In this document: piece by piece, positions 1-64,000 of the stretch | Layout: every line of letters starts with the position of its first letter | Numbering within the stretch: position 1 is the stretch's first letter | Assembly: GCF_018437505.1 (NCBI RefSeq) | Contig: NZ_CP072467.1 | Location: forward strand, 1,736,001 to 1,800,000 | From: Spiractinospora alimapuensis | Lineage (GTDB): Bacteria; Actinomycetota; Actinomycetes; Streptosporangiales; Streptosporangiaceae | Direction: 5' to 3' | DNA: 64,000 bases | The notes under the pieces: model-generated | Told to the model about the DNA's origin: nothing | Database searches by the model: none | The model's input: only the letters and a program-made list of their open reading frames with translations | Made by a program: the position numbers and the translations under genes

Positions 1-2385
1 CACCTCTCTCGCCTTGGAGCCCTCGCTGGGACCAACGACGCCGCGGCTCTCCATGAGGTCCATGAGACGCCCGGCCTTCGCGAACCCGACCCGCAGTTTG
101 CGCTGCAGCATCGACGTGGAGCCGAACTGGCTGGTGACGACCAGTTCCACCGCCTGCATGAGCAGGTCAAGGTCGTCGCCGATGTCCTCGTCGATCTCCT
201 TCTTGGCGGCCTCGCCGGTGGCCACGTCATCCCGGTAGACGGGGTCGGCCTGCTGTTTGCAGTGCTCGACGATCGCCCGGATCTCCTTCTCCGACACCCA
301 AGCGTTCTGCAGCCGCATCGGCTTCCCGGCGCCCATGGGCAGGAAGAGGGCGTCGCCCTTGCCCACCAGTTTCTCCGCGCCCGGTTGGTCGAGGATGACC
401 CGACTGTCGGACAGGCTGGAGGTCGCGAAGGCGAGCCGGGACGGGACGTTGGCCTTGATGAGCCCGGTGACGACGTCCACGCTCGGACGTTGGGTGGCGA
501 GCACCAGGTGGATCCCCGCCGCCCGCGCGAGCTGAGTGATCCGCACGACCGAGTCCTCGACATCGCGCGGCGCGACCATCATGAGGTCGGCGAGTTCGTC
601 GACGATCACCACGAGGTAGGGGTAGGGCTCGTATTCCCGTTCGCTGCCCGGCGGGGCGGTCAGCTCCTTGGAGCGGACCGCGGCGTTGAAGTCGTTGATG
701 TGACGGTAGCCGGAGGCCGCCAGGTCGTCGTAACGGCGGTCCATCTCACCCACGACCCACTGCAGCGCCTCGGCCGCCTTCTTGGGGCTGGTGATGATCG
801 GCGTGATCAGGTGCGGGATGCCCTCGTACATCGTGAGCTCGACGCGTTTGGGGTCGATGAGGACGAGCCGCACCTCTTCGGGTGTGGACCGCATCATGAT
901 CGAGGTGACCAGACCGTTGATGCACGTCGACTTACCGGCTCCGGTGGCACCGGCGACCAGGACGTGCGGCATCTTGGCAAGGTTGGCGACGACGTTGCTG
1001 CCCTCGACGTCCTTGCCGAGCCCCACCAGCAGCGGATGCTCCTCGGAGGTCGCGGCCGGCGAGGACAGGATGTCGCCCAGACTGACGATGTCCTTGTCGG
1101 TGTTGGGGATCTCGATCCCGATGGCCGACTTCCCGGGGATCGGGGACAGGATCCGCACCTCGGCGCTCTTCACGGCCAGCGCGATGTTCTTCGCCAGCGC
1201 CGTGACCTTCTCGACCTTCACCGCGGGACCGAGCTCGACCTCGTAGCGCGTCACGGTCGGGCCTCGGGTGAACCCGGTGACCTCCGCGTCGATCTTGAAC
1301 TCGTCGAAGACTCCGCTCAACGCCTGCACGACGGTGTCGTTGGCCTTCGTGCGGGCCTTCACCGGCGAGCCCGGTTTGAGCATGCTCTGCGCCGGGAGCT
1401 CGTAGTCGCCCTCGACGACGCGGGCGGGGATGGCGAGCTGCTGCATCTCCTTGGGGGCCGGTGTGGGGTCCGGCGCCGTGGGGGCGGCCTCCGCCTCGGA
1501 CACGACCGGGGTGTCGTAGGGGCGCTCGTCGGCGCCAGCGACCGTCTCCGCCTCGGCCTGCGCTTCCTCGACGGGTGGCTTGCGGCGACGGCGCTTCTTC
1601 TCGCCGGTTCCCTCGCCCGGCAGCAGGTCGGCACCGGAGTCCGGACTCTCGTCCCGTGCCATCAGTGGGCCGAGGAGGTCACGTACCCGCTCGGGGATGC
1701 GGTAGATGGGCGTCGCCGTGACGACGAGGATCCCGAAGAGAACCAGCAGCACGAGCAGGACCGCGGTCACGCGGGGGGTGACCAGCGCCGAGAGGGGGCC
1801 CGAGGCGACGAAACCGATCAGTCCACCAGCGCGTTCCATCTTCTCGGGGCCGTCCGCCGGCCACGGGACGCCGTGGCCGATGTGGCGCAGGCCGAGCAGA
1901 CCCATGAGCAGGGCGGTGCAGCCGATGGCGAGGCGACCGATGTCCGCCTGTCCCCGGCCGGGGGTGCGCATCAGTTGCCAGGCGGCGGGGAGGAACAGCA
2001 ACGGCAGGATGGGGGCGAACCATCCGAATCCGCCGTACACCACGGCGCGGGTGAACTCCAGCAGCGGGCTGTCCTGGGCCTCCCACCACACAGCGCCGGC
2101 GATCAGGATCCCCAGCGCCAACAGGACGAGGCCCACGCCGTCCCGACGTAGGTCGGGGTCCAGGTCGCGGGCGCCACGGCCGACAGAGCGGGCGAGGCCG
2201 CCGACGGTGTGGGCGAGGAGGCGCCACACGACGAGCAGCGCTTGGGCGAACCAGTACAGGAGAGCCGCCAGCGGACCCTTGGCGGGAGGCTTGCGAGCGG
2301 ACTGTTTCGTGCCTGAGGACTGCGACTTCTTCCGCCCAGAGCCGCCGCCGGATCGCTGGGGGGTCTTAGGCGCGCGGGTGGCCAT
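1..2385 (-). CDS. ftsK: DNA translocase FtsK/SpoIIIE (3' end cut by window edge)
   Basis: This is the septum-anchored, ATP-driven DNA pump that clears chromosome ends during division. The start is the ATG at 2385 (MATRAPKTPQRS). A basic N-terminus of about 35 residues precedes several hydrophobic segments in roughly residues 37-190, as in FtsK membrane domains. A charged Pro/Glu linker follows, then the RecA-like motor. The Walker A motif GATGAGKST is near residue 480 (about position 950). The last visible residues, including ESRGVVGPSEGSKAR, belong to the DNA-orienting gamma winged-helix domain, so only a short C-terminal tail is missing. It lies downstream of dapA-rnj on the same strand, with 129 bp and a terminator between rnj and ftsK. 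The family call is firm. The exact C-terminus is outside the window. Confidence 0.95.
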   Translation of the reverse strand, partial: MATRAPKTPQRSGGGSGRKKSQSSGTKQSARKPPAKGPLAALLYWFAQALLVVWRLLAHTVGGLARSVGRGARDLDPDLRRDGVGLVLLALGILIAGAVWWEAQDSPLLEFTRAVVYGGFGWFAPILPLLFLPAAWQLMRTPGRGQADIGRLAIGCTALLMGLLGLRHIGHGVPWPADGPEKMERAGGLIGFVASGPLSALVTPRVTAVLLVLLVLFGILVVTATPIYRIPERVRDLLGPLMARDESPDSGADLLPGEGTGEKKRRRRKPPVEEAQAEAETVAGADERPYDTPVVSEAEAAPTAPDPTPAPKEMQQLAIPARVVEGDYELPAQSMLKPGSPVKARTKANDTVVQALSGVFDEFKIDAEVTGFTRGPTVTRYEVELGPAVKVEKVTALAKNIALAVKSAEVRILSPIPGKSAIGIEIPNTDKDIVSLGDILSSPAATSEEHPLLVGLGKDVEGSNVVANLAKMPHVLVAGATGAGKSTCINGLVTSIMMRSTPEEVRLVLIDPKRVELTMYEGIPHLITPIITSPKKAAEALQWVVGEMDRRYDDLAASGYRHINDFNAAVRSKELTAPPGSEREYEPYPYLVVIVDELADLMMVAPRDVEDSVVRITQLARAAGIHLVLATQRPSVDVVTGLIKANVPSRLAFATSSLSDSRVILDQPGAEKLVGKGDALFLPMGAGKPMRLQNAWVSEKEIRAIVEHCKQQADPVYRDDVATGEAAKKEIDEDIGDDLDLLMQAVELVVTSQFGSTSMLQRKLRVGFAKAGRLMDLMESRGVVGPSEGSKAREV

Positions 2386-2476
2386 GCCAGGCAGCATAGC
2401 GGTCCGACAACCGGTCCACGCCGCGACACGCCGACACGTTTCGGGCGTCACACGCCCCGGACGTTCCGCGTTGGGT

Positions 2477-2512
2477 CCCGTGGTGCGGGACGGACCAGCC
2501 CCGCACCACGGG
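2477..2512 (-). terminator. Hairpin downstream of rnj
   Basis: A perfect 13-bp inverted repeat (CCCGTGGTGCGGG and its complement) with a 10-nt loop starts 2 bp after the rnj stop. No T-run follows, which is usual for hairpin terminators in high-GC actinobacteria. Confidence 0.7.
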
Positions 2513-2514
2513 CG

Positions 2515-4200
2515 TCACACTTCGACGACGACCGGCACGATCATGGGACGGCGGCGGTAGGTCTCGTTCACCCACCGGCCCACCGAGCGACGCACCAGTT
2601 GCCGGATCTGCGTCACGTCGGTGACGCCGTCGGCGGCGGCGATCGCCAGGGTGTCCTGGATTCGTGGCAGCACCTCGTCGTAGGCCTGGGAGTCGATGCC
2701 CGACCCGCGAGTGTGGATCTCGGGCTCGCTCACGATCTTCCCCGAGGTGGAGTCGACCGCGATGATGACCGAGATGAACCCCTCCTCACCGAGGATCCTG
2801 CGGTCCTTCAGCGCCGACTCGGTCACGTCGCCCACGGACAGCCCGTCGACGTACACGTACCCGCACCGGACCGCGCCGGTGATCCGCGCCCGTCCCCTGG
2901 CGAGGTCGACGACGACGCCGTCCTCGGCGATCACGACCTGGTCGTCGCCCATCCCGGTGAGCCGGGCCAGGTCGGCGTGCGCGCGCAGGTGGCGCCACTC
3001 GCCGTGCACCGGCATGAGGTGCTTGGGTCGCACCATGTTCAGGACGTAGAGGAGTTCGCCCGCGGGCGCGTGCCCCGAGACGTGTACCAAGGCGTTGCCC
3101 TTGTGGACCACCTTGGCTCCCCAGCGGGTGAGGCCGTTGATCACCCGGTTGACCGAGTTCTCGTTGCCCGGGATCAGGGAGGAGGCCAGGATCACCGTGT
3201 CGCCGCGTTCGATGCGGATCTGGTGGTCACGGTTGGCCATCCGGCTCAGCGCCGACATCGGTTCGCCCTGGGACCCGGTGGAGATCAGGACGACCTCCTC
3301 GGGCGGCAGGTCGTCCAGCGACCGGACGTCGACCAGGAGGTCGGCCGGGACGGTGAGATACCCGAGGTCGCGCGCGATGCCCATGTTGCGCACCATGGAG
3401 CGGCCCACGAACGCGACCTTGCGTCCGTGCTCGTGCGCGGCGTCGAGCACCTGCTGTACACGATGCACGTGCGACGCGAAGCACGCCACGATGACGCGCT
3501 TGTCGGCGTTGGTGAAGACCCGGTCGATGACCCCGGAGATGTCCCGCTCGCTCGTGACGAACCCCGGGACCTCCGCGTTGGTGGAGTCCGAGAGCAGCAG
3601 GTCGACGCCCTCGTCGCCGAACCGGGCGAACCCGGCGAGGTCGGTGAGGCGACCGTCCAGCGGCAACTGGTCCATCTTGAAGTCGCCGGTGTGCAGGACG
3701 CTGCCCGCGGGGGTGCGCAACGCCACGGCCAGGGCGTCGGGGATGGAGTGGTTGACGCTCAGGAACTCGACGTCGAAGTCACCGAACTCCAGTCGGTCAC
3801 CCTCGGCGACCCGCACCAGCTCTGGCTTGATCTTGTGCTCGGAGAGCTTGGCCTCCAGCAGCGCCAGTGTGAGTCGGGAGCCCACCAACGGGATGTCGGG
3901 CCGTTGGCGCAGCAGGAACGGCACCGCGCCGATGTGGTCCTCGTGGCCGTGGGTCAACACCAGGGCCTCGACGTCGTCGAGGCGGTCGGCGATGTGGTCG
4001 AAGTCGGGGAGGATCAGGTCGACGCCGGGCTGTTCCTCCTCGGGGAACAGCACACCACAGTCGATGATCAGCAGTTTCCCGCCGTACTCGAAGACCGTCA
4101 TGTTGCGGCCGATCTCCCCCAGACCACCGAGGGCGACGACGCGCAGGGTCTCGTCCGCCAGCGGCGGAGGTGTCCCGAGATCGGGATGCGGATGGCTCAT
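2515..4200 (-). CDS. rnj: Ribonuclease J
   Basis: RNase J is a metallo-beta-lactamase/beta-CASP ribonuclease with 5'-exo- and endonuclease activity in mRNA decay and rRNA maturation. The 561-residue protein has the usual length. It shows the N-terminal LGGLGEIGRNM signature, the zinc motif HGHEDHIGA near residue 85, and the beta-CASP histidine region VSGHAPAGELL near residue 375, followed by the C-terminal domain. The ATG at 4200 overlaps the dapA stop by 4 nt, so the two genes are probably translationally coupled. The dapA-rnj pair next to ftsK is a standard actinobacterial arrangement. Confidence 0.95.
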   Translation of the reverse strand: MSHPHPDLGTPPPLADETLRVVALGGLGEIGRNMTVFEYGGKLLIIDCGVLFPEEEQPGVDLILPDFDHIADRLDDVEALVLTHGHEDHIGAVPFLLRQRPDIPLVGSRLTLALLEAKLSEHKIKPELVRVAEGDRLEFGDFDVEFLSVNHSIPDALAVALRTPAGSVLHTGDFKMDQLPLDGRLTDLAGFARFGDEGVDLLLSDSTNAEVPGFVTSERDISGVIDRVFTNADKRVIVACFASHVHRVQQVLDAAHEHGRKVAFVGRSMVRNMGIARDLGYLTVPADLLVDVRSLDDLPPEEVVLISTGSQGEPMSALSRMANRDHQIRIERGDTVILASSLIPGNENSVNRVINGLTRWGAKVVHKGNALVHVSGHAPAGELLYVLNMVRPKHLMPVHGEWRHLRAHADLARLTGMGDDQVVIAEDGVVVDLARGRARITGAVRCGYVYVDGLSVGDVTESALKDRRILGEEGFISVIIAVDSTSGKIVSEPEIHTRGSGIDSQAYDEVLPRIQDTLAIAAADGVTDVTQIRQLVRRSVGRWVNETYRRRPMIVPVVVEV

Positions 4201-5174
4201 GTGGTGCGCTCCGGCGGCGACTCGACGTGGACGGCACTTGCGGGAACGGCCTGATGCGGGGCCAGACCGATCGGTCCCTTGACCCCGGCCGCGGCGAGGT
4301 CCTCCCGCAGGAGAGTCCGCAGTTCCGTCGAGGCGTCCGCCAGCGGGGTCCGCACCGAACCACCGGGCAGCCCGAACATGTCCAGCACCGCCTTGGTGGT
4401 GATGACCCCCTGGGTACGGAAGATCCCGGTGTACACCGGCGTGAGTCGCCGGTGGATCGCCAGGCTCAGCGTGGTGTCGCCCTCGGTGTAGGCCTCGATC
4501 ATGTCGTGCAGGTCGGCGCCGACGATGTGGCCCACGACGCTGACGAACCCGGCGGCACCGATCGACAACAGCGGCAGGTTCATCATGTCCGTGCCGCAGT
4601 AGTAGGCCAGGTCGGTCCGGGAGAGCACCCAGGAGCTGGCCCCGATGTCGTCCTTGGCGTCCTTGTTGGCGACGATCCGCGGATGGTCGGCCAACCGGAC
4701 CAGCGTCTCCGACGCGATCGGGACCCCCGTACGTCCGGGGATGTCATAGAGCATCACCGGCAGCTCGGTGGCGTCGGCGATGGCGGTGAAGTGCCGAATC
4801 AGCCCTTCCTGCGGCGGCTTGTTGTAGTAGGGGGTCACGGCGAGGAGCCCGTGGGCGCCGGCGCGCTCGGCGGCGTGCGCGAGTTCCAGACTGTGCCGGG
4901 TGTCGTTGGTGCCGACACCCGCCAGGACGGTGGCGCGGTCGCCCACCGCCTCCAGCACCGCGCGCAGCAGTCGGTCCTTCTCCGCGTCCGACGTGGTCGG
5001 CGACTCACCCGTGGTCCCGCTCACCACGAGCCCGTCGTTGCGCTGCTCGTCCACCAGGTAGGTGGCGAGGCGTGCCGCGCCCTCGTAGTCGATCTCCCCT
5101 TCGGCGTCCATCGGAGTGACCATCGCGGTCAGCATCCGCCCAAACGGCGCCGTGGGTGTGCTGCTTCCTGCCAT
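4197..5174 (-). CDS. dapA: 4-hydroxy-tetrahydrodipicolinate synthase
   Basis: DapA condenses pyruvate with aspartate semialdehyde, the first committed step to lysine and diaminopimelate. The 325-residue TIM-barrel protein has the substrate-binding GTTGES motif near residue 50, the YYNKPPQEG motif around 118 and the Schiff-base lysine in VANKDAKDD near 170. The start is the ATG at 5174. It is the first gene of the dapA-rnj pair, and the cognate reductase gene dapB is 3 kb away at 8101-8850. Confidence 0.95.
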   Translation of the reverse strand: MAGSSTPTAPFGRMLTAMVTPMDAEGEIDYEGAARLATYLVDEQRNDGLVVSGTTGESPTTSDAEKDRLLRAVLEAVGDRATVLAGVGTNDTRHSLELAHAAERAGAHGLLAVTPYYNKPPQEGLIRHFTAIADATELPVMLYDIPGRTGVPIASETLVRLADHPRIVANKDAKDDIGASSWVLSRTDLAYYCGTDMMNLPLLSIGAAGFVSVVGHIVGADLHDMIEAYTEGDTTLSLAIHRRLTPVYTGIFRTQGVITTKAVLDMFGLPGGSVRTPLADASTELRTLLREDLAAAGVKGPIGLAPHQAVPASAVHVESPPERTT

Positions 5175-5214
5175 ACCTAAAAAGCTACCTCTCCATCGGC
5201 CGCATCAACCACGC

Positions 5215-5246
5215 GCAGCGCCCACGATCTCCGTGGTCGGCGCTGC
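5215..5246 (-). terminator. Imperfect hairpin after the holin-family gene
   Basis: GCAGCGCC-CACG pairs with CGTG-gtc-GGCGCTGC across a 5-nt loop. The hairpin sits between the stop of the minus-strand membrane gene (5259) and the dapA start (5174), so it probably ends the former. Confidence 0.5.
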
Positions 5247-5258
5247 TCAGGGACTCTC

Positions 5259-5640
5259 TCAGTCGTTGTCCCTGCCACCAACGAAGATGCTGAGCAGCCA
5301 GCTAACGATCGCGATGATGATGGCGCCGAAGAACGCGGGCCAGAAACTGGTGACCTCGAAGGGGATGCCGACGGCGCTGGCGATCCAGGCTGTCAGCATC
5401 AGCAGCAGCGCGTTCACCACGAGCGCGACCAGCCCGAGAGTGACGACGTAGAGCGCACACCCCACCGTCTTGACAATCGGTTTGATCACGGCGTTGACCA
5501 CGCCGAAGATCGCACCCACGATGACGTAGAAGAGGATCTCCTCGCCGACCGATGCGGAGTGCACCTCGATGCCCTGGACGAAGTAGACGGCGACCCAGAG
5601 CGCGATCGCGTTGACGATGACTCGGATAATGACGCTCACG
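5259..5640 (-). CDS. Small membrane protein, phage holin 4_2-like family
   Basis: A predicted protein of about 126 residues with four hydrophobic helices (IIRVIVNAIALWVAVYF, ILFYVIVGAIFGVVNAVI, a long central pair, and FFGAIIIAIVSWLLSIFV) and a charged tail GGRDND. The pattern matches the bacterial family named after phage holins (PF04020), which has no established lytic role. The GTG at 5640 (MSVIIRV) is preferred. An ATG at 5678 would add 13 polar residues and overlap the divergent acetyltransferase start. A hairpin follows the gene. Confidence 0.7.
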
Positions 5641-5670
5641 CCCTCGATCTTGCCAGATAAGGTGGGCGGG

Positions 5671-6213
5671 ATGTCCACCTCCGCATTCGTCCGTTCCGCG
5701 CGCCTGGACGATGTCGACCGAATTGTCGATATTCAGGTCGCCGCGTGGCTCGAGTCCTACGCGTCCGTTCTCCCCCGCCCCGCGCTGACCGAAATGGCGA
5801 GCGCGGAGGCGATCCAGCAGTTCCGGGACCAGTGGCGGAAGGCGATTTCCGCCCCGCCGTCGTCGCGGCACCGCGTTCTCGTGGCCACGAGCGACCGGGC
5901 GACTGTGGGGTTCGCGGCATCGGGCCCGAGCCAGGATCCGGACGCGTGGCCGGGAACGGACGGCGAGATTTACGCGTTGCACGTGGACCCCACCCGCACC
6001 AGGGAGGGACACGGGAGTCGTCTGTTGAACGCCGTGGTGGACCATCTGATCGAGGACCGGTTCCGCACGGCCCAGGCATGGGTGTTGGAAGAGGACAACG
6101 CCCTGTCGCGGTTCCTGCGGGCCAGCGGATGGCTGCCCAGCGGGGCGCGGCGTGAGGTGGACATGGGCGCACCGGTGGCGATGGTCCGGCTGCACGCCCA
6201 GGTCGGTGAGTGA
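5671..6213 (+). CDS. GNAT-family N-acetyltransferase
   Basis: A 180-residue GCN5-type acetyltransferase. The acetyl-CoA loop is IYALHVDPTRTREGHGSRLL, giving the R-x-G-x-G core, and is followed by the typical helix and the late motif around ALSRFLRASGWLPSG. The ATG at 5671 (MSTSAFVRSARLDDV) is chosen because AAGG lies about 10 nt upstream and the family begins with this strand. Upstream in-frame starts would run into the divergent holin-family gene. The substrate cannot be told from sequence. It precedes menA by 46 bp and may be cotranscribed. Confidence 0.85.
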   Translation: MSTSAFVRSARLDDVDRIVDIQVAAWLESYASVLPRPALTEMASAEAIQQFRDQWRKAISAPPSSRHRVLVATSDRATVGFAASGPSQDPDAWPGTDGEIYALHVDPTRTREGHGSRLLNAVVDHLIEDRFRTAQAWVLEEDNALSRFLRASGWLPSGARREVDMGAPVAMVRLHAQVGE

Positions 6214-6259
6214 CCCGCGCGGTCGGGTGTGGTGAACGGAACGTAGGAGAGTTCTCAGC

Positions 6260-7135
6260 GTGGCAACAGTGACGCAGTGGGTCGCGGGCGCGCGTCCGCG
6301 CACGCTGCCCAGTTCCGTCGTACCGGTGGTGGTGGGGACCGCCGCGGCGTTCGGGGTGGGCGCGCTCGTGTGGTGGAAGGCGGGTCTGGCCATGCTCGTG
6401 GCCCTCGCCCTCCAGGTCGGCGTCAACTACGCCAACGACTACTCCGACGGTGTCCGCGGTACCGACGACGACCGAGTCGGTCCGTTCCGGATGACCGGAT
6501 CGGGCGCGGCACCGCCGCGTCAGGTTCTGACCGCGGCGTGGGCGACGTTCGCCGTGGGGGCCGCGGCCGGGATCGTCCTCGTGGTCACCAGCGCCTGGTG
6601 GCTGCTGCTCGTCGGTGCGGCGGCGATCCTCGCCGCGTGGTATTACACCGGTGGTAAGAGCCCGTACGGGTATCGGGCGCTGGGCGAGGCGTCGGTGTTC
6701 GTGTTCTTCGGTCCGGTGGCCGTCGTGGGCACGGTGTTCGTCCAGACCGCACCGGACGGGGTGCCGGGGCGGGCGTGGTTGGCCGGCGCGGCCGTGGGCC
6801 TGTTGATCTGCGCCATGCTGGTGATCAACAACCTGCGCGACATTCCCACCGACGCGGAGTCCGGGAAGCGGACCCTCGCCGTCGTGCTGGGCGACACGCG
6901 GACCCGGGCCCTGTACGTCGGCACGATCGTGGGGGCCGTGCTCCTGGCGATGGTCAGCCTGCTCCCCAGTTGGTGGTCCCTCTCCCTGCTGTTGGTGGTT
7001 CCCTTCGCCCTGGCTCCGGTCTCCGTCATCTGGCGTGGGGAGACAGGGCGCGCGCTCATCCCCGCGCTCGGGCAGACCGGGCGGCTGCAGTTGGTCTTCG
7101 GAGTCCTCTACTCGGTGGGCCTGGCGCTCGCCTAG
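6260..7135 (+). CDS. menA: 1,4-dihydroxy-2-naphthoate polyprenyltransferase
   Basis: MenA prenylates DHNA in the membrane to give demethylmenaquinone. The 291-residue UbiA-family protein has both aspartate-rich motifs, NYANDYSDG near residue 55 and NNLRDIPTDAESGKRTL near 190, and about eight hydrophobic helices. The start is the GTG at 6260, with AGGAG 10 nt upstream. The menaquinone it supports would be the natural donor for the cytochrome bd genes in this window. Confidence 0.93.
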   Translation: MATVTQWVAGARPRTLPSSVVPVVVGTAAAFGVGALVWWKAGLAMLVALALQVGVNYANDYSDGVRGTDDDRVGPFRMTGSGAAPPRQVLTAAWATFAVGAAAGIVLVVTSAWWLLLVGAAAILAAWYYTGGKSPYGYRALGEASVFVFFGPVAVVGTVFVQTAPDGVPGRAWLAGAAVGLLICAMLVINNLRDIPTDAESGKRTLAVVLGDTRTRALYVGTIVGAVLLAMVSLLPSWWSLSLLLVVPFALAPVSVIWRGETGRALIPALGQTGRLQLVFGVLYSVGLALA

Positions 7136-7212
7136 GTTGTGGTCGACCCGAAGTCGCGGCGTACGGGGTGTTCCAGTTCTCTTCGGGCGTCGGTCGCGGT
7201 ACGCTCATCGCC

Positions 7213-7653
7213 GTGGCTGGCCCCAACCGTTCCACCGTCGCCATCGCGCTCATCATCGGTGCTCTCCTCGCGCTCGCTCCCCGCAACGCTGACAGCGCGG
7301 AGGACGCCGACGTGCTGTTCGAGTTCGACGAGGCGCAGCTCACACCCGAGGGCGAGGAGATCCTCCGGGACCGAGCGGGCGAGCTCGAGGAGGAGGGCGT
7401 GGACGGGATGACCATCAACATCGACGGACACACCGACGACAAGGGCGCGGCGGACTACAACCTGACCCTCTCCGAGGAACGCGCGGCCGCCGTCGAGACC
7501 TTCCTCGCGGAGGTGCTGTCCGACGCGGACGTCACCTTCGAGTCCCAGGGGCACGGCGAGGAGCAACCAGTCGCCAAGAACGAACGTGGCGGGTGGGACA
7601 ACCCCCTGGGCCGGGCCAAGAACCGGCGGGTGGAGATCGCTGTCTCTGAGTAG
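7213..7653 (+). CDS. Secreted OmpA/MotB C-terminal domain protein
   Basis: A 146-residue protein. It has a signal peptide-like N-terminus (MAGPNRST followed by VAIALIIGALLALA and a possible cleavage site near DSA-ED). The rest is an OmpA-like domain that binds peptidoglycan: VLFEFDEAQLTPEG, then NIDGHTDDKG with LSEERAAAV, and the C-terminal GRAKNRRVEI motif. The Asp of the TDD motif and the Arg of NRRVEI are the usual diaminopimelate-binding residues. The GTG at 7213 is chosen because everything upstream in frame overlaps menA out of frame. No clear ribosome site is visible. Confidence 0.8.
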   Translation: MAGPNRSTVAIALIIGALLALAPRNADSAEDADVLFEFDEAQLTPEGEEILRDRAGELEEEGVDGMTINIDGHTDDKGAADYNLTLSEERAAAVETFLAEVLSDADVTFESQGHGEEQPVAKNERGGWDNPLGRAKNRRVEIAVSE

Positions 7654-7668
7654 TTCCAGCTCGGCCCC

Positions 7669-8052
7669 GTGGTTTGTTGGTCAGACGTCAAGGACCGTCC
7701 GCACACCCGAGCGGCGCGGCGTGGCCGATCGATGGAGGCCGAAGTCCGAGCGATCCGGGAGGAAGCCGTCAGCGAGACAGAGGGATCGGGCGACCTGTTC
7801 ACTAATCTGCTGGAGCGCTTCGGTGAACTCGGAGGGGTCGAATTGGAGCTCCCGCCCCGGTCCACCGTTCGACGCGACGTCGCGCATTACTCGAGAATCG
7901 TGAATGCCCGCGAGCGGATCGGATCGCCGATCGATGGATTCGATGCCCAGATCGCCGCGATTCGCCGCACGCATCGTACGCCGCTGGCCACGCGGAACCT
8001 CAAGGACTTCGTGGACACCGGGGTGGATCTCATCGACCCTTGGGCACACTGA
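7669..8052 (+). pseudogene. Remnant of a PIN-domain (VapC/FitB-like) toxin gene
   Basis: Only the C-terminal third is recognisable. From about 7905, GSPIDGFDAQIAAIRRTHRTPLA and then TRNLKDFVDTGVDLIDPWA match the last active-site part of FitB/VapC toxins (the usual form is RPISxxDAQIAA...LATRNxxDFxxxGVxLxNPW). The first half of the reading frame lacks the MxxLDTNxx start and the first catalytic aspartate, and no antitoxin gene precedes it. It lies between the OmpA-domain gene and dapB, facing dapB. This is very likely the non-functional remains of a toxin-antitoxin module. Confidence 0.7.
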
Positions 8053-8100
8053 ACTGAACGCTCCCGGGCTCCTCCGCCCCACGGGCCCACTGGGGTGGAT

Positions 8101-8889
<789 letters not shown>

Positions 8890-9585
8890 TCAGACGATGA
8901 CGGTCATGTCCATCACCGTGAGCCACACGGAGAACGCCGCCAGCCCCACGACCACGACCACGCACCCCAGGGCGAGGCGCCGGAGCAGCGCGTCTGACGC
9001 TCCGTGGTCACGCAGGTAGCGCCAGGCGCTCAGCAGCAGACAAACGCCCATGGCGAGGAACCACGGCTCGTAGAGGAAGATGTCCCACAACGCGACGCTG
9101 GTTCGGTCCAGGTTCGCCCACACGTCGGGATAGTTCACCGTTCCGGGATTCACCAGATCCATGCCCTTGGTGATGGTCCCCGAGATCGCGTGGGACACCG
9201 CGTACGCCCCTCCCGCGACCACTGGTGCGAGACACAGCGGTCCGAGGATCCAGGGCGACACCGCGCCGCCGGCGGCCACGGGCGACCGCCGGGGCACGCG
9301 ACGCAGCGCGGGACGGGTCAGGACCAGGCAGGCCAGCCCCGCGAGGAGGATCAGGAGTCCCGCGGCGTAGCTCGCCATCCCGAATCCCGCGGCGAACTCC
9401 TCCTTCATCGTGCCCGACAGCCCAATCTCCCCGCCCGCCGCCTGGTAGAACCGCACCAGAACCGCGTACCCCGCGGCGAGCCCCGCCCCCCAGAGCCCGG
9501 CGGCCCGCCACCGGTCGTCTTCCCTCGGCCCCGTCGCGGCGACGGCGTCCCGTCGGTTCTCTCGTACCGCCCCTGACTTGTTCAT
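8890..9585 (-). CDS. Polytopic membrane protein of unknown function
   Basis: A 231-residue protein with a polar N-terminus of about 30 residues and roughly five hydrophobic segments: AGLWGAGLAAGYAVLVRF, ASYAAGLLILLAGLACLVL, ILGPLCLAPVVAGGAYAV, LAMGVCLLLSAWRYL and CVVVVVGLAAFSVWLTVM. The first helix and the FYQAAGGEIGL segment resemble DUF3995-type proteins, but I would not assign the family. The ATG at 9585 is clear, with AGGAGG 4 nt upstream. It lies between dapB and the methyltransferase gene on the same strand. Confidence 0.75.
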   Translation of the reverse strand: MNKSGAVRENRRDAVAATGPREDDRWRAAGLWGAGLAAGYAVLVRFYQAAGGEIGLSGTMKEEFAAGFGMASYAAGLLILLAGLACLVLTRPALRRVPRRSPVAAGGAVSPWILGPLCLAPVVAGGAYAVSHAISGTITKGMDLVNPGTVNYPDVWANLDRTSVALWDIFLYEPWFLAMGVCLLLSAWRYLRDHGASDALLRRLALGCVVVVVGLAAFSVWLTVMDMTVIV

Positions 9586-9830
9586 GGCGCCTCCTGTGGT
9601 GTCGACGCCAGTCTGCGACGGGTCGGAGCCACCCTCTTCCCCCGTGGGAGGGAACTCCGGCCCCCGCAGGGGCCGATCCCCGTCCGCCAGCGGACACCGG
9701 CCCGTGGCGTCACGGCACGGACGGCCCCACCCTGCGCCTCCACACGCCACGGACGAATCGTCCACCGGGTGGGCGCCCTGGAGAGACGCGCCGACGAGGG
9801 ACGCGGACGGTCCTCGGGCCTCGGACGCCC

Positions 9831-9859
9831 GCTCCGCTCCCCCGCGGGGAAGGCGGAGC
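9831..9859 (-). terminator. Hairpin after the methyltransferase gene
   Basis: GCTCCGC and GCGGAGC close an inner CCCCGCGGGG palindrome 4 bp beyond the methyltransferase stop (9864). The remaining 245 bp up to the membrane-protein start (9585) hold nothing recognisable. Confidence 0.6.
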
Positions 9860-9863
9860 ACGG

Positions 9864-10922
9864 CTAACGCGGCTTGCGGGCGACGATCAGGTCCCGGGAG
9901 ATGGCCTGGTCCACACGGTGCTCGAACGCGCGGTAGGCGTCGTCGAGGATCACCTCGAGTCCGGCCTCGGTCAGTTCCACCGCGAGGTCGTCCCAGGAAG
10001 CCACGTGTGTGTTGAACGACAGACCCAACGCACCGCCGGGCCGCAGGGTCTCCACCCAGGCGGGGGCCGCGGCAGCGACGAGCTCCACCGGATCCCGACG
10101 CAGTCCACGCTGTGCCGTCCTACTGCCGTGCTGCACCCCGTAGGGCGCGTCGGCGACGATCACGTCGAAGGACCGGGGACGGAAGAACTCGCCGACGGTG
10201 GTGGTGTCGGCGTTCACCATGGCGACGAGTTGGGTCTCGCCCGCCTTGTACTGCTCCTTGCTGGGCGCGACCTCGATATCCAGGCGCCGGCCGAGCGTCT
10301 GCTTGCTCCTGCGTACCGTGACACGTTCCGCGGTGTGCTTGAGACGCTTGCGCTTCATCCACGTCTTGATGAACGCCTCGTAGGCCTCGAAGTCCCGCTT
10401 GTCCAGGTCCACGCCAGAGGCGTCGTAGCCGTACATCATGGCCTGGTTCAGCGTCGTACCGCGACCACACAGCGGGTCGAGGACGTGCAGTTTCCTACGC
10501 GTCATCTCCGCGGCGCAGTCGGACCCCAGCACGGTGACGTTGAGCAGCAGCTTCGTGAAGTGCTCGTTGGTCTTGCCCGTGTATTTGGGGATCGTGAGCA
10601 GGTCGTCGTCGAACCGGTCCATGCGGCGCAGTCGCACGGGTGTCAACATCGGCGCCCCGTCCGTCGCACCGGTGCCGTCGACGCGGAACATCGCGTACAC
10701 CGACGACACGTTGGCCAGGAGGTCGAGGTCCTCCCGGGTGAGGTCGTCGGCGTCGAACGCGACGTAGGGCACCCCGGCGATCTCGGTGGGGCGGATGTTG
10801 GTCAGTCGGCCGGCGAGGACCGCGCCGCCGAACACGGCGAGCTCGGCCGCCATGAGCGCGGGCGCGCTGTCGGCGTAGACGCGGTTCGCCGCGGGCAGGA
10901 CGAGCATCGCGTATGAGGGCAC
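9864..10922 (-). CDS. TRM11-family SAM-dependent methyltransferase
   Basis: A 352-residue class I methyltransferase. The SAM-binding motif is DPLCGRGTTLNQAM near residue 180, followed by DASGVDLD. The catalytic tetrapeptide-like motif is DAPYG, in VADAPYGVQHG near residue 280. This is the form taken by the (D/N)PPY motif in TRM11/RlmL-type RNA amino-group methyltransferases; the target RNA is unknown. The GTG at 10922 is favoured because GGGAG lies 8 nt upstream. It starts 2 nt after the M16 peptidase stop, so the two are probably cotranslated. Confidence 0.85.
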   Translation of the reverse strand: MPSYAMLVLPAANRVYADSAPALMAAELAVFGGAVLAGRLTNIRPTEIAGVPYVAFDADDLTREDLDLLANVSSVYAMFRVDGTGATDGAPMLTPVRLRRMDRFDDDLLTIPKYTGKTNEHFTKLLLNVTVLGSDCAAEMTRRKLHVLDPLCGRGTTLNQAMMYGYDASGVDLDKRDFEAYEAFIKTWMKRKRLKHTAERVTVRRSKQTLGRRLDIEVAPSKEQYKAGETQLVAMVNADTTTVGEFFRPRSFDVIVADAPYGVQHGSRTAQRGLRRDPVELVAAAAPAWVETLRPGGALGLSFNTHVASWDDLAVELTEAGLEVILDDAYRAFEHRVDQAISRDLIVARKPR

Positions 10923-10924
10923 GC

Positions 10925-12262
10925 TCAGAACTCCCGGTCGCTGGCGAAGGGACCGATCACGGCGAGCGTCTCGGGGCCACCGAGGAGGTCCGCAGCGACG
11001 GAGGTGACGTCGGCGTCGGTGACGGCGTCGAACAGGGCCAGGTCCTCGTCCAGCGAGAAGTGGTGTGGATAGCTGAGCTCGTGGACGGTCAGCCGGCCCA
11101 TGCGGGCGTTGGTGCTCTCCGCGCCGAGCACCCACGAACCCGCGATCTGCCCCTTGGCGCGGACCAGTTCCTCCTCGGTGACGCCGTCGACCGCGGCCCG
11201 GGCGAGCTCTCCACGAATGACCGCGAGGGCCTCGTCGGCCTTCTCCGGCAGGCAGCCGGCGTACACCTGGAACACACCGGTCTCGGCGTAGCTGGGAGCG
11301 AAGCTGTAGACGGAGTAGGCCAGGCCGCGCTTCTCCCGCACCTCCTGGAAGAGCCGGGAGGACATTCCGGCGCCCAGCACCGTGGAGAGGACGCGCATGG
11401 CGTACCAGCGCTCATCGTTGCGGGCGACACCGGGGACACCCAGCAGGAGGTGTGCCTGCTCCGTCTCCCGGCGCACCACGACGGTCCCGGGGTGGGTCGG
11501 GGCCGCCTCTCCCCCGATACGGGGCGCGGCCGCACGGGTCTCGGGACGCGCGGCGGCGAGCGGTCCGGCGAAGGCGTCGCCGACGAGCCGCACCACGTGG
11601 TCGTGGTCCAGGTTGCCCGCGGCCGTCACCACGAGCCGGTCCGGGGTGTAGCACTCCCGGTACTGCTCGAGGATCCGCTCGCGGGGCAACGCCTTGATGG
11701 TGTCGTTGGTGCCGAGCTCCGAACGCCCCAGGTCGGAGTCACCGAAGTAGTGGGCGGCGAAGACGTCGTGCACGAGATCCCCGGGCTCGTCCTCGTACAT
11801 CGCGATCTCCTCGAGGATCACTCCTCGTTCGGTCTCGACCTCGTCGGGTGGCAGGGTCGAGTTCGCGACCATGTCGCTCACGACGTCGACCGCGAGGGGA
11901 AGGTCGCGGTCCAGCACCTTGGCGTGGTAGGTCGTCTGTTCCTTGGTGGTGTAGGCGTTGTGGTTGGCGCCGACACCGTCCAGTTCCGCGGAGATGGCCA
12001 GGGCGTCGCGGGTCGCGGTCCCCTTGAACAGCAGGTGCTCCAGGAAGTGGGCCGAGCCGGCGTGCTCGCCATCCTCGTCCCGGGACCCGGTGGTGGCCGA
12101 GATACCAAACGCGGTCGAGCGCACCCCGGGCACCGCCTCGGTGACGATTCGCAGGCCTCCGGGCAGCACTGTCCTGCGCACCGCACCGGATCCGGCGCCG
12201 GGCTCCAGGATCGTGACGGTGGTTCCGGGCTCCTGCTCCGCGGCGATGGGGATGTCGCTCAT
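10925..12262 (-). CDS. M16-family zinc metallopeptidase (PqqL/MPP-like)
   Basis: A 445-residue processing-peptidase-type protein. The inverted zinc motif HxxEH is HFLEH in GSAHFLEHLLFKGT near residue 70, and the third ligand is in the ERGVILEEIAMYEDEP segment about 75 residues later. The second half-domain carries EVREKRGLAYSVYS. The ATG at 12262 (MSDIPIA) has GAGG 5 nt upstream. The rpsO-pnp-M16 peptidase order is widely conserved in actinobacteria. The protein substrate is not known. Confidence 0.9.
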   Translation of the reverse strand: MSDIPIAAEQEPGTTVTILEPGAGSGAVRRTVLPGGLRIVTEAVPGVRSTAFGISATTGSRDEDGEHAGSAHFLEHLLFKGTATRDALAISAELDGVGANHNAYTTKEQTTYHAKVLDRDLPLAVDVVSDMVANSTLPPDEVETERGVILEEIAMYEDEPGDLVHDVFAAHYFGDSDLGRSELGTNDTIKALPRERILEQYRECYTPDRLVVTAAGNLDHDHVVRLVGDAFAGPLAAARPETRAAAPRIGGEAAPTHPGTVVVRRETEQAHLLLGVPGVARNDERWYAMRVLSTVLGAGMSSRLFQEVREKRGLAYSVYSFAPSYAETGVFQVYAGCLPEKADEALAVIRGELARAAVDGVTEEELVRAKGQIAGSWVLGAESTNARMGRLTVHELSYPHHFSLDEDLALFDAVTDADVTSVAADLLGGPETLAVIGPFASDREF

Positions 12263-12291
12263 TCGTTCCTCAACTCGGGCTAGAAATGGGG

Positions 12292-12321
12292 GCGGCCGTA
12301 CCCTCAAGAGGGTACGGCCGC
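12292..12321 (-). terminator. Hairpin downstream of pnp
   Basis: A perfect 13-bp stem (GCGGCCGTACCCT) with the 4-nt loop CAAG lies between the pnp stop (12344) and the peptidase start (12262). It is either a terminator or a 3' protective stem. Confidence 0.75.
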
Positions 12322-12343
12322 AGAGACCACGATGTGGCGTGGA

Positions 12344-14674
12344 TCAGGTGTTCTCGTCGCGGCCGCGGCTCCGGGTGCGGCTACGGCGCCGACGGCGCTC
12401 CCCGCCCGAGGAGTCGCCGTCCTTGTCCCCAGCGTCACCGGACTCCGACGCGGCGCCCTCGGCGTCCTCGTCGTCCTGCTCGGCTCCCTCGTTCGCGGCG
12501 GCCTCCGCCTCCACGACCTCGACCGGGACCAGGGACAGCTTGCCTCGGTCGTCGATCTCCTTGATCTCGACCTGGACCTTCTCCCCGATGGACATGACGT
12601 CCTCGAGGTTCTCGATCCGCTTCCCACCGTGGAGCTTGCGGATCTGCGAGATGTGCAGGAGTCCGTCCTTGCCGGGAAGCAGGGAGATGAACGTTCCGAA
12701 GGACGCGATCTTGACGACGGTGCCGAGGTAGCGGTCCCCCACCTCCGGCATGGTCGGGTTGGCGATCCCGTTGATGGTGTCGCGCGCGGCCTCCGCCGAG
12801 GGCCCGTCCGTCGCACCGATGTAGATGGTGCCGTCGTCCTCGATGGTGATGTCGGCGCCGGTGTCCTCCTGGATCTGGTTGATCATCTTGCCCTTGGGGC
12901 CGATGACCTCACCGATCTTGTCCACCGGGATCTTCACCGTCAGCACGCGCGGGGCGGTCGCGTTCATCTCGCTCGGGGTCGAGATGGCCTCCTGCATCAC
13001 GTCCAGGATCGCCAGGCGCGCGCCCCGGGCCTGCTGCAGGGCACTCGCGAGCACCGAGGCCGGAATACCGTCCAGCTTGGTGTCGAGCTGCAGCGCGGTG
13101 ATCAGGTCCCGCGTGCCAGCGACCTTGAAGTCCATGTCGCCGAACGCGTCCTCGGTGCCGAGGATGTCGGTCAGGGTGACGAACTCCTCGCCCTCCTTGA
13201 TGAGGCCCATGGCGATGCCCGCCACCATGTCCTTCAGCGGAACGCCGGAGTGCATGAGCGACATCGTTGAGGCACACACCGACGCCATCGACGTGGAGCC
13301 GTTGGAGGCGATGGCCTCGGAGACCTGGCGGATCGCGTAGGGGAACTCCTCGCGCCCCGGCAGCACGGGCACCAGGGCCCGCTCAGCGAGGGCGCCGTGC
13401 CCGATCTCGCGCCGCTTGGGCGAGCCGACCCGACCGGTCTCCCCGGTGGAGTACGGCGGCATGTTGTAGTTGTGCATGTAGCGCTTGGTCTTGTCGGGGT
13501 TGAGCGTGTCGACCATCTGCTCCATGCGCAGCATGTTCAGAGTGGTCACCCCGAGGACCTGGGTCTCCCCACGCTCGAACAGCGCGGAACCGTGCACGCG
13601 GGGAAGCACCCCGACCTCGGCGACGAGGCGGCGGATGTCCTTGGTGCCGCGGCCGTCGATGCGCACGCCCTCGCTGGTGATGCGCTGGCGCATCAGCTTC
13701 TTCTGCAGCGAGCGGAACGCGGCGCTGATCTCCTTGTCCCGACCCTCGAAGTCCTCGGCGAGCTTCTGGGCGGTGTTGGTCTTGATCCGCTCCAGTTCGT
13801 CCTCGCGGTTGGCCTTGTCGGCGATGGTGAGCGCCGCGGACAGCTCGTCCTTGCAGGCCGCCTCGACGGCCTCGAAGGCGTCGTCGTTGTAGTCGAGGAA
13901 ACGGGGGAACTCCCCGGTCTCCTTGGCGGCCTGGTTCGCCAGCTCCATCTGCGCGTCACACAGGACCTTGATGAACGGCTTCGCCGCCTCGAGGCCCTCG
14001 GCCACGGTCTGCTCGTTGGGGCCGACGGCCCCGTCGGCGACCAGGCCGAGCGTGTTGGCGGTGGACTCGGCCTCGACCATCATGATCGCGACGTCGCCGT
14101 CCTCCAGGACGCGACCGGCGATCACCATGTCGAAGGTGGCGTCGGCGAGTTCGGAGTGCGTGGGGAACGCGACCCACTGCCCCTGGATCAGCGCGACCCG
14201 GACACCACCGATCGGGCCGGAGAACGGCAGCCCGGCGAGCTGGGTGGACAGCGACGCGGCGTTGATCGCGACCACGTCGTACAGGTGCTCGGGGTGCAAC
14301 GCCATGACCGTCTCGACGATCTGGATCTCGTTGCGCAGACCGTCGGCGAACGAGGGACGCATCGGCCGGTCGATGAGCCGACAGGTGAGGATGGCGTCCT
14401 CGGAGGGACGTCCCTCCCGCCGGAAGAAGGAGCCGGGGATACGCCCCGCGGCGTACATCCGCTCCTCGACGTCGACGGTGAGCGGGAAGAAGTCGAGCTG
14501 GTCCTTCGGCCGCTTGGACGCCGTCGTCGCCGACAGGACCATGGTCTCGTCGTCGAGGTAGGCGGCGGCGGAGCCCGCGGCGAGCTGCGCCAGCCGTCCG
14601 GTCTCGAACCGGATCGTGCGGGTACCGAAACTGCCGTTGTCAATCACGGCTCGGGATGAATACGCGCCCTCCAT
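12344..14674 (-). CDS. pnp: Polyribonucleotide nucleotidyltransferase (PNPase)
   Basis: PNPase is a phosphorolytic 3'-5' exoribonuclease and polymerase; in actinobacteria it also makes heteropolymeric tails. The 776-residue protein has two RNase PH domains (about residues 10-250 and 330-560, the second with [10 protein letters not shown] and SDMSLM-like catalytic segments). These are followed by a KH domain with [14 protein letters not shown] near 595, an S1 domain ([12 protein letters not shown] onwards) and an acidic/arginine-rich tail. The start is the ATG at 14674 ([10 protein letters not shown]). A 75-bp piece of the KH-domain coding region recurs at 28378-28452. Confidence 0.97.
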
Positions 14675-14762
14675 GGGCGACCTCCTGATATGTCATCATC
14701 CCGCGTCCGCGCCGCCAGGCTGCCCGGCTCACGGCCGCGGCGGCCGGCCATCGATCGAAGTC

Positions 14763-14789
14763 CCCGGCTACTCCGTTGGAGTGGCCGGG
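14763..14789 (-). promoter_or_regulatory. Stem-loop in the pnp leader
   Basis: CCCGGC.ACTCC and its complement form a 12-bp stem with one internal mismatch and a 3-nt loop, about 90 nt upstream of the pnp start. PNPase genes are often autoregulated through an RNase III-cleaved leader stem. That role here is inference. The rest of 14675-14928 shows nothing else. Confidence 0.35.
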
Positions 14790-14928
14790 CACCACTACCG
14801 AGGACCGGCCCTCGCGCTGGTCCGGCAGGGATGCGGGATGCCCTCAACTGTTGTGTTGTCCTGGTGGCGCGTTCAGCCCCACCAAAGACTGTTTCCGCTG
14901 GTTAGCAGACTGAAAACACCGCAACGAA

Positions 14929-14989
14929 GGAAGGCAGCGGCCGGGGTCCCGCGGAGTCGAATCCGCGGGACCCTCTGCCGCTGCCTTCC
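14929..14989 (-). terminator. Large rpsO-pnp intergenic hairpin
   Basis: Outer arms GGAAGGCAGCGG and CCGCTGCCTTCC enclose inner arms GGTCCCGCGGA and TCCGCGGGACC with a 6-nt loop. The hairpin begins 6 bp after the rpsO stop. It is likely a terminator or attenuator, or a processing site in an rpsO-pnp transcript. Confidence 0.8.
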
Positions 14990-14995
14990 GGTGCT

Positions 14996-15265
14996 CTATC
15001 GACGCAGCCCCAGCCGTGCGATCAGCTCGCGGTAGCGGTTGATGTCCTTCTTCGCGATGTACTGGAGCAGACGGCGGCGACGGCCGACCATCAGCAGCAG
15101 CCCGCGGCGGCTGTGGTGGTCGTGCTTGTGCGACTTGAGGTGCTCGGTCAGCTCCGTGATGCGGTGGGTCAGCAGCGCCACCTGCACGTCGGGAGACCCG
15201 GTGTCCCCCTCCTCGGTGGCGTAGTCAGCGATGATCTTCTGCTTGGTGGCGGTGTCGATCGACAC
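14996..15265 (-). CDS. rpsO: 30S ribosomal protein S15
   Basis: S15 binds the central domain of 16S rRNA early in 30S assembly. The 89-residue protein has the standard length and contains the family signature from [19 protein letters not shown] through [11 protein letters not shown]. The GTG at 15265 has GAAGGAG 4 nt upstream. It lies between ribF and pnp, the classic position. Confidence 0.97.
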
Positions 15266-15287
15266 GTCGCTCCTTCTCTAGAACGTG

Positions 15288-15330
15288 GTGTGCGTGGTGA
15301 GCTCCCCATGGGGTCGGTGACCGTGCACAC
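15288..15330 (-). promoter_or_regulatory. Structured leader of rpsO
   Basis: GTGTGC and GCACAC arms enclose a second GGT/ACC pairing and a CCCC-AT-GGGG core, 23 nt upstream of the rpsO start. S15 represses its own mRNA through leader structures in several bacteria. Whether this one does so is inference. Confidence 0.35.
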
Positions 15331-15449
15331 CCACAGTCACCCAATTCGAGGCAGCGGTCCGGCGGCGCGGATCAACTCCCGTCGGCCGGGCTTCGGACCG
15401 TCCTGATCAGCGTACTACCACGCCGACACTGCCCAGGCCTGTGCCGAGC

Positions 15450-16397
15450 TCAGGCGCCCAACAGCGCCCGTGACCGCTCCACGTCGCGCGCCATCTCGGC
15501 GACCAACTCCTCGACCCCGGAGAAGCGCAGCATGGGACGGATCCGCGCGACGAAGTCGACCGCCATGTGCTCGCCGTACAAGTCGAGGTCCTCTCGATCC
15601 AACGCGTAGGCCTCGACGGTGCGCGCCTGTCCGCCGAAGGTGGGGTTGTCTCCCACGGACACCGCCGCGGGCCACCGAGCCTCCCCTGTGGCGGGAGGCT
15701 CTCCCGCCCGCGGGGTCCGCAGCAGCCAACCGGCGTATACACCGTCGGCGGGAACGGCGGTGTGCGCGGGAAGTTCCAGGTTGGCCGTGGGAAACCCGAG
15801 GTCCCGACCTCGGCGAGCCCCCCGGACGACGACCCCCTGCACGCGGTGCGGACGTCCCAGTTCGGCGGCGGCCTGCACCACGTCGCCCTCGTCGACGAAG
15901 CGGCGAATCAGGGTGGAGGTGATCGTGTCGGCGTCCGCGACCAGACGAACGCCCTCGGCCGTGAAGTCGTACTTCTCCCCGAGCCGGTGCAGAGTGTCGA
16001 GGTCACCCGCCGCCTTGTGGCCGAAGCGGAAGTTCTCCCCCACCACGACCGCCGTGGCGTGCAGCTCCTCGACCAGGACCTGACGGACGAAGTCCTCCGC
16101 CGTCAACTGGGAGAGCTCACGGGTGAACGCCAGGACGCAGACGGCGTCCGCACCACACTCCGTGAGGAGCTGCGCCTTGCGTTCCGACGGGGTCAACACC
16201 ATCGGGTGCGGCTGGTCCCGCACCACCGAGTCGGGGTGGGGTTCGAAGGTGACCACCACGACGGGCAGCCCGAGTTCCCGACCGGTGTCCACGGCACGTC
16301 GCATGATCGTCTGTCCGCGGTGAACCCCGTCGAAGACCCCGATCGTGACGACGCTCCGCCCGCCGGGGGGCACGTCGCCCACTCCCCACAGCCGCAC
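15450..16397 (-). CDS. ribF: Bifunctional riboflavin kinase / FAD synthetase
   Basis: RibF converts riboflavin to FMN and then FAD. About 315 residues are present. The N-terminal nucleotidyltransferase domain has TIGVFDGVHRGQ near residue 20 and FEPHPDSV near 55. The C-terminal kinase domain has GRDLGFPTANL near residue 205 and the YGEHMAVDFVARIRPM segment near 280. The GTG at 16397 (MRLWGV) has AGGAAGG about 8 nt upstream and matches the family's start. A GTG at 16406 would add three residues with a poorly spaced ribosome site. It follows truB by 45 bp. Confidence 0.94.
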   Translation of the reverse strand: MRLWGVGDVPPGGRSVVTIGVFDGVHRGQTIMRRAVDTGRELGLPVVVVTFEPHPDSVVRDQPHPMVLTPSERKAQLLTECGADAVCVLAFTRELSQLTAEDFVRQVLVEELHATAVVVGENFRFGHKAAGDLDTLHRLGEKYDFTAEGVRLVADADTITSTLIRRFVDEGDVVQAAAELGRPHRVQGVVVRGARRGRDLGFPTANLELPAHTAVPADGVYAGWLLRTPRAGEPPATGEARWPAAVSVGDNPTFGGQARTVEAYALDREDLDLYGEHMAVDFVARIRPMLRFSGVEELVAEMARDVERSRALLGA

Positions 16398-16442
16398 AGT
16401 TCTCACCTTCCTCGACGTCGACAGATCCCGCTCCCGGACCGG

Positions 16443-17366
16443 TCAGGCGAAGACCACCACTGGTTGGGTTCCCCCCGGACGTTGCTCCGCCAAGGCGAGA
16501 ACCTCGCCGTCCGGGGAGAACAGACCGATCATCCCATGCCCGTCGCCCTCGGCGGGGGGCGAGACTCCCACCGACGCGGGGATCCGGTTGCCGTGCGCGA
16601 CCTTGCGCACCTGGTCCGGCTCCACCGTGCGTACCGGGAAGGCGTCGGCGACGGCCTGAGCGAGGGGGGTGTGGTGGAAGACCTCCTCCAGCTCCTCCAG
16701 ACGGCGCGCGCCGTCGAGGGTGTAGGGCCCCACTCGGGTCCGGCGCAACGCGGTGAGGTGCCCACCCACCTCCAGCGCCGCGCCGAGGTCACGGGCGAGA
16801 GAACGGACGTAGGTGCCGCTCGAACAACGCACGCGAGCGTCCACGTCGACGAACCCCGTGTCGGGGTGACGGTGCACGCCGTCGACGACGAAGTCCGCCA
16901 CCGTGACGGTGCGCGCGGAGAGTTCGAGGTCCTCACCGGCGCGCGCGGCGGCGTAGGAACGCTTGCCGCCCACCTTGATCGCGCTGACCCGGGGTGGTAC
17001 CTGCTGGATCTCCCCGGTGAGGGAGGCGACGGCGGCGTGGATCGCGTCGTCGGGCACACCGACGGCGGGGGCACCGTCCAGGGGCTCCCCCTCCGCGTCC
17101 TCCGTGGAGGTGTTCTGGCCCAACCGAACGGTGGTGGTGTACTCCTTCTCGGTCAGGGTCAGGTGCCCGAGCAGGCGGGTCGCCTTGCCCAGTCCGAGGA
17201 CGAGCACGCCTGTGGCCATGGGGTCCAGAGTGCCGGCGTGGCCCACCTTGCGTGTCCGCGCGATGCGACGTACCCGCGCGACCACGTCGTGGGATGTCAT
17301 GCCGGCGGGCTTGTCGACGACGACCACGCCGTGGGGACCGGACTGGGCGCCCGAGGCAGCGCTCAC
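16443..17366 (-). CDS. truB: tRNA pseudouridine(55) synthase
   Basis: TruB makes pseudouridine 55 in the T-loop of tRNAs. The 307-residue protein has GVVVVDKPAGMTSHD at the N-terminus, the catalytic aspartate in GHAGTLDPMATGVL near residue 47, and the RSYAAARAGE and SSGTYVRSLARDLG motifs. The start is the GTG at 17366, with TAGGA just upstream. A 22-codon reading frame ends exactly over this start codon. Confidence 0.95.
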   Translation of the reverse strand: MSAASGAQSGPHGVVVVDKPAGMTSHDVVARVRRIARTRKVGHAGTLDPMATGVLVLGLGKATRLLGHLTLTEKEYTTTVRLGQNTSTEDAEGEPLDGAPAVGVPDDAIHAAVASLTGEIQQVPPRVSAIKVGGKRSYAAARAGEDLELSARTVTVADFVVDGVHRHPDTGFVDVDARVRCSSGTYVRSLARDLGAALEVGGHLTALRRTRVGPYTLDGARRLEELEEVFHHTPLAQAVADAFPVRTVEPDQVRKVAHGNRIPASVGVSPPAEGDGHGMIGLFSPDGEVLALAEQRPGGTQPVVVFA

Positions 17367-17431
17367 CGGGTCCTACCGGAGGAGGTCGCGGCCTTCGGGC
17401 CGGGGAGGAATCCGGTGTGTGGCTTGCACAT
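17363..17431 (-). CDS. Possible 22-residue leader peptide overlapping the truB start
   Basis: ATG at 17431 reads MCKPHTGFLPGPKAATSSGR and two more residues, then stops with a TGA that shares bases with the truB GTG. AGGAAAG lies 6 nt upstream of the ATG. The other 280 bp between rbfA and truB hold nothing recognisable apart from a weak stem near 17690. Whether the peptide is made is unknown; coupling to truB translation is inference. A chance frame of this size is possible. Confidence 0.3.
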   Translation of the reverse strand: MCKPHTGFLPGPKAATSSGRTR

Positions 17432-17711
17432 ACGTTGCTTTCCTGTAGCTCTTAGCGCACGCGTTCGATTGTCCGCGCGCGGCGAGACCGTGGTGTGCAC
17501 GCGGCGAAGAACGTCGTCGCGGTTGGTCCAGTCGCAACCCGCGGACATTCGGATGACGCAGGGCCCCGGCTGACCGATTCTGGCGACGCCAGCACAGTAG
17601 AGGCGGGAGCTGCCGTCGGGCGGCGGGGCTCCTCCCTTCCGGGGTCAGCGACGAAGCGGGAAACCCACCCCGCCAGGGATGGAGTCATCTCCCATTGGGG
17701 AGGGGCGGAAG

Positions 17712-18158
17712 TCACTCGTCTTCCTCGTCGTCCTCGGGCTCGCGCGGTGTCCGGTACGGGTTGGGGTCGCCGGCCGGTTCCGCCGTGCTGGCGTTGCGCG
17801 CGACCTCGGCGTCGGAGGCCCGGGCCTTGGCCAGCAGGTCCTCGATGTGTTCGGCGTCGCGCTGCACGACGTCTTCCACGAAGGTGATCGACGGGGTGTG
17901 CCGTACCCCGATCTGGCGTCCGACCTCGCCGCGGATGACCCCCGTGGCGCTCTCCAGCGCCGCGGCCGTCGCCGCCTGGTCCTCCTGGGAGCCGTACACC
18001 GTGTAGTACACGGTGGCCTCACGCAGGTCGTTGGTGATCCGCGCGTCGGTCACGGTGACGAACCCCAGGCGCGGGTCCTTGATCCGGCGCTTCAACAACT
18101 CTGCCACGACCTCGTGGATCCGCTCCGCGAGCCGTCGGGCGCGTGCCGCGTCCGTCAT
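17712..18158 (-). CDS. rbfA: 30S ribosome-binding factor A
   Basis: RbfA helps 16S rRNA 5'-end maturation and cold adaptation. The 148-residue protein has the KH-type core LAERIHEVVAELLKRRI, KDPRLGFVTVTDA and GQIGVRHTPSITF-like segments, plus a charged actinobacterial tail ending DDEEDE. The ATG at 18158 (MTDAARARRL) is chosen over a start 27 nt upstream because a GGGGG ribosome site precedes it. It lies 10 bp after the DUF503 gene. Confidence 0.93.
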   Translation of the reverse strand: MTDAARARRLAERIHEVVAELLKRRIKDPRLGFVTVTDARITNDLREATVYYTVYGSQEDQAATAAALESATGVIRGEVGRQIGVRHTPSITFVEDVVQRDAEHIEDLLAKARASDAEVARNASTAEPAGDPNPYRTPREPEDDEEDE

Positions 18159-18168
18159 GGCTGTCCCC

Positions 18169-18465
18169 CTACTCGTCCTCGTCACCGATGAGCCGGTGTC
18201 TCGCCGACAGCAGCTCGATCTCCGGTCTGGCCGCGACGACGCGTTCGCACCGGTTCAGTACGTCCACACAGTGCGCGGCGTCCGCGGCCACCACCGCGAC
18301 ACCGATCTCGGCGCGGCGGTGGAGGTCCTGGTCCCCCGTCTCGGCCACCGCGACCGAGAAGGAGCGTTGCAGCTCCGCCACGATCGGTCGAACGACAGAG
18401 CGTTTCTGCTTCAACGACCGGACGTCGCCCAACAGGATGTCCAATGTCAGTGTGCCGACGTACAC
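18169..18465 (-). CDS. DUF503 (YlxP-like) protein
   Basis: A 98-residue protein of the DUF503 family, starting MYVGTLTLDILLGD and continuing VRSLKQKRSVVRPIVAEL, the family signature. In Firmicutes the homologue YlxP sits between infB and rbfA, as here, and is thought to act in ribosome maturation. The start is the GTG at 18465; the ribosome site is weak. The fold is ferredoxin-like by family knowledge. Confidence 0.88.
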   Translation of the reverse strand: MYVGTLTLDILLGDVRSLKQKRSVVRPIVAELQRSFSVAVAETGDQDLHRRAEIGVAVVAADAAHCVDVLNRCERVVAARPEIELLSARHRLIGDEDE

Positions 18466-18618
18466 GCTATGGCCAACCCCGTGTGGTGTTCGGTGCGTCC
18501 CTGCGACGCACGTCAGTTCGCTGGTTCCCCGCGGGCGCGCGGCGGGAGTGGGGCCGCCACCGAGGCGGCGAACCCCGTGGGTCCTCGCTCGGACGTCGGC
18601 CCACGCCGTGTCAAGCGT

Positions 18619-18651
18619 CGGCCGCGTCGCGCCGAGGGCGCGACGCGGCCG
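18619..18651 (-). terminator. Hairpin downstream of infB
   Basis: A perfect 15-bp stem (CGGCCGCGTCGCGCC) with the 3-nt loop GAG, 10 bp beyond the infB stop (18662). It suggests partial termination between infB and the DUF503-rbfA genes. Confidence 0.75.
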
Positions 18652-18661
18652 CACGAGACCG

Positions 18662-21568
18662 TCAGTCCCGGGGCTTCTCCCGCATCTCGAACGTCTCGAT
18701 CGTGTCACCGAGCTGGATGTTGTTGTATCCAACCCCGATACCACACTCGAAGCCGTCCCGGACCTCGGTCGCGTCGTCCTTGAAGCGACGCAGCGAGGAC
18801 ACGGTGAGGTTGTCGGCGACAACCACGCCGTCCCGAATGAGCCGGGCGCTGGCGTTGCGGCGGATGATGCCGTCGCGGACGATCGAGCCGGCCACGTTGC
18901 CGATCCGAGGCACCTTGAAGACCTCGCGGATCTCCGCGCTGCCCAGCTTGACCTCTTCGTAGATCGGCTTGAGCATCCCCTTGAGCGCGGCCTCCACCTC
19001 GTCGATCGCCTGGTAGATGACCGAGTAGTAGCGGATGTCGACACCCATGCGGTCCGCGAGCTCGCTGTTCTTGCCCTCGGTACGGACGTTGAACCCGATG
19101 ATGATCGCGTCGGCGGAGGAGGCGAGGTTGATGTCGTTCTGCGTGATCGCGCCGACACCGCGACCGATCACCCGGATCCGAACCTCGTCGCCACCGGCGT
19201 CGATCTTCATCAGCGACTCTTCGAGCGCCTCGACCGAACCCGACATGTCACCCTTGATCAGCAGCAGCAGCTCCTGGCGCTGCCCCTCTTCCAGGGTCCG
19301 CTGCCAGTTGTCGAGGGTCACCCGGCGGCTGGCCTTGGCCTGCTCCGCGAACCGTTCCCGCGCCTCGCGCTGCTGCGCGATCTGTCGGCCCACCCGGTCG
19401 TCCTTGACGACCAGGAAGTTGTCACCCGCGCTGGGAACGTTGGTGAGTCCCAACACCTGGACGGGACGCGACGGAGTCGCCTCGTCGACGTTCTTGCCGT
19501 GCTCGTCGAGCATGGCGCGAACGCGGCCGTAGGCGTCGCCACAGACGATGGAGTCCCCGACCTTCAGGGTTCCGCGCTGCACCAGCACCGTCGCCATGGA
19601 GCCACGGCCACGGTCGAGGTAGGCCTCGATCGCGATACCCTGCGCGTCCTGCGTGGGGTTCGCCTTCAGCTCCAGCTCGGCGTCGGACGTCAGGACGACC
19701 GACTCCAGCAGGTTGTCGATGCCCATTCGCTGCAGTGCGGAAATGTCCACGAACTGGGTTTCGCCACCGTACTCCTCGGCGACGAGACCGTACTCGGTGA
19801 GCTGCGCCCGCACCTTCTGCGGATCCGCGCCCTCCTTGTCGATCTTGTTCACCGCGACCACGATCGGGACCTCGGCCGCCTTCGCGTGGTCGATGGCCTC
19901 CGCGGTCTGCGGCTTGACACCGTCGTCCGCGGCGACCACCAGCACGGCGATGTCGGTGGCCTGGGCACCACGGGCACGCATGGCGGTGAACGCCTCGTGA
20001 CCAGGGGTGTCGATGAAGGTGATCCGACGCTCTTCGCCGTCGACCTCCGTCGCCACCTGGTAGGCACCGATGTGCTGGGTGATGCCACCGGCCTCGCCGC
20101 TGACCACGTTGGACTGTCGGATCGCGTCCAACAGCTTGGTCTTACCGTGGTCGACGTGACCCATGACCGTCACGACTGGCGGACGGGGCATGAGCTCCGC
20201 GTCCGTGCCCTCGTCCTCACCGAACTCGATGTGGAAGGACTCCAGCAGCTCGCGGTCCTCGTCCTCCGGGCTCACGACCTGGATGTCGTAGTTGAGCTCC
20301 TGACCCAACAGGGCCAGGGTCTCACCCGGAAGCGACTGGGTCGCGGTCACCATCTCGCCCAGGTGCATCATGACCTGGACCAGCGACGCCGGGTTGACCC
20401 CGATCTTGTCACCGAAGTCGGCGAGCGAGGCGCCCTGGGACAACCGGATGACCTGACCGTTGCCGCCGGGGATCTTCACCCCGCCGAACGACGGCGCCTG
20501 CATCTCGTTGAACTCTTGACGGCGCTGCTTCTTGGACTTGCGCGCACGACCCGGACGACCGCCGGGGCGACCGAACGCTCCGGCCGTGCCACCACCGCGG
20601 CCGCGACCACCCGGGCCCGGACGGCCGGGAGGGCCACCAGGGCCACGGCCAGGGCCGCCCCCGCTACCGGGGCGCGGACCGGCACCCGCCGGGGCACCGC
20701 CGCCACCGCGGCCGGGCGCACCCGCGCCACCGCCACGGCCGGGACCGCCCCGACCGCCGCCGCCGCGACCGCCGCCACCACCCTGGGTGGGACGGGACGA
20801 GGGCATGTTCATCGGGCTCGGCCGCGGGCCACCCGGGCGGGGCGGCATGTTGGCCGGGCTGGGACGGGCGCCGCCACCGGGACGCGGGGTCTCGGGACGG
20901 GCCGTTCCGGAACGGTCCTTGTCACCACGCGGGGCACCGCCCCGCTCGCCGCCGCTGGGCCGTGCTCCGGCGCCGCCGCCCTGCTGCTGGCCGGGCGGGG
21001 CGGGACGCGGGCCGTTACGCGGGCTCGGCTTGGCCATGCCTTGGCTACTGGTGAACGGGTTGTTGCCGGGACGCGGGCCGGACGGCCGTGGGCCCGGACG
21101 TGGGGCACGACCGCCCCGGTCGCCCGAACCGGACGACGGGCGTCCACCGGGAGCTCCGGGCTTGGGACGCGGGCCGGGACGCGGCGCCGGCTTGGACGCC
21201 TGCTCCTCGGGCTCGGCCACCGGTTCCGGCGCCTCCGCGACGGGCTGCGCCTCAGGCTCGGCCGCCGGCTGCGGCGCCTCGGGCACCGACTGTTCCGACT
21301 GCTCCGCGGGCTTGGGAGCCGGCGCGGGAGCCTTGGGCTTGGGGCCCGGCTTCGGCGCTGGCTTCGCCTCGGACTTGGACTTGGTGGGCGCGGACTTGGC
21401 TTCGCCCGCACCGTTGTTGAACGCTTCCTTCAGACGACGGACGACCGGTGCCTCTATCGTCGAGGACGCCGAACGAACGAATTCGCCCATCTCGTTGAGC
21501 TTCGCCAGGACGGCTTTGCTCTCCACGCCAAATTCCTTGGCGAGTTCGTATACCCGGACCTTCGCCAC
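18662..21568 (-). CDS. infB: Translation initiation factor IF-2
   Basis: IF-2 is the GTPase that places initiator tRNA and joins the subunits. It has 968 residues. The N-terminus starts [16 protein letters not shown] and is followed by a low-complexity Pro/Gly/Arg region (about 70-345) typical of actinobacterial IF-2. A second IF2_N segment comes next. The G domain has GHVDHGKT near residue 470, the DTPGHEAF motif, and NKID near 575. Two beta-barrels and domain C follow. The GTG at 21568 has GAGGAGAG 3 nt upstream. Confidence 0.97.
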
Positions 21569-21625
21569 TACTCTCCTCTACTCAAGGCCCGGGCATGGGT
21601 GTGTGCCGGACCCCGCTAGCTTGAC

Positions 21626-21659
21626 GTACTCATCGCAGCGTGCTCATCGAGTGCTCATC
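21626..21659 (-). repeat. Three copies of a 9-bp motif in the infB leader
   Basis: On the coding strand GATGAGCAC occurs twice and GATGAGTAC once, at spacings of 11 and 14 bp, 60-90 nt upstream of infB. Each copy holds an ATG followed closely by a stop in some frame. The role is unknown. The rest of the ylxR-infB gap (21569-21847) shows nothing else. Confidence 0.4.
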
Positions 21660-21847
21660 AGCTTCTCGACCCGCTTCCGACTGGTGTCGTGACTGTCATG
21701 CGTGCGACCCTTCTGCTGTCAGGCGACACACCAAACCCCACCGGGGCTCAGTAGATTCAACGCACTGTGTTGGTCTAACGCGAGAACCGGCGCGGTACTT
21801 CCCACCCTATCTCGGTTCTACCGGCGTGTTGTACGCCTCCCCGCCCG

Positions 21848-22129
21848 TTATGCCTCTGAGACCACGGCGTCCCGCACCGCGCCCGCGTCCACGCAGCCCC
21901 GCGACCGCAGGGCGCGTTGCCAGGCGCGGCGCTTGCTCGCCCGATCGACGCACGCCGCGTCGGGATGGACGTAGGCCCCGCGACCCGGCAACACGCGCCC
22001 GGGGTCCGGGAGCGCCCGCCCGTCGACCAGCGCCACGCGCAGCAGCACGTCCTGTGCCTCACGCCGACGACACCCGACACAGGTCCGTACCGGGCCGACC
22101 GTCGTACCGGCCTCAGTACGCGGGGGCAT
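21848..22129 (-). CDS. ylxR: YlxR-family RNA-binding protein
   Basis: A 93-residue DUF448 protein with the signature RTCVGCRRR near residue 16 and GRGAYVHPD near 49. These small proteins sit between nusA and infB across bacteria; proposed roles are nucleoid- or RNA-binding. The ATG at 22129 overlaps the nusA end by 17 bp, consistent with coupling. Confidence 0.9.
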
Positions 22130-23141
22130 CCGGGGACCCCGAGGACTCGGCGACCTCCGCGGCGACCCCCTCGTCCTCGCCGGTGTCGGAACGGATGTCG
22201 ATCCGCCAACCGGTGAGCCGGGCGGCCAGACGGGCGTTCTGGCCCTCCTTGCCGATGGCGAGGGACTGCTGGTAGTCCGGCACGGTCACACGGGCCACCC
22301 GAGCGTCCGCGTCGAGGACCTCGACGTGGCTGACCCGGGCCGGAGACAGGGCGTTGCCCACGAATTCGGCCGGGTCCTCAGAGTAGTCGATGATGTCGAT
22401 CTTCTCGCCGGCCAGTTCGGCCATCACGTTGCGCACCCGACCGCCCATGGGGCCGATGCACGCGCCCTTGGCGTTGACGCCGGGACGCCGCGACCGCACC
22501 GCGAGCTTCGTCCGGTGCCCCGCCTCCCGCGCGATGGCGGCGATCTCGACGGTCCCGTCGGCGATCTCGGGGACCTCGAGGGTGAATAGCTTGCGCACGA
22601 GGTTGGGGTGCGTACGGGACAACGTCACCTGCGGGCCCTTCTGGCCCTTGCGCACCTGCACCACGTAGCAACGGATCCGCTCGCCGTGGAGGTAGCTCTC
22701 CGAGGGGACCTGCTCCTGGAGGGGGAGCACGGCCTCGATCTTGCCGAGGTCGACGAGGATGTTCTTCGGGTCGTTGCCCTGCTGGATGATGCCGGCGACG
22801 ATGTCGGACTCGCGTCCGGCGAACTCGCCCAGGGTCAGTTCGTCCTCGGCGTCGCGCAGACGCTGCAGGATCACCTGCTTCGCCGTCGACGTGGCGATGC
22901 GCCCGAAGCCGCTGGGGGTGGCGTCGTACTCGCGGACCACCTCGCCCTCGTCGTCGGTTTCCCCGGCCCAGACGATGACGTGGCCGGTGTCACGGTTCAG
23001 CTCGACGCGCGCCTTGTTCGCCGTCCCCTCCTGGCGGTTGTAGGCGATCAGCAGCGCGTCCTCGATGGCCTTGACGACGAGGTCCACCGAGATGTCCTTC
23101 TCGCGTTCCAGGCTGCGAAGGACGGTCATGTCGATATCCAC
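22113..23141 (-). CDS. nusA: Transcription termination/antitermination factor NusA
   Basis: NusA binds RNA polymerase and modulates pausing, termination and rRNA antitermination. The 342-residue protein has the N-terminal polymerase-binding domain, an S1 domain (about 110-180), KH1 with [11 protein letters not shown] near 240 and KH2 with [15 protein letters not shown] near 305. It lacks the C-terminal acidic repeats of enterobacterial NusA, as is usual in actinobacteria. The start is the GTG at 23141 with GGGGGAG upstream; an internal ATG at 23129 is an alternative. It follows rimP by 14 bp. Confidence 0.96.
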
Positions 23142-23155
23142 GGGGCTCCCCCTCG

Positions 23156-23683
23156 TTACGCGCCGGTGGTCGGGCCATCGGCGCGGTTGAACTCCACCTG
23201 CACCTTGCCACGCCCCAGGTCAGAATAGCCGCACACTCGGGAGTGGCCGTCGGTGTCCAGCGTCACGCCCTCGGAGTCGGCGGCCGTGACGCGTGCGAGG
23301 ATCTCCTCTTCGTTGCCTGACGCCTGGGTGGGGGCCACGTCAGCGGACGTTGCTTCGCGGGGAACGGTCACCCGAACCAACCGACCGACCGACCTGCGCC
23401 AGTGTCGCGGCTCCACCAGTGGACGGTCGACGCCCGGAGAGGTCACCTCCAGGACGTAGGGGCCGTTGCCCATGACGTCGGAGTCGTCCAGCAGCCGGGA
23501 CACGTCCTGGGAGACGTCGGCGACGGTGTCCAGGTCGACCCCGTCGTCACTGTCGACGACGAGTCGCAGGAGACGCCGTTTGCCGGCCGGAACGATCTCG
23601 ATGTCCTCCAGGTCGACCCCGGCGGCGGTGAGCGCCGGATCGATCACGCGCGCCAGTCGCTCGTGGCGTGCCTGCGCACTCAT
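23156..23683 (-). CDS. rimP: Ribosome maturation factor RimP
   Basis: RimP acts in 30S subunit assembly. The 175-residue protein has the expected [15 protein letters not shown] motif near residue 80 and the C-terminal SH3-like half. The ATG at 23683 ([11 protein letters not shown]) with GGGAGG upstream is preferred to a start 39 nt further out. It is the first gene of the rimP-nusA-ylxR-infB series and is divergent from the lipoprotein gene. A 14-bp palindrome (AGACT-AGCG-AGTCT, 23792-23805) lies in the divergent region. Confidence 0.93.
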
Positions 23684-23880
23684 GTGGCCTCCCTGGTCTT
23701 TTGTCGAAGCGGTCCACCGCACCCATTCCTGGCGACTACGTGCGGTGTTTCCGTTGACCGCCGGTCCCGGGATGAACGGGTGGATCTCCCTAGACTAGCG
23801 AGTCTGAACACCCAACAAGCGGGGTGGAGCATTTCGACCTCAATGCACGAGCCACCGCCGAGGCGTGGAAGGATTACCCT

Positions 23881-24390
23881 GTGCGTCCGCCCGAGCCCAC
23901 TCCTTCGCCGTCACGTCGACAGGTCTTCGCCTCCGCTGGCCTCGTCGCCGCTGCGGGGGTCGCGCTCGCCGGCTGCCGAGGATCGGACTGGTACGACCAA
24001 CCCGTGAGCGTGGACGAGAGTGTGCTGCGCTCCGCCATCACCGCGAAGCGGCGGCTCCTCGCCCGATACGACGTGACCCAGACACAGGGTGGCGCGGACG
24101 GCCCCGACGACCCGGAGACGCTGGACTCCCTGGTACAGCGCCACCACGAGCACGTGGACCTGTTGGAGGGTCGACTGCCGGAGCGGACCGACACCGAGCC
24201 GTTGCCCGAGCCCACGCTCGGCCCCGAACCGGAGGCGCCTCTGTCGGCCGCGGCCCTGGCCGTGGCGGAGCGCGGCGCGGCGGCGCGGCATGCCCAGCTC
24301 GCCTCCGAGGCGGAGGACCCGTCGCTGGCCCAACTGTTGAGCAGCATCAGCGCCAGTGAGGTCGGCCACGCGTGGATCTTGGAGAGGTGA
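23881..24390 (+). CDS. Tat-type lipoprotein with ferritin-like domain
   Basis: A 169-residue protein with a twin-arginine signal (SRRQVF), a hydrophobic stretch ASAGLVAAAGVALAGC whose LAGC is a lipobox, then an alpha-helical region with SAITAKRRLLARYD, RHHEHVDLLEGRL and a conserved AAARHAQLAS. The pattern fits a membrane-tethered ferritin-like protein and pairs with the DUF4439 gene 3 bp downstream. The GTG at 23881 is chosen because GGAAGGA lies 7 nt upstream. The iron-binding role is inference. Confidence 0.8.
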   Translation: MRPPEPTPSPSRRQVFASAGLVAAAGVALAGCRGSDWYDQPVSVDESVLRSAITAKRRLLARYDVTQTQGGADGPDDPETLDSLVQRHHEHVDLLEGRLPERTDTEPLPEPTLGPEPEAPLSAAALAVAERGAAARHAQLASEAEDPSLAQLLSSISASEVGHAWILER

Positions 24391-24393
24391 GGA

Positions 24394-24834
24394 GTGGCAG
24401 CGGAACCCGCAGAGCCTCCGGAGCGTGAGGCGGCCCTGCAGCAGGCCCTGGCCGCGGAGCACGCGGCGGTGCACGGGTACGGATTCGTGGGCGCGCACTC
24501 CGTCGAGGGGGACCGGACGCGGTCGCGGTGGCACCGGGACGCCCATCGACGTCAACGTGACGAACTGCGCGACGCGCTGCTCGCCCTGGACGCGACCCCG
24601 GTGCCGTCGGAGAGTGCCTACCCGCCGCCGGAGAGCACCGACGCGACGGCACTGTCGGATTTCGCGATGGGTATGGAGGAGCGCTGCTCCCAGGCCTATT
24701 TGGAGCTGTCCGGGGTCGCCGACCCCTGGTTGCGGGAACTCGCGGCGCGCAACCTGGCCGAGGCCACCATCCGTGCCCTCGCCTGGGGGGCCGAACTCCC
24801 CACCTACCCCGGTTTCGCCGACGACTCCCCCTGA
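24394..24834 (+). CDS. DUF4439 ferritin-like protein
   Basis: A 146-residue helical protein of the DUF4439 family. It starts with ALQQALAAEHAAVHGYGFVGAH, where a Glu-x-x-x-His pair lies on the first helix. Next comes HRDAHRRQRDELRDALLALDA, and the C-terminal half contains EERCSQAYLELSGVADP. The helices and their carboxylate/histidine residues suggest a ferritin-like bundle; no activity is established. The GTG at 24394 follows the lipoprotein stop by 3 bp and probably forms one transcript with it. Confidence 0.8.
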   Translation: MAAEPAEPPEREAALQQALAAEHAAVHGYGFVGAHSVEGDRTRSRWHRDAHRRQRDELRDALLALDATPVPSESAYPPPESTDATALSDFAMGMEERCSQAYLELSGVADPWLRELAARNLAEATIRALAWGAELPTYPGFADDSP

Positions 24835-24921
24835 CCCCCGATCGGGCCAACCCCCACCAACGTTGCTCCACCCCCATCGGAGTCAGAGCGCGTCCAACAG
24901 GTGGGGGTGCGGTTCACCCTG

Positions 24922-24956
24922 CCCGAACGGGGGCGTGTGACCCACCCCCGTTCGGG
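24922..24956. terminator. Hairpin between convergent DUF4439 gene and proS
   Basis: A perfect 12-bp stem (CCCGAACGGGGG) with an 11-nt loop lies 5 bp from the proS stop and 88 bp after the DUF4439 gene. It can serve both strands. Confidence 0.75.
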
Positions 24957-24961
24957 GTGGG

Positions 24962-26716
24962 TCACCGGACCAGAGCCGTGATGCGTTCCACGGCCGATTC
25001 CGGACTCAGTTCCTCGCGCTCGCCGGAGACCCGGTCACGGAGCTCCACGAGCCCGTTGGCCCAACCCTTGCCGACGATGAGGATGGTGGGCACACCCAGC
25101 AGTTCGGAGTCGGTGAACTTCACGCCGGGCGATACACCGTTGCGGTCGTCGACCAGCACCCGCACCCCACGCTCCTCCAACTGTTCGCCGAGGCGCAGGG
25201 CGGCCTCCACCTGCTCCCCCTTGCCGGTGCCCACGATGTGCACGTCGGCGGGGGCGATGACGCGGGGCCAGATGATGCCCCTGTCGTCGTGGGACTGTTC
25301 GATGACGGCGGCGAGCACGCGGGACACGCCGAGACCGTAGGAGCCCATGGTGATGCGTCGGGGCTTTCCGTCAGGGCCCAGGGCGTCGAGCTGGGCCGCG
25401 TCGGCGTACTTGCGTCCGAGCTGGAAGACGTGCCCCACCTCGATCCCGCGCGCGGTGTAGAGGGTCCCGGTGCCGTCGGGCGAGGGGTCTCCGTCGCGCA
25501 CGTCGGCGACGTCCAGCACGCCCGTGGGTACGAAGTCCCGACCGGCCACGAGGTCGACGATGTGGTGGTCCACCTTGTCCGCACCGGTCACCCAGCGGGT
25601 GCCCTCGACGATCCGCGGGTCGGCGTAGAACTCCAGCTCGTTGCCGAGCAGCGCGTTCGGGCCGACGTAGCCCTTGGTGAGGAACGGGTTCGCGGCGAAG
25701 TCCTCGTCCTCCAGCAGCGCGATCTCGGCCGGGTGCAGTGCCGCCTCCAGGCGGGTCATGTCCACCTCACGGTCGCCGGGTACACCGACGCCGAGGATCC
25801 GCCAGTCCTTCTCTCCCGGCTCCTGCACCTTGACCAGGACGTTCTTGAGGGTGTCACCAGCGGTGAAGGTACGTCCCCCGCCGACCTCGTGGTCGTTGAG
25901 GTAGTCGACCAGCGAGTCGATCGTGGGGGTGTCCGGCGTGTGGTGGACCTCGGCCGCGGGCAACCCGTCCAACGGCCGGGCGGCGGGGGCCGGAACGCGT
26001 ACGGCCTCCACGTTGGCCGCGAAGTCCGACCCGGTGCTGCGGACGAAGGTGTCCTCACCGTTGGGCGTCTCCGCGAGGAACTCCTCCGACGCCGATCCGC
26101 CCATGGCCCCGGACATCGCCGAGACGATCACGTAGCGCAGGCCAAGGCGGTCGAAGATACGGATGTAGGCGTCGCGGTGCTTGGTGTAGGCGACCTCGAG
26201 GCCCTCGTCGTCGATGTCGAAGGAATAGGAGTCCTTCATGTGGAACTCCCGTCCCCGCAGCACCCCCGCCCGCGGCCGCGCCTCGTCACGGAACTTCTCC
26301 TGGATCTGGTACAGGATCGCGGGGAAGTCCTTGTAGGAGGAGTACATGCCCTTCACGAGGTCGGCGAAGACCTCCTCGTGGGTGGGGCCGAGCATGTACT
26401 CGGCGCCCTTGCGGTCGTTGAGCCGGAACGCGGTGTCCCCGTACTCGGTCCAGCGGTTGCTGGCCTCGTAGTACTCCCGGGGCACCAGCGCGGGCAGGAG
26501 CAGCTCCTGGCCGCCGATGGCGTTCATCTCCTCGCGCACGACCTGGCTCAGGTTGTCCAGGACGACCTTGCCGAGGGGCAACCAGGAATACACGCCGGGC
26601 GCGGTGCGCCGAACGTATCCGCCGCGCACCATGAGCTTGTGGCTCGGCAGCTCGGCGTCCGCCGGATCCTCACGCAGGGTGCGTAGGAACAGGGTCGACA
26701 TCCGCAGCACGGCCAC
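24962..26716 (-). CDS. proS: Prolyl-tRNA synthetase, bacterial type
   Basis: ProS charges tRNA-Pro. The 584-residue protein has the class II motifs: motif 1 around [10 protein letters not shown]-like [13 protein letters not shown], motif 2 [19 protein letters not shown] near residue 145, and motif 3 [15 protein letters not shown] near 440. An insertion editing domain lies between motifs 2 and 3, marking the prokaryotic form. The anticodon-binding domain is C-terminal. The start is the GTG at 26716; an in-frame GTG two codons later (MLRMSTL) is possible. Confidence 0.96.
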
Positions 26717-26795
26717 TCCTCAGCTCAGGGGAAAGGATCCCCCAAGGCTAGCGCCCCGTGAGGGCACCCGCGGCCGGGACGCGAGCCGACGGACC

Positions 26796-27647
26796 TCACC
26801 GGCTGAAGACGTCCCGGGGAGGCAGGGGCGAGTCCTCGGCCGTGGCGTCGCGCGCGGGACGGGCGACGGCCGCGAAACGGTGGAGTTTGCGCCCGGAGAC
26901 CAGGCGCGCCATGTCGGGGTCCCGGTGGGCGCGACGGCTGAGCTCGTCGATCGGGAGCGGGCGGTGGCTGGCGAGCAGTACGAAGTTCCCGAACCGTCGA
27001 CCGCGCCACACCGCGGGTTCGGCGATCGCCGCGAGGTTGTCGGGGTCGAACACCTCGCGCAGGGTGGCGATCTGGCGGCGTACGTGCGCGAGCGATCCAC
27101 CGTCGCCCACGTTCACGGCGTAGATCCCGTCGGGGCGCAGCACGTTCGACGCGACCGCGACGAACTCCACGGTGGTCACGTTCGCCGGGGCGCGGGCTCC
27201 GGCGTAGACGTCGGTGACCACGAGGTCCGCGCTCGCCTCCCGCCGCTGTTCCAGCCACGCGCGGGCCTCACCGACGCCCACGCGGATCCGTGCCCGTGGA
27301 TCCCAGGGCAACCGGGCGCGGACCTGGTCGACGAGATCTCCGTCGATGTCCACCGCCCGCTGCCGAGACGCCGGCCGCGTCGCCGCGACGTAGCGCGCCA
27401 GCGTGAGGGCCCCCGCCCCCAGGTGAAAGGCGTCCACCGGCTCCCCCGCCGGGGCCAGGAGGTCGACGACGTGAGCGAGGCGCCGAACGTACTCGAAGTC
27501 GATCCGCGTCGGGTCGTCAAGATCGACGTGTGACTGGGGAACTCCCTCGACCATCAGCAGCCAGGAATTGGCACCCCCGTCAAGGTCACGCAAGACCTCC
27601 ACGCGCGGCGTCTGGTCAGCGGTCGAACCCGCGGCGGAGGACGGCAT
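26796..27647 (-). CDS. Spermidine synthase-like methyltransferase-fold protein
   Basis: A 283-residue protein of the polyamine-synthase superfamily. It has FHLGAGALTLARY near residue 85, the acidic VDIDGDLVD after the next strand, and the catalytic-region aspartate in DLVVTDVYAGARAP near 150. Actinobacterial homologues are common and mostly uncharacterised; many lack proven polyamine synthase activity. The ATG at 27647 (MPSSAAG) is chosen; an in-frame GTG at 27674 is possible. It is upstream of proS on the same strand, with a 79-bp gap. Confidence 0.82.
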   Translation of the reverse strand: MPSSAAGSTADQTPRVEVLRDLDGGANSWLLMVEGVPQSHVDLDDPTRIDFEYVRRLAHVVDLLAPAGEPVDAFHLGAGALTLARYVAATRPASRQRAVDIDGDLVDQVRARLPWDPRARIRVGVGEARAWLEQRREASADLVVTDVYAGARAPANVTTVEFVAVASNVLRPDGIYAVNVGDGGSLAHVRRQIATLREVFDPDNLAAIAEPAVWRGRRFGNFVLLASHRPLPIDELSRRAHRDPDMARLVSGRKLHRFAAVARPARDATAEDSPLPPRDVFSR

Positions 27648-28261
27648 ACCCCCAGTATCCCCGACACGTCGCACTGGACGACGCGCACGCGCGGGCAGGT
27701 CGCGCTGCGCACCGCGATGCGCCCGATGGGGGGCGCCCCGCCGTACCAGCGAGCGTCGGGGCCGCGCACGCGTTCGAGGAGGGACGCCTCATCGCCGACC
27801 GGTGTGTTCTCGGCCGGCCCTCCATTGGTCGCGGGCGGGAGACCGAGTCCGGTGACGAGTGCGTCTTCGCGTGTCTGGCGCGTCCGAGACGCCCGCTCAG
27901 GAGCGTTCGTCGCGGAGGTCTGGGCGCGCGGATACGCGGATCCGGTGAGCGATGCACCGATGCCGCACCGAAGCGGCCAGCACTCGATGCCCTGTGCGGC
28001 CAGCGCGCAGGCCTCGTCGCCCTCGGCACTCGCCGGTGCGAGAAGGAAACGCTCACAGCCGACGTCGTTGTGGCCGAAGGCGATCGCCTCGTTGACTGAC
28101 CGCCGGAAGACGTCCGACGTGGGTGAGCTGAACGGCTCGCGCGTCCCCGCTGCGTCGGTCGCGTTCATACCGGCGAGGTCCTCGACGAGCCGGTCGATGT
28201 CGACATCGGCCGATCGCGGCACGGGAAAGGCCAGGCGGGAGTCGTCCTCCACGATCACCAT
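27554..28261 (-). pseudogene. Degenerate Clp N-terminal-domain protein gene
   Basis: From the ATG at 28261 (MVIVEDDSRLAFPVPRSADV) an open frame of 235 codons contains one recognisable half-repeat of a Clp_N domain: RRSVNEAIAFGHNDVGCERFL, then ACALAAQGIECWPLR and ASLTGSAYPRAQT. In intact homologues this reads roughly ALxLGHNxxGxEHLLLxL. Beyond about 27900 the frame has no resemblance to anything and runs 94 bp into the neighbouring gene. I read this as a decayed regulatory or substrate-binding Clp_N protein. A divergent functional gene is the alternative. Confidence 0.5.
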
Positions 28262-28377
28262 ACGCACTTCGCTCGTGGTCACCAGGGGCGTCGCCAACCT
28301 GGGCACACTCGACGGCACGCGCGAGTACACCGTGCGCTCGCTAGGTGAACTCGGTGAGCCGTTCCAGCGCGGCGATA

Positions 28378-28452
28378 CCGGCATGGTCGGGTTGGCGATC
28401 CCGTTGATGGTGTCGCGCGCGGCCTCCGCCAAAAGCCCGTCCGTCGCACCGA
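28378..28452. repeat. 75-bp near-identical copy of an internal pnp segment
   Basis: Bases 28378-28452 match 12745-12819 inside pnp without gaps at 72 of 75 positions; the three differences are clustered G-to-A changes near 28431-28434. Similarity stops sharply at both ends. The copied part encodes [16 protein letters not shown] at the end of the KH domain. Around it, 28262-28815 shows no supported gene. The mechanism is unknown. Confidence 0.9.
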
Positions 28453-28815
28453 GAGCGGGTCGCGCGCGAGCGCCGCGCGCACCTCCAGAGCCTGCTGAGC
28501 CTCTCCTTCCCCGTATGGTCGCACGCGGAGGGACCAACAGCGCGGACCCCGGCCACACGGCCATGGCGCACCACGACTGGTGGCCCATAGGCCCAGTGGT
28601 ACGCACGTCACACCGTGAGCTCGAGGGCCGCCCGCGCTGGGCGGTCGACCACCATCTACAGTGGTCACGTGGAACATCGCCGAACCCTGTTCGCCACGCC
28701 CCCGCCGCGGAGCTGAGCCGGGGCGTCGCTTCGCCCATCCCACAGGTGGGGTGGGGTGTGATTCGCCCCGAGCCGACGTTTCCCTTGATCCGCGTCGCCT
28801 CTGGGGGGCTTTCAC

Positions 28816-29748
28816 GTGTCCGCAGGTTCTTCTTCCACATCCGACTCTCACGCCACGGGCGCGTCCCGGGGGTTTCTGTTGCTGGTCACGGCCGGTGTCC
28901 TGTGGGGCACTGGCGGTCCGGTCGGGCATCTGATCCAGGCGGCCGGGGTGGACGCCTTCACGGTCGCCACGTATCGGCTGCTGAGCGCCGGACTCACGAT
29001 CACCGGGTTGTTGTTGGTCACCGGGGCGTTGCGTCGGTTGCCGCGGTCCCGCGCGTTGACGGTCCGTCTCCTCGTGAACGGTGTCCTGCACGCGCTGTTC
29101 CAACTGTTGTACTTCGCCTCGTTGGCGCTGATCCCGGTGGGGCTGGCGACCCTGGTGAAGATCGGCAGTGTCCCGGTCTTCGTGTCGTTGGGGGTCTGTG
29201 TCCTCGCCAGGTCGCGGCCTGGTGTGCGACTCCTCGTTCCGGTAGTGCTCGCGGTGTCCGGTCTGTCGCTGCTGGCCGGCTTTCCCAGCACGGACGCGGA
29301 CCCGGGGCAACTCGCCGCGGGCCTGGCCTGCTCGCTGGGAGCGGGACTGACGTTCTCGGTGATGACGCTGGTGAACCGTCGCCCGGTACCCGGCCTGGAC
29401 CCGATGGTCAACGTGGGGCTCGGCATGCTGGTCGGAGCTGTCCTGTTGCTGCCGGCGGCACTGTTCGTGGGGTTGGCCGTGCCCCTCACGGGCGCCGTGC
29501 TCGGCATGCTGGCGTTCATGGCGCTGGTGCCCACGGTCTTCGCCTACCTGACCTACTTCCGTGGCCTGCGGACCTCCTCCGACGCCGCGACGGCGGTCGC
29601 CATCATGGCTGAGCCCCTCACCGCGACCGTGATCTCCGTGGCGTTCCTGGGCGAACACATCCCGCCGCTCGGCGTCCTGGGGGCGGCACTCCTATTCGTG
29701 GCGATGGCCGCGGAACCGCTGATGCGTCGCGTACCGCGCCGCTCGTAG
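28816..29748 (+). CDS. EamA/DMT-superfamily transporter
   Basis: A 310-residue inner-membrane protein with ten hydrophobic segments in two EamA repeats. The first repeat begins GFLLLVTAGVLWGTGGPVGHL and includes AFTVATYRLLSAGL. The second begins LAAGLACSLGAGLTFSVM and ends in the typical AEPLTATVISVAFLGEHI motif. Such proteins export or import small metabolites; the substrate cannot be assigned. The start is the GTG at 28816. It is separated from cydA by 303 bp. Confidence 0.9.
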   Translation: MSAGSSSTSDSHATGASRGFLLLVTAGVLWGTGGPVGHLIQAAGVDAFTVATYRLLSAGLTITGLLLVTGALRRLPRSRALTVRLLVNGVLHALFQLLYFASLALIPVGLATLVKIGSVPVFVSLGVCVLARSRPGVRLLVPVVLAVSGLSLLAGFPSTDADPGQLAAGLACSLGAGLTFSVMTLVNRRPVPGLDPMVNVGLGMLVGAVLLLPAALFVGLAVPLTGAVLGMLAFMALVPTVFAYLTYFRGLRTSSDAATAVAIMAEPLTATVISVAFLGEHIPPLGVLGAALLFVAMAAEPLMRRVPRRS

Positions 29749-29908
29749 ACGCGCGTAGACGGGAGCGCGCCGACCTCCGCGTGGGGTCCCCACCAAGGGG
29801 CCCACGGCCAGCCCCCCGGGGGTCCGCGCGAACAGGACGACGTGGTGGGCGGGCTCTCACGAGCCGACATCCCTGGGAACGGCGTGGGGGTCCCCTACGG
29901 GATCCCCT

Positions 29909-30039
29909 TACGTCCAGCGACGTAGGAACCCGAGGGCACGTGGGTCGGGGGACGTAGCCCGGAAGCAACCGTGGGACCGATGTCGCGGCCCGGGCTTCGG
30001 GAGCAGGATCGGGAATCGTCGCTGATCCACGAATTCCCG
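29909..30039. promoter_or_regulatory. Inverted repeats upstream of cydA
   Basis: Within the 303-bp EamA-cydA gap there are two inverted repeats: TACGTC-CAGC-GACGTA (29909-29924) and CGGGAAT with ATTCCCG 16 bp apart (30010-30039), the latter ending 12 bp before cydA. Neither matches the Rex consensus. They may be operators or an EamA terminator. Nothing else is visible in the gap. Confidence 0.3.
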
Positions 30040-30051
30040 AAGGAGATCGCC

Positions 30052-31293
30052 GTGCTTCCCGATCCGCTCGACCTGGCGCGACTCCAGTTCGCGCTCACCG
30101 CGGCGACGCATTACCTCTTCGTGGCGCTGACCTTGGGGATGGCCGCGATCATCCTCTTCTCCCAGCTTCGTGCGACGGTGACGCGGGACGAGGCCCGGCT
30201 GCGCGCGGTGCGCTTCTGGGGTGGGCTTTACGTCATCAACTACGGCATGGGGATCCTCTCCGGGCTCGTCATGGAGCTCCAGTTGGCGGTGAACTGGGCG
30301 GGGCTCCACCACACCTTCGGCAACGTCTTCGGGGCTCCGATCGCGGTGGAGACGCTCGTCGCGTTCTTCCTGGAGTCCACCTTCCTCGCCCTCTGGATCT
30401 TCGGCTGGGACCGGATGAACCGCTGGGCCCACCTCGGCGTGTTCGCGGTCGTGACGGTCACCGCCTACGCCTCCGCGTACTGGGTGCTGGTCGCCAACGG
30501 CTTCCTCAAGTACCCGGTGGGGTTCGAGATGGTGGACGGCGTCGCCGTCCTGACCGATACCGCGGCGCTGCTCACCAACCCGCTGACGCTGACCGCGTTC
30601 TTCCACATCGGTTTCTCCGCGCTCATGGTGGGCGGCGTCTTCGTCGCCGGGGTGAGTGCCTACCACCTGCGTCGTGGCAACGACCCGGACGGGATGTTCC
30701 GTCGCGGGATCCGTGTGGGCCTCGTCCTCACCGTCCTCGCCAGCTTCCCCACCCTCACCTTCGGCGGAATGCAGTTCCCGCTGGTCTTCGGTGATCCGTC
30801 CCCCACGAGCGGCACGACTCTCTCCCCGGCGGAGATCGCCGCCATCGAGGGAGCCTCATCCGACAGCGCTCTCGGCGCCGTCGCCCGCGAACAGATGATG
30901 ACGGTGTGGATGATCGTGTCCCTGGTGGCGATGATCGGTCTGGTGCAGTGGCTGCTCCGCCGTCTGGACCGAGCCCGCTGGTTTCACGTCGTCGTCATCT
31001 GGACGATCCCGTTCGTCCTGCTGGCCGGTGTCCTCGGTTGGACCGCACGCGAGCTGGGGCGTCAGCCGTGGGTGGTGGTGCATCACCTGACGACCGCCGA
31101 CGCTGTCACCGACATGCCCACGGCCGGGCTCGTCGTCTCCTTCACGCTGTTCACGGTCGCGTTCGCCGTCCTGGCCACTGTCACCTACCGGCTCATCGCG
31201 CACTACGCGCGGCTCGGCCCGGAGGGCGGCCCGCTCGCCCCCCGCTCCGCCGCGGACGATCACCCGCACGAGCCCGCCGCCCCGGTCTACTGA
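30052..31293 (+). CDS. cydA: Cytochrome bd-type oxidase subunit I (divergent, short)
   Basis: The haem-bearing subunit of cytochrome bd, which reduces O2 in the membrane. It has 413 residues. Haem-ligand His20 (AATHYLFVAL), Glu100/Glu108 and His185 (AFFHIGFSAL) are in their expected helices, and the GRQPW motif is at 336-340. The quinol loop is very short, about 40 residues between FGGMQ and MMTVW. The E. coli Lys252/Glu257 pair KLAAIE appears as EIAAIE (261-266), so the lysine is replaced. The axial methionine context is also unusual (TVWMIVSL). The GTG at 30052 has AGGAG 6 nt upstream. Confidence 0.88.
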   Translation: MLPDPLDLARLQFALTAATHYLFVALTLGMAAIILFSQLRATVTRDEARLRAVRFWGGLYVINYGMGILSGLVMELQLAVNWAGLHHTFGNVFGAPIAVETLVAFFLESTFLALWIFGWDRMNRWAHLGVFAVVTVTAYASAYWVLVANGFLKYPVGFEMVDGVAVLTDTAALLTNPLTLTAFFHIGFSALMVGGVFVAGVSAYHLRRGNDPDGMFRRGIRVGLVLTVLASFPTLTFGGMQFPLVFGDPSPTSGTTLSPAEIAAIEGASSDSALGAVAREQMMTVWMIVSLVAMIGLVQWLLRRLDRARWFHVVVIWTIPFVLLAGVLGWTARELGRQPWVVVHHLTTADAVTDMPTAGLVVSFTLFTVAFAVLATVTYRLIAHYARLGPEGGPLAPRSAADDHPHEPAAPVY

Positions 31294-31307
31294 ACTCGGA
31301 GTCCGTC

Positions 31308-32243
31308 GTGAACACTCTCGCCATCACCGTTCTGGCCGTGCTCCTGCTCGGCTATTTCACCCTCGCGGCCCGCGACGTCGGCCTGGGGATGCTGTTGCCG
31401 GTGGTCGCCCGGCACCCCGCCGACCGGCGCCGCGCGTTCGCCGCGATGGCTCCCTACTTCCTGGGGACGGAGGTCTGGCTCGTGGCCGCGATCGGGGTCG
31501 TGGCCGGAGTCTTCCCGATCCTCAAGGGCGAACTCCTGGCGTGGTCCTGGCCACTGCTGATCGCTCTTGCCGTGAGTTGGCTGGTTCGTGACGCGGGACT
31601 GTGGTTCTGGGCGCTGACCCAGCATCCGCGTCCTCGTGGCGCGTGGGCGGGCGCGGTGGCCCTGGGGAGTTGGGGCCTCGCCGGCACGTGGGGGTTGGTC
31701 CTCGGCGGGATCCTCACCGGGGGCACGACGGTGTCGGTGGCGGGAGCTCTGGTGGCCGGCTGCGTCGTGGTCCTGTTCGCGCTCAGCGGGGCCGCGTTCG
31801 GGGCGGAGCGGTTGGTGGCCTCCGGCGCGGACGCCGCGCACTCCCCCGCGGCGGATCTCGCGGGCGAGGCGACCCGATGGCTGTCACGCGGGGGCGTGGC
31901 ACTGGTGGCGCTCGCCGCGGTCGGGACGGCACTGCTGTCGCGGGAGACGGTGGAGCGCCCGTTGGTGGCGACGGTGCTTCTCGCGGTCGTCGTGGTGTGC
32001 CTCGCCATGACGGCCGGAACCAACGGCCCGCGCTGGTCCGCTCACTCCTCGGCGTTGGCGATGGCCGCCGCCATCGCCCTGGTCGTCACCGCGGTGAACC
32101 TGCCGGGTCTGGTGGCGGATCCCGCCTCAATGCGTCTGGTCGGCTTCGCGGTCGCCCCCGTGGTGCCGCTGATGGTCGTGGGGCAGTTGTGGCTGTATCG
32201 GGCTCTGCGCCGCCCGGTCACGACCGGGGGGTACTTCGCGTGA
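31308..32243 (+). CDS. cydB: Cytochrome bd-type oxidase subunit II (divergent)
   Basis: A 311-residue membrane protein with about eight or nine helices. The N-terminal GYFTLAARDVGLGMLLP corresponds to the family's GYFxLDGFDxGxGMLLP, and GTEVWLVAAIG to GNEVWLL, so it is clearly CydB-like but divergent, in step with its partner. The GTG at 31308 follows cydA by 14 bp, with GGAG 7 nt upstream. It overlaps cydD by 4 nt. Confidence 0.87.
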   Translation: MNTLAITVLAVLLLGYFTLAARDVGLGMLLPVVARHPADRRRAFAAMAPYFLGTEVWLVAAIGVVAGVFPILKGELLAWSWPLLIALAVSWLVRDAGLWFWALTQHPRPRGAWAGAVALGSWGLAGTWGLVLGGILTGGTTVSVAGALVAGCVVVLFALSGAAFGAERLVASGADAAHSPAADLAGEATRWLSRGGVALVALAAVGTALLSRETVERPLVATVLLAVVVVCLAMTAGTNGPRWSAHSSALAMAAAIALVVTAVNLPGLVADPASMRLVGFAVAPVVPLMVVGQLWLYRALRRPVTTGGYFA

Positions 32244-33880
32244 GTGCGGCCACCTCCGACGGTGTGCGGGGGCTCGCGGCGCGGCTGCCGATCCCGCGTG
32301 GCTTCTCGCTGGCCCTCCACGCGCTGGCGCTCGCGGGCGCGGGAGCGGTCGTCCTGCAGGCGGAGTCGCTCGCGACCGCCATCACCGACCTGCGGCCCGC
32401 CGCGCTCGTGTGGCTCGCGGTCGCCGTCGCGGGGCGGGCGACGGTCGCCGGTGCGAGCCGCTGGGTGTCGGGACGGACGTCGGTCGTGGTGCGTACCCGG
32501 TTGCGCGCGGGGCTCCTGCGCTCGACGGAGACCGGGGACCACGGGGCGAGGCTGTCCCTCGTCACCCGGGGACTGGACGGGATCGACCCCTACGTGGCCG
32601 ACTATCTCCCCCGTCGAGCGGCGGCGATGGTCGTGCCGCTGACGCTGGTCGGGTGGCTCGCGTTCACGGATCTGACGTCTGCCCTCATCGTGGTGGCGAC
32701 GCTGCCGTTGATCCCTATTCTCGGCGCGCTCGTCGGCATGCACACCGAGGCCGCGACCCGGCGACGGTGGCGGCAGCTCGACCGCCTGGGTGGCCACTTC
32801 CTGGACGCGGTCGCGGGCCTACGCACCCTGCGCGCGTTCGGCCGCGACGTCCATCAGATCTCGGAGGTGCGACGCAGTGCGGAGGAGCACCGGCGGGGCA
32901 CGATGTCGGTGTTGCGTATCGCCTTCCTCTCCGCCTTGGTACTGGAGCTCGTCGCCGCGCTGTCCGTGGCGTTGGTCGCGGTACCGCTGGGTATGCGGCT
33001 GCTGGAGGGCACCGCGGATCTACGTACCGCGTTGGTCGTACTGCTGGTGGCGCCGGAGGTGTACCTCCCCCTCCGCGCCCTGGGCTCCGCCTTCCACAGC
33101 GCCGCCGACGCGGCGTCCGCCACGGACCGCGCTTTGGGCCACGCGTCCACCTCGGCGCCCCGGCCGACGGTGACGTCCCCACACGTGGCCACCCCGGACC
33201 CCGCCTCCGCGCGGATCGAGCTCCGCGACGTCACCGTGCGCTATCCCGACCGGGAGGAACCCGCTCTCGACCGGATCTCCTGCGTCTTCGAAGCGGGGGA
33301 ACGCGTGGCGCTGGTCGGGGCCAGCGGTTCGGGAAAGTCCACCCTGCTTCGGGTGATCGTGGGCCTCGAGCGGCCGGCCGAGGGCCAGGTGCTGGTGGAC
33401 GGCGTGGACCTACGCTCCCTGGATCTGGAGGAGTGGCGACGGCGGCTGGCCTGGGTTCCGCAACGTCCCCACGTGTTCACCGACACCGTGGCGGCGAACA
33501 TCACCCTCGGATCGCAGGATCACGTGCCTGACCCGGGACGGCTCCGCGCCGCGGCCGCCGCGGCCCACGCCGAAGAGTTCTGTTCGACCCGCGGTTGGGA
33601 CACCGTGCTGCGGCCCGACCACCTCTCCGCCGGGCAGCGCCAACGGTTGGCCCTGGCCCGAGCCGCCTACCGAAACCCCGGGTTGCTCCTGCTCGACGAA
33701 CCGACGTCCCGCCTCGACCTCGCCACCGAGGCGGAGCTTCTCTCGTCCACCCGCGGACTGATGGATCAGCGTCGCGCCATCGTCGTCGCCCACAGCCCCG
33801 CGCTCGTGGACCAGGCCGACCGAGTCGTCCGCCTGACCCACGGCGCCGTGACACGCACGGAGGCCGTTCATGTCCGCTGA
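32240..33880 (+). CDS. cydD: ABC exporter CydD-like subunit
   Basis: CydDC exports cysteine and glutathione in E. coli and is required for cytochrome bd assembly. The 546-residue protein has six membrane helices in the first 300 residues. Its ATPase domain has Walker A GASGSGKST near 360, signature LSAGQRQRLALARA near 462, Walker B LLLLDEPTS and the VVAHS switch histidine. The GTG at 32240 overlaps the cydB stop (GTGA), so translation is coupled. Confidence 0.92.
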   Translation: MSAATSDGVRGLAARLPIPRGFSLALHALALAGAGAVVLQAESLATAITDLRPAALVWLAVAVAGRATVAGASRWVSGRTSVVVRTRLRAGLLRSTETGDHGARLSLVTRGLDGIDPYVADYLPRRAAAMVVPLTLVGWLAFTDLTSALIVVATLPLIPILGALVGMHTEAATRRRWRQLDRLGGHFLDAVAGLRTLRAFGRDVHQISEVRRSAEEHRRGTMSVLRIAFLSALVLELVAALSVALVAVPLGMRLLEGTADLRTALVVLLVAPEVYLPLRALGSAFHSAADAASATDRALGHASTSAPRPTVTSPHVATPDPASARIELRDVTVRYPDREEPALDRISCVFEAGERVALVGASGSGKSTLLRVIVGLERPAEGQVLVDGVDLRSLDLEEWRRRLAWVPQRPHVFTDTVAANITLGSQDHVPDPGRLRAAAAAAHAEEFCSTRGWDTVLRPDHLSAGQRQRLALARAAYRNPGLLLLDEPTSRLDLATEAELLSSTRGLMDQRRAIVVAHSPALVDQADRVVRLTHGAVTRTEAVHVR

Positions 33881-34136
33881 TCGCCGGACCGCCACCCACA
33901 CGCCCGTGTCGGCGTTCGCCACGGGCCACACCCCGGCACTCCCGCCCACCGGGCCACGCGAACGGGGTACCACCGACCGTGCGCGCGACCGTGCGCGCTC
34001 CACGGACGAGTGCCGAGCCCGACCGACGATCCCAGCCGGGTCCGCTGCCTCGCCGCGTCCGTGCCATCACGGGCGGGACGTCGAGCGTCGCGGTGTCGGC
34101 GTCGACGACGCGCTGGAGCCCGCCCATGTTCGGTGA
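33870..34136 (+). CDS. Possible small ORF between cydD and cydC
   Basis: An ATG at 33870, preceded by GGAGG 6 nt upstream, overlaps the cydD stop and opens an 88-codon frame (MSADRRTATHTPVSAF...) that ends 8 nt inside cydC in another frame. The composition is Arg/Thr/Pro-rich without a domain. It could be a real coupled peptide that carries ribosomes to cydC, or a once-coding stretch left by a frame change. I see no homology. Confidence 0.3.
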   Translation: MSADRRTATHTPVSAFATGHTPALPPTGPRERGTTDRARDRARSTDECRARPTIPAGSAASPRPCHHGRDVERRGVGVDDALEPAHVR

Positions 34137-35877
34137 CACTCCGGCCGCCCTGGCCAGGTACCTACCGGTCCTGCGACCGCACCTCGGGTCCTTGACACGC
34201 GCCGCGCTGGCGGGGGTCTGCGCGCAGGTGGCGGCGACGGCGCTCATCGCCACGGCGGCGTGGTTGCTCGCCACGGCGGCGCAGCGTCCCAACATCGAGG
34301 CGTTGATGCTGGCGATCGTCGCGGTCCGTGGTCTGGCGCTGGCGCGGGGTGGGCTGCGCTACCTCGAACGGCTCACCGGGCACGACGCGGCGCTTCGGCT
34401 GTCGAGTGAGCTTCGGGCGTCGGTGTTCGGCGAGCTCGTCCGGGCGGGGCGGGTGGGGAAGCCCGACGACGCGTCCACGCGCGACGCCGATCTCATGGGT
34501 CGACTCGTCGCGGATGTGGAGGCGGTTCAGGACGCCCTGCTGCGGGTGGTGCTGCCCGCGCTCGCCACCGTCGTCGTCGGCGCGGTGGCTGTCGCCCTCG
34601 GCTGGGTCATCGACCCCGTGGTGGGGCTTACGCTGCTGGGCTTCCTCGTGGTGACCGGCCTCGTACTGCCCGCGTCGGCCGCTTCGGCCGAGCGGAGAAT
34701 GACGCGGCGGGTGACCGCGGCCGAGGCCGAGCTGGGGTCGCGGGCTCTTGACCTGATGCGTGGGACGGACGATCTGGCGGCCAGCGGTGCGCGCGCCGAC
34801 TACGAGGAGCGCGCCCTGCGTGCCTCCACTCGGCTCGCGCGAGAGGGGCGGCGGGCGGCGGTCGGCGCCGCGCTACTACACGCCGCGGCCACCGCCACCG
34901 CAGGGGTCGGTGTGCTCGCGGTGTTGTGGGTGGCCTTGGGGACTCCGGCCGCCAGCGGCAGCGTCCTGCCCGCGGTGGCGGCGCTGGCCGCTCTGGCGAG
35001 TCTGGACGTGGCCGCCGGGCTCGTGGACACGGCACGCACGTGGACCCGGTGCCGTCCCGCCCTGCTGCGGGTCGCCCGGTCCCTTCCCTCCCTGGACACC
35101 GACGTCAGCGTTCCCGCGGTCACCGAGGGGGCGCCCCCCACGGACACGGGAGTGGAAACCGGCACGCTCCACGTCCAGGCATGCGGGGTTCGGTTCGGGC
35201 CCCTGTGGGCCCTGCGGGATGTCACCGCCGCCTTTCCACCGGGGGCGTCGGTCGCCGTGATCGGGGCCAGCGGCTCCGGAAAGAGCACACTGCTGCGTCT
35301 CATGTCGGGCGACGTGCCACCGGTCGTCGGGCGGGTGCGCGTGGATGACGTGCCCGCTTCCGCGCGACGGCTCGAGGGTCACTGTCGAGGTCTCGTCGAC
35401 GGTGCTCACGTGTTTCGGGGCAGTGTCCGGGCGAACGTGCTGCTTGCGCGGCCCTCCGCCCGTCGGGACGAAGTGGAGGACGCGGCGCGGCGCGCCCGGT
35501 TCCTGGGCTTCGTGGACTCGCTTCCCGACGGCTGGGAGACCGAGGTCGGCGAAGGCGGGCGATCCCTGTCCGGAGGGGAACGGCGCCGACTACTGCTGAC
35601 CAGAGCGCTCTTGGCGCGCCCTCCGCTGCTGGTGCTGGACGAACCCACGACCGGACTGGATCCGCGGCTGTCCGACGAGATCGTCGCCGAGCTCCTTGGC
35701 CGCGGCGACGTGGTACTGGCGACGCATCGCCTCGCCCCCCTGCGCCACGCGACCCAGGTGCTGGTCATGGACGCGGGGACGATCGTTCAGCGGGGTACGG
35801 CGGCGGAGTTGGCAGCCGTACCCGGCCCCTTCGCCGATCTCCTCGGCCGGGAGACACTCGTGTCGGACGCGGGGTGA
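34126..35877 (+). CDS. cydC: ABC exporter CydC-like subunit
   Basis: Partner of CydD. The 583-residue protein begins ARYLPVLRPHLGSLTRAAL, typical of CydC, with six helices. The ATPase domain has Walker A GASGSGKST near 385, signature LSGGERRRLLLTRAL and Walker B LLVLDEPTTGLD near 500, and LATHR as the switch. The start is the ATG at 34126; the 245 bp between cydD and this ATG is unusual for a coupled pair. The signature and Walker residues are intact, so it should be functional. Confidence 0.91.
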   Translation: MFGDTPAALARYLPVLRPHLGSLTRAALAGVCAQVAATALIATAAWLLATAAQRPNIEALMLAIVAVRGLALARGGLRYLERLTGHDAALRLSSELRASVFGELVRAGRVGKPDDASTRDADLMGRLVADVEAVQDALLRVVLPALATVVVGAVAVALGWVIDPVVGLTLLGFLVVTGLVLPASAASAERRMTRRVTAAEAELGSRALDLMRGTDDLAASGARADYEERALRASTRLAREGRRAAVGAALLHAAATATAGVGVLAVLWVALGTPAASGSVLPAVAALAALASLDVAAGLVDTARTWTRCRPALLRVARSLPSLDTDVSVPAVTEGAPPTDTGVETGTLHVQACGVRFGPLWALRDVTAAFPPGASVAVIGASGSGKSTLLRLMSGDVPPVVGRVRVDDVPASARRLEGHCRGLVDGAHVFRGSVRANVLLARPSARRDEVEDAARRARFLGFVDSLPDGWETEVGEGGRSLSGGERRRLLLTRALLARPPLLVLDEPTTGLDPRLSDEIVAELLGRGDVVLATHRLAPLRHATQVLVMDAGTIVQRGTAAELAAVPGPFADLLGRETLVSDAG

Positions 35878-35914
35878 GGGCGGGAGGGGACGCCGCGACA
35901 CCACCGCCAAATAA

Positions 35915-35929
35915 ATCACAAAGTGTAAT
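35915..35929 (+). promoter_or_regulatory. AT-rich palindrome upstream of the Cys-rich small gene
   Basis: ATCACA-AAG-TGTAAT is a near-perfect inverted repeat in an unusually AT-rich 50-bp patch between cydC and the gene at 35981. It is a likely promoter or operator. The regulator is unknown. Confidence 0.4.
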
Positions 35930-35980
35930 CTCTCACATACTCTCAGTGATAGACCTGGGGTCTGACGAGGGAGATCCACG

Positions 35981-36340
35981 ATGTCACTTCATCTACGTCC
36001 GTCCGGCGCGGATGACGAACACGAACAGCTCCGCCTTCTCGTCGAGGGCATCCGCGAGCGGGCGGAGGAAGCCACCCCCTGGGAGCCCGACACCGTCGGG
36101 GTCCCCTCCATCGACGACAACGCGCTGACCCACGCCACCGACGTGGCCTTCTACGCCAACGCCCGCACGGAGGTGGCGACCTTCACCACCGTGTGCCTGA
36201 ACCTGCTCGCCCTCCACCGCCCCCGGGACGGCGGCGGCATCAGCAGCGCCCCCCACCACCAACCCCAACGCTGCGGCTGCTGCATGGCCCGCTGGCCCTG
36301 TCCCACCATCAGCGAAATGCGCGAGCTCCTCCTGCGATAA
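35981..36340 (+). CDS. Small Cys-rich hypothetical protein (CxxC...WPCPT type)
   Basis: A 119-residue soluble protein whose C-terminus reads RCGCCMARWPCPTISEMREL, after a His-rich HHQ segment. Many small actinobacterial proteins of unknown function end with such a Cys-x-x-Cys...Trp-Pro-Cys motif, which may bind metal. The N-terminal half is acidic and helical with no known domain. The ATG at 35981 has GGGAG about 8 nt upstream. It stops with TAA, rare in this window. The surrounding AT-rich promoter suggests a separately regulated gene. Confidence 0.7.
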   Translation: MSLHLRPSGADDEHEQLRLLVEGIRERAEEATPWEPDTVGVPSIDDNALTHATDVAFYANARTEVATFTTVCLNLLALHRPRDGGGISSAPHHQPQRCGCCMARWPCPTISEMRELLLR

Positions 36341-36730
36341 CCAGCCCGTCGTACACATTCGGTGGGGATCGCACATCTTCCGCGACGGTCCACGCGAAGA
36401 CCGACCGGCGTCCGATCCGGAACGGCGTCCACCACTGTGGTCCCGACACAAGAGAGGCCAGCTATCCCCTGTTGGGGAAGACGTCCCCTGGACTTCTTTC
36501 GCTGGCACCCCCAGGACACCGCGAATCGCGGCGCGGGTCAAGGCGCGACCCACCCAACTTCGACCGGGCACCGAGCCCGCGGGCGCTCACCGGAGGCGGG
36601 GCGCGAATCCAACTCCGGTGAGCGACCCAACGCAACCGAGTCCGGATCAGCCACAGGGGCACGACCTCGGGCGGTGGCGTTCGGTGACAGTAATACTGGA
36701 ACGCGTTCTACCGCAAGGGCCCCGTGGGGG
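36341..36730. other. Intergenic region without a supported gene
   Basis: 390 bp between the Cys-rich gene and the methyltransferase/reductase stop. Two small palindromes are present: ACCAC-T-GTGGT (36431-36441) and TGGAACGCGTTCTA (36697-36710). No convincing coding frame or terminator is seen. Confidence 0.5.
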
Positions 36731-38560
36731 TCAGGCGCTCAGGACACGGTGGAGGGTGGTCACCGGGTCCTTCGACTGCGTCACCACCACACCGTCGGCC
36801 ATCTTCTTGATCTCCGCGGCGAGTTCCGCCATCAGGTCGAGACCGACCTGGGGCGCCGACTCCTTGGCCTCGCCGAGCAGATCCAACGTGCGGCGGGGGA
36901 CGACGACGTCGGGGACCTCGTGGGCGAAGAACTCCGCCTCCTCGAAGCTGACGAGTGGGCGCAGCGCCACGAACACGGGGACGCGGCCGTCCACCGTCCG
37001 AAGGAGCCGACCCAGCCCCTCCAGCTCGTAGACCGGGCGGGTGATGAGGAACTGAGCGCCGGCACCGATCTTCTCGAGAGTGCGCCGGTGCTCCTCCTCG
37101 GGTTCGCGACTGCCGGGATTGGTCCGCGCGCCGATCTCGAACTCGGTCTTGGCCGGTAGCCGCAGGTCGTAGAAGTCGACGCCCCTGTTCAGTCCGGCGA
37201 GGAGTTCGATGAGTCCCACGGAGTCCACGTCCCAGATGCCGTCCACGTGCGGGTAGTCGCCCAGTAGCGGGGGTGTGCCGGTCTCACAGACGATTCGACG
37301 GAGCCCCAGGGCGTGCGCCCCCAACAGGTCGGCCTGCAACGCCATGATGGTGCGGTCCCAGGTGGCGACGCTCGCCGCGGTGTCCACGCCCAGGTGTTGG
37401 CTCAGGTGCAGGGCGAGGTCCGCGCTGTTGACGTGGGCCCGGTTGCTGCGGGCGGCGGCGACGGTCACCAGGTGCGCCCCGGCGTCGCTCAGGTCCCGCG
37501 CCACCGTGAGGGCCGCGTCGACCTCCCCGATGTGCTCTGGCCGCAACTCCACCCCCACCACCGGGCCGGCCGCGGCGAAGGGAGCGGGGGTCGCGGTCTC
37601 GGTTGGTCGCTCCGTCACCACGGGGTCGGTCAGTGGGGCGGTCGGCGGCAGGGCGGTCGTCTCGTCGTGGCCGGCCCCGCCGTGGTCGAGGTCCCCGACG
37701 ATCGCCGCCAGGTGGGCGGGGGTCGTACCGCAGCACCCGCCCACGACGGAGACCCCGAGCTCCATCGCGCTGGCGGCGTACCGGTTGAAGTACTCGTAGT
37801 CGACGTCGTACTCGAACCGTCCCGAGGCGGCGACCCGTCGCGGCAGCCCGGCGTTCGCCTGAACGGTGAGCGGGAGGTCGGTGTGCTCCCGCAGTTCGCG
37901 GACGACGGCGAGGGAACGTTGCGGGCCGAGCGTGCAGTTGGTGCCGAACGCGGTGACCGGCAGGTCGGCCATCGCGGCGGCGACCTCCCGCGGGGTGTGT
38001 CCGCTGAGCATGGTGAGGTTGGCGTTGAAGGTGGCCTGCGCGACGAGCGGCAGGTCGGTGCCCTCGGCCGCGGCGTGGACGGCTTCGACCAGCTCGTCGA
38101 GGTAGCCGAAGGTCTCCAGCAGCACGAAGTCGACACCGGCGTCGGAGAGGACCTCGATCTGCTCGCGCACGGACGCGGCCCGGTCCGCCGGCGACACCCG
38201 GCGACGTTGGTGGACGGTGACCGCTGGGGAGACGGCCCCGGCGACGAGCACTTTCCTCGCCTCGCCCACGGTCGCGGCCGCGTCCCTGGCGATCACCACG
38301 GCCGCCCGGTTGATCTCCTCGACCTGGTGGCCCAGTCCGTACTGGTCGAGGCGCAGCCGTCCCCCGGCGAAGGTGTTGGTCTGGATGATGTCGACGTTCG
38401 CCTCGACGTAGCGAGCGTGGATGGTGCGCACGAGGTCGGGGCGGGTCAGGTTGAGCGCCGGGAGCGCCTGGTCGAGAGTGTTCCCGGCGGCGTGCAGCAT
38501 CGTGCCCATCGCGCCGTCACACAGCAGTCCCCCCGCGCGCAGTGTCTCCCGCACGTTCAT
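36731..38560 (-). CDS. Bifunctional homocysteine S-methyltransferase / methylenetetrahydrofolate reductase
   Basis: A 609-residue fusion. The N-terminal homocysteine S-methyltransferase domain (about 8-295) has LLCDGAMGTML at the start and the zinc cysteines in FGTNCTLGP near 200 and VVGGCCGTTPAHL near 270. The C-terminal MetF-type reductase domain (about 325-600) has AKTEFEIGARTNPGS and QFLITRPVYELE. The fusion, known from Bacillus YitJ and many actinobacteria, links folate one-carbon reduction to methionine salvage. The ATG at 38560 overlaps the regulator's stop by 4 nt, so it is translated with it. Confidence 0.92.
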   Translation of the reverse strand: MNVRETLRAGGLLCDGAMGTMLHAAGNTLDQALPALNLTRPDLVRTIHARYVEANVDIIQTNTFAGGRLRLDQYGLGHQVEEINRAAVVIARDAAATVGEARKVLVAGAVSPAVTVHQRRRVSPADRAASVREQIEVLSDAGVDFVLLETFGYLDELVEAVHAAAEGTDLPLVAQATFNANLTMLSGHTPREVAAAMADLPVTAFGTNCTLGPQRSLAVVRELREHTDLPLTVQANAGLPRRVAASGRFEYDVDYEYFNRYAASAMELGVSVVGGCCGTTPAHLAAIVGDLDHGGAGHDETTALPPTAPLTDPVVTERPTETATPAPFAAAGPVVGVELRPEHIGEVDAALTVARDLSDAGAHLVTVAAARSNRAHVNSADLALHLSQHLGVDTAASVATWDRTIMALQADLLGAHALGLRRIVCETGTPPLLGDYPHVDGIWDVDSVGLIELLAGLNRGVDFYDLRLPAKTEFEIGARTNPGSREPEEEHRRTLEKIGAGAQFLITRPVYELEGLGRLLRTVDGRVPVFVALRPLVSFEEAEFFAHEVPDVVVPRRTLDLLGEAKESAPQVGLDLMAELAAEIKKMADGVVVTQSKDPVTTLHRVLSA

Positions 38561-39894
38561 CGTCGACTCCCCAGGCAGTCGTGGATCCCAATGGCGACCT
38601 CGGCCATCAGCCGGTCCCGATGCACGTTCAGGTCCAAACCAGTGATCTCCTCGATGCGCCGGATCCGGTAGCTCACCGTGTTGGGATGCAGGTGGAGATG
38701 CTGCGCGACCCGGCGCGGGCTGTGATTCTCCTGGAAGTAGACCGACAACGTTCTGAGATAGGCGACTCCGTGTGACCGTTCCTCGGCCATCAGCCTACCG
38801 AGGACTTCCTCGGCGAAGTCGCGCAGATGGTTGTCGTCGGGGATCCGGAGCAGGAGCCGATGGATACCCAGGTCGGCGAACGCGGTGACCTCCGCGGTGC
38901 GGCCCATGCGCCGTCCCGCCGCCAGCGCTCGCCGCGCCTCGGCGTAGGAGCGCGGAATGGACGCGGGCCCAGAGCAGGGGTTGCCGACGCCGATCCCGGC
39001 GACCTGGGGGCCCTTCGCCGAGTCGGACGCGGTGTCGGTGGCGAGGAACTGTTCCAGTCGCTGACCGGAACCGTGCGGCACCGGCGCGATCACCACCACC
39101 TCGTCGGTGCGGGTGATCACCACGCTGTCCGGAGAACGACGTGCCAGCAGCGTCTCCACCGGCGAGTGATCGCTCTCGCCACGCGCCCCCGGAACGGCGA
39201 CGCTGATGACGTAGTACTCCCTCTCCTCGCCCAGACCGAGATGGCGTGCCCACCGGGTCACCTCGTGCTGGTTCCCCTCGCGACTGGCCAGCAGCCCCTC
39301 CACCAGGTTCTGCCGCGCGCGACGGGAGGCCGCCGTGGCGACCAGGTCACGGCCCAACACCACTCCGCACACCATCGCCGCGTGCTCGCTGGCGAGGAGG
39401 CGCATGTCGTCGCCGAGGCCGTCCCCGCGACTGCTCAGTGTGAGGAGGTAGCCGGCGATGTCCTCGCCGACCACGACGGGCGCGACGATGATGCACTCCG
39501 CGTCACCGCCCAGGGACGACACGGTGAGGGCGCGACGGTTGCGCGCCACCGCGGACAGGACGCTACTGAGCCCCGGTGAGCGTGCGTGGTCGCGGAGTTT
39601 CGCGAGGAGCTCCGTGCCGTCCGCTCCGGCGCGCGCGAGCGTCTCCAGGCCACGGTCGAGGACGGCCACACCGCGTCCCACGGTGGTAGCGAGGATACGG
39701 ACGACGGAGTCCAGGTCCGTGTTCTGCGACGCGAGGGTCGAGAGGTGGCCACACATGGCGACGATCCCGCGCAGCATGGTGGTCTCGTCGGTGTCGGTCC
39801 CACCGGCGCCCGGGATCGGCGACGGTTCGGACTCGGAGAACGCCGGGACGGACAGGTTCGTGTGCGGTGAGGGGCGGCCGCCCGGAGGGGGCAT
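38557..39894 (-). CDS. PucR-family transcriptional regulator
   Basis: A 445-residue regulator with a GAF-like central sensor region and a C-terminal HTH_30 domain, YFQENHSPRRVAQHLHLHPNTVSYRIRRIEE, spanning residues of about 385-425. Members control purine, amine and other catabolic genes. The ATG at 39894 is preferred to the ATG at 39903 because the G-rich ribosome site is correctly spaced only for the inner one. It is the first gene of a two-gene unit with the fused methyltransferase/reductase. Two similar palindromes lie 120 and 240 bp upstream. Confidence 0.85.
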   Translation of the reverse strand: MPPPGGRPSPHTNLSVPAFSESEPSPIPGAGGTDTDETTMLRGIVAMCGHLSTLASQNTDLDSVVRILATTVGRGVAVLDRGLETLARAGADGTELLAKLRDHARSPGLSSVLSAVARNRRALTVSSLGGDAECIIVAPVVVGEDIAGYLLTLSSRGDGLGDDMRLLASEHAAMVCGVVLGRDLVATAASRRARQNLVEGLLASREGNQHEVTRWARHLGLGEEREYYVISVAVPGARGESDHSPVETLLARRSPDSVVITRTDEVVVIAPVPHGSGQRLEQFLATDTASDSAKGPQVAGIGVGNPCSGPASIPRSYAEARRALAAGRRMGRTAEVTAFADLGIHRLLLRIPDDNHLRDFAEEVLGRLMAEERSHGVAYLRTLSVYFQENHSPRRVAQHLHLHPNTVSYRIRRIEEITGLDLNVHRDRLMAEVAIGIHDCLGSRR

Positions 39895-40015
39895 GGTCCC
39901 CATCCCCTTTCGGTCCTGACGGAGCCATTCGTACGCACGGAATGGCGGTGGACGTGGGAGCCGTGGGAGCGACGCGGCGCCCGAAGGGACGGCTCGCGCT
40001 GCCGCTGGTCACCTA

Positions 40016-40147
40016 CATTGTGACATAACACAATGCAAGCGGCCCCGATCTTGGCGAACCTCACAGGACTCCGTGGACCCCACGGAACCCACTCCGCCCG
40101 AACATGCGCTGAACAGCCAAAACACCCGGGCTGTGTGGTGACACAAT
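40016..40147. promoter_or_regulatory. Pair of operator-like palindromes upstream of the PucR gene
   Basis: The perfect inverted repeat CATTGTG-ACATAA-CACAATG is at 40016-40035. A weaker relative with the same core spacing, TGTG-TGGTGA-CACAAT, is at 40132-40147. They lie in the 391-bp gap between the minus-strand regulator and the plus-strand small gene at 40286. No other gene is seen in the gap. Binding by the PucR-type protein is inference. Confidence 0.5.
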
Positions 40148-40285
40148 CGGCCCGCCCTCCGAGCGGCCGCGACGCCCGCTGTGCCGGAACCCGAAATCGG
40201 GGACGATCTGTTGAGTTCCGGCACATATCTCCGGGTCACGCGGACTAATAGCGTTCTTCTTGAGCCGGACCGGAGAGGTGATGTC

Positions 40286-40537
40286 GTGAACAGCGTGACA
40301 ACTCCAGTGCCGCGTGAACGGTCCCGCGTCACCGCGACCGGCGGGTCCGTCCGGGACTCCGCCGCCCAACGCGAGATCGACGCGCTGCGCGCGGAACTCA
40401 CCGCGCTGCGCGCCACGGTCGCGCACCTCCGCGCCTCCAACGCGCGGGTCCCGGCTCAGCTACGCCCGGTCGTGGACCGGGCGGTCGCACACCACACGCC
40501 CCACATCGGTGCGGAAGCCACCACAGGGGCGGCCTAG
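40286..40537 (+). CDS. Small coiled-coil hypothetical protein
   Basis: An 83-residue protein. Its middle reads REIDALRAELTALRATVAHL, a clear heptad pattern with leucines every seven residues. The N-terminus is polar (MNSVTTPVPRERS). The GTG at 40286 has GGAGAGG 7 nt upstream, and a textbook terminator follows at 40598. It faces away from the PucR gene across the two palindromes, so it may share their control. Function unknown. Confidence 0.65.
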   Translation: MNSVTTPVPRERSRVTATGGSVRDSAAQREIDALRAELTALRATVAHLRASNARVPAQLRPVVDRAVAHHTPHIGAEATTGAA

Positions 40538-40597
40538 CGCCCAGACTCCGCGCGGCAGCCACCGCACGGAGTCGATCCTCTCCCATGGGTGCGAACC

Positions 40598-40655
40598 AAG
40601 GGCCAGCGGCGGTTCAGGGGATGGTCCCGCCGCTGGCCCTTTTTTCTTTTTGTTC
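40598..40655 (+). terminator. Strong rho-independent terminator
   Basis: A 15-nt stem AAGGGCCAGCGGCGG with its complement and a 14-nt loop is followed by TTTTTTCTTTTT. It is the only hairpin in this window with a true T-run and ends the coiled-coil gene. Confidence 0.92.
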
Positions 40656-40762
40656 CCGGGTGCCGGGCCGGGCGCCATCCGACGGCCGCGTCGACGCCGC
40701 CCCTCCCCCTCCCCCTCCCAGACCCAGCGACCGGGCATGACCAACCGCGTCCGCCGGCCTGC

Positions 40763-40860
40763 TAGCGTCGAGACGTGAACTGCTTCGCCGCGGTGCGTAC
40801 CCGCGACTGATCCGGCTCCCCCACTGGGAGCGACGGAGCCTCGCCCCAAAGGCGCGGCTC
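40763..40860 (+). promoter_or_regulatory. Leaderless-type promoter, 11-codon ORF and two hairpins before the GNAT gene
   Basis: TAGCGT (40763-40768) fits an actinobacterial -10 box. Six bases later a GTG at 40775 opens the short frame MNCFAAVRTRD and stops at 40810. Two stems follow: GCTCCC/GGGAGC (40815-40831) and GAGCC-GCC/GGC-GGCTC (40836-40860). The layout resembles a leader-peptide attenuator. This is inference; the stretch also contains C-rich low-complexity sequence near 40700. Confidence 0.35.
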
Positions 40861-40940
40861 GTCCGATCATGTTCGCGACAACACCCGCCGATTGGTCGCC
40901 GCCCAACGGGCGCGCACGGCGACAGAGGAGCACCCAGTTC

Positions 40941-41429
40941 ATGCGAATCCGCACCTATGAAGCGTCGGACTTCCAGCCACTGCTGGATCTGACCATCGCG
41001 ACGTTCGACCCGTTCTACGAGGGCTCGTACCGCCCCCTGGTCGGCGAGACCGTGTTCGCCAACCTGCACGGGGCGTGGCGGCGGGACTACCACGACCTGA
41101 TGCGGAGCGTCCACGACCCCCAGCGGGGCAGGCACGCCGCCGTCGCTCTACTGGACGACACGATCGTCGGGTACGCCCGCTGGGTGATACGGACCGACCG
41201 ATCCCACGGCGAGCTCGACATGCTCGCCGTGGCGCCGTCCTACCGCGGGCACGGGGCCGGACGAGCCTTGGCACAGCACGCGATCGACCACATGCGGGCC
41301 GCGGGGCTTGACGTTGCGTCGATCAACACGGGCGGGGACGCCTTCCACGCGCCCGCCCGAGCGCTCTACGAGGAGCTGGGATTCACCCCACTCCCGGTCG
41401 TCAACTACACGATGCCGCTGCGGCCCTGA
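40941..41429 (+). CDS. GNAT-family N-acetyltransferase
   Basis: A 162-residue acetyltransferase. The acetyl-CoA signature is LDMLAVAPSYRGHGAGRALA near residue 95, and the late motif ALYEELGFTPLPVVNYTM is near 145, both typical of the family. The ATG at 40941 (MRIRTYEASDFQPL) follows GAGGAG; an upstream in-frame ATG at 40869 would add 24 residues of non-homologous sequence. The substrate is unknown. It is convergent with the barbiturase-family gene, separated by a shared hairpin. Confidence 0.88.
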   Translation: MRIRTYEASDFQPLLDLTIATFDPFYEGSYRPLVGETVFANLHGAWRRDYHDLMRSVHDPQRGRHAAVALLDDTIVGYARWVIRTDRSHGELDMLAVAPSYRGHGAGRALAQHAIDHMRAAGLDVASINTGGDAFHAPARALYEELGFTPLPVVNYTMPLRP

Positions 41430-41454
41430 CTCGCCCCGACGTCCACACATGAAC

Positions 41455-41491
41455 GAGGGCCGAGCGGGGACATCGCCTCCGCTCGGCCCTC
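41455..41491. terminator. Bidirectional hairpin between convergent genes
   Basis: A perfect 13-bp stem (GAGGGCCGAGCGG) with an 11-nt loop, 26 bp after the GNAT stop and 20 bp before the amidohydrolase stop. It can end both transcripts. Confidence 0.8.
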
Positions 41492-41511
41492 CTGGGGGCT
41501 GACTAGTCCAA

Positions 41512-42624
41512 TCAGGCGCCGTGGTCCACGATCGCGGCCGTGATGCCGCCACCGCTCGGGCCCTGGTGGACGGCCGCCACGGAGACGAACACCGCCGGGT
41601 CACCGGTGACGGCGGCGGTGACGCCACCGACGGTCGCCTTGATCTGGCGGTGCCAGTGCACGTCGGAGTCGTCCAGCATGATGTTGCGCCGGTCGCGCAC
41701 CCGGCCGCTCGGGTCGGCCTCACACTTCAGGAAGACGTTCACGAGCTTGTCGCCGAGGTCGGAGGTGTGCGGACGCTCCGGCAGATCCAGGCCGGCGGAA
41801 CGGATGGCCCGCCAGATGCCGTCGGAGTCCAACGCGTCCTTCATGACGTCGTGCCCGGCCTGGAACCGGCCACCGACGCCGCGGGCGTTGCCGACGACGA
41901 CGATCTGGGCCCGGTCCAGCTCCACACCGGAGGAGCAGGACGCGACCGAGGAGTACAGGGAGAGGTCGGCGTGGATCTGCTCCGCCGTCGGCTCGTCGAT
42001 CTCGCCCAGCGCCACGGCGATGCCCAGCGCGGTGGTCGAGTTGGAGATGTCCATCGACTTCAGCGTGTCCTCGGTGACCACGTCGTGGCCCCGCTTCTTC
42101 GCGTCGGTGATGGTGTCCAGCGTGAGCAGAGGGGTCTTCGTCTGCACGTAGTGGACGTCCGCCGGGTCGGTGATCCCGACCGAGGCCATCGCCTCGCGCA
42201 CACCGGCCGCGACGGTCTTCACCATGGCGGGACGGCCCACGTCCTCGGGGTTGATGACGTCACTCATGGTGACGCCGACCACGACCCGCGGCTCGTCGGT
42301 GGGCTCGTAGCGGCCCTCCGGGGCGTGGGCGAAGACGGTGGCGTGCGGCGAGATGACACCGTCCGTACCGCCCGACCACACCAGCGGGACCTGCTTGACC
42401 TCGTCTTCGCTGCGCTTCCCGCGCTCCATCAGGACCTCACGGAACGCCCGGTCGGCGAGGATGCGGGTGTAGTCGTTGACCCCACCGTTGCCCTCGGTCT
42501 TGCCCACGACGGCGAGGACGTCGTCGGCGGCGAACACACCTTCGTCGATCAACCGCGCGAGGCCGGAGGCGTCGGTGACGCTCTCGATCGCGACCTTGTG
42601 CACCTCTACTGGCCGGTTAGACAT
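41512..42624 (-). CDS. Ring-opening amidohydrolase (barbiturase / cyanuric acid hydrolase family)
   Basis: A 370-residue member of the AtzD/Bar family, which opens cyclic ureides such as barbiturate or cyanuric acid. Three repeats each carry the family's Lys/Ser sites: [15 protein letters not shown] near residue 42 with [11 protein letters not shown] near 85, YVQTKTPLL near 160 with [13 protein letters not shown] near 232, and a C-terminal repeat with [15 protein letters not shown] near 350. Substrate cannot be fixed from sequence. Barbiturase is favoured by the uracil-type permease and molybdenum hydroxylase 14 kb upstream. It starts at the ATG 42624, 16 bp after carbamate kinase. Confidence 0.9.
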
Positions 42625-42640
42625 GTGGCTCTCTTTCCTC

Positions 42641-43591
42641 TCACGGTTCTCTGGTCAGGACGGTGCCGGCCTGCCCGGCGATTCCCTCGGGCAGCCGCTC
42701 CAGAGCGGTGATGACGGCGCGGGTGCCGCCACCTTCGACGAAATCCAGGGCGGCCTCCACCTTCGGACCCATGCTGCCCGCCGCGAACTGCCCGTCGTCG
42801 ACGTGGCGGCGCAGCTCGGTGGTGGTGACCTCGTGCAGTTCCCGGGCGTCGGGGGTACCGAAGTTGACGACAGCGGCGGGCACGTCGGTCGCGATGACCA
42901 ACGTGTCGGCCTTCACCGTGCGCGCGAGCAGGGCCGCGGTACGGTCCTTGTCCAGGACCGCCTGCACCCCGTTCACCCGCGCGTCCGGGCCCACCGTCAC
43001 CGGGATCCCACCGCCCCCCGCGGCCACGGGGGTGACTCCCGCGGCCAGTAGGATCCGCACCGACTCGGCGTCCAGCACCTCACGGGGACGGGGTGAGGGC
43101 ACCACGCGGCGCCACCCCTTCGCGCCGAAGTCGACGAAGTGCTGTCCGTGCTCACGCAGCTTCGACGCCTCGGCCTCCGAGACGTAGCGGCCGACCGGCT
43201 TGTCCGGGGCCCCGAAGGCGGGATCGTCGGGATCCACCCGGACCCGCGTCACCATGGCCGTCGCGTGGCCGTCGAGACCCCGGCGCCACAGAGCGGCCTC
43301 CAAGGCGCTCACCATGATGTAGCCGATCGATCCCTGTGTCTGGGCACCGCACCAGTCCAGGCCCACGGGCGGCACCACGTCCGCCGCGAGCTCGTTCTTC
43401 ACCAGCAGGTTGCCGACCTGGGGGCCGTTGCCGTGCGTGAGCACGACCTCGATGCCCCGCTCGAGGAGAACGGCGACCGGTTCCATCGCCACCTCGACGG
43501 CGGCCCGCTGGTCCTCCGGACGGGCGTTCCCGTCCGACGAGGTCATGGCGTTCCCACCCAAGGCGACCAACACCCGACGCGCTTCGGCCAT
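42641..43591 (-). CDS. arcC: Carbamate kinase
   Basis: Catalyses reversible phosphate transfer between carbamoyl phosphate and ADP, usually run to make ATP in catabolism. The 316-residue amino-acid-kinase-fold protein has [10 protein letters not shown] at the N-terminus, [12 protein letters not shown] near 50, the central AAGGGGIPV near 200, and [11 protein letters not shown] near 275. The start is the ATG at 43591 (MAEARRV), with GGGA 5 nt upstream. It is the first gene of a two-gene unit with the ring-opening amidohydrolase. No carbamoyltransferase or arginine deiminase gene is nearby, so the source of carbamoyl phosphate is unexplained. Confidence 0.92.
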
Positions 43592-43871
43592 CAGGATCCC
43601 TTCGTTCCCAGTGCGCTGCAATCCTGGTACGCCGAGCCTAGAGACACCGGTCACCATCGGGCGCTAGCGACAGTCGCCGAAGAACCCAAGGTCAATCGGC
43701 ACGACTCCATAACCACGGAGTGGGCGACCCCCGCCGGCCCGAACGCCTAGCGCCGAGGCGCCAGACAGACCGTGCGCATCGTACCGCCGCCCCCAAGGCG
43801 CCCACGTCGACGCCCATCCGCGCCGGTCTCCCACCAAAGCGCCCGTCCCGACGGGCCCGCCGGAGACCACG

Positions 43872-43899
43872 GCCTCTCCCCCGCGTGCGCGGGGCTCGC
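43872..43899. repeat. Isolated CRISPR-like repeat
   Basis: A 28-bp unit ending CCCCGCGTGCGCGGGGCTCGC matches the repeat core at 44176-44203. Its end is 304 bp from the end of that repeat, one base short of five 61-bp units, but no intermediate repeats remain. Confidence 0.55.
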
Positions 43900-44175
43900 T
43901 CTATAGGTGGTGGTTGTGGTTGAGCGAGGGATGGTGGGTGTTGTCGACCTCGGTATAGCGGGTCGATGTGCACCTCCACCGGTTGGATGTGGCGAAATCC
44001 CGGTGGAGGAATCCTGATGGCGGCAGTCATCATCGCGGGCGGGCAGGGACCACTGCCCGCCGGTACGACATGACGCCGAACCATCAGACCGAAGGTTCCA
44101 AAGAACCAGCCCGCCCCTCGGCCCACTCACGAAACACGACCCAGGGGCCGAGCGTCGGGTCGCCGGGCCGCGGCC

Positions 44176-44326
44176 CATCCATCCCCGCGTGCGCGGGGCT
44201 CACCTCTTCGTCCAGTACGCCGCGGATCTGGGAAACGGTCCATCCGCGCTTGCGCGGAGCTCACATCCTCGTTGACGAGCGGGGGGCGGGCAAGACGGGC
44301 GACAAACCCCCGCCCGCGGGGCTCAC
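44176..44326. CRISPR. Relic type I-E-like CRISPR array (three degenerate repeats)
   Basis: Three 28-bp units end at 44203, 44264 and 44326, so their spacing is 61 and 62 bp, the period of type I-E arrays. Each ends GCTCAC and holds a G/C palindrome: CCCCGCGTGCGCGGGG, CCGCGCTTGCGCGG and CCCCCGCCCGCGGGG. The repeats have diverged from each other (the first two differ at about 6 positions, the third at more). The two spacers are 33 bp (44204-44236) and 34 bp (44265-44298). No cas gene lies in the window. Confidence 0.7.
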
Positions 44327-44579
44327 AGGAGACGACCTGGGCTTCTTTGGTCCCGTTACCGTTCCGCGACTTCTGGGGCCTTCTTCAGGCTCTCACACAG
44401 CCACAGAGCGCGTTGATGTGGACGCTTCCTGTCTGCTTCCGGCGGGGCGGATGCTGAGGCACCGCGCGAACGCGGACCGGCTCGGTCCTCGATTCCCGGT
44501 CCGTGGCGCGCGCCGGAGAGTCGCACACCAACTCGGACGGCCTGCCGGGCCGGGCCGGCCACGGCCCCGCGAACCGAGT

Positions 44580-44622
44580 ACGCCCGCGGATGGGGGCGTT
44601 TCGCGTCCCCATCCGCGGGCGT
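44580..44622 (-). terminator. Hairpin ending the hyuA-hyuB-nmrA unit
   Basis: A perfect 16-bp stem (ACGCCCGCGGATGGGG) with an 11-nt loop, 28 bp beyond the stop of the NmrA-like gene (44650). Confidence 0.82.
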
Positions 44623-44649
44623 GGGCCGCTCAGGATCTCCGGATCGGCG

Positions 44650-45516
44650 TCACGGCTTCGTGAGTTCCCGGGCGAACACATCCGAGACCGACGTTCCCGC
44701 GTGTCCCAGGAGAGCGGTCAGGACACGGCCGTTGCCGGGCAGGCCGTACGCGTCGTAGTAGGAGAACATGGCGGCGAGCGCCGTCACGACATGCTCGGGG
44801 ACCGCGCGGGACCGCGCGGTGGCGGCCCAGTCGGCGGGGTCGATCCGCACGGCGCGCACGTCCCGGCCCAGGGTCGCCCCCAGGTCACGGGCGACGGACT
44901 CGGCGGTCACCGCCTCCGGCCCCACCAGTTCGTAGGTGCCGCCTCGGTAGCGCTCCTCCGCCAGGCACCGAGCCGCGACCTCCGCGACGTCCCTGAGGTC
45001 GACCATCCCGAACGGGGCGTCGACCCGGTAGGGAACCCGCAACTCGCCGTGCTCCCGCACCCTGTCCAGGCCCTCCAGCAGGTTCTGCGTGTAGGGGCCC
45101 GGCTGGAGGACGGTGACGTCCATCCCCGTCTCGAACAACGCCGCCTCCACCAGGAGTTTGTCCCAGTGGTGGGGCATCGCTCGGATCTGGGGGCGCAGCA
45201 CCGAGTGGTAGACCACCCGACGCACACCCGTCGCCTGGGCCGCGCCGATCAACGCCTCGCCGATCGCGACCTCGGCGCCGCTCATGTTCGGCGCGATGTG
45301 GTAGACGCCCGTCGTGCCGCGCAACGCCTCGGCGACGTCGTCGCGGTCACGCATGTCGCCGACGCGCACTTCGGTGGCGCCGGCCGCGCGGGCGGCGTCC
45401 GCCTGCTCGGGTCGGCGGACGAGGGCCCGCGTCGGCAGATCCCGGGCGCGCAACGCCTCGATGACGGCGCGGCCGGTCTTGCCGGCCGCACCTGTGACCA
45501 GTACCGGCGACGTCAC
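44650..45516 (-). CDS. NmrA-like NAD(P)-binding oxidoreductase/regulator
   Basis: A 288-residue Rossmann-fold protein of the NmrA/TMR family. The dinucleotide motif is VLVTGAAGKTGRAV at the N-terminus, followed by RALVRRPEQAD and VGDMRD, and the YHSVLRP strand near 105. The canonical YxxxK of dehydrogenases is absent, as is usual in NmrA proteins. The GTG at 45516 overlaps the hyuB stop (GTGA), so it is coupled to the hydantoinase genes, an unusual partner. Whether it is an enzyme or a redox sensor is open. Confidence 0.83.
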   Translation of the reverse strand: MTSPVLVTGAAGKTGRAVIEALRARDLPTRALVRRPEQADAARAAGATEVRVGDMRDRDDVAEALRGTTGVYHIAPNMSGAEVAIGEALIGAAQATGVRRVVYHSVLRPQIRAMPHHWDKLLVEAALFETGMDVTVLQPGPYTQNLLEGLDRVREHGELRVPYRVDAPFGMVDLRDVAEVAARCLAEERYRGGTYELVGPEAVTAESVARDLGATLGRDVRAVRIDPADWAATARSRAVPEHVVTALAAMFSYYDAYGLPGNGRVLTALLGHAGTSVSDVFARELTKP

Positions 45517-47375
45517 AGCCGGTCCACCTCCGCGAAGTTCGCGCCTCCGGCGAGAGTGGCGAACCCCGCGCCACGGTCGAAGAACGGGGCGTCGGAGGGC
45601 CGCTTCGCGCGAAGCTCGGCCCGAAGCTCGGTCGTCGCCGTCTCGTCGGCGACCGGCTCGCCGTCGACCCAGGTGAACACGACGCCGTAGTCGTCCTTCG
45701 CGGCGTCCGCTGAGACCTTGCCCCAGCGAACGTCCCGCGCCACGCGCCACACCTCGCGGTCGAGGGGGTCGCCCCAGCCGCCTCCGCCGGTGGTGCGGAT
45801 GCGGATGACCTCGCCCGCCTGGACCGGTTCGTCGTCCACGAGACCGTCCATCTCGCGTTCGTTGGGACCGCCCGGGTCGATGGTCACCTGGAAGGGCCGC
45901 CCGGCGTGGCCGCCCCGAACGCCCCAGCACGACAGGATGGTGCGGTCCGCGATGGACATGAACGAGGCCTCACGCAGCATCCGGATGTGCTTCTCGTAGC
46001 CGAGCCCGCCACGGAACTCCCCCGGCCCGCCGGAGTCGACGGCGAGCCCCAGCCGCTCCACCCGGAACGGGAAACGGGACTCCGTGAACTCGGTGGGGAG
46101 GTTGCGCGAGTCCGGAACGACGTGGATGGTGTCCTCGCCGTCGGAGTAGTAGCGGCCTCCGGAGCCACCGCCGAGCACCTCGCGCATCAGGTAGTGCTTG
46201 CCGTCGGCGTCGCGCCCGTGCACCCCGGTGTAGCGGATCGTCTCCTGGTCCGCGGGCATACGTCCGTCGACCGCCTTGGCGAGCACGCCGGCGAAGACGC
46301 CGAGCAGCCGCAGGATGACGAACGTCCGGGCGTTGGTCGGCGCCGGGAACTCGGGCGTGAGCAGGGTCCCCTTGGGGGGGAACGTCATGTCGATGAGGGG
46401 GACGATGCCCTCGTTGACGTCCAGCTCGGCCATCCGCTCGGGGGTGTCGGCGAGGTTACGCAGGATGGGCGCCAGCCACTTCTTCAGGAAGTTGCCGTCG
46501 GCGTAGTCACCGCAGTGGTTGATCGGGCCCTTGGCCTGCGGCGAGGTACCGGTGAAGTCGATGTGCAGCTTGTCCGGCGTCTTCGTCAGGGTGATGCGCT
46601 GGGTGTGGAGCTTGGGTTCGTCCACTCCGTCGTGCTCCGCGTAGTCCTCCCACACGTAGGTCCCGTCGGGGATCTTGGTGAGGATCTCGCGGCGGTAGGT
46701 CTCGGTCGTGCGCTGGAGCAGGCCCTCGAAGCAGCTCTCGACGGCGGAGCGGCCGTAGCGCTCGAAGAGCTCGCTCAGTCGCCGAGCGCCCATGAGGCAG
46801 GCGGAGCATTCGGCGTCGAGGTCGGCGGCGAGGGAGTCGGGCATACGCGAGTTGCGCGTCATGATCCGCAGCGCCGCCTCATTCGGCACTCCCTGGTCCC
46901 AGAGCTTGATCGGAGGCACCATCAGGCCCTCCTCGTAGACCGAGGTCGCTCCGGAGGGCATGGACCCGGGGCAGGCACCACCGATGTCGTCGTGGTGGCC
47001 GAAGGCCTGGACGAAGGCGACGACCTCGCCGTCGTGGAACACCGGCACGGTGACGCACAGGTCGGGCAGGTGGCCGATGCCGCCTTCGGACTCGTAGACG
47101 TCGTTGTGGAAGAAGACGTCCCCCGGGCGCATGGTCTCCAGGGGGAAGTCCCGGGCGACCGGCTGCACCAGCGCGGAGTAGGAACGTCCGGTGAGCTTGC
47201 GCAGTCGCCGGTCGTGGATGCCCGCGCGGAAGTCGTGGGCGTCGCGGATCATGGGTGACCGGGACGTCCGGGCGATCGCGGTCTCGACTTCCTGTTCGAT
47301 CGAGGCGAGTGTGCCCTGAACGATCTCCAACAGGACCGGGTCGACGGTGTCGCGGATGGTGTCGGCGGCACTCAT
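45513..47375 (-). CDS. hyuB: Hydantoinase B / oxoprolinase family protein
   Basis: The B subunit of ATP-dependent hydantoinase/oxoprolinase-type enzymes, which hydrolyse cyclic amides. The 620-residue protein has PVLLEIVQGTLASIEQE at the start, the DVFFHNDVYESEGGIGHLPD metal-site region near 95, GHHDDIGG near 130, and a glycine-rich C-terminus with TTGGGGWGDPLDRE. The ATG at 47375 overlaps the hyuA stop by 4 nt, with GGGGGAGG upstream. Acetone-carboxylase-like roles are possible but less likely without a gamma subunit. Substrate unknown. Confidence 0.9.
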   Translation of the reverse strand: MSAADTIRDTVDPVLLEIVQGTLASIEQEVETAIARTSRSPMIRDAHDFRAGIHDRRLRKLTGRSYSALVQPVARDFPLETMRPGDVFFHNDVYESEGGIGHLPDLCVTVPVFHDGEVVAFVQAFGHHDDIGGACPGSMPSGATSVYEEGLMVPPIKLWDQGVPNEAALRIMTRNSRMPDSLAADLDAECSACLMGARRLSELFERYGRSAVESCFEGLLQRTTETYRREILTKIPDGTYVWEDYAEHDGVDEPKLHTQRITLTKTPDKLHIDFTGTSPQAKGPINHCGDYADGNFLKKWLAPILRNLADTPERMAELDVNEGIVPLIDMTFPPKGTLLTPEFPAPTNARTFVILRLLGVFAGVLAKAVDGRMPADQETIRYTGVHGRDADGKHYLMREVLGGGSGGRYYSDGEDTIHVVPDSRNLPTEFTESRFPFRVERLGLAVDSGGPGEFRGGLGYEKHIRMLREASFMSIADRTILSCWGVRGGHAGRPFQVTIDPGGPNEREMDGLVDDEPVQAGEVIRIRTTGGGGWGDPLDREVWRVARDVRWGKVSADAAKDDYGVVFTWVDGEPVADETATTELRAELRAKRPSDAPFFDRGAGFATLAGGANFAEVDRL

Positions 47376-49438
47376 GCGTCCTCCCCCTGGGTAATCACGA
47401 TGTTGCCGAATCGGTCGATGGTTGCGGAGAAGCCGGGGTGGAGCGGGATCGTGGATCCGAACTCCTCCACGACGGCGGGGCCGACGATGGTGTCGCCCGG
47501 GCTCAACAGTCCGCGCGCGTAGATCGGCGTGTCCTGGTAGCCGTACTTCTCGTCGAAGTACACCGGTCGTGTCGCCGTGTGGGCGCGTTCCAGCCCACCG
47601 GGGTGTCCCTCCAGGGGACGCGCCTGGGGCCGCTCGATCGGCCCCACCCCGGTCACGCGCAGGTTCACCCACTCCACGGGCTGGTTCTTGGCGTCCCGCA
47701 GGTCGTAGCCGTAGAGCTGGTGGTGGGCGTCGTGGAACGCGGCGGCCACGGTGGCCGCCAACTCGGCGTCGATCGGGCCGTCGGGAACGGGAACCCGCAC
47801 CTCGAAGGCCTGTCCCTCGTACCGCAGGTCCGCGGAACGCAGGAACTGGTGCTCGTCAGCCGCGAACCCCTCGGTTTCCAGGGCGGCCGCGGCCCGCTCG
47901 GTGAGGCCGTCGAGGATGTCGGCGACAGCGGCGTGGTCGAGGTTCTCGTGCGGCATCACCGCGGTGCGCACGTAGTCGTTGCGCACGTCCACGGTGAGAA
48001 GGCCGTAGGCGGAGACGTTGCCCGGGTCCGGCGGAACGAGCGCGCCGGCGGCGCCGAGGATGTCGATGAGGCGACAGATGAGCAGCGCCCCCGAGCCACC
48101 GAACGAGGTGATGTGGAAGTCGCGGATGTCCAGACCGCGCTTCACCGTGATCTGCCGCAGCGCGTTCGCCTGGTTCCAGGCCGAGATCTCCAGGACACCG
48201 GTCGCGGTCCGCTCGGGGTTCAGTCCGAGGGCCTCACCCAGTTTCACGACGCCGTCCCGAGCCGCCTCGGTGTCCAGCGGGAACTCGCCGCCCAGGAGGT
48301 GCGGTGGGATCCTGCCCAGCATGGCGTGGGCGTCGGTGATGGTGGGCTCGGTGCCGTCGGTGCCGTAGCACAGCGGGCCGGGTGAGGCACCGGCCGACTG
48401 TGGGCCGACCTTGAGCGTGCCCTCGGGGCTGATCCAGGCGATCGAACCGCCGCCCGCGCCGACGGTGACGATGTCGATCATCGGGGTCTTGACGGGGTAG
48501 CGGCCGATGGAGCCCTCGGTCGTGACGGTCGGCTCCCCGTCCAACACGACGGAGACGTCGGTGGAGGTGCCGCCACCGTCCAGGGTGACCACCTTGTTGA
48601 AGCCCGCCCTGCGCGAGATGAGGGCCGCGCCGAGCGCGCCGGCGGCGGGACCGGACAGCACGGTGGAGATCGGCTGGTGCACGACCTCTCCCGCGGAGAT
48701 GATGCCGCCGTTGGACTTCATGATGTGGAACGAGCCGTCGAGGCGTTCCCGGATCTGGGCGACGTACCGCGTCACCCGCGGCTTCACCGCCGCGTCCACG
48801 AGGGTGGTCATGGCCCGTTCGTACTCGCGGTACTCGCGGAGCACTCGCGAGCTCAGGGAGACGACCGCGTCGGGGTGCTCCGCCCGCAGGATCCGCAGCA
48901 CCCGCTCCTCGTGGTCGGGGTTGGCGTAGGCGTGCAGCAGGTTCACCCCGATGGTGGTGATGCCCTTGTCCCGGAACCACCGGGCCGCGCGCGCCACGTC
49001 CTCCTCGACGAGGGGGCGCACCTCCGCGCCGGTGTAGTCCAGCCGACCACCGACGGTGTGCACCATGTCGGGGGGCACGATCCGGTCCGGCTTGACCCAG
49101 AAGTAGGAGTTGCCGTACCCGTCCGGAACCGCCTGCCGGGCGATCTCCAGGACGAACTCGTACCCCTCGGTGGTGATGAAGCCCAGCCCGTCGATCTTGT
49201 CTTCGAGTAGCTGGTTGGTGGCGACGGTGGTCCCGTGCGAGACGGAGGTGACGGTGACGTCCTCGCCACACAGCCGGCGGATCTTCTCGATCCCCGCCAT
49301 GAATCCCTCGGCTGGGTCGGCGGGAGTCGACGGCGTCTTGGTGGTCACCAGCTCGCCGGTGTCCTCGTCCACCGCCACGACATCGGTGAAGGTCCCTCCG
49401 GTGTCGATCCCGACCCGCACCCGACGGTGCCCTGTCAT
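47372..49438 (-). CDS. hyuA: Hydantoinase A / oxoprolinase family protein
   Basis: The ATP-binding A subunit; known members activate 5-oxoproline, N-methylhydantoin or caprolactam before ring opening. It has 688 residues. The ASKHA-fold phosphate motif is VGIDTGGTFTDVVAVD at the N-terminus, TSVSHGTTVATNQLL is near 68, and a second nucleotide motif VTLDGGGTSTDVSVV is near 285, with GAGGGSIAW near 325. The ATG at 49438 (MTGHRRVRV) has GGGAG 8 nt upstream; a GTG at 49444 is less well placed. It is the first gene of hyuA-hyuB-nmrA. Confidence 0.91.
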   Translation of the reverse strand: MTGHRRVRVGIDTGGTFTDVVAVDEDTGELVTTKTPSTPADPAEGFMAGIEKIRRLCGEDVTVTSVSHGTTVATNQLLEDKIDGLGFITTEGYEFVLEIARQAVPDGYGNSYFWVKPDRIVPPDMVHTVGGRLDYTGAEVRPLVEEDVARAARWFRDKGITTIGVNLLHAYANPDHEERVLRILRAEHPDAVVSLSSRVLREYREYERAMTTLVDAAVKPRVTRYVAQIRERLDGSFHIMKSNGGIISAGEVVHQPISTVLSGPAAGALGAALISRRAGFNKVVTLDGGGTSTDVSVVLDGEPTVTTEGSIGRYPVKTPMIDIVTVGAGGGSIAWISPEGTLKVGPQSAGASPGPLCYGTDGTEPTITDAHAMLGRIPPHLLGGEFPLDTEAARDGVVKLGEALGLNPERTATGVLEISAWNQANALRQITVKRGLDIRDFHITSFGGSGALLICRLIDILGAAGALVPPDPGNVSAYGLLTVDVRNDYVRTAVMPHENLDHAAVADILDGLTERAAAALETEGFAADEHQFLRSADLRYEGQAFEVRVPVPDGPIDAELAATVAAAFHDAHHQLYGYDLRDAKNQPVEWVNLRVTGVGPIERPQARPLEGHPGGLERAHTATRPVYFDEKYGYQDTPIYARGLLSPGDTIVGPAVVEEFGSTIPLHPGFSATIDRFGNIVITQGEDA

Positions 49439-49464
49439 CAGCACAGCTCCCTGCTTCGAGTCCG

Positions 49465-49477
49465 AACAACGTGTGTT
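49465..49477 (-). promoter_or_regulatory. Short palindrome upstream of hyuA
   Basis: AACA-ACGTG-TGTT, 27 bp before the hyuA start in the 167-bp gap below the XRE gene. It is a possible operator and could occur by chance. Confidence 0.25.
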
Positions 49478-49605
49478 ACGGATTCAAGCTCGCCGCGCCC
49501 ACCTCGGGAATCGGCAGGTTGTGCCAAGTCTCTCGGCAATAGTTGGTGTGGTGTCTCGTGGAGATGGGTTCGTGTGCCGGGTGGAGCCACTCATGGGGCA
49601 GGCCG

Positions 49606-50025
49606 TCAGGCCGCGGCGGGAGGCTCCCCCACGGGAATCCGCACCGTACGATCCCCGAAGTCGGCGACGAGGTCGAGATGGCCGCCCAGGGCCGCAACGT
49701 AACGGGCGATGACATCGATCGAGATGGTTTCCCCGTGCTCGATCTGGGAGATCCGAGCGGTACTCACGGCCATCGCTTCCGCCACATCCCGTTGCGTCAT
49801 ACCCAACTGCCTACGGGTCTCCGCCAAGCGGTGCCCACGCGACTCCGCCAGGAACCGACGCGCGTTCTCAGCCACCGTCGTTGGATCAGCGCCGGCCGCG
49901 TAGAGCTGTTCCTCCAGAACTTCCCAGTCCACTGGCTCCCGCCTAGGCACACTTGGCGTTCGCGAAGCCTTGAACCTATCGCCGTTACCGGCCCCACGGG
50001 GAGGAATCGGAGAATCTCCGCTCAC
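49606..50025 (-). CDS. XRE-family (HigA-like) DNA-binding protein
   Basis: A 139-residue protein. The N-terminal part, including VDWEVLEEQLYAAGADP, is typical of HigA-type antitoxins. A helix-turn-helix, LGMTQRDVAEAMAVSTARIS, lies near residues 77-96, and the C-terminus has RYVAALGGHLDLVADFGD. The GTG at 50025 overlaps the response-regulator stop (GTGA). No RelE/HigB-type toxin gene is adjacent on either side, so it is an orphan antitoxin-like regulator co-opted into a two-component operon. Confidence 0.85.
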   Translation of the reverse strand: MSGDSPIPPRGAGNGDRFKASRTPSVPRREPVDWEVLEEQLYAAGADPTTVAENARRFLAESRGHRLAETRRQLGMTQRDVAEAMAVSTARISQIEHGETISIDVIARYVAALGGHLDLVADFGDRTVRIPVGEPPAAA

Positions 50026-50678
50026 CCCCGCAGGTAGGCGAGGACGGCCATCACGCGACGGTTGATGTCGGAGTCGTCCGGTGGGAGGTCGAGCTTGGCG
50101 AGGATGTTGCCGATGTGTTTTCCGACCGCGGCCTCGCTCAGGAAGAGGATTCCGGCGATGCGGGCGTTGGAGTGGCCGGCGGCCATGAGGGCCAGGACCT
50201 CACGTTCGCGTTCGGACAGTCGTTCCAGGGGGTCGCCACGGCGGCGGACGAGTTGGCGGACGACGGTCGGGTCGACGATGGTGCCTCCGGCGACTACCGC
50301 GCGCAGGGCCTCGGCGAACTCCTCCACGTCGACGATGCGCTCCTTGAGCAGGTAACCCACGCCGCGCCCGTCGTCGGAGTCCAGCAGGTCGGCCGCGTAG
50401 CTCTGCTCCACGTACTGGCTCAGGGCGACGACGGGGAGACCGGAGCGCCGGCGACGGAGTTCCACCGCGGCGCGAAGTCCCTCGTCGGTGAACCCTGGCG
50501 GCATCCGGATGTCGGTGACGACGAGGTCCGGCTCGTGCTCGGCCACCGCGCTCATCAAACTCGGCGCGTCCTCCACCGCGGCGACCACGGTGAAGCCGAA
50601 CCGCCCCAGCAGACTCGCCAGCCCCTCTCGCAGCAGCACGCCGTCCTCGGCGATGACTACACGGACGGTTCCTGACAT
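50022..50678 (-). CDS. NarL/LuxR-family response regulator
   Basis: A 218-residue two-component response regulator. The receiver domain has acidic residues Glu11/Asp12, the phospho-acceptor Asp56 in VVTDIRMPP and Lys112 in YLLKERIVD. The DNA-binding domain is LuxR-type, LSEREREVLALMAAGHSNARI near residues 153-173. The start (ATG 50678) overlaps the end of the kinase gene by 22 nt. Target genes are unknown; the kinase that should activate it is frameshifted. Confidence 0.9.
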   Translation of the reverse strand: MSGTVRVVIAEDGVLLREGLASLLGRFGFTVVAAVEDAPSLMSAVAEHEPDLVVTDIRMPPGFTDEGLRAAVELRRRRSGLPVVALSQYVEQSYAADLLDSDDGRGVGYLLKERIVDVEEFAEALRAVVAGGTIVDPTVVRQLVRRRGDPLERLSEREREVLALMAAGHSNARIAGILFLSEAAVGKHIGNILAKLDLPPDDSDINRRVMAVLAYLRG

Positions 50679-52022
50679 GGCAGCTCCACGGTGAGTCGGG
50701 TCGGTCCCCCAACGGGACTCGTCAGTGTCATTCTCCCGCCCACGACCGACACCCGGTCCTCCATGCCGGTCAGCCCGGTGCCGAAGTTCGCGTCGGCGCC
50801 GCCTTCACCGTTGTCGGTGATCTCCAGCTCGAGCGAACTGTCGTGCGGCCTGGTCGTCAGTCGCGCCCTCACCCAGGCCTGAGTCGCTCCACTGTGCTTG
50901 GCGATGTTGGTGAAAGCCTCGGCGACGACGAAGTAGGCCGTGCTCTCCACATGGCTGGGCAACCGATCATCCAACAGGATCGTCACCTCGACCGGAATGG
51001 TGGTGCGGTCGGTGAGCTCGGCGACCGCCGCGGGGAGTCCCAGGTCGGTGAGGACCTTCGGGTGGATTCCCCGCACCAGTTCCCGCATTTCCTCGATCAG
51101 GTCCTTGGCCTGTTCGTGCGCCGACGCCAGGGTGTCCCGCGCCGGGGAGTCGGCGGGTACGTCCATCCGGGCGAGCCCGAGCTGCATGGCGAGCGCGACG
51201 AGGCGCTGCTGGGCGCCGTCGTGGAGGTCGCGCTCTATTCGCCGGCGCTCGGCCTCGAAGGCGTCCACGATGCGGGCACGGGACCGACTGACCTCGGAGA
51301 GCTCCGCGCGCAGCCGTTCCTCCCCCCACGGGGACAGCAAGGCGCGCGCGACCAGCCCGTGCAGACCGGCGAGGAGTCCGAGGGCGTAGAGGAACACCGG
51401 GATCATCAACACGCCGACCAGCACCAGGGGCAGGCTGTCGGAGACCGCTTCGGCACGGTAGAAGAAGACGTCGATCGTGCCGTCACCCCGCAGCAGAAAC
51501 GGAGAGAGCAGGAACACGCTGATCCCAGCCACCGCGGCGGAGACCACAACGAAGGAGAGAGGGAAGAACACTCCGCTGATCAGCCACATGTAGGCGAGTT
51601 CGCGCCACGTCGCCGACTCGGTGTATCGCTGGCGAATCCAGTGCCACAGCCCCGGACCTGGTGGGGTGCGATGTGGATCGGCGGTGGCCATGCCGATCAT
51701 GCGTAGACGCACCCGTTCCACGTTGGCCAACGGCAGCGAGAGCAGAGGGCCGAACAGGACCAGCGCGGTCACACCGACAGCGGTGAAGATCAGTGTCGCG
51801 GTCGGGAAGGAGCTGGCTCCCCGTCTCCCGTCCCTCGAGGTAGGTGACGATCGCGATGAGGAGTGGCGACAACAACAACCACAGGGGCGCGGCGAGGATG
51901 GTGACGGTGAGGCCCGTTGTCACCACGTACCCCGCCGAGCGCCACGGCCAGCTCGAGACCAGGTACGACGGGTGGCGCAGGGCACGCAGGGGTGTCCACT
52001 GCGTCGTGACGGCTCGGTTCAT
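50657..52022 (-). pseudogene. Sensor histidine kinase with a frameshift near 51820
   Basis: The two halves read in different frames. From the ATG at 52022 the first 65 codons encode HPSYLVSSWPWRSAGY and two membrane helices ending IAIVTYLEGRETG. The other frame continues with FPTATLIFTAVGVTALVLFG, two more helices, then the HisKA_3 phospho-acceptor box ERRRIERDLHDGAQQR near residue 190 and a HATPase domain with DNGEGG and FGTGLTGMEDRV. Dropping one G from the GGGG run at 51819-51822 (CCCC on the plus strand) restores a continuous protein of about 454 residues. Could be a true mutation, a phase-variable tract or a sequencing error. Confidence 0.85.
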
Positions 52023-52029
52023 GCACTAC

Positions 52030-52058
52030 ACGCTAGGCAACGCGGGCACTGCCAGTAA
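52030..52058 (-). promoter_or_regulatory. Leaderless-type promoter of the sensor kinase operon
   Basis: On the minus strand TAGCGT (-10, plus positions 52030-52035) lies 17 bp from TTACTG (-35, 52053-52058) and only 7 bp before the kinase ATG. No ribosome-binding site is present, so a leaderless mRNA is likely. Confidence 0.55.
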
Positions 52059-52061
52059 TGA

Positions 52062-52113
52062 CTCCAGCTCCACGCTCGCGGTGGGCCTAGCCCTACCTCG
52101 GGCGTGGAGCTGG
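52062..52113. terminator. Inverted repeat between secA2 and the kinase promoter
   Basis: Twelve-bp arms CCAGCTCCACGC and GCGTGGAGCTGG flank 26 bp that itself contains GGGC-CTA-GCCC. It begins immediately upstream of the kinase -35 box and ends 90 bp after the secA2 stop. It may be a secA2 terminator, an operator, or both. Confidence 0.5.
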
Positions 52114-52203
52114 CAATGTCCCTGGCCGCCACCGGCGCCTCCGTGACGTCGATCACGGACACACTGGGGCGACGAACGACGCGCCGTCGGCCGCCACCTC
52201 GTC

Positions 52204-54525
52204 TCAGGAGCCCCCACGCAGCCGCGTCCGTGCCCTGCCGACCAGCCGGTCCATCTCCGAACCGAAGGGCCGGTCGTGCACCATGTAGGTCCACGTGGAC
52301 GAGGGCCGTTTCACCCCGACCGACTCGGCGTCGATCGAGCCGTCGACCACGGGCACCTCCTCGAAGGTCTCCGCGGCACGCGTGCGTGCCCCGTCCAGGA
52401 AGCCCTTGAAGACGGGGACGGCGTCGGCGTTGAACTCGTCGAGCGGGTCACGACGCCCCAGGACGCGAAGGTGGATCCCCTCGCGCAGCTCCTCGAGGAA
52501 CGCCAGATGGTCCGTCCAGCCACGGTCGAGGTGGTAGAGGGTGATGTGTCGCGCGGCACGCTCCACCTCCTCCGTACCGACCTCCTCCACGAGCTGCTCG
52601 TAGCGCTTGGGGCAGTCGGCGGCGAGGTGGCGGGCACCCAGTCCGTCGTTGAGGACGTGGCCGCGTTGTTCGAGTACGGTGGCCCGCTGGACGTCGATGA
52701 GCTGGCTGTAGCGCCAGGTGTTGCGATGCAGGTCAAGCAACTGCCCCTCGGCGATGCGCTGGGCACGGTCGACGCTCTCGCGCCACGCGGCGTCGGTGAC
52801 CTCGCCCTCGGCGCTGACCTCGAGCTCCGCGTTGCTGAGCTCGGGAAGGTTCGCGGTGATCAGGTCGTCATCGACGCTGACGTAGAACCGGGTGCTTCCG
52901 GGGTCGCCCTGTCGGCCCGCGCGGCCACGGAGTTGGTCGTCGAGCCGGCTCGAGGGGTAGCGGCCGAAGCCCATAACGTACAGACCACCGACGTCGGCGA
53001 CGCGCTCGCGGTCGGACATGTCGCTGCCACCGAGCCGGATGTCGGTCCCCCGCCCCGCCATCTGTGTGGAGACGGTGATCCGCTCGTAGGTGCCGGCCTC
53101 GGCGATGATGGACGCCTCGTTGGCGTCGTTCTTGGCGTTGAGTACCACGCAGTCGAGGTTCTCCCGCCGCAGCCGGGTGGCGATGCGTTCGGACTCGGCG
53201 ACGTCCTGGGTCCCGATGAGGATGGGTCGGCCGGTGGCGTGGATCTCCGCCACCTCCTCGACCAGGGCGTCCTCCTTCTCCTCCCGGGTCGCGTACAGCC
53301 GGGTGGGGTAGTCGACCCGGATCACCTCGGCGTTGCGCGGGATGTCGGCGACCTCGAGGTCGTAGAACTCGCGGAGCTGGTCGCCGACGGCGATCGCGGT
53401 GCCGGTCATTCCGGACAGGGTGGGGTAGCGCAGCATGAGCGCCTGCACCGTGATGGAGTCCAGGACGACTCCGGTGTCGCTGGTCTCCAGCTTCTCCTTG
53501 ACCTCGACCGCGGCCTGGAGACCGTCCGGCCACCGCTGCAACAGGGCGATGCGGCCCCGCGACTCGTCGATGAGTTTGACCGCGCCGTCACGCACGACGT
53601 AGTCCACGTCCCGGCGTAGGAGCACCCGAGCGTGCAGGGCGAGGTTGACCTGGGTGAGGAGCTCGGAGTTCTCCTCGTCGTAGAGGTCGATCTCGCCGAG
53701 GTGCTCCTCGGCGAAGGTGAGGCCCTCGTCGGTGAGCTGAACGTTGCGCCCCTCGTCGTCGACCTCGTAGTGGGTGCGGGCCCGCATGCCCGCGACGATC
53801 TGGGCGACCTCGTGGTTGGCCTCGGTCGCCTCCGCGGCTCCGGCCAGCACCAGCGGAACACGCGCCTCGTCCACCAGCACGGAGTCGGCCTCGTCGATGA
53901 GGGCGACCTCGGGGGCGGGGAGAACGAGCTCCTCGGGGTCCAGCCGCATCCGGTCCCGCAGGACGTCGAAGCCGAGTTCGTTGACCGAGGCGTAGGTGAC
54001 GTCGCCGGCGTAGGCGCCGCGTCGCTCCTCCGGGGTCGACTCCTGGCCGATCCAGCCCACGGCGAGGCCGAGCAGCTCGTACAGCGGACGCATCCACTCG
54101 GCGTCCCGTCGGGCCAGGTAGTCGTTGACCCCGAGAACGTGGACGCGCTTGCCGCGCAGCGAGAAACCGGCCGCGGCGATGGCACCGGCGAGGGTCTTTC
54201 CCTCACCGGTGGCCATCTGGGCGACGTGCCCGTCCAGGAGCGCCATCACGCCCAGGAGCTGCACGTCGTAGGGCCGCTCGTCCACGGTGCGGCGCGCGGC
54301 CTCCCGCGCCAGCGCGAGGAACTCCACGAGGTCGTCGCGCTCGTAGGGAAGTTCCGCTTCGGCGAGCCTGGTGGCGGCCTCGGTGATCTCCGTGTCGGAG
54401 AAGTCGCGTACCTCCGACTCCCGTGCCTCGATCGGCCCGAGGAGCTTTCGGTAGGGCCGCAGGTCCACCGAGCCGGGCCGGCCCAGGGCCCGCCGGACAT
54501 TCTTCGTCAGCGTTGCGAACACCAC
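52204..54525 (-). CDS. secA2: Accessory Sec translocase ATPase SecA2
   Basis: A 773-residue SecA-type ATPase, matching the length of actinobacterial SecA2 rather than the longer housekeeping SecA. Motifs include MATGEGKT at residues 104-111, ALIDEADSVLVDEAR near 190, VSTQMAGRGTDIRLGG near 475 and RGRAGRQGDPGSTRFYVS near 520. The C-terminus lacks the zinc-binding SecB domain. In mycobacteria SecA2 exports a small protein subset with the canonical SecYEG channel. The start is a GTG at 54525, with a second GTG directly after it. Confidence 0.92.
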   Translation of the reverse strand: MVFATLTKNVRRALGRPGSVDLRPYRKLLGPIEARESEVRDFSDTEITEAATRLAEAELPYERDDLVEFLALAREAARRTVDERPYDVQLLGVMALLDGHVAQMATGEGKTLAGAIAAAGFSLRGKRVHVLGVNDYLARRDAEWMRPLYELLGLAVGWIGQESTPEERRGAYAGDVTYASVNELGFDVLRDRMRLDPEELVLPAPEVALIDEADSVLVDEARVPLVLAGAAEATEANHEVAQIVAGMRARTHYEVDDEGRNVQLTDEGLTFAEEHLGEIDLYDEENSELLTQVNLALHARVLLRRDVDYVVRDGAVKLIDESRGRIALLQRWPDGLQAAVEVKEKLETSDTGVVLDSITVQALMLRYPTLSGMTGTAIAVGDQLREFYDLEVADIPRNAEVIRVDYPTRLYATREEKEDALVEEVAEIHATGRPILIGTQDVAESERIATRLRRENLDCVVLNAKNDANEASIIAEAGTYERITVSTQMAGRGTDIRLGGSDMSDRERVADVGGLYVMGFGRYPSSRLDDQLRGRAGRQGDPGSTRFYVSVDDDLITANLPELSNAELEVSAEGEVTDAAWRESVDRAQRIAEGQLLDLHRNTWRYSQLIDVQRATVLEQRGHVLNDGLGARHLAADCPKRYEQLVEEVGTEEVERAARHITLYHLDRGWTDHLAFLEELREGIHLRVLGRRDPLDEFNADAVPVFKGFLDGARTRAAETFEEVPVVDGSIDAESVGVKRPSSTWTYMVHDRPFGSEMDRLVGRARTRLRGGS

Positions 54526-54542
54526 AGCAGCCTAACGCGCGT

Positions 54543-54571
54543 GACCCCCTCGACGGTTCCACGAGGGGGTC
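54543..54571 (-). terminator. Hairpin after the Cvn-type GTPase gene
   Basis: A perfect 10-bp stem (GACCCCCTCG) with a 9-nt loop lies between the GTPase stop (54615) and the secA2 start. Confidence 0.65.
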
Positions 54572-54614
54572 AATATCGAACAGCGCGCCGTACGGAGGAA
54601 TCCGCGGGGTGGCG

Positions 54615-55199
54615 TCACACGGTGCGGGCCACCGGCCGACTGCGAACGGCGGTGCCCATCGTGTGGGTCACCAGTGAGATCAGCACCTGCCGCACCGATT
54701 CCCGATCCCGCGCGTCACAGCGCACGATCGGCACCTCCGGCGCGACGCCGAGCGCGTCGCGCAGCGTGGACTCCGGGTACTGGTAGGCGTTGGGGAACAC
54801 GTTGTCGGCGATCACGAACGGCAGCTTGTACGTCCGCTCGAAGTAGTCGATCGCCGGGAAACTGTCCGGCAGCCGCCGGGTGTCGATCAGGACGACGGCG
54901 CCGAGCGCTCCGCGCACCAGCTCGTCCCACATGAACATGAAGCGGGACTGCCCGGGCGTACCGAACAGGTACAACGCCAGGTCGGTGTCCAGCGTGATCC
55001 GGCCGAAGTCCATCGCGACCGTGGTGCTGGCCTTGTCGGGTGTGTTGGACAGATCGTCAACGCCGGAACTCGCCGAGGTCATCGCCGCTTCGGTGCGGAC
55101 CGGATCCACCTCGGAGATGGAGCCGATGAAGCTCGTCTTGCCCGCACCGAAGCCGCCGGCAACGATGATCTTGGTTGACAGCCTGGGGGAACCGTTCAA
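54615..55199 (-). CDS. Cvn/CvnD-type P-loop GTPase
   Basis: A 194-residue small GTPase of the conservon family. The P-loop is VAGGFGAGKTSFIGS near residue 15, with a switch region TTVAMDFGRI and the G3-like FGTPGQSRFMFMWDEL near 80. In most actinobacteria such genes are fourth in a cvnABCD operon with a kinase-like, a roadblock and a DUF742 protein, but none of these partners is here. The TTG at 55199 has GAGGAA 6 nt upstream and gives the usual short N-terminus; a GTG at 55229 is an alternative. Confidence 0.85.
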   Translation of the reverse strand: MNGSPRLSTKIIVAGGFGAGKTSFIGSISEVDPVRTEAAMTSASSGVDDLSNTPDKASTTVAMDFGRITLDTDLALYLFGTPGQSRFMFMWDELVRGALGAVVLIDTRRLPDSFPAIDYFERTYKLPFVIADNVFPNAYQYPESTLRDALGVAPEVPIVRCDARDRESVRQVLISLVTHTMGTAVRSRPVARTV

Positions 55200-55318
55200 T
55201 GCTCGTTCCTCATCGCGCACGGGTACCACGGGTGTGAAAAGTCCCTGGGGACCCGACCCACAGTACCCCGCCCGGGCCCGGTTGTTGGTGCAAACCCCCC
55301 GAGATTAGGCGGAAATCG

Positions 55319-55999
55319 TTAGGATTCGCGTCCGCGTGAGTCCGGGCGTGGGAAGGCGCGCCGGGCCGCACGGGCGCCGATCACGACGCCCAGGAGCGCG
55401 ATGGCCGCACCCACGAGGATCCCGCGAACGAAGGAGTCGCCCGACCAACCGCCTGCGGCCGGTACCCCGGCGACGGCGCCCGCGGACGGTACGACGGTGG
55501 TGGCCTGCCCCTCGGTGGTCGACGCGCCCGCGGCGGCCTTCGGCTCGCCCCGCGTGGACGTCCCGAGGATCTCCGCCTCCAACGCGGCGAAGAACTGGCC
55601 GGCCATCTTCTTGGAGACCGCGGAGAGGACCCGCTGCCCCACACCACTGATGGTGCCGCCCACGATCGCCTCTGCGTCGTAACTCACACCGCAGGTGCCG
55701 TCGGCGTTGTCGGTGAGTCGAACTGAGACGTCCGCCTGTACGGTTCCGGGAGCGCCGGAGCCGGACGCGCGCAGCACCAGCGAGCTCGGCTCGACCAGGT
55801 CGGTGAGCGACACGTTGCCGTCGAAGGTGCCCTTGATGGAGGCGACTCCGGCGGTGATCGCACCCCGGTACTGGTGCGGGCCGACCTCCTCCAGTTCCTG
55901 GGCGCCGGGAATGGTGCGCGCCAGGACCTTGGGGTCGAGCAGGGCCCGCCACACATCGGCGGCCGGTGCCTTCACGTTTGCTGTTCCGGTGACACGCAT
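55319..55999 (-). CDS. coxG: CoxG-type (SRPBCC) protein with C-terminal membrane helix
   Basis: A 226-residue protein. The N-terminal SRPBCC domain reads VTGTANVKAPAADVWRALLD, then LARTIPGAQELEEVG and GAITAGVASIKGTFDG, the CoxG/PF06240 pattern. A proline/alanine linker follows, and then a single helix SFVRGILVGAAIALLGVVIG near residues 190-210. CoxG recruits molybdenum hydroxylases to the membrane in known systems. The ATG at 55999 lies 4 bp after the coxL stop, so it ends the coxM-coxS-coxL-coxG unit. Confidence 0.88.
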   Translation of the reverse strand: MRVTGTANVKAPAADVWRALLDPKVLARTIPGAQELEEVGPHQYRGAITAGVASIKGTFDGNVSLTDLVEPSSLVLRASGSGAPGTVQADVSVRLTDNADGTCGVSYDAEAIVGGTISGVGQRVLSAVSKKMAGQFFAALEAEILGTSTRGEPKAAAGASTTEGQATTVVPSAGAVAGVPAAGGWSGDSFVRGILVGAAIALLGVVIGARAARRAFPRPDSRGRES

Positions 56000-56003
56000 G
56001 GGT

Positions 56004-58439
56004 TCAGCGTTCTCCTGTCTTCGCAGGGTGGGAGGAGGGACGAAGCGGGGGGATCTCGCCGGCCTTGAATCGGCGCCGGAGGGTGTACAGCTCCGACGGG
56101 GAGATGGGCATCCGCGTGACGGCGAATCCCTCGGCGTCGGAGATCGCCGACGCCAGAACGGCGGCGCCCGGGATGACGCCGGCCTCACCCGCGCCCTTGA
56201 TCCCGAGCGAGTTCAACGGGCTCGGAGTCTCCAGGTGGTCGATCTCCACCTTGGGGATCTCCGAGGCGTAGGGAATGAGGAAGTCCATGAAGGAGGCGTT
56301 CTGTAGCTGCCCGTGATCGTCGTAGGCCATGCGCTCGAAGAGCGCCCCCGCAACGCCCTGGGCGACACCGCCGTGCACCTGCCCCTGCACGATCGTGGGG
56401 TTCACGAGCGTGCCGCAGTCGTGCACCACGCAGTACCGCAGAATGTTGACCTCCGCGGTCTCCGGGTCGGTCTCCACGATCACCGCGTGCATGCCGTTGG
56501 CGAACGTCGCCCGGATCGGCGAGTAGAAGCCACTGCCTTCCAGACCGGGCTCGTCCCCCTCTGCGACCGGCGGCTTGTTGTAGTCGGTCGCGCCACCGAA
56601 CTGGGTGGCGGCCTTCGACGCCTCGTCGAAGGCGTAGCGCAGCGGATTGGCGAGGACCGCGATCGTCCCCAGCCGGATCGACGACGACGGGTCGCCCTTG
56701 ACGCGGACCTCACCGTCGACGAGCTCCAGGTCCTCCGGTGACGCCTCCAACGCGTCCGCCGCGACCCGCAGCGCCTTCTCCTTGACGTCCAACGCCGCCG
56801 CGGCGACGGCGTTGCCACTCATGACCGCGCCACGAGAGGCGAACGTGCCGACCGAGTAGGCGATCAGGCGTGTGTCGCCCGTGGTGACGGTGACGTCGTC
56901 CATCGGGACGCCGAGCTGGTCGGCGACGATCTGGGCGAAGGCGGTCTCGTGGCCCTGGCCCTGGCTGGTGAGCCCGGTGGCGACCCTGACCTTGCCGGAC
57001 GTCTCGACGATGATGCGACCGCCCTCGTAGGGGCCGACACCGGTTCCCTCCACGTAGCAGGCGAGTCCGATGCCCACGGTGCGGCCCTCGGCTCGGGCCT
57101 TCTCGCGGTAGTCCTCGAAGTCGTCCCAGCCGACGAGCTTCTTGATCTTCTCCATGGACGCCGGGAAGTCCCCGGAGTCGTAGATCAGCGGGCGCCCGTC
57201 CTGGAACATGAGCCCATGGTCGTAGGGCATCTCGTCGGGCTGGATGAAGTTGGCCTCCCGCACGACCGTCCGGTCCTTGCCGAGGTAGTCGGCGATGGCG
57301 TCCAGGGTGCGTTCCATGGCGAACACGCCCTGTGGGCGTCCAGCGCCGCGGTAGGGCGTCACCAGCACCGTGTTGGTGTAGAGGCTGGTGAACTCCACCC
57401 GGTAGTTGGCCGGCTTGTACGGGCCGAGCAACTGGGTGGAGGTCACGATCGGGATGATGATGCCGTAGGGCAGGTACGCCCCGTTGTCGTGCCAGAACTC
57501 CACGTCCAGCCCGAGCAGGCGCCCCTCGTCGTCGAAGCCGACGCGTACTCGCTGTAGCTGGCCCCGCTCGTGGGCGGAGGCGATGAAGTGCTCCCGGCGG
57601 TCCTCGGCCCAGCGCACGTCGCGGCCGAGCGTCCGCGCGGCCCACGACACCATGAGCTCCTCCGGCCACGGGTGCACGATCTTCGTCCCGAAGCCACCGC
57701 CCACGTCCGGGATCACGGCCTGCACCTTGGACAGGGGAAGCTCGAGCTTGGCGGCGACGGCCGCGCGCAGACCCGCGGAGGTCTGACTCGAACTGTAGAT
57801 CCGCAGGGTCTCCTCCCGGCCGTCCCACTGCGCGTAGACGGCCTTGCCCTCCATCGGCATACCCGCGGAGCGCTCGATGTCGAGGTCGAGTTCCAGGGTG
57901 TGCGGCGCGGCCTCGACCGCGGCACGCGCGTCCCCGGATTCCTGGACCAGGTGCGCCGCGACGTTGTCCGCCATGTCGGCGTGGGCGTAGGTCGACCCGT
58001 CGCGGGACTCGGCGATGCCCACGACCGGGTCCAGCATGTCGTACTGGACCCGGATCCGCTCGACCGCGTCCTCGGCGACGTAGCGGTCCCGCGCCACCAC
58101 CATCGCGATCGCCTCACCGACGTGGCAGACCTCGTCCTTGGCCAGGGCGTGCGGTGTACGGCCGTCGACGATGCCCGGGTGGGGGATCAACAACGGCAGG
58201 GGCTCCGCCATCGCCCCGGTGAGGTCGTCGTGGGTGTAGATCGCGACCAGGCCCTCGACCTCGAGCGCGTCCGACACGTCGATGTCCCGGATGCGGGCGT
58301 GGGCGTGCGGACTGCGCAGGAAGGCGCTGGCCAGGGCGTCGGTGTTCGCGGCGAGGTCGTCGGTGTAACGGCCCTTGCCACGGATGAGACGGTCGTCCTC
58401 GACGCGCGCCACTGGCTCACCGAACATCTGGGTGGTCAC
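56004..58439 (-). CDS. Molybdenum hydroxylase large subunit (CoxL/XdhB family, form II type)
   Basis: An 811-residue molybdopterin-binding subunit of the xanthine oxidase family. It begins TTQMFGEPVARVEDDRLIRG, has the GGGFGTK motif near 250, the active-site loop TPYRGAGRPQG near 365, QGQGHETAFAQI near 530 and the catalytic glutamate in GAGEAGVIPG near 750. Form I CO dehydrogenases carry AYxCSFR in the active-site loop; here it is PYRGAGR, so CO is an unlikely substrate. A purine, pyrimidine or other azaheterocycle is more likely. The GTG at 58439 overlaps the coxS stop. Confidence 0.9.
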   Translation of the reverse strand: MTTQMFGEPVARVEDDRLIRGKGRYTDDLAANTDALASAFLRSPHAHARIRDIDVSDALEVEGLVAIYTHDDLTGAMAEPLPLLIPHPGIVDGRTPHALAKDEVCHVGEAIAMVVARDRYVAEDAVERIRVQYDMLDPVVGIAESRDGSTYAHADMADNVAAHLVQESGDARAAVEAAPHTLELDLDIERSAGMPMEGKAVYAQWDGREETLRIYSSSQTSAGLRAAVAAKLELPLSKVQAVIPDVGGGFGTKIVHPWPEELMVSWAARTLGRDVRWAEDRREHFIASAHERGQLQRVRVGFDDEGRLLGLDVEFWHDNGAYLPYGIIIPIVTSTQLLGPYKPANYRVEFTSLYTNTVLVTPYRGAGRPQGVFAMERTLDAIADYLGKDRTVVREANFIQPDEMPYDHGLMFQDGRPLIYDSGDFPASMEKIKKLVGWDDFEDYREKARAEGRTVGIGLACYVEGTGVGPYEGGRIIVETSGKVRVATGLTSQGQGHETAFAQIVADQLGVPMDDVTVTTGDTRLIAYSVGTFASRGAVMSGNAVAAAALDVKEKALRVAADALEASPEDLELVDGEVRVKGDPSSSIRLGTIAVLANPLRYAFDEASKAATQFGGATDYNKPPVAEGDEPGLEGSGFYSPIRATFANGMHAVIVETDPETAEVNILRYCVVHDCGTLVNPTIVQGQVHGGVAQGVAGALFERMAYDDHGQLQNASFMDFLIPYASEIPKVEIDHLETPSPLNSLGIKGAGEAGVIPGAAVLASAISDAEGFAVTRMPISPSELYTLRRRFKAGEIPPLRPSSHPAKTGER

Positions 58440-58945
58440 TGGGTCGGCTCTCCTTCCCGCCGCAGTTCCGCCGCACGCATCACCGCGGCGACGATGTTCT
58501 GGTACCCCGTACAGCGGCAGAGGTTGCCACCGATGGCCTCGCGCGCCTCGTCCTCGGTGGGCTCGGGGTTCTCCCGCAGGAAGGCGGTGGCAACGGTCAG
58601 GAATCCGGGCGTACAGAAACCGCACTGGAGCCCGTGGCAATCCTTGAACCCCTGCTGCTCCGGGCTCAGCTTCTCCCCGTCGCTCAGCCCCTCGACCGTA
58701 GTGATCTCGTGCTTCGCCGCGGTGAGGGCGAAGGTGAGGCAGGAACGGGCGGGTTCCCCGTCCAGCAGCACCGTGCAGGCGCCGCAGACACCGTGCTCAC
58801 ATCCCACGTGGGTCCCGGTGAGGCCGACGTCCTCACGCAGACAGTCCGACAGCAGGCGTCGCGCGGGCACGGTCACCGGGTAGGCGACTCCGTTGACGCG
58901 TAGGACTGCCTCGTGCCTCTCCTCGCGGGCTTCGCTGTCACTCAT
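58436..58945 (-). CDS. Molybdenum hydroxylase iron-sulfur subunit (CoxS/XdhC family)
   Basis: A 169-residue protein with two [2Fe-2S] clusters. The N-terminal ferredoxin site is CEHGVCGACTVLLDGEPARSC near residue 55, and the C-terminal four-helix site has CGFCTPGF near 110 and CRCTGYQNI near 145. It carries electrons between the molybdenum and FAD subunits. The ATG at 58945 overlaps the coxM stop, and its own stop overlaps coxL, so all three subunits are translationally coupled. Confidence 0.93.
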   Translation of the reverse strand: MSDSEAREERHEAVLRVNGVAYPVTVPARRLLSDCLREDVGLTGTHVGCEHGVCGACTVLLDGEPARSCLTFALTAAKHEITTVEGLSDGEKLSPEQQGFKDCHGLQCGFCTPGFLTVATAFLRENPEPTEDEAREAIGGNLCRCTGYQNIVAAVMRAAELRREGEPTQ

Positions 58946-59811
58946 CAGGCTCCTGGGGTCGGTTCGGTCGCGTTGTGGATCGCGCGGCGGAGGACCCGCG
59001 CGGTGAGTACCTGGGCGAGGTGCCCCCGGTACTCGGCCGTGACGTGGATGTCGCCCTCCGGCTCGAGGTCGGCCACGGCGCGTTCCGCCACGGCGGCCAC
59101 GTCAACGGCGTCGGGCGCGGTGCCGCCCAGGCCCAGGTCCACCACGACGGGGACCGGGCCCATCGACAGGTAGACGACGCGGGCCTCCGCGATGGCCTCG
59201 GGGCCACTCAGGGTGACGAGGCACGCGGCTCCGCAGGTCGCATAGTCGCCGTGCCGGCGGGCGATCTCCTCGAACGCGGTTCCGTGACGTCCACGGGGGC
59301 GGGGGAACACCGCGGCGAGCGCGAGTTCGTCGGGTCGGGCGTCGCTCTCCATGGGGCCGACGAAGAAGTCCTCGGCGGCCACGGTGCGGGTTCCGGAGAC
59401 GCTCGCCAGCTCCATGTGGCCGCGGAGGAGCGCGAGGACCGCGGTCATCTCGGAGGCGGGGTCGGCGTGCACGAGACTGCCGACAGTCGTCCCTCGGTTG
59501 CGGATCACGGGGTGGGCGACGTTGTGCAGGGCGTCGCTGAGGAGCGGGAAGGTGGCCGCGGTCTCACGTTCCACTCGGCGGTGGCGGGCGAGCGCGCCGA
59601 CCCGGACCTGGGTCTCGTCAATGGTGACGGTGTCGAGGTCGGCGAGCCCGTTGATGTCGACGAGGTGAGTGGGCGCCGCGAGACGCATGTTCAACGCCGG
59701 GATCAGACTCTGGCCACCCGCCAACACTTTGCACTCCTCGAGGTCGGCCTGCAGCCGCAGCGCCTCCTCGACGGTTGCTGGCTGGTGATAAGTGAAGGCG
59801 GGTGGTTTCAA
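58945..59811 (-). CDS. Molybdenum hydroxylase FAD subunit (CoxM/XdhA family)
   Basis: A 288-residue FAD-binding protein. The FAD motifs are AGGQSLIPALNMRLA near residue 30 and TTVGSLVHADPASEM near 108, as in CoxM. The start is taken as the TTG at 59811 (MKPPAFTYHQP), with GGAAGGG 7 nt upstream; upstream in-frame codons give a non-homologous extension. It is the first subunit gene of the coxMSLG order, 89 bp after the permease gene on the same strand. Confidence 0.9.
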   Translation of the reverse strand: MKPPAFTYHQPATVEEALRLQADLEECKVLAGGQSLIPALNMRLAAPTHLVDINGLADLDTVTIDETQVRVGALARHRRVERETAATFPLLSDALHNVAHPVIRNRGTTVGSLVHADPASEMTAVLALLRGHMELASVSGTRTVAAEDFFVGPMESDARPDELALAAVFPRPRGRHGTAFEEIARRHGDYATCGAACLVTLSGPEAIAEARVVYLSMGPVPVVVDLGLGGTAPDAVDVAAVAERAVADLEPEGDIHVTAEYRGHLAQVLTARVLRRAIHNATEPTPGA

Positions 59812-59900
59812 AGCGTTGCCCTTCCGGCTGGTTGTGTGGCTGTCGCTCCAACGGGCGAGACCCGGTCCGCGGGGCGCGAACCGGGTCACCGGGTCGCCGC

Positions 59901-61373
59901 TCAGTCGCGGGAATCTGGCTCCTTGTCGGGCGCCGCACTCCCCCGGTCGGCCGTGCGCACGGCTCCGGAGGTCTCCTCGCCGGCCTCACCGGGCGCGTGG
60001 GAGGCGGACACCGGGTCGTCGAGAGTGACGGTGTCGCGGAGGTACGCGGGCGCCAGTCGGCGCATGAGGTGGTAGCCGAGGAGCAGGATGATCGTGCCCA
60101 GGGCGATGCCCTCGATCTCGAAGGTCTCGGTGATGTGCAACGAGACACCTCCGATACCGGCGATGAGACCGGCGGCGACCGGGACGATGACCACCGGGTT
60201 GGCGAAGTTGACTCGGTTCTCCACCCAGATCTTGGCACCGAGCAAGCCGATCATCCCGTACAGGACCACCGTGATGCCACCGAGCACGCCCTCGGGGATC
60301 GACGCCACGAGAGCGCCGAACTTGGGGGACAGCCCGAAGAGGATCGCGACGAGAGCCGCCACGTAGTACGCGGCCGTGGAGTACACACGCGTGGTCGCCA
60401 TGACACCGATGTTCTCGGCGTAGGTGGTCGTCGGGGAACCACCGACACCCGCGGCCAGTGTGGTCGCGACGCCGTCGGCGAAGAGGGCCCGACCCATGTA
60501 AGGGTCAAGGTCGTCCTTGGTCATCTCCTGCACGGCCTTGACGTGGCCGGCGTTCTCCGCGATCAACGCGATCACGGCGGGAAGGGCGACCAGGATGGCC
60601 TGGGTCTGGAAGTCGGGCGCGTGCATCGTGGGCAGTCCGAACCACGCGGCCTCGCCGACTCCGGACAGGTCAACACGGAAGGCGTCGACGAAGGTTCCCT
60701 CCTCCGCTCCGGGAACCTGGTGCATGCCGAAGACGAGGTCGAAGATCCAGGAGACGACGAAGCCGAAGACCAGGCCGAGGAGGATGGTGATGCGACCGAG
60801 GAAACCGCGCAGCAGCACCGTCGACACGATGACGAAGCCCATCGTCAGCAGGCCCACCCACTGGTCGAACGGCCAGTAGTTCTGCGCGACGACCGGGGCG
60901 AGGTTGAACCCGATCAACAGCACCACGCCGCCGGTCACCACGGAGGGGAACGCCCGGAGTACGGCGTTCGGTCCCAGGAGGTGGACCAGGATGCCCGAGA
61001 CGGCGAGGACGGCACCCGCGACCATGATCGAACCGGTCACGGTGGCGCTGTCACCGCCCCCGTCGCGGATCACGACGACGGCGCCGACGAACGCGGCGCT
61101 CGTTCCGAGATAACTGGGCACCTTCCCCTGCACGATGAGCAGGAAGATGATCGTGCCGATCCCCGACATCATGATGGCGAGGTTGGGGTCCAGCCCCATG
61201 ATCAGGGGGAAGACGAAGGTGGCACCGAACATCGCGATGACGTGCTGGGCCCCGAGTCCGGTCGTACGCCCCCACGACAGGCGCTGTCCTGGACGTACGG
61301 CCTGTCCTGGGGGTGGCGCGCTTCCGTCGCCATAGAGTTCCCAGCTCAGGCCGAGTTTGCGCCGAAGGTTCAT
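59901..61373 (-). CDS. NCS2-family uracil/xanthine permease
   Basis: A 490-residue nucleobase:cation symporter of the UraA/PurP family with about 12-14 helices. The TM8 region has LIAENAGHVKAV and the TM10 signature is GGSPTTTYAENIGVM; the glutamates of both bind the base in UraA. The sequence GGxxxTTYxENIG is more like uracil than uric-acid permeases, which usually carry GxxxxTTFSQNVG. The ATG at 61373 has GGAG 6 nt upstream; an in-frame ATG at 61385 is possible. It heads the coxMSLG genes and is probably their transporter. Confidence 0.9.
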   Translation of the reverse strand: MNLRRKLGLSWELYGDGSAPPPGQAVRPGQRLSWGRTTGLGAQHVIAMFGATFVFPLIMGLDPNLAIMMSGIGTIIFLLIVQGKVPSYLGTSAAFVGAVVVIRDGGGDSATVTGSIMVAGAVLAVSGILVHLLGPNAVLRAFPSVVTGGVVLLIGFNLAPVVAQNYWPFDQWVGLLTMGFVIVSTVLLRGFLGRITILLGLVFGFVVSWIFDLVFGMHQVPGAEEGTFVDAFRVDLSGVGEAAWFGLPTMHAPDFQTQAILVALPAVIALIAENAGHVKAVQEMTKDDLDPYMGRALFADGVATTLAAGVGGSPTTTYAENIGVMATTRVYSTAAYYVAALVAILFGLSPKFGALVASIPEGVLGGITVVLYGMIGLLGAKIWVENRVNFANPVVIVPVAAGLIAGIGGVSLHITETFEIEGIALGTIILLLGYHLMRRLAPAYLRDTVTLDDPVSASHAPGEAGEETSGAVRTADRGSAAPDKEPDSRD

Positions 61374-61843
61374 AAACGGCTCCATTTCAGAAGTAGGCCC
61401 CGGTACGTCCCCCGATTGCCCCGGCCTGCGGTGATCCCGCTCAAGGGTGACCCAGTTCACTGGATTGCGCCAACCCTAGGGATCCTTGACCAGGCGGCTC
61501 ATGAGCAACAGGTGCCAAACGACAAGTCCGGCGTTGTGGACTGTTGGACTCAGACCGGTCCCAGGTACGCTGGCGTTCGACGGGGTAACGCTCCGTCGTT
61601 TCCCGTGCGTCGCTGGCAGTCCACGGTGCGACACATGTGTGACGGACAGGTCTGCGGCGGGTTACGACTGTGTTCCCTCCGCTGTCAGCGCGCCTCGAAT
61701 GCCACGATTTCCGGCCGCGTGGGCTGGGATTTTGGCGACATTTCACAGATCCCCTCGCCCGGTTTGTGGGGGTTCGTCACCACCTGTCCGACTATCGCCG
61801 TCACGGATACGGATTGTCAGCGCCTAGCCCTAGGGTTCCCGGC
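61374..61843. other. Intergenic region upstream of the permease
   Basis: 470 bp without a supported gene. It holds the promoter side of the minus-strand permease and of the plus-strand gene fragment at 61844. A short direct repeat (GTTGTGGACT, then GTTGGACT) lies near 61533. No clear terminator or RNA structure was seen. Confidence 0.4.
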
Positions 61844-61918
61844 GTGACTGAGCGATGGACTCCCGACAAGATCTGGGAACTCGCGCCGGACCCTTCCTCC
61901 ACACCGGGATTGACGTAG
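61844..61918 (+). pseudogene. 5' stub of a SWIM zinc-finger protein gene
   Basis: The GTG at 61844 reads MTERWTPDKIWELAPDPSS and stops at a TAG after 24 residues. This is the characteristic start of actinobacterial SWIM zinc-finger proteins that head a MoxR-ATPase/VWA gene cluster. The rest of the gene, about 400 codons, is missing. A TAGCCCTAGGG promoter-like stretch precedes the start. Confidence 0.65.
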
Positions 61919-62198
61919 CCCGTGGGAGAGCGATCACTTCGGGTATCCGCGATGACGTAGGCGACGCGATGTCGGTACGGGATGCGGGATACGGAGCCTC
62001 GGGACGCCTCCCCGTCCATCCCGATGGTGCGGCGCACAGCGCGACCTGACCCGACAACAGAGCCAACTCCGTCTCAAACCAGAGGCAGAGCGCCGAACAG
62101 CCACGCTGGACCGGCGCACGGAGGCGCACCGCGCCCGGAGGTCGCTGGTCTCGCCCGAAGGTGCCCAGACGCGGATCTCACCGAGATCCTTCCACGCT

Positions 62199-62618
62199 GT
62201 GCTGTGTTGCCCCCCGCCGCCGGCCCAACCGTCGGATCCGGTGCAGGCGTTGTTCGGTGTCCAGTTGGGCGGGGGCACCGACATCAACCGTGCCGTGGCG
62301 CACAGCCAACGGCTGATCACTCGGCCTACGGACTCGGTGTTCGTGTTGGTCAGCGACCTCTTCGAGGGAGGGGTGGAGGAGGAGCTCCTACGGCGAGTGG
62401 GCGCGATGACCGCCGACGGTGTGCGGGTGGTGGTGCTGCTCTCCCTCTCCGACAGTGGGGCGCCCCACTACGACCGGCGGATCGCCGCGGCGCTGGCCGC
62501 CATGGGAGTGCCAGCCTTCGCCTGCACACCGGACGCTTTCCCGGAGTTGATGGCGGCGGCGCTTCAGGGCCGGTCGTTGCCGTCGTGGGTCGACGCCCAC
62601 CAGGCGGAGCGGGACTGA
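62199..62618 (+). pseudogene. 3' fragment of a VWA-domain protein gene
   Basis: The C-terminal 130 residues of a von Willebrand A protein: DPVQALFGVQLGGGTDINRAV, then RPTDSVFVLVSDLFEGGVEEE, VVVLLSLSDSGAPHYD and AFACTPDAFPELM. The MIDAS DxSxS that should lie about 100 residues earlier is absent, and the sequence before 62220 (LCCPPPPAQPS) is unlike the family. Together with the SWIM stub 280 bp upstream it marks a deletion that removed the middle of a SWIM-MoxR-...-VWA cluster. Sequence between the two fragments (61919-62198) matches nothing I recognise. Confidence 0.75.
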
Positions 62619-62646
62619 GGTGGGCCCGCGACACGCGGGCCCACCT
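62618..62646 (+). terminator. Hairpin overlapping the VWA fragment stop
   Basis: A perfect 13-bp stem (AGGTGGGCCCGCG) with a 3-nt loop begins at the last base of the stop codon. Confidence 0.75.
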
Positions 62647-62837
62647 CCTGGATATCCCCAGTGTGCCGGTAAGCGGCCGCCGGCTCCGCTAGGCTGGACG
62701 TGCCCGGGATTCGGGACGCTGGCGCACTCTCCGATCCGGCGGTGCGGCGATCCGCTTCCGTCGGTGTGGGAGCGCTGTTGGCGCGGACTCGCGGCCGCTG
62801 CCCGTTTTCCCACCCGACGTCACGCAGGTCACCCCCC

Positions 62838-64000
62838 ATGCAGACCCAGTTCCCCCCTGAGGAAACCGACAGGTTCGAAGAGACGGTCCGTGCTCTGGTG
62901 CGGTTGTGCACGGAATGGGCCGCGTCCCGACGCCGGCCGCTCCCCGACGAGGCGACGATCCACAACGCCTGCGATCAACGCCAGCACTTCACCGACGGAC
63001 GGTACGCGCATTGGACTCCGTCACTGCTGCGGGAACTGCTGCTGGAGTGGTTTCCCCGGCACGCCGTCACGGCCGAAGGGCAGTGGCCGCTGGTGGTTCC
63101 CAGCCTGCGCACGTGGTTCGACTTCCTCGAGGACCAGGGTCTGCTCGATCCACGTGGGGCGTCGGTGGACGAGCTCACGGCCGAACTCGACGCGCTCGCC
63201 GAGCCGTTCCTCAAGGCGATGGCCATGAGCGGCCCGGACAGCGCTCCCCGACTGCTGGCCGGCACCATGCTGGACCGCGGGGTCGACCCAACGGACGCCG
63301 ACTCCGCCCAGCGCTACCTCGACAACGTGCGGGACACGCGTGGCGGCCTGGACGAACTACGGCTGACCCTGGCCTCCACCCGGGGACTCGACCAGCAGGA
63401 CGGTGGCCGCTATCTCACCCAACCACCGGTGTGGCTGCCAGCCCGGGAGGAACTCGAGGCCGAGGCGGCGCGTTCACCGGTGGTACGTCAGCTACTCCTC
63501 CTCCACCGGTGGCTCGGCAGGGACGGGCGGGCCCTCACGCGCACCGGGCGGATTCGTCCCGTCGACGCCATGGAGGTCGCGCACCGTCTGCGGCTGCGCG
63601 AGCCGGCGCTCGCCGAGGGCCAACTGCGTACCTCCGCCCGGCTCCCTCGCCTGAACCGCTTGGTGGACTGGGCGCGCCGCGTACGGGTGGCGCGGACGCG
63701 GCACAACCGCCTCATGCCGGTTCGAGCGGCGCGGCGCCTGCACGGGGACCCGTTCGAACTGTTCGCGCGGGCCCTGTGCGCGCTCCCCCGCATGCAGGAG
63801 TCGATCTGTGGGCCGGACCTGCCCAAGCCGCGTCAGGCGTTCTTCCCTGACCTGGTGTGGCTGGCGCTGTCGCTGATGTACGGTCACCCGCACGCCGGCG
63901 TCTCCCGCGAGGTGATGGAGGAGTCGATCTGGGCCTCCTACGCCGACCGGCACGGTGTGGACGAACTCGATGACGACCCGACACACGTCGCGTTCTCTCG
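62838..64000 (+). CDS. Uncharacterised protein (3' end outside window)
   Basis: At least 387 residues, soluble, with no transmembrane segments. The N-terminal 120 residues include RFEETVRALVRLCTEWAA and WTPSLLRELLLEWFPRH. A later stretch has WLGRDGRALTRTGRIRP and then RLNRLVDWARRVRVARTRHNRL, which looks like the paired helical/winged pattern seen in several actinobacterial proteins linked to plasmid pRiA4b ORF-3-like families. I do not assign a family. The start is the ATG at 62838 with only a weak ribosome site. It follows the deleted SWIM-VWA region and may be the surviving distal gene of that cluster. Confidence 0.7.
   Translation, partial: MQTQFPPEETDRFEETVRALVRLCTEWAASRRRPLPDEATIHNACDQRQHFTDGRYAHWTPSLLRELLLEWFPRHAVTAEGQWPLVVPSLRTWFDFLEDQGLLDPRGASVDELTAELDALAEPFLKAMAMSGPDSAPRLLAGTMLDRGVDPTDADSAQRYLDNVRDTRGGLDELRLTLASTRGLDQQDGGRYLTQPPVWLPAREELEAEAARSPVVRQLLLLHRWLGRDGRALTRTGRIRPVDAMEVAHRLRLREPALAEGQLRTSARLPRLNRLVDWARRVRVARTRHNRLMPVRAARRLHGDPFELFARALCALPRMQESICGPDLPKPRQAFFPDLVWLALSLMYGHPHAGVSREVMEESIWASYADRHGVDELDDDPTHVAFS

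Follow-up and report, generated by a model that had tools for sequence, protein, structure and literature searches.

The locus described here raises the question of whether genes on one strand together encode oxidative catabolism of uracil, as the initial annotation had proposed, and which gene could serve each step. To our knowledge, the first enzyme of this route has no assigned gene, and we know of no sequence signature for uracil/thymine dehydrogenase. The window, by which we mean the whole 64,000-nt stretch analysed, comes from Spiractinospora alimapuensis (GCF_018437505.1, NZ_CP072467.1, positions 1,736,001–1,800,000 of the forward strand). The oxidative uracil route dates from the 1950s (excerpt of PMC3758960), and barbiturase and ureidomalonase of oxidative pyrimidine degradation have been studied in Rhodococcus erythropolis (excerpts of PMC3758960 and PMC4051656), while no description of the present cluster was found in the open-licence PMC literature, which was the range searched. 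Judging from the sequences, we think it fairly probable that a conserved actinobacterial pathway for uracil, and perhaps thymine, has most of its genes here and continues from ureidomalonate through a branch of the AllFGH type.

Gene content of the locus and its barbiturase

All genes named in the initial annotation were found, all on the minus strand. One half consists of an NCS2 permease (59901–61232, PF00860), the molybdenum hydroxylase subunits CoxM (FAD subunit, 58945–59811, PF00941 and PF03450), CoxS (2Fe-2S subunit, 58436–58945, PF01799 and PF00111) and CoxL (molybdopterin subunit and candidate uracil/thymine dehydrogenase, 56004–58439, PF02738 and PF20256), and a CoxG-like accessory protein (55319–55975, PF06240). 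The other half holds HyuA, an ATP-dependent cyclic-amidase-type subunit (47372–49444, PF05378, PF01968 and PF19278), HyuB (45513–47375, PF02538), an NmrA-like NAD(P)-binding protein (44650–45516, PF05368), a carbamate-kinase family protein (Cbk, 42641–43591, PF00696) and barbiturase (Bar, 41512–42603, PF09663, 488 bits), a group VI Toblerone-fold amidohydrolase. Unrelated genes do separate the halves, namely SecA2, a small GTPase, a histidine kinase and a response regulator (50022–55199).

The barbiturase assignment held up well. The solved structure closest to Bar is the Rhodococcus barbiturase 5hwe (566 bits), and the best cyanuric acid hydrolase scored 308 bits. Group VI barbiturases are characterized by Asn195, His321, Lys325, Val345 and Ser/Ala346 in AtzD numbering (excerpt of PMC3758960), and by alignment Bar carries all five as N188, H318, K322, V342 and A343. 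Across 130 loci, four of these residues were invariant; at the fifth position 120 loci have Ala or Ser and 10 have Gly. At the Arg188 position, where an excerpt of PMC4051656 gives the barbiturase subgroup a glutamine, both Bar and 5hwe align with Asn. The five residues and the closest structure support Bar as a group VI barbiturase predicted to open barbiturate. Bar also scores 467 against the NCBIfam model CyanAcHdlAtzD, above its cut-off of 360; cyanuric acid catabolism of the AtzD/TrzD type was rejected because Arg195, Thr321, Arg325, Gly345 and Gly346 are replaced by N, H, K, V and A. Barbiturase is also present in two plasmid records, in which the surrounding stretch is unannotated.

The permease is RutG/UraA-like and a candidate uracil importer, and its translation contains TTYAENIG, in agreement with the uracil-type TTYxENIG motif reported earlier. 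Its best NCBIfam model was RutG (376 bits, below the cut-off of 758.65), followed by uracil permease (264) and pbuX (163). The PucR-type regulator noted just beyond these genes is indeed present (38557–39903, minus strand), but it was rejected as the cognate regulator since its matches to PucR proteins encoded next to barbiturase elsewhere are weak (no more than 107 bits and 35% identity), whereas a PucR outside the window (G000:C1:1810446-1812191) matches 14 barbiturase-linked PucR proteins at 251–455 bits and 34–51% identity.

Co-occurrence and linkage with barbiturase

Absence of co-occurrence between the two halves in related genomes had been named as evidence against a shared pathway, and the counts show the opposite. 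Among 297 genomes of the order, including our own, window-type CoxL was found in 201 of the 202 with barbiturase and in 0 of the 95 without it. The corresponding counts were 190/202 against 0/95 for HyuB and 198/202 against 5/95 for AllG. The genomes compared are related to each other, so that Fisher p-values overstate independence. Among 396 genomes of the phylum, again including our own, AllG occurred in 22/22 with a Bar of at least 500 bits and in 27/374 of the others; three genomes with only a 41–45% identical Bar relative all lacked AllG. Marinactinospora (G021) has kept Bar and CoxL and has neither AllG nor HyuB. Distances were taken from 18 genomes hand-picked from the co-occurrence lists.

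Physical linkage pointed the same way. The arrangement AllG-AllF-AllH / PucR-NCS2-CoxM-CoxS-CoxL was collinear in all ten order loci fetched, which had been chosen because AllG and CoxL share one contig; in each of them an NCS2 homologue 61–78% identical to the window permease adjoins CoxM. In several distant families the pathway genes lie side by side, with AllFGH and Cbk together with Bar. Counts over 21 distant barbiturase loci and 20 control stretches of 20 kb (one in our own genome, the remaining 19 spread over nine of the 21 distant genomes) rest on tblastn. At the bit scores used, Bar, Cbk, AllF/G/H, CoxL/M/S, HyuB, CaiB, NCS2 and PucR were absent from all 20 controls, which argues that the clustering is not due to chance. 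A Cbk homologue was present in 16/21 distant loci and 0/20 controls, and an NMT1/THI5-like binding protein in 3/21. Window-type Cox genes were missing from 11 distant loci, eight of which lie on contigs of 3–23 kb. The others were G393 and G381 (40 and 60 kb read, respectively), which otherwise look complete and in which the absence is local, and G600, where Bar and AllHFG are paired with an XDH-type molybdenum enzyme. The near-perfect co-occurrence, together with linkage that takes other gene orders in other lineages, supports the proposal that CoxMSL and barbiturase belong to one pathway.

The proposed branch after ureidomalonate and competing readings

A third block of genes, headed by a divergent PucR of its own, lies just outside the window. 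It comprises AllF and AllG, and in relatives usually AllH as well, all of them homologous to the oxamate carbamoyltransferase of E. coli. AllG (PF06545, 321 bits) is 14 kb beyond the window and about 33 kb from Cbk, and AllF (47% by tblastn) directly precedes it. In E. coli, allFGH share an operon for oxalurate with the carbamate kinase gene allK, and none of AllF, AllG and AllH is dispensable (excerpt of PMC11326118). AllH is present in all ten order loci fetched, but our own genome gave no PF11392 match, nor did the AllH HMM match within about 120 kb around the locus, so its carbamoyltransferase may be incomplete. Gene borders in the loci were drawn by a simple codon-score script that overlooked real genes (AllF in L113 and AllH in L144); in G358, AllH is missing from the tblastn count, but its HMM matches L144 at 3465–4313, directly upstream of AllF. 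Cbk scored 342 bits against the arcC equivalog model (cut-off 358.25) and 299 against subfamily PRK12352 (cut-off 266). By analogy with E. coli, AllF-AllG(-AllH) and carbamate kinase may fill the ureidomalonase step, and because such a pair fits ureidomalonate cleavage, the ureidomalonase that the initial annotation did not see may not be missing.

The substrates and order of steps that we infer are as follows. The NCS2 permease would import the base, CoxMSL, a form-II-like molybdenum hydroxylase, would oxidize uracil (perhaps thymine) to barbiturate, and Bar would open this to ureidomalonate, which is the homologue, one carbon longer, of the oxalurate cleaved by E. coli AllFGH. AllF-AllG(-AllH) would then convert ureidomalonate and phosphate to malonamate and carbamoyl phosphate, from which carbamate kinase would yield ATP, ammonia and CO2. 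Malonamate would pass to malonate, in some relatives by a malonamidase-like amidase, and malonate to its CoA thioester by a family III CoA-transferase or an acyl-CoA synthetase. We lean somewhat towards an energy-conserving route of this kind, in which phosphate cleavage of the AllFGH type would release no urea and give one ATP per uracil, and in which the CoxMSL genes, named CO dehydrogenase in databases, would encode uracil/thymine dehydrogenase.

For the later steps, the nearest solved structure to an amidase encoded close to CoxG in G305 is malonamidase E2 of the amidase signature family (282 bits; next 144), and homologues 54–86% identical occur in five other distant clusters (6/21 in total), which hints, as an independent pointer, at malonamate. 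No such gene was found at the window locus, the best match in our own genome (47% over 245 residues) lying far away. A CaiB homologue is 0.7 Mb from the locus in our own genome, and CaiB and the ligase fall below the cut-offs of malonate-specific models.

The published route yields malonate and urea (excerpt of PMC3758960), and HyuAB, which resembles ATP-dependent amidases and strictly co-occurs with barbiturase, or an unseen hydrolase, could be the ureidomalonase, with AllFG serving, for example, oxalurate breakdown. The lack of an AllH match in our own genome would fit such a branch; urea as the product, however, leaves Cbk and the malonamidase-like amidase without evident role, and AllFGH and Cbk occur together with Bar in distant clusters, as AllHFG does beside NCS2-CoxMSL in order relatives. 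We therefore regard it as unlikely. HyuB and AllG are both present in 188/202 barbiturase genomes, and the idea that HyuAB simply stands in for AllFGH was thus rejected.

The domains of HyuA and HyuB lie in neighbouring genes, as in ATP-dependent hydantoinase/oxoprolinase, every NCBIfam equivalog cut-off was missed, and the best solved match to HyuA is the N-methylhydantoinase 7hk5 (478 bits). CoxMSL might accordingly act on a hydantoin or purine-derived ring, with HyuAB opening a five-membered ring to give oxalurate, AllFG(H) and Cbk working as in E. coli, where AllFGH acts on oxalurate (excerpt of PMC11326118), and Bar taking a side substrate. For two distant-locus NCS2 permeases the top-scoring model is xanthine permease (258 and 235 bits; 126 as uracil permease for one of them), all below cut-off. 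Such a route appears improbable to us, since the barbiturase residues are conserved as described and the malonamidase-like amidase suggests that the acid has three carbons. Strict co-occurrence places HyuAB within the system, outside the steps assigned above; homologues of the adjacent NmrA-like protein occur in L002, L003, L004, L009, L116, L124, L126 and L135.

The energy-conserving reading shares with the Rhodococcus erythropolis route a group VI barbiturase and oxidation of the ring before opening, but adds a linked candidate dehydrogenase gene and predicts an AllFGH/carbamate kinase branch, new and ATP-yielding, in place of ureidomalonase and urea. With the E. coli allFGHK operon for anaerobic allantoin use it has AllF, AllG, usually AllH, and carbamate kinase in common, whereas the actinobacterial genes are linked to barbiturase and a molybdenum hydroxylase, the predicted substrate is ureidomalonate rather than oxalurate, and our own genome has no AllH match.

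The CoxMSL hydroxylase and its database name

Form I aerobic CO dehydrogenase carries an AYxCSFR loop with a copper-binding Cys. In CoxL the loop reads PYRGAGR, without this Cys, where 1n5w aligns with YRCSFR, and KGAGE is present; PYRGAGR is not specific, as the own-genome paralogue L177 also has it. That CoxMSL is an aerobic CO dehydrogenase standing beside barbiturase for unrelated reasons, as its score against NF040766 "aerobic carbon-monoxide dehydrogenase large subunit" would suggest (1466 bits, cut-off 950), was rejected as very improbable in view of the replaced Cys motif, the score against the classical model (419, cut-off 991) and the co-occurrence counts.

Barbiturase-linked CoxL proteins are 65–79% identical to the window CoxL and form a single group with 100/100 support in a tree of 16 of the 19 CoxL-type rows (L006, L009, partial, and L176, 250 residues, left out), in which long branches lead to the XDH-type rows and to some of the paralogues. 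CoxMSL is hence a candidate uracil/thymine dehydrogenase, and the cluster supplies a candidate gene for the first enzyme of the oxidative uracil route. It shares the CoxM-CoxS-CoxL-CoxG order and the PYRGAGR loop with form II CoxL-type hydroxylases (NCBIfam CODH_aero_grp5), but in the genomes searched is tied to barbiturase and is predicted to oxidize a pyrimidine, not CO. These findings suggest that at least some genes named by NF040766 encode pyrimidine hydroxylases, and this matters for surveys that infer CO oxidation from genes. Our own genome has ten other CoxL-like places, and the closest of the five paralogues examined among them is about 37% identical to the window CoxL over its full length.

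Identity of the barbiturase and the molybdenum hydroxylase

The window spans G000:C1:1736001-1800000 of the S. alimapuensis genome, a single contig of 5.86 Mb. The gene identifications made in the initial annotation (NCS2 permease, CoxMSL hydroxylase with CoxG, HyuAB, carbamate kinase Cbk, barbiturase-family amidohydrolase and PucR-type regulator) were all borne out by Pfam and NCBIfam. The best solved match of the barbiturase-family gene (Bar, 41512-42603) was barbiturase 5hwe at 566 bits, with cyanuric acid hydrolases at 308 bits and below. Section 12 of PMC3758960 defines the barbiturase group (group VI) by five specificity residues, and Bar carries all five (N188, H318, K322, V342 and A343); the first is asparagine in both Bar and 5hwe, and a passage of PMC4051656 names glutamine there. 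Among 130 loci with a readable relative, some from the same genome fetched twice, the pattern was NHKVA in 116, NHKVG in 10 and NHKVS in 4. Because Bar passes the cut-off of the NCBI equivalog for cyanuric acid amidohydrolase (467, cut-off 360), that automatic name would be misleading.

CoxL (56004-58439) has PYRGAGR in place of the CO dehydrogenase loop, as does one paralogue in the same genome (L177). Among solved structures, the window protein is closest to quinoline 2-oxidoreductase (426 bits) and 6-hydroxypseudooxynicotine dehydrogenase (423 bits), both enzymes of N-heterocycle breakdown. In a tree that also included four paralogues from S. alimapuensis and two enzymes of XDH type, ten barbiturase-system CoxL proteins formed one group with 100/100 support. 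The NCBI model for aerobic CO dehydrogenase large subunit (NF040766) scored 1436-1493 bits against the window CoxL and two distant barbiturase-linked ones, a name that is probably wrong for this clade. For the permease, RutG was the best model in the window and in genome G358, and two distant NCS2 proteins best matched xanthine permease below its cut-off (258 and 235 bits).

Co-occurrence with Bar and the AllFGH block

We searched 297 genomes of the order four times under identical genome handles, for Bar, CoxL, HyuB and AllG, the last a homologue of an E. coli oxamate carbamoyltransferase protein, using E<=1e-220 for window-type CoxL and for HyuB. Bar was present in 202 genomes, window-type CoxL in 201, AllG in 203 and HyuB in 190. 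Window-type CoxL occurred in 201/202 genomes with Bar (the exception being a 77%-complete assembly) versus 0/95 without, HyuB in 190/202 versus 0/95, and AllG in 198/202 versus 5/95, giving p values of 2e-64 to 3e-78, which overstate the independence of the counts, since the genomes share ancestry. Across 396 genomes of the phylum, AllG was found in all 22 with a Bar of at least 500 bits versus 27 of the 374 others, and in none of the three having only a 41-45% identical Bar relative.

AllG (PF06545; G000:C1:1814183-1814827) lies 14 kb right of the window next to AllF, and the divergent PucR nearby matches 14 barbiturase-neighbouring PucR proteins at 34-51% identity. In ten order genomes picked because AllG and CoxL share one contig, AllG-AllF-AllH and PucR-NCS2-CoxM-CoxS-CoxL were collinear in all ten, with CoxG seen in seven; the NCS2-CoxMSLG operon of the window is therefore the divergent partner of AllHFG. 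NCS2 and PucR adjoin each other in these relatives, while about 13 kb of other genes split them in S. alimapuensis (L113 2241-14088), where AllH was absent from its usual place between PucR and AllF and had no match in the genome. Where Bar, CoxL and AllG could all be read on one contig (18 genomes, S. alimapuensis included), CoxL was always the middle one of the three (Bar-CoxL 14.5-108.5 kb; CoxL-AllG 8.4-22.2 kb).

In the window, the two halves of the system are separated (50022-55199) by genes for SecA2, a small GTPase and a two-component system. Streptomonospora (L006), G052 (L200) and Marinactinospora (L202) also have SecA2 and the GTPase close to CoxL, and in L003 and L007 SecA2 is accompanied by the two-component system; this arrangement therefore looks like a lineage trait. 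Among called genes in stretches from 21 distant genomes, SecA2 had no relative and both two-component genes had a weak one in G575 only. A different gene pair, one member resembling a short response regulator, lies near CoxM in G305, G371 and, judged from gene sizes, G347.

Gene order in other lineages

Consecutive CoxL-CoxG-GTPase-SecA2-HyuAB-Cbk-Bar genes were found in Streptomonospora (L006), and Cbk-Bar plus CoxGL in Embleya (L009). Halopolyspora (L004) holds HyuBA, NCS2, Bar, PucR and CoxGLSM within 20 kb in an order differing from the window; Cbk was not seen in that stretch. In the 21 distant phylum genomes (Bar 68-74% identical; stretches of 3-60 kb), we found Cbk in 16, AllG in 15, NCS2 in 14, PucR in 12, window-type Cox subunits in 10, HyuB in 8 and the CoA-transferase homologue CaiB in 6; none of the seven occurred in 20 control stretches. 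The fullest clusters (G305, G371, G414, G522 and G320) contain PucR, Bar, NCS2, Cbk, AllH, AllF, AllG, CoxMSLG, an amidase, HyuA, HyuB and CaiB in slightly variable order.

Around Bar in one cluster, that of G414 (L123 7564-13830), are an amidohydrolase, a class III aminotransferase and a carbon-nitrogen hydrolase, the last best matching N-carbamoylputrescine amidase below cut-off. A match was present in 132 plasmid records, 130 of them <60% identical; of these, 67 were Rhizobium by name and many others enterobacteria, with identity of about 45% among the 13 listed.

A candidate route from uracil to malonyl-CoA

According to the account in PMC11326118, E. coli AllFGH converts oxalurate and phosphate to oxamate and carbamoyl phosphate, from which carbamate kinase next yields ATP. 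Ureidomalonate, the barbiturase product, is one CH2 longer than oxalurate; cut in the AllFGH manner, it would yield malonamate and carbamoyl phosphate. The full route would run from uracil through barbiturate and ureidomalonate to malonamate and carbamoyl phosphate, then through malonate to malonyl-CoA.

Six distant clusters (G305, G347, G371, G414, G320 and G522) carry an amidase gene close to CoxG. The closest solved relative of the G305 copy is malonamidase E2 (282 bits; next 144), and the best NCBIfam match was the AtzE family, below cut-off. This likeness is a hint at malonamate that is independent of the AllFGH cleavage idea. Of 80 named loci, 26 have a family III CoA-transferase gene no more than 10 kb from Bar (22 at >=55% identity), and 16 have an acyl-CoA synthetase family gene. 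The CoA-transferase missed all NCBIfam cut-offs, its best model being the succinate-glutarate type; the ligase passed a broad model for acyl-CoA synthetases (735, cut-off 575) and missed malonyl-CoA synthase (335, cut-off 558). Carboxyltransferase-domain proteins adjoin the CoA-transferase in L009 and G414. Taken with the AllFGH idea, these genes suggest a uracil-to-malonyl-CoA route, for which we infer all substrates. HyuAB co-occurs strictly with the system and has no assigned step.

The pathway is likely in the group, and we are somewhat less sure of it in S. alimapuensis itself, because AllH was not found and the CaiB homologue is 0.7 Mb away. Marinactinospora (G021; L202 and L057, identical where they overlap) retains Bar and CoxMSLG; genome searches found neither AllG nor HyuB. 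Because AllH (54 bits, 113 residues) and PucR match only in part in its CoxL stretch, the AllFGH/PucR block reads as if decayed. This genome also encodes a molybdenum enzyme of XDH type 5 kb away from Bar. In G600 (L129), Bar-AllH-AllF-AllG is followed by an XDH-type CoxM/S/L set, its CoxL 27% identical, which is possibly a replacement hydroxylase.
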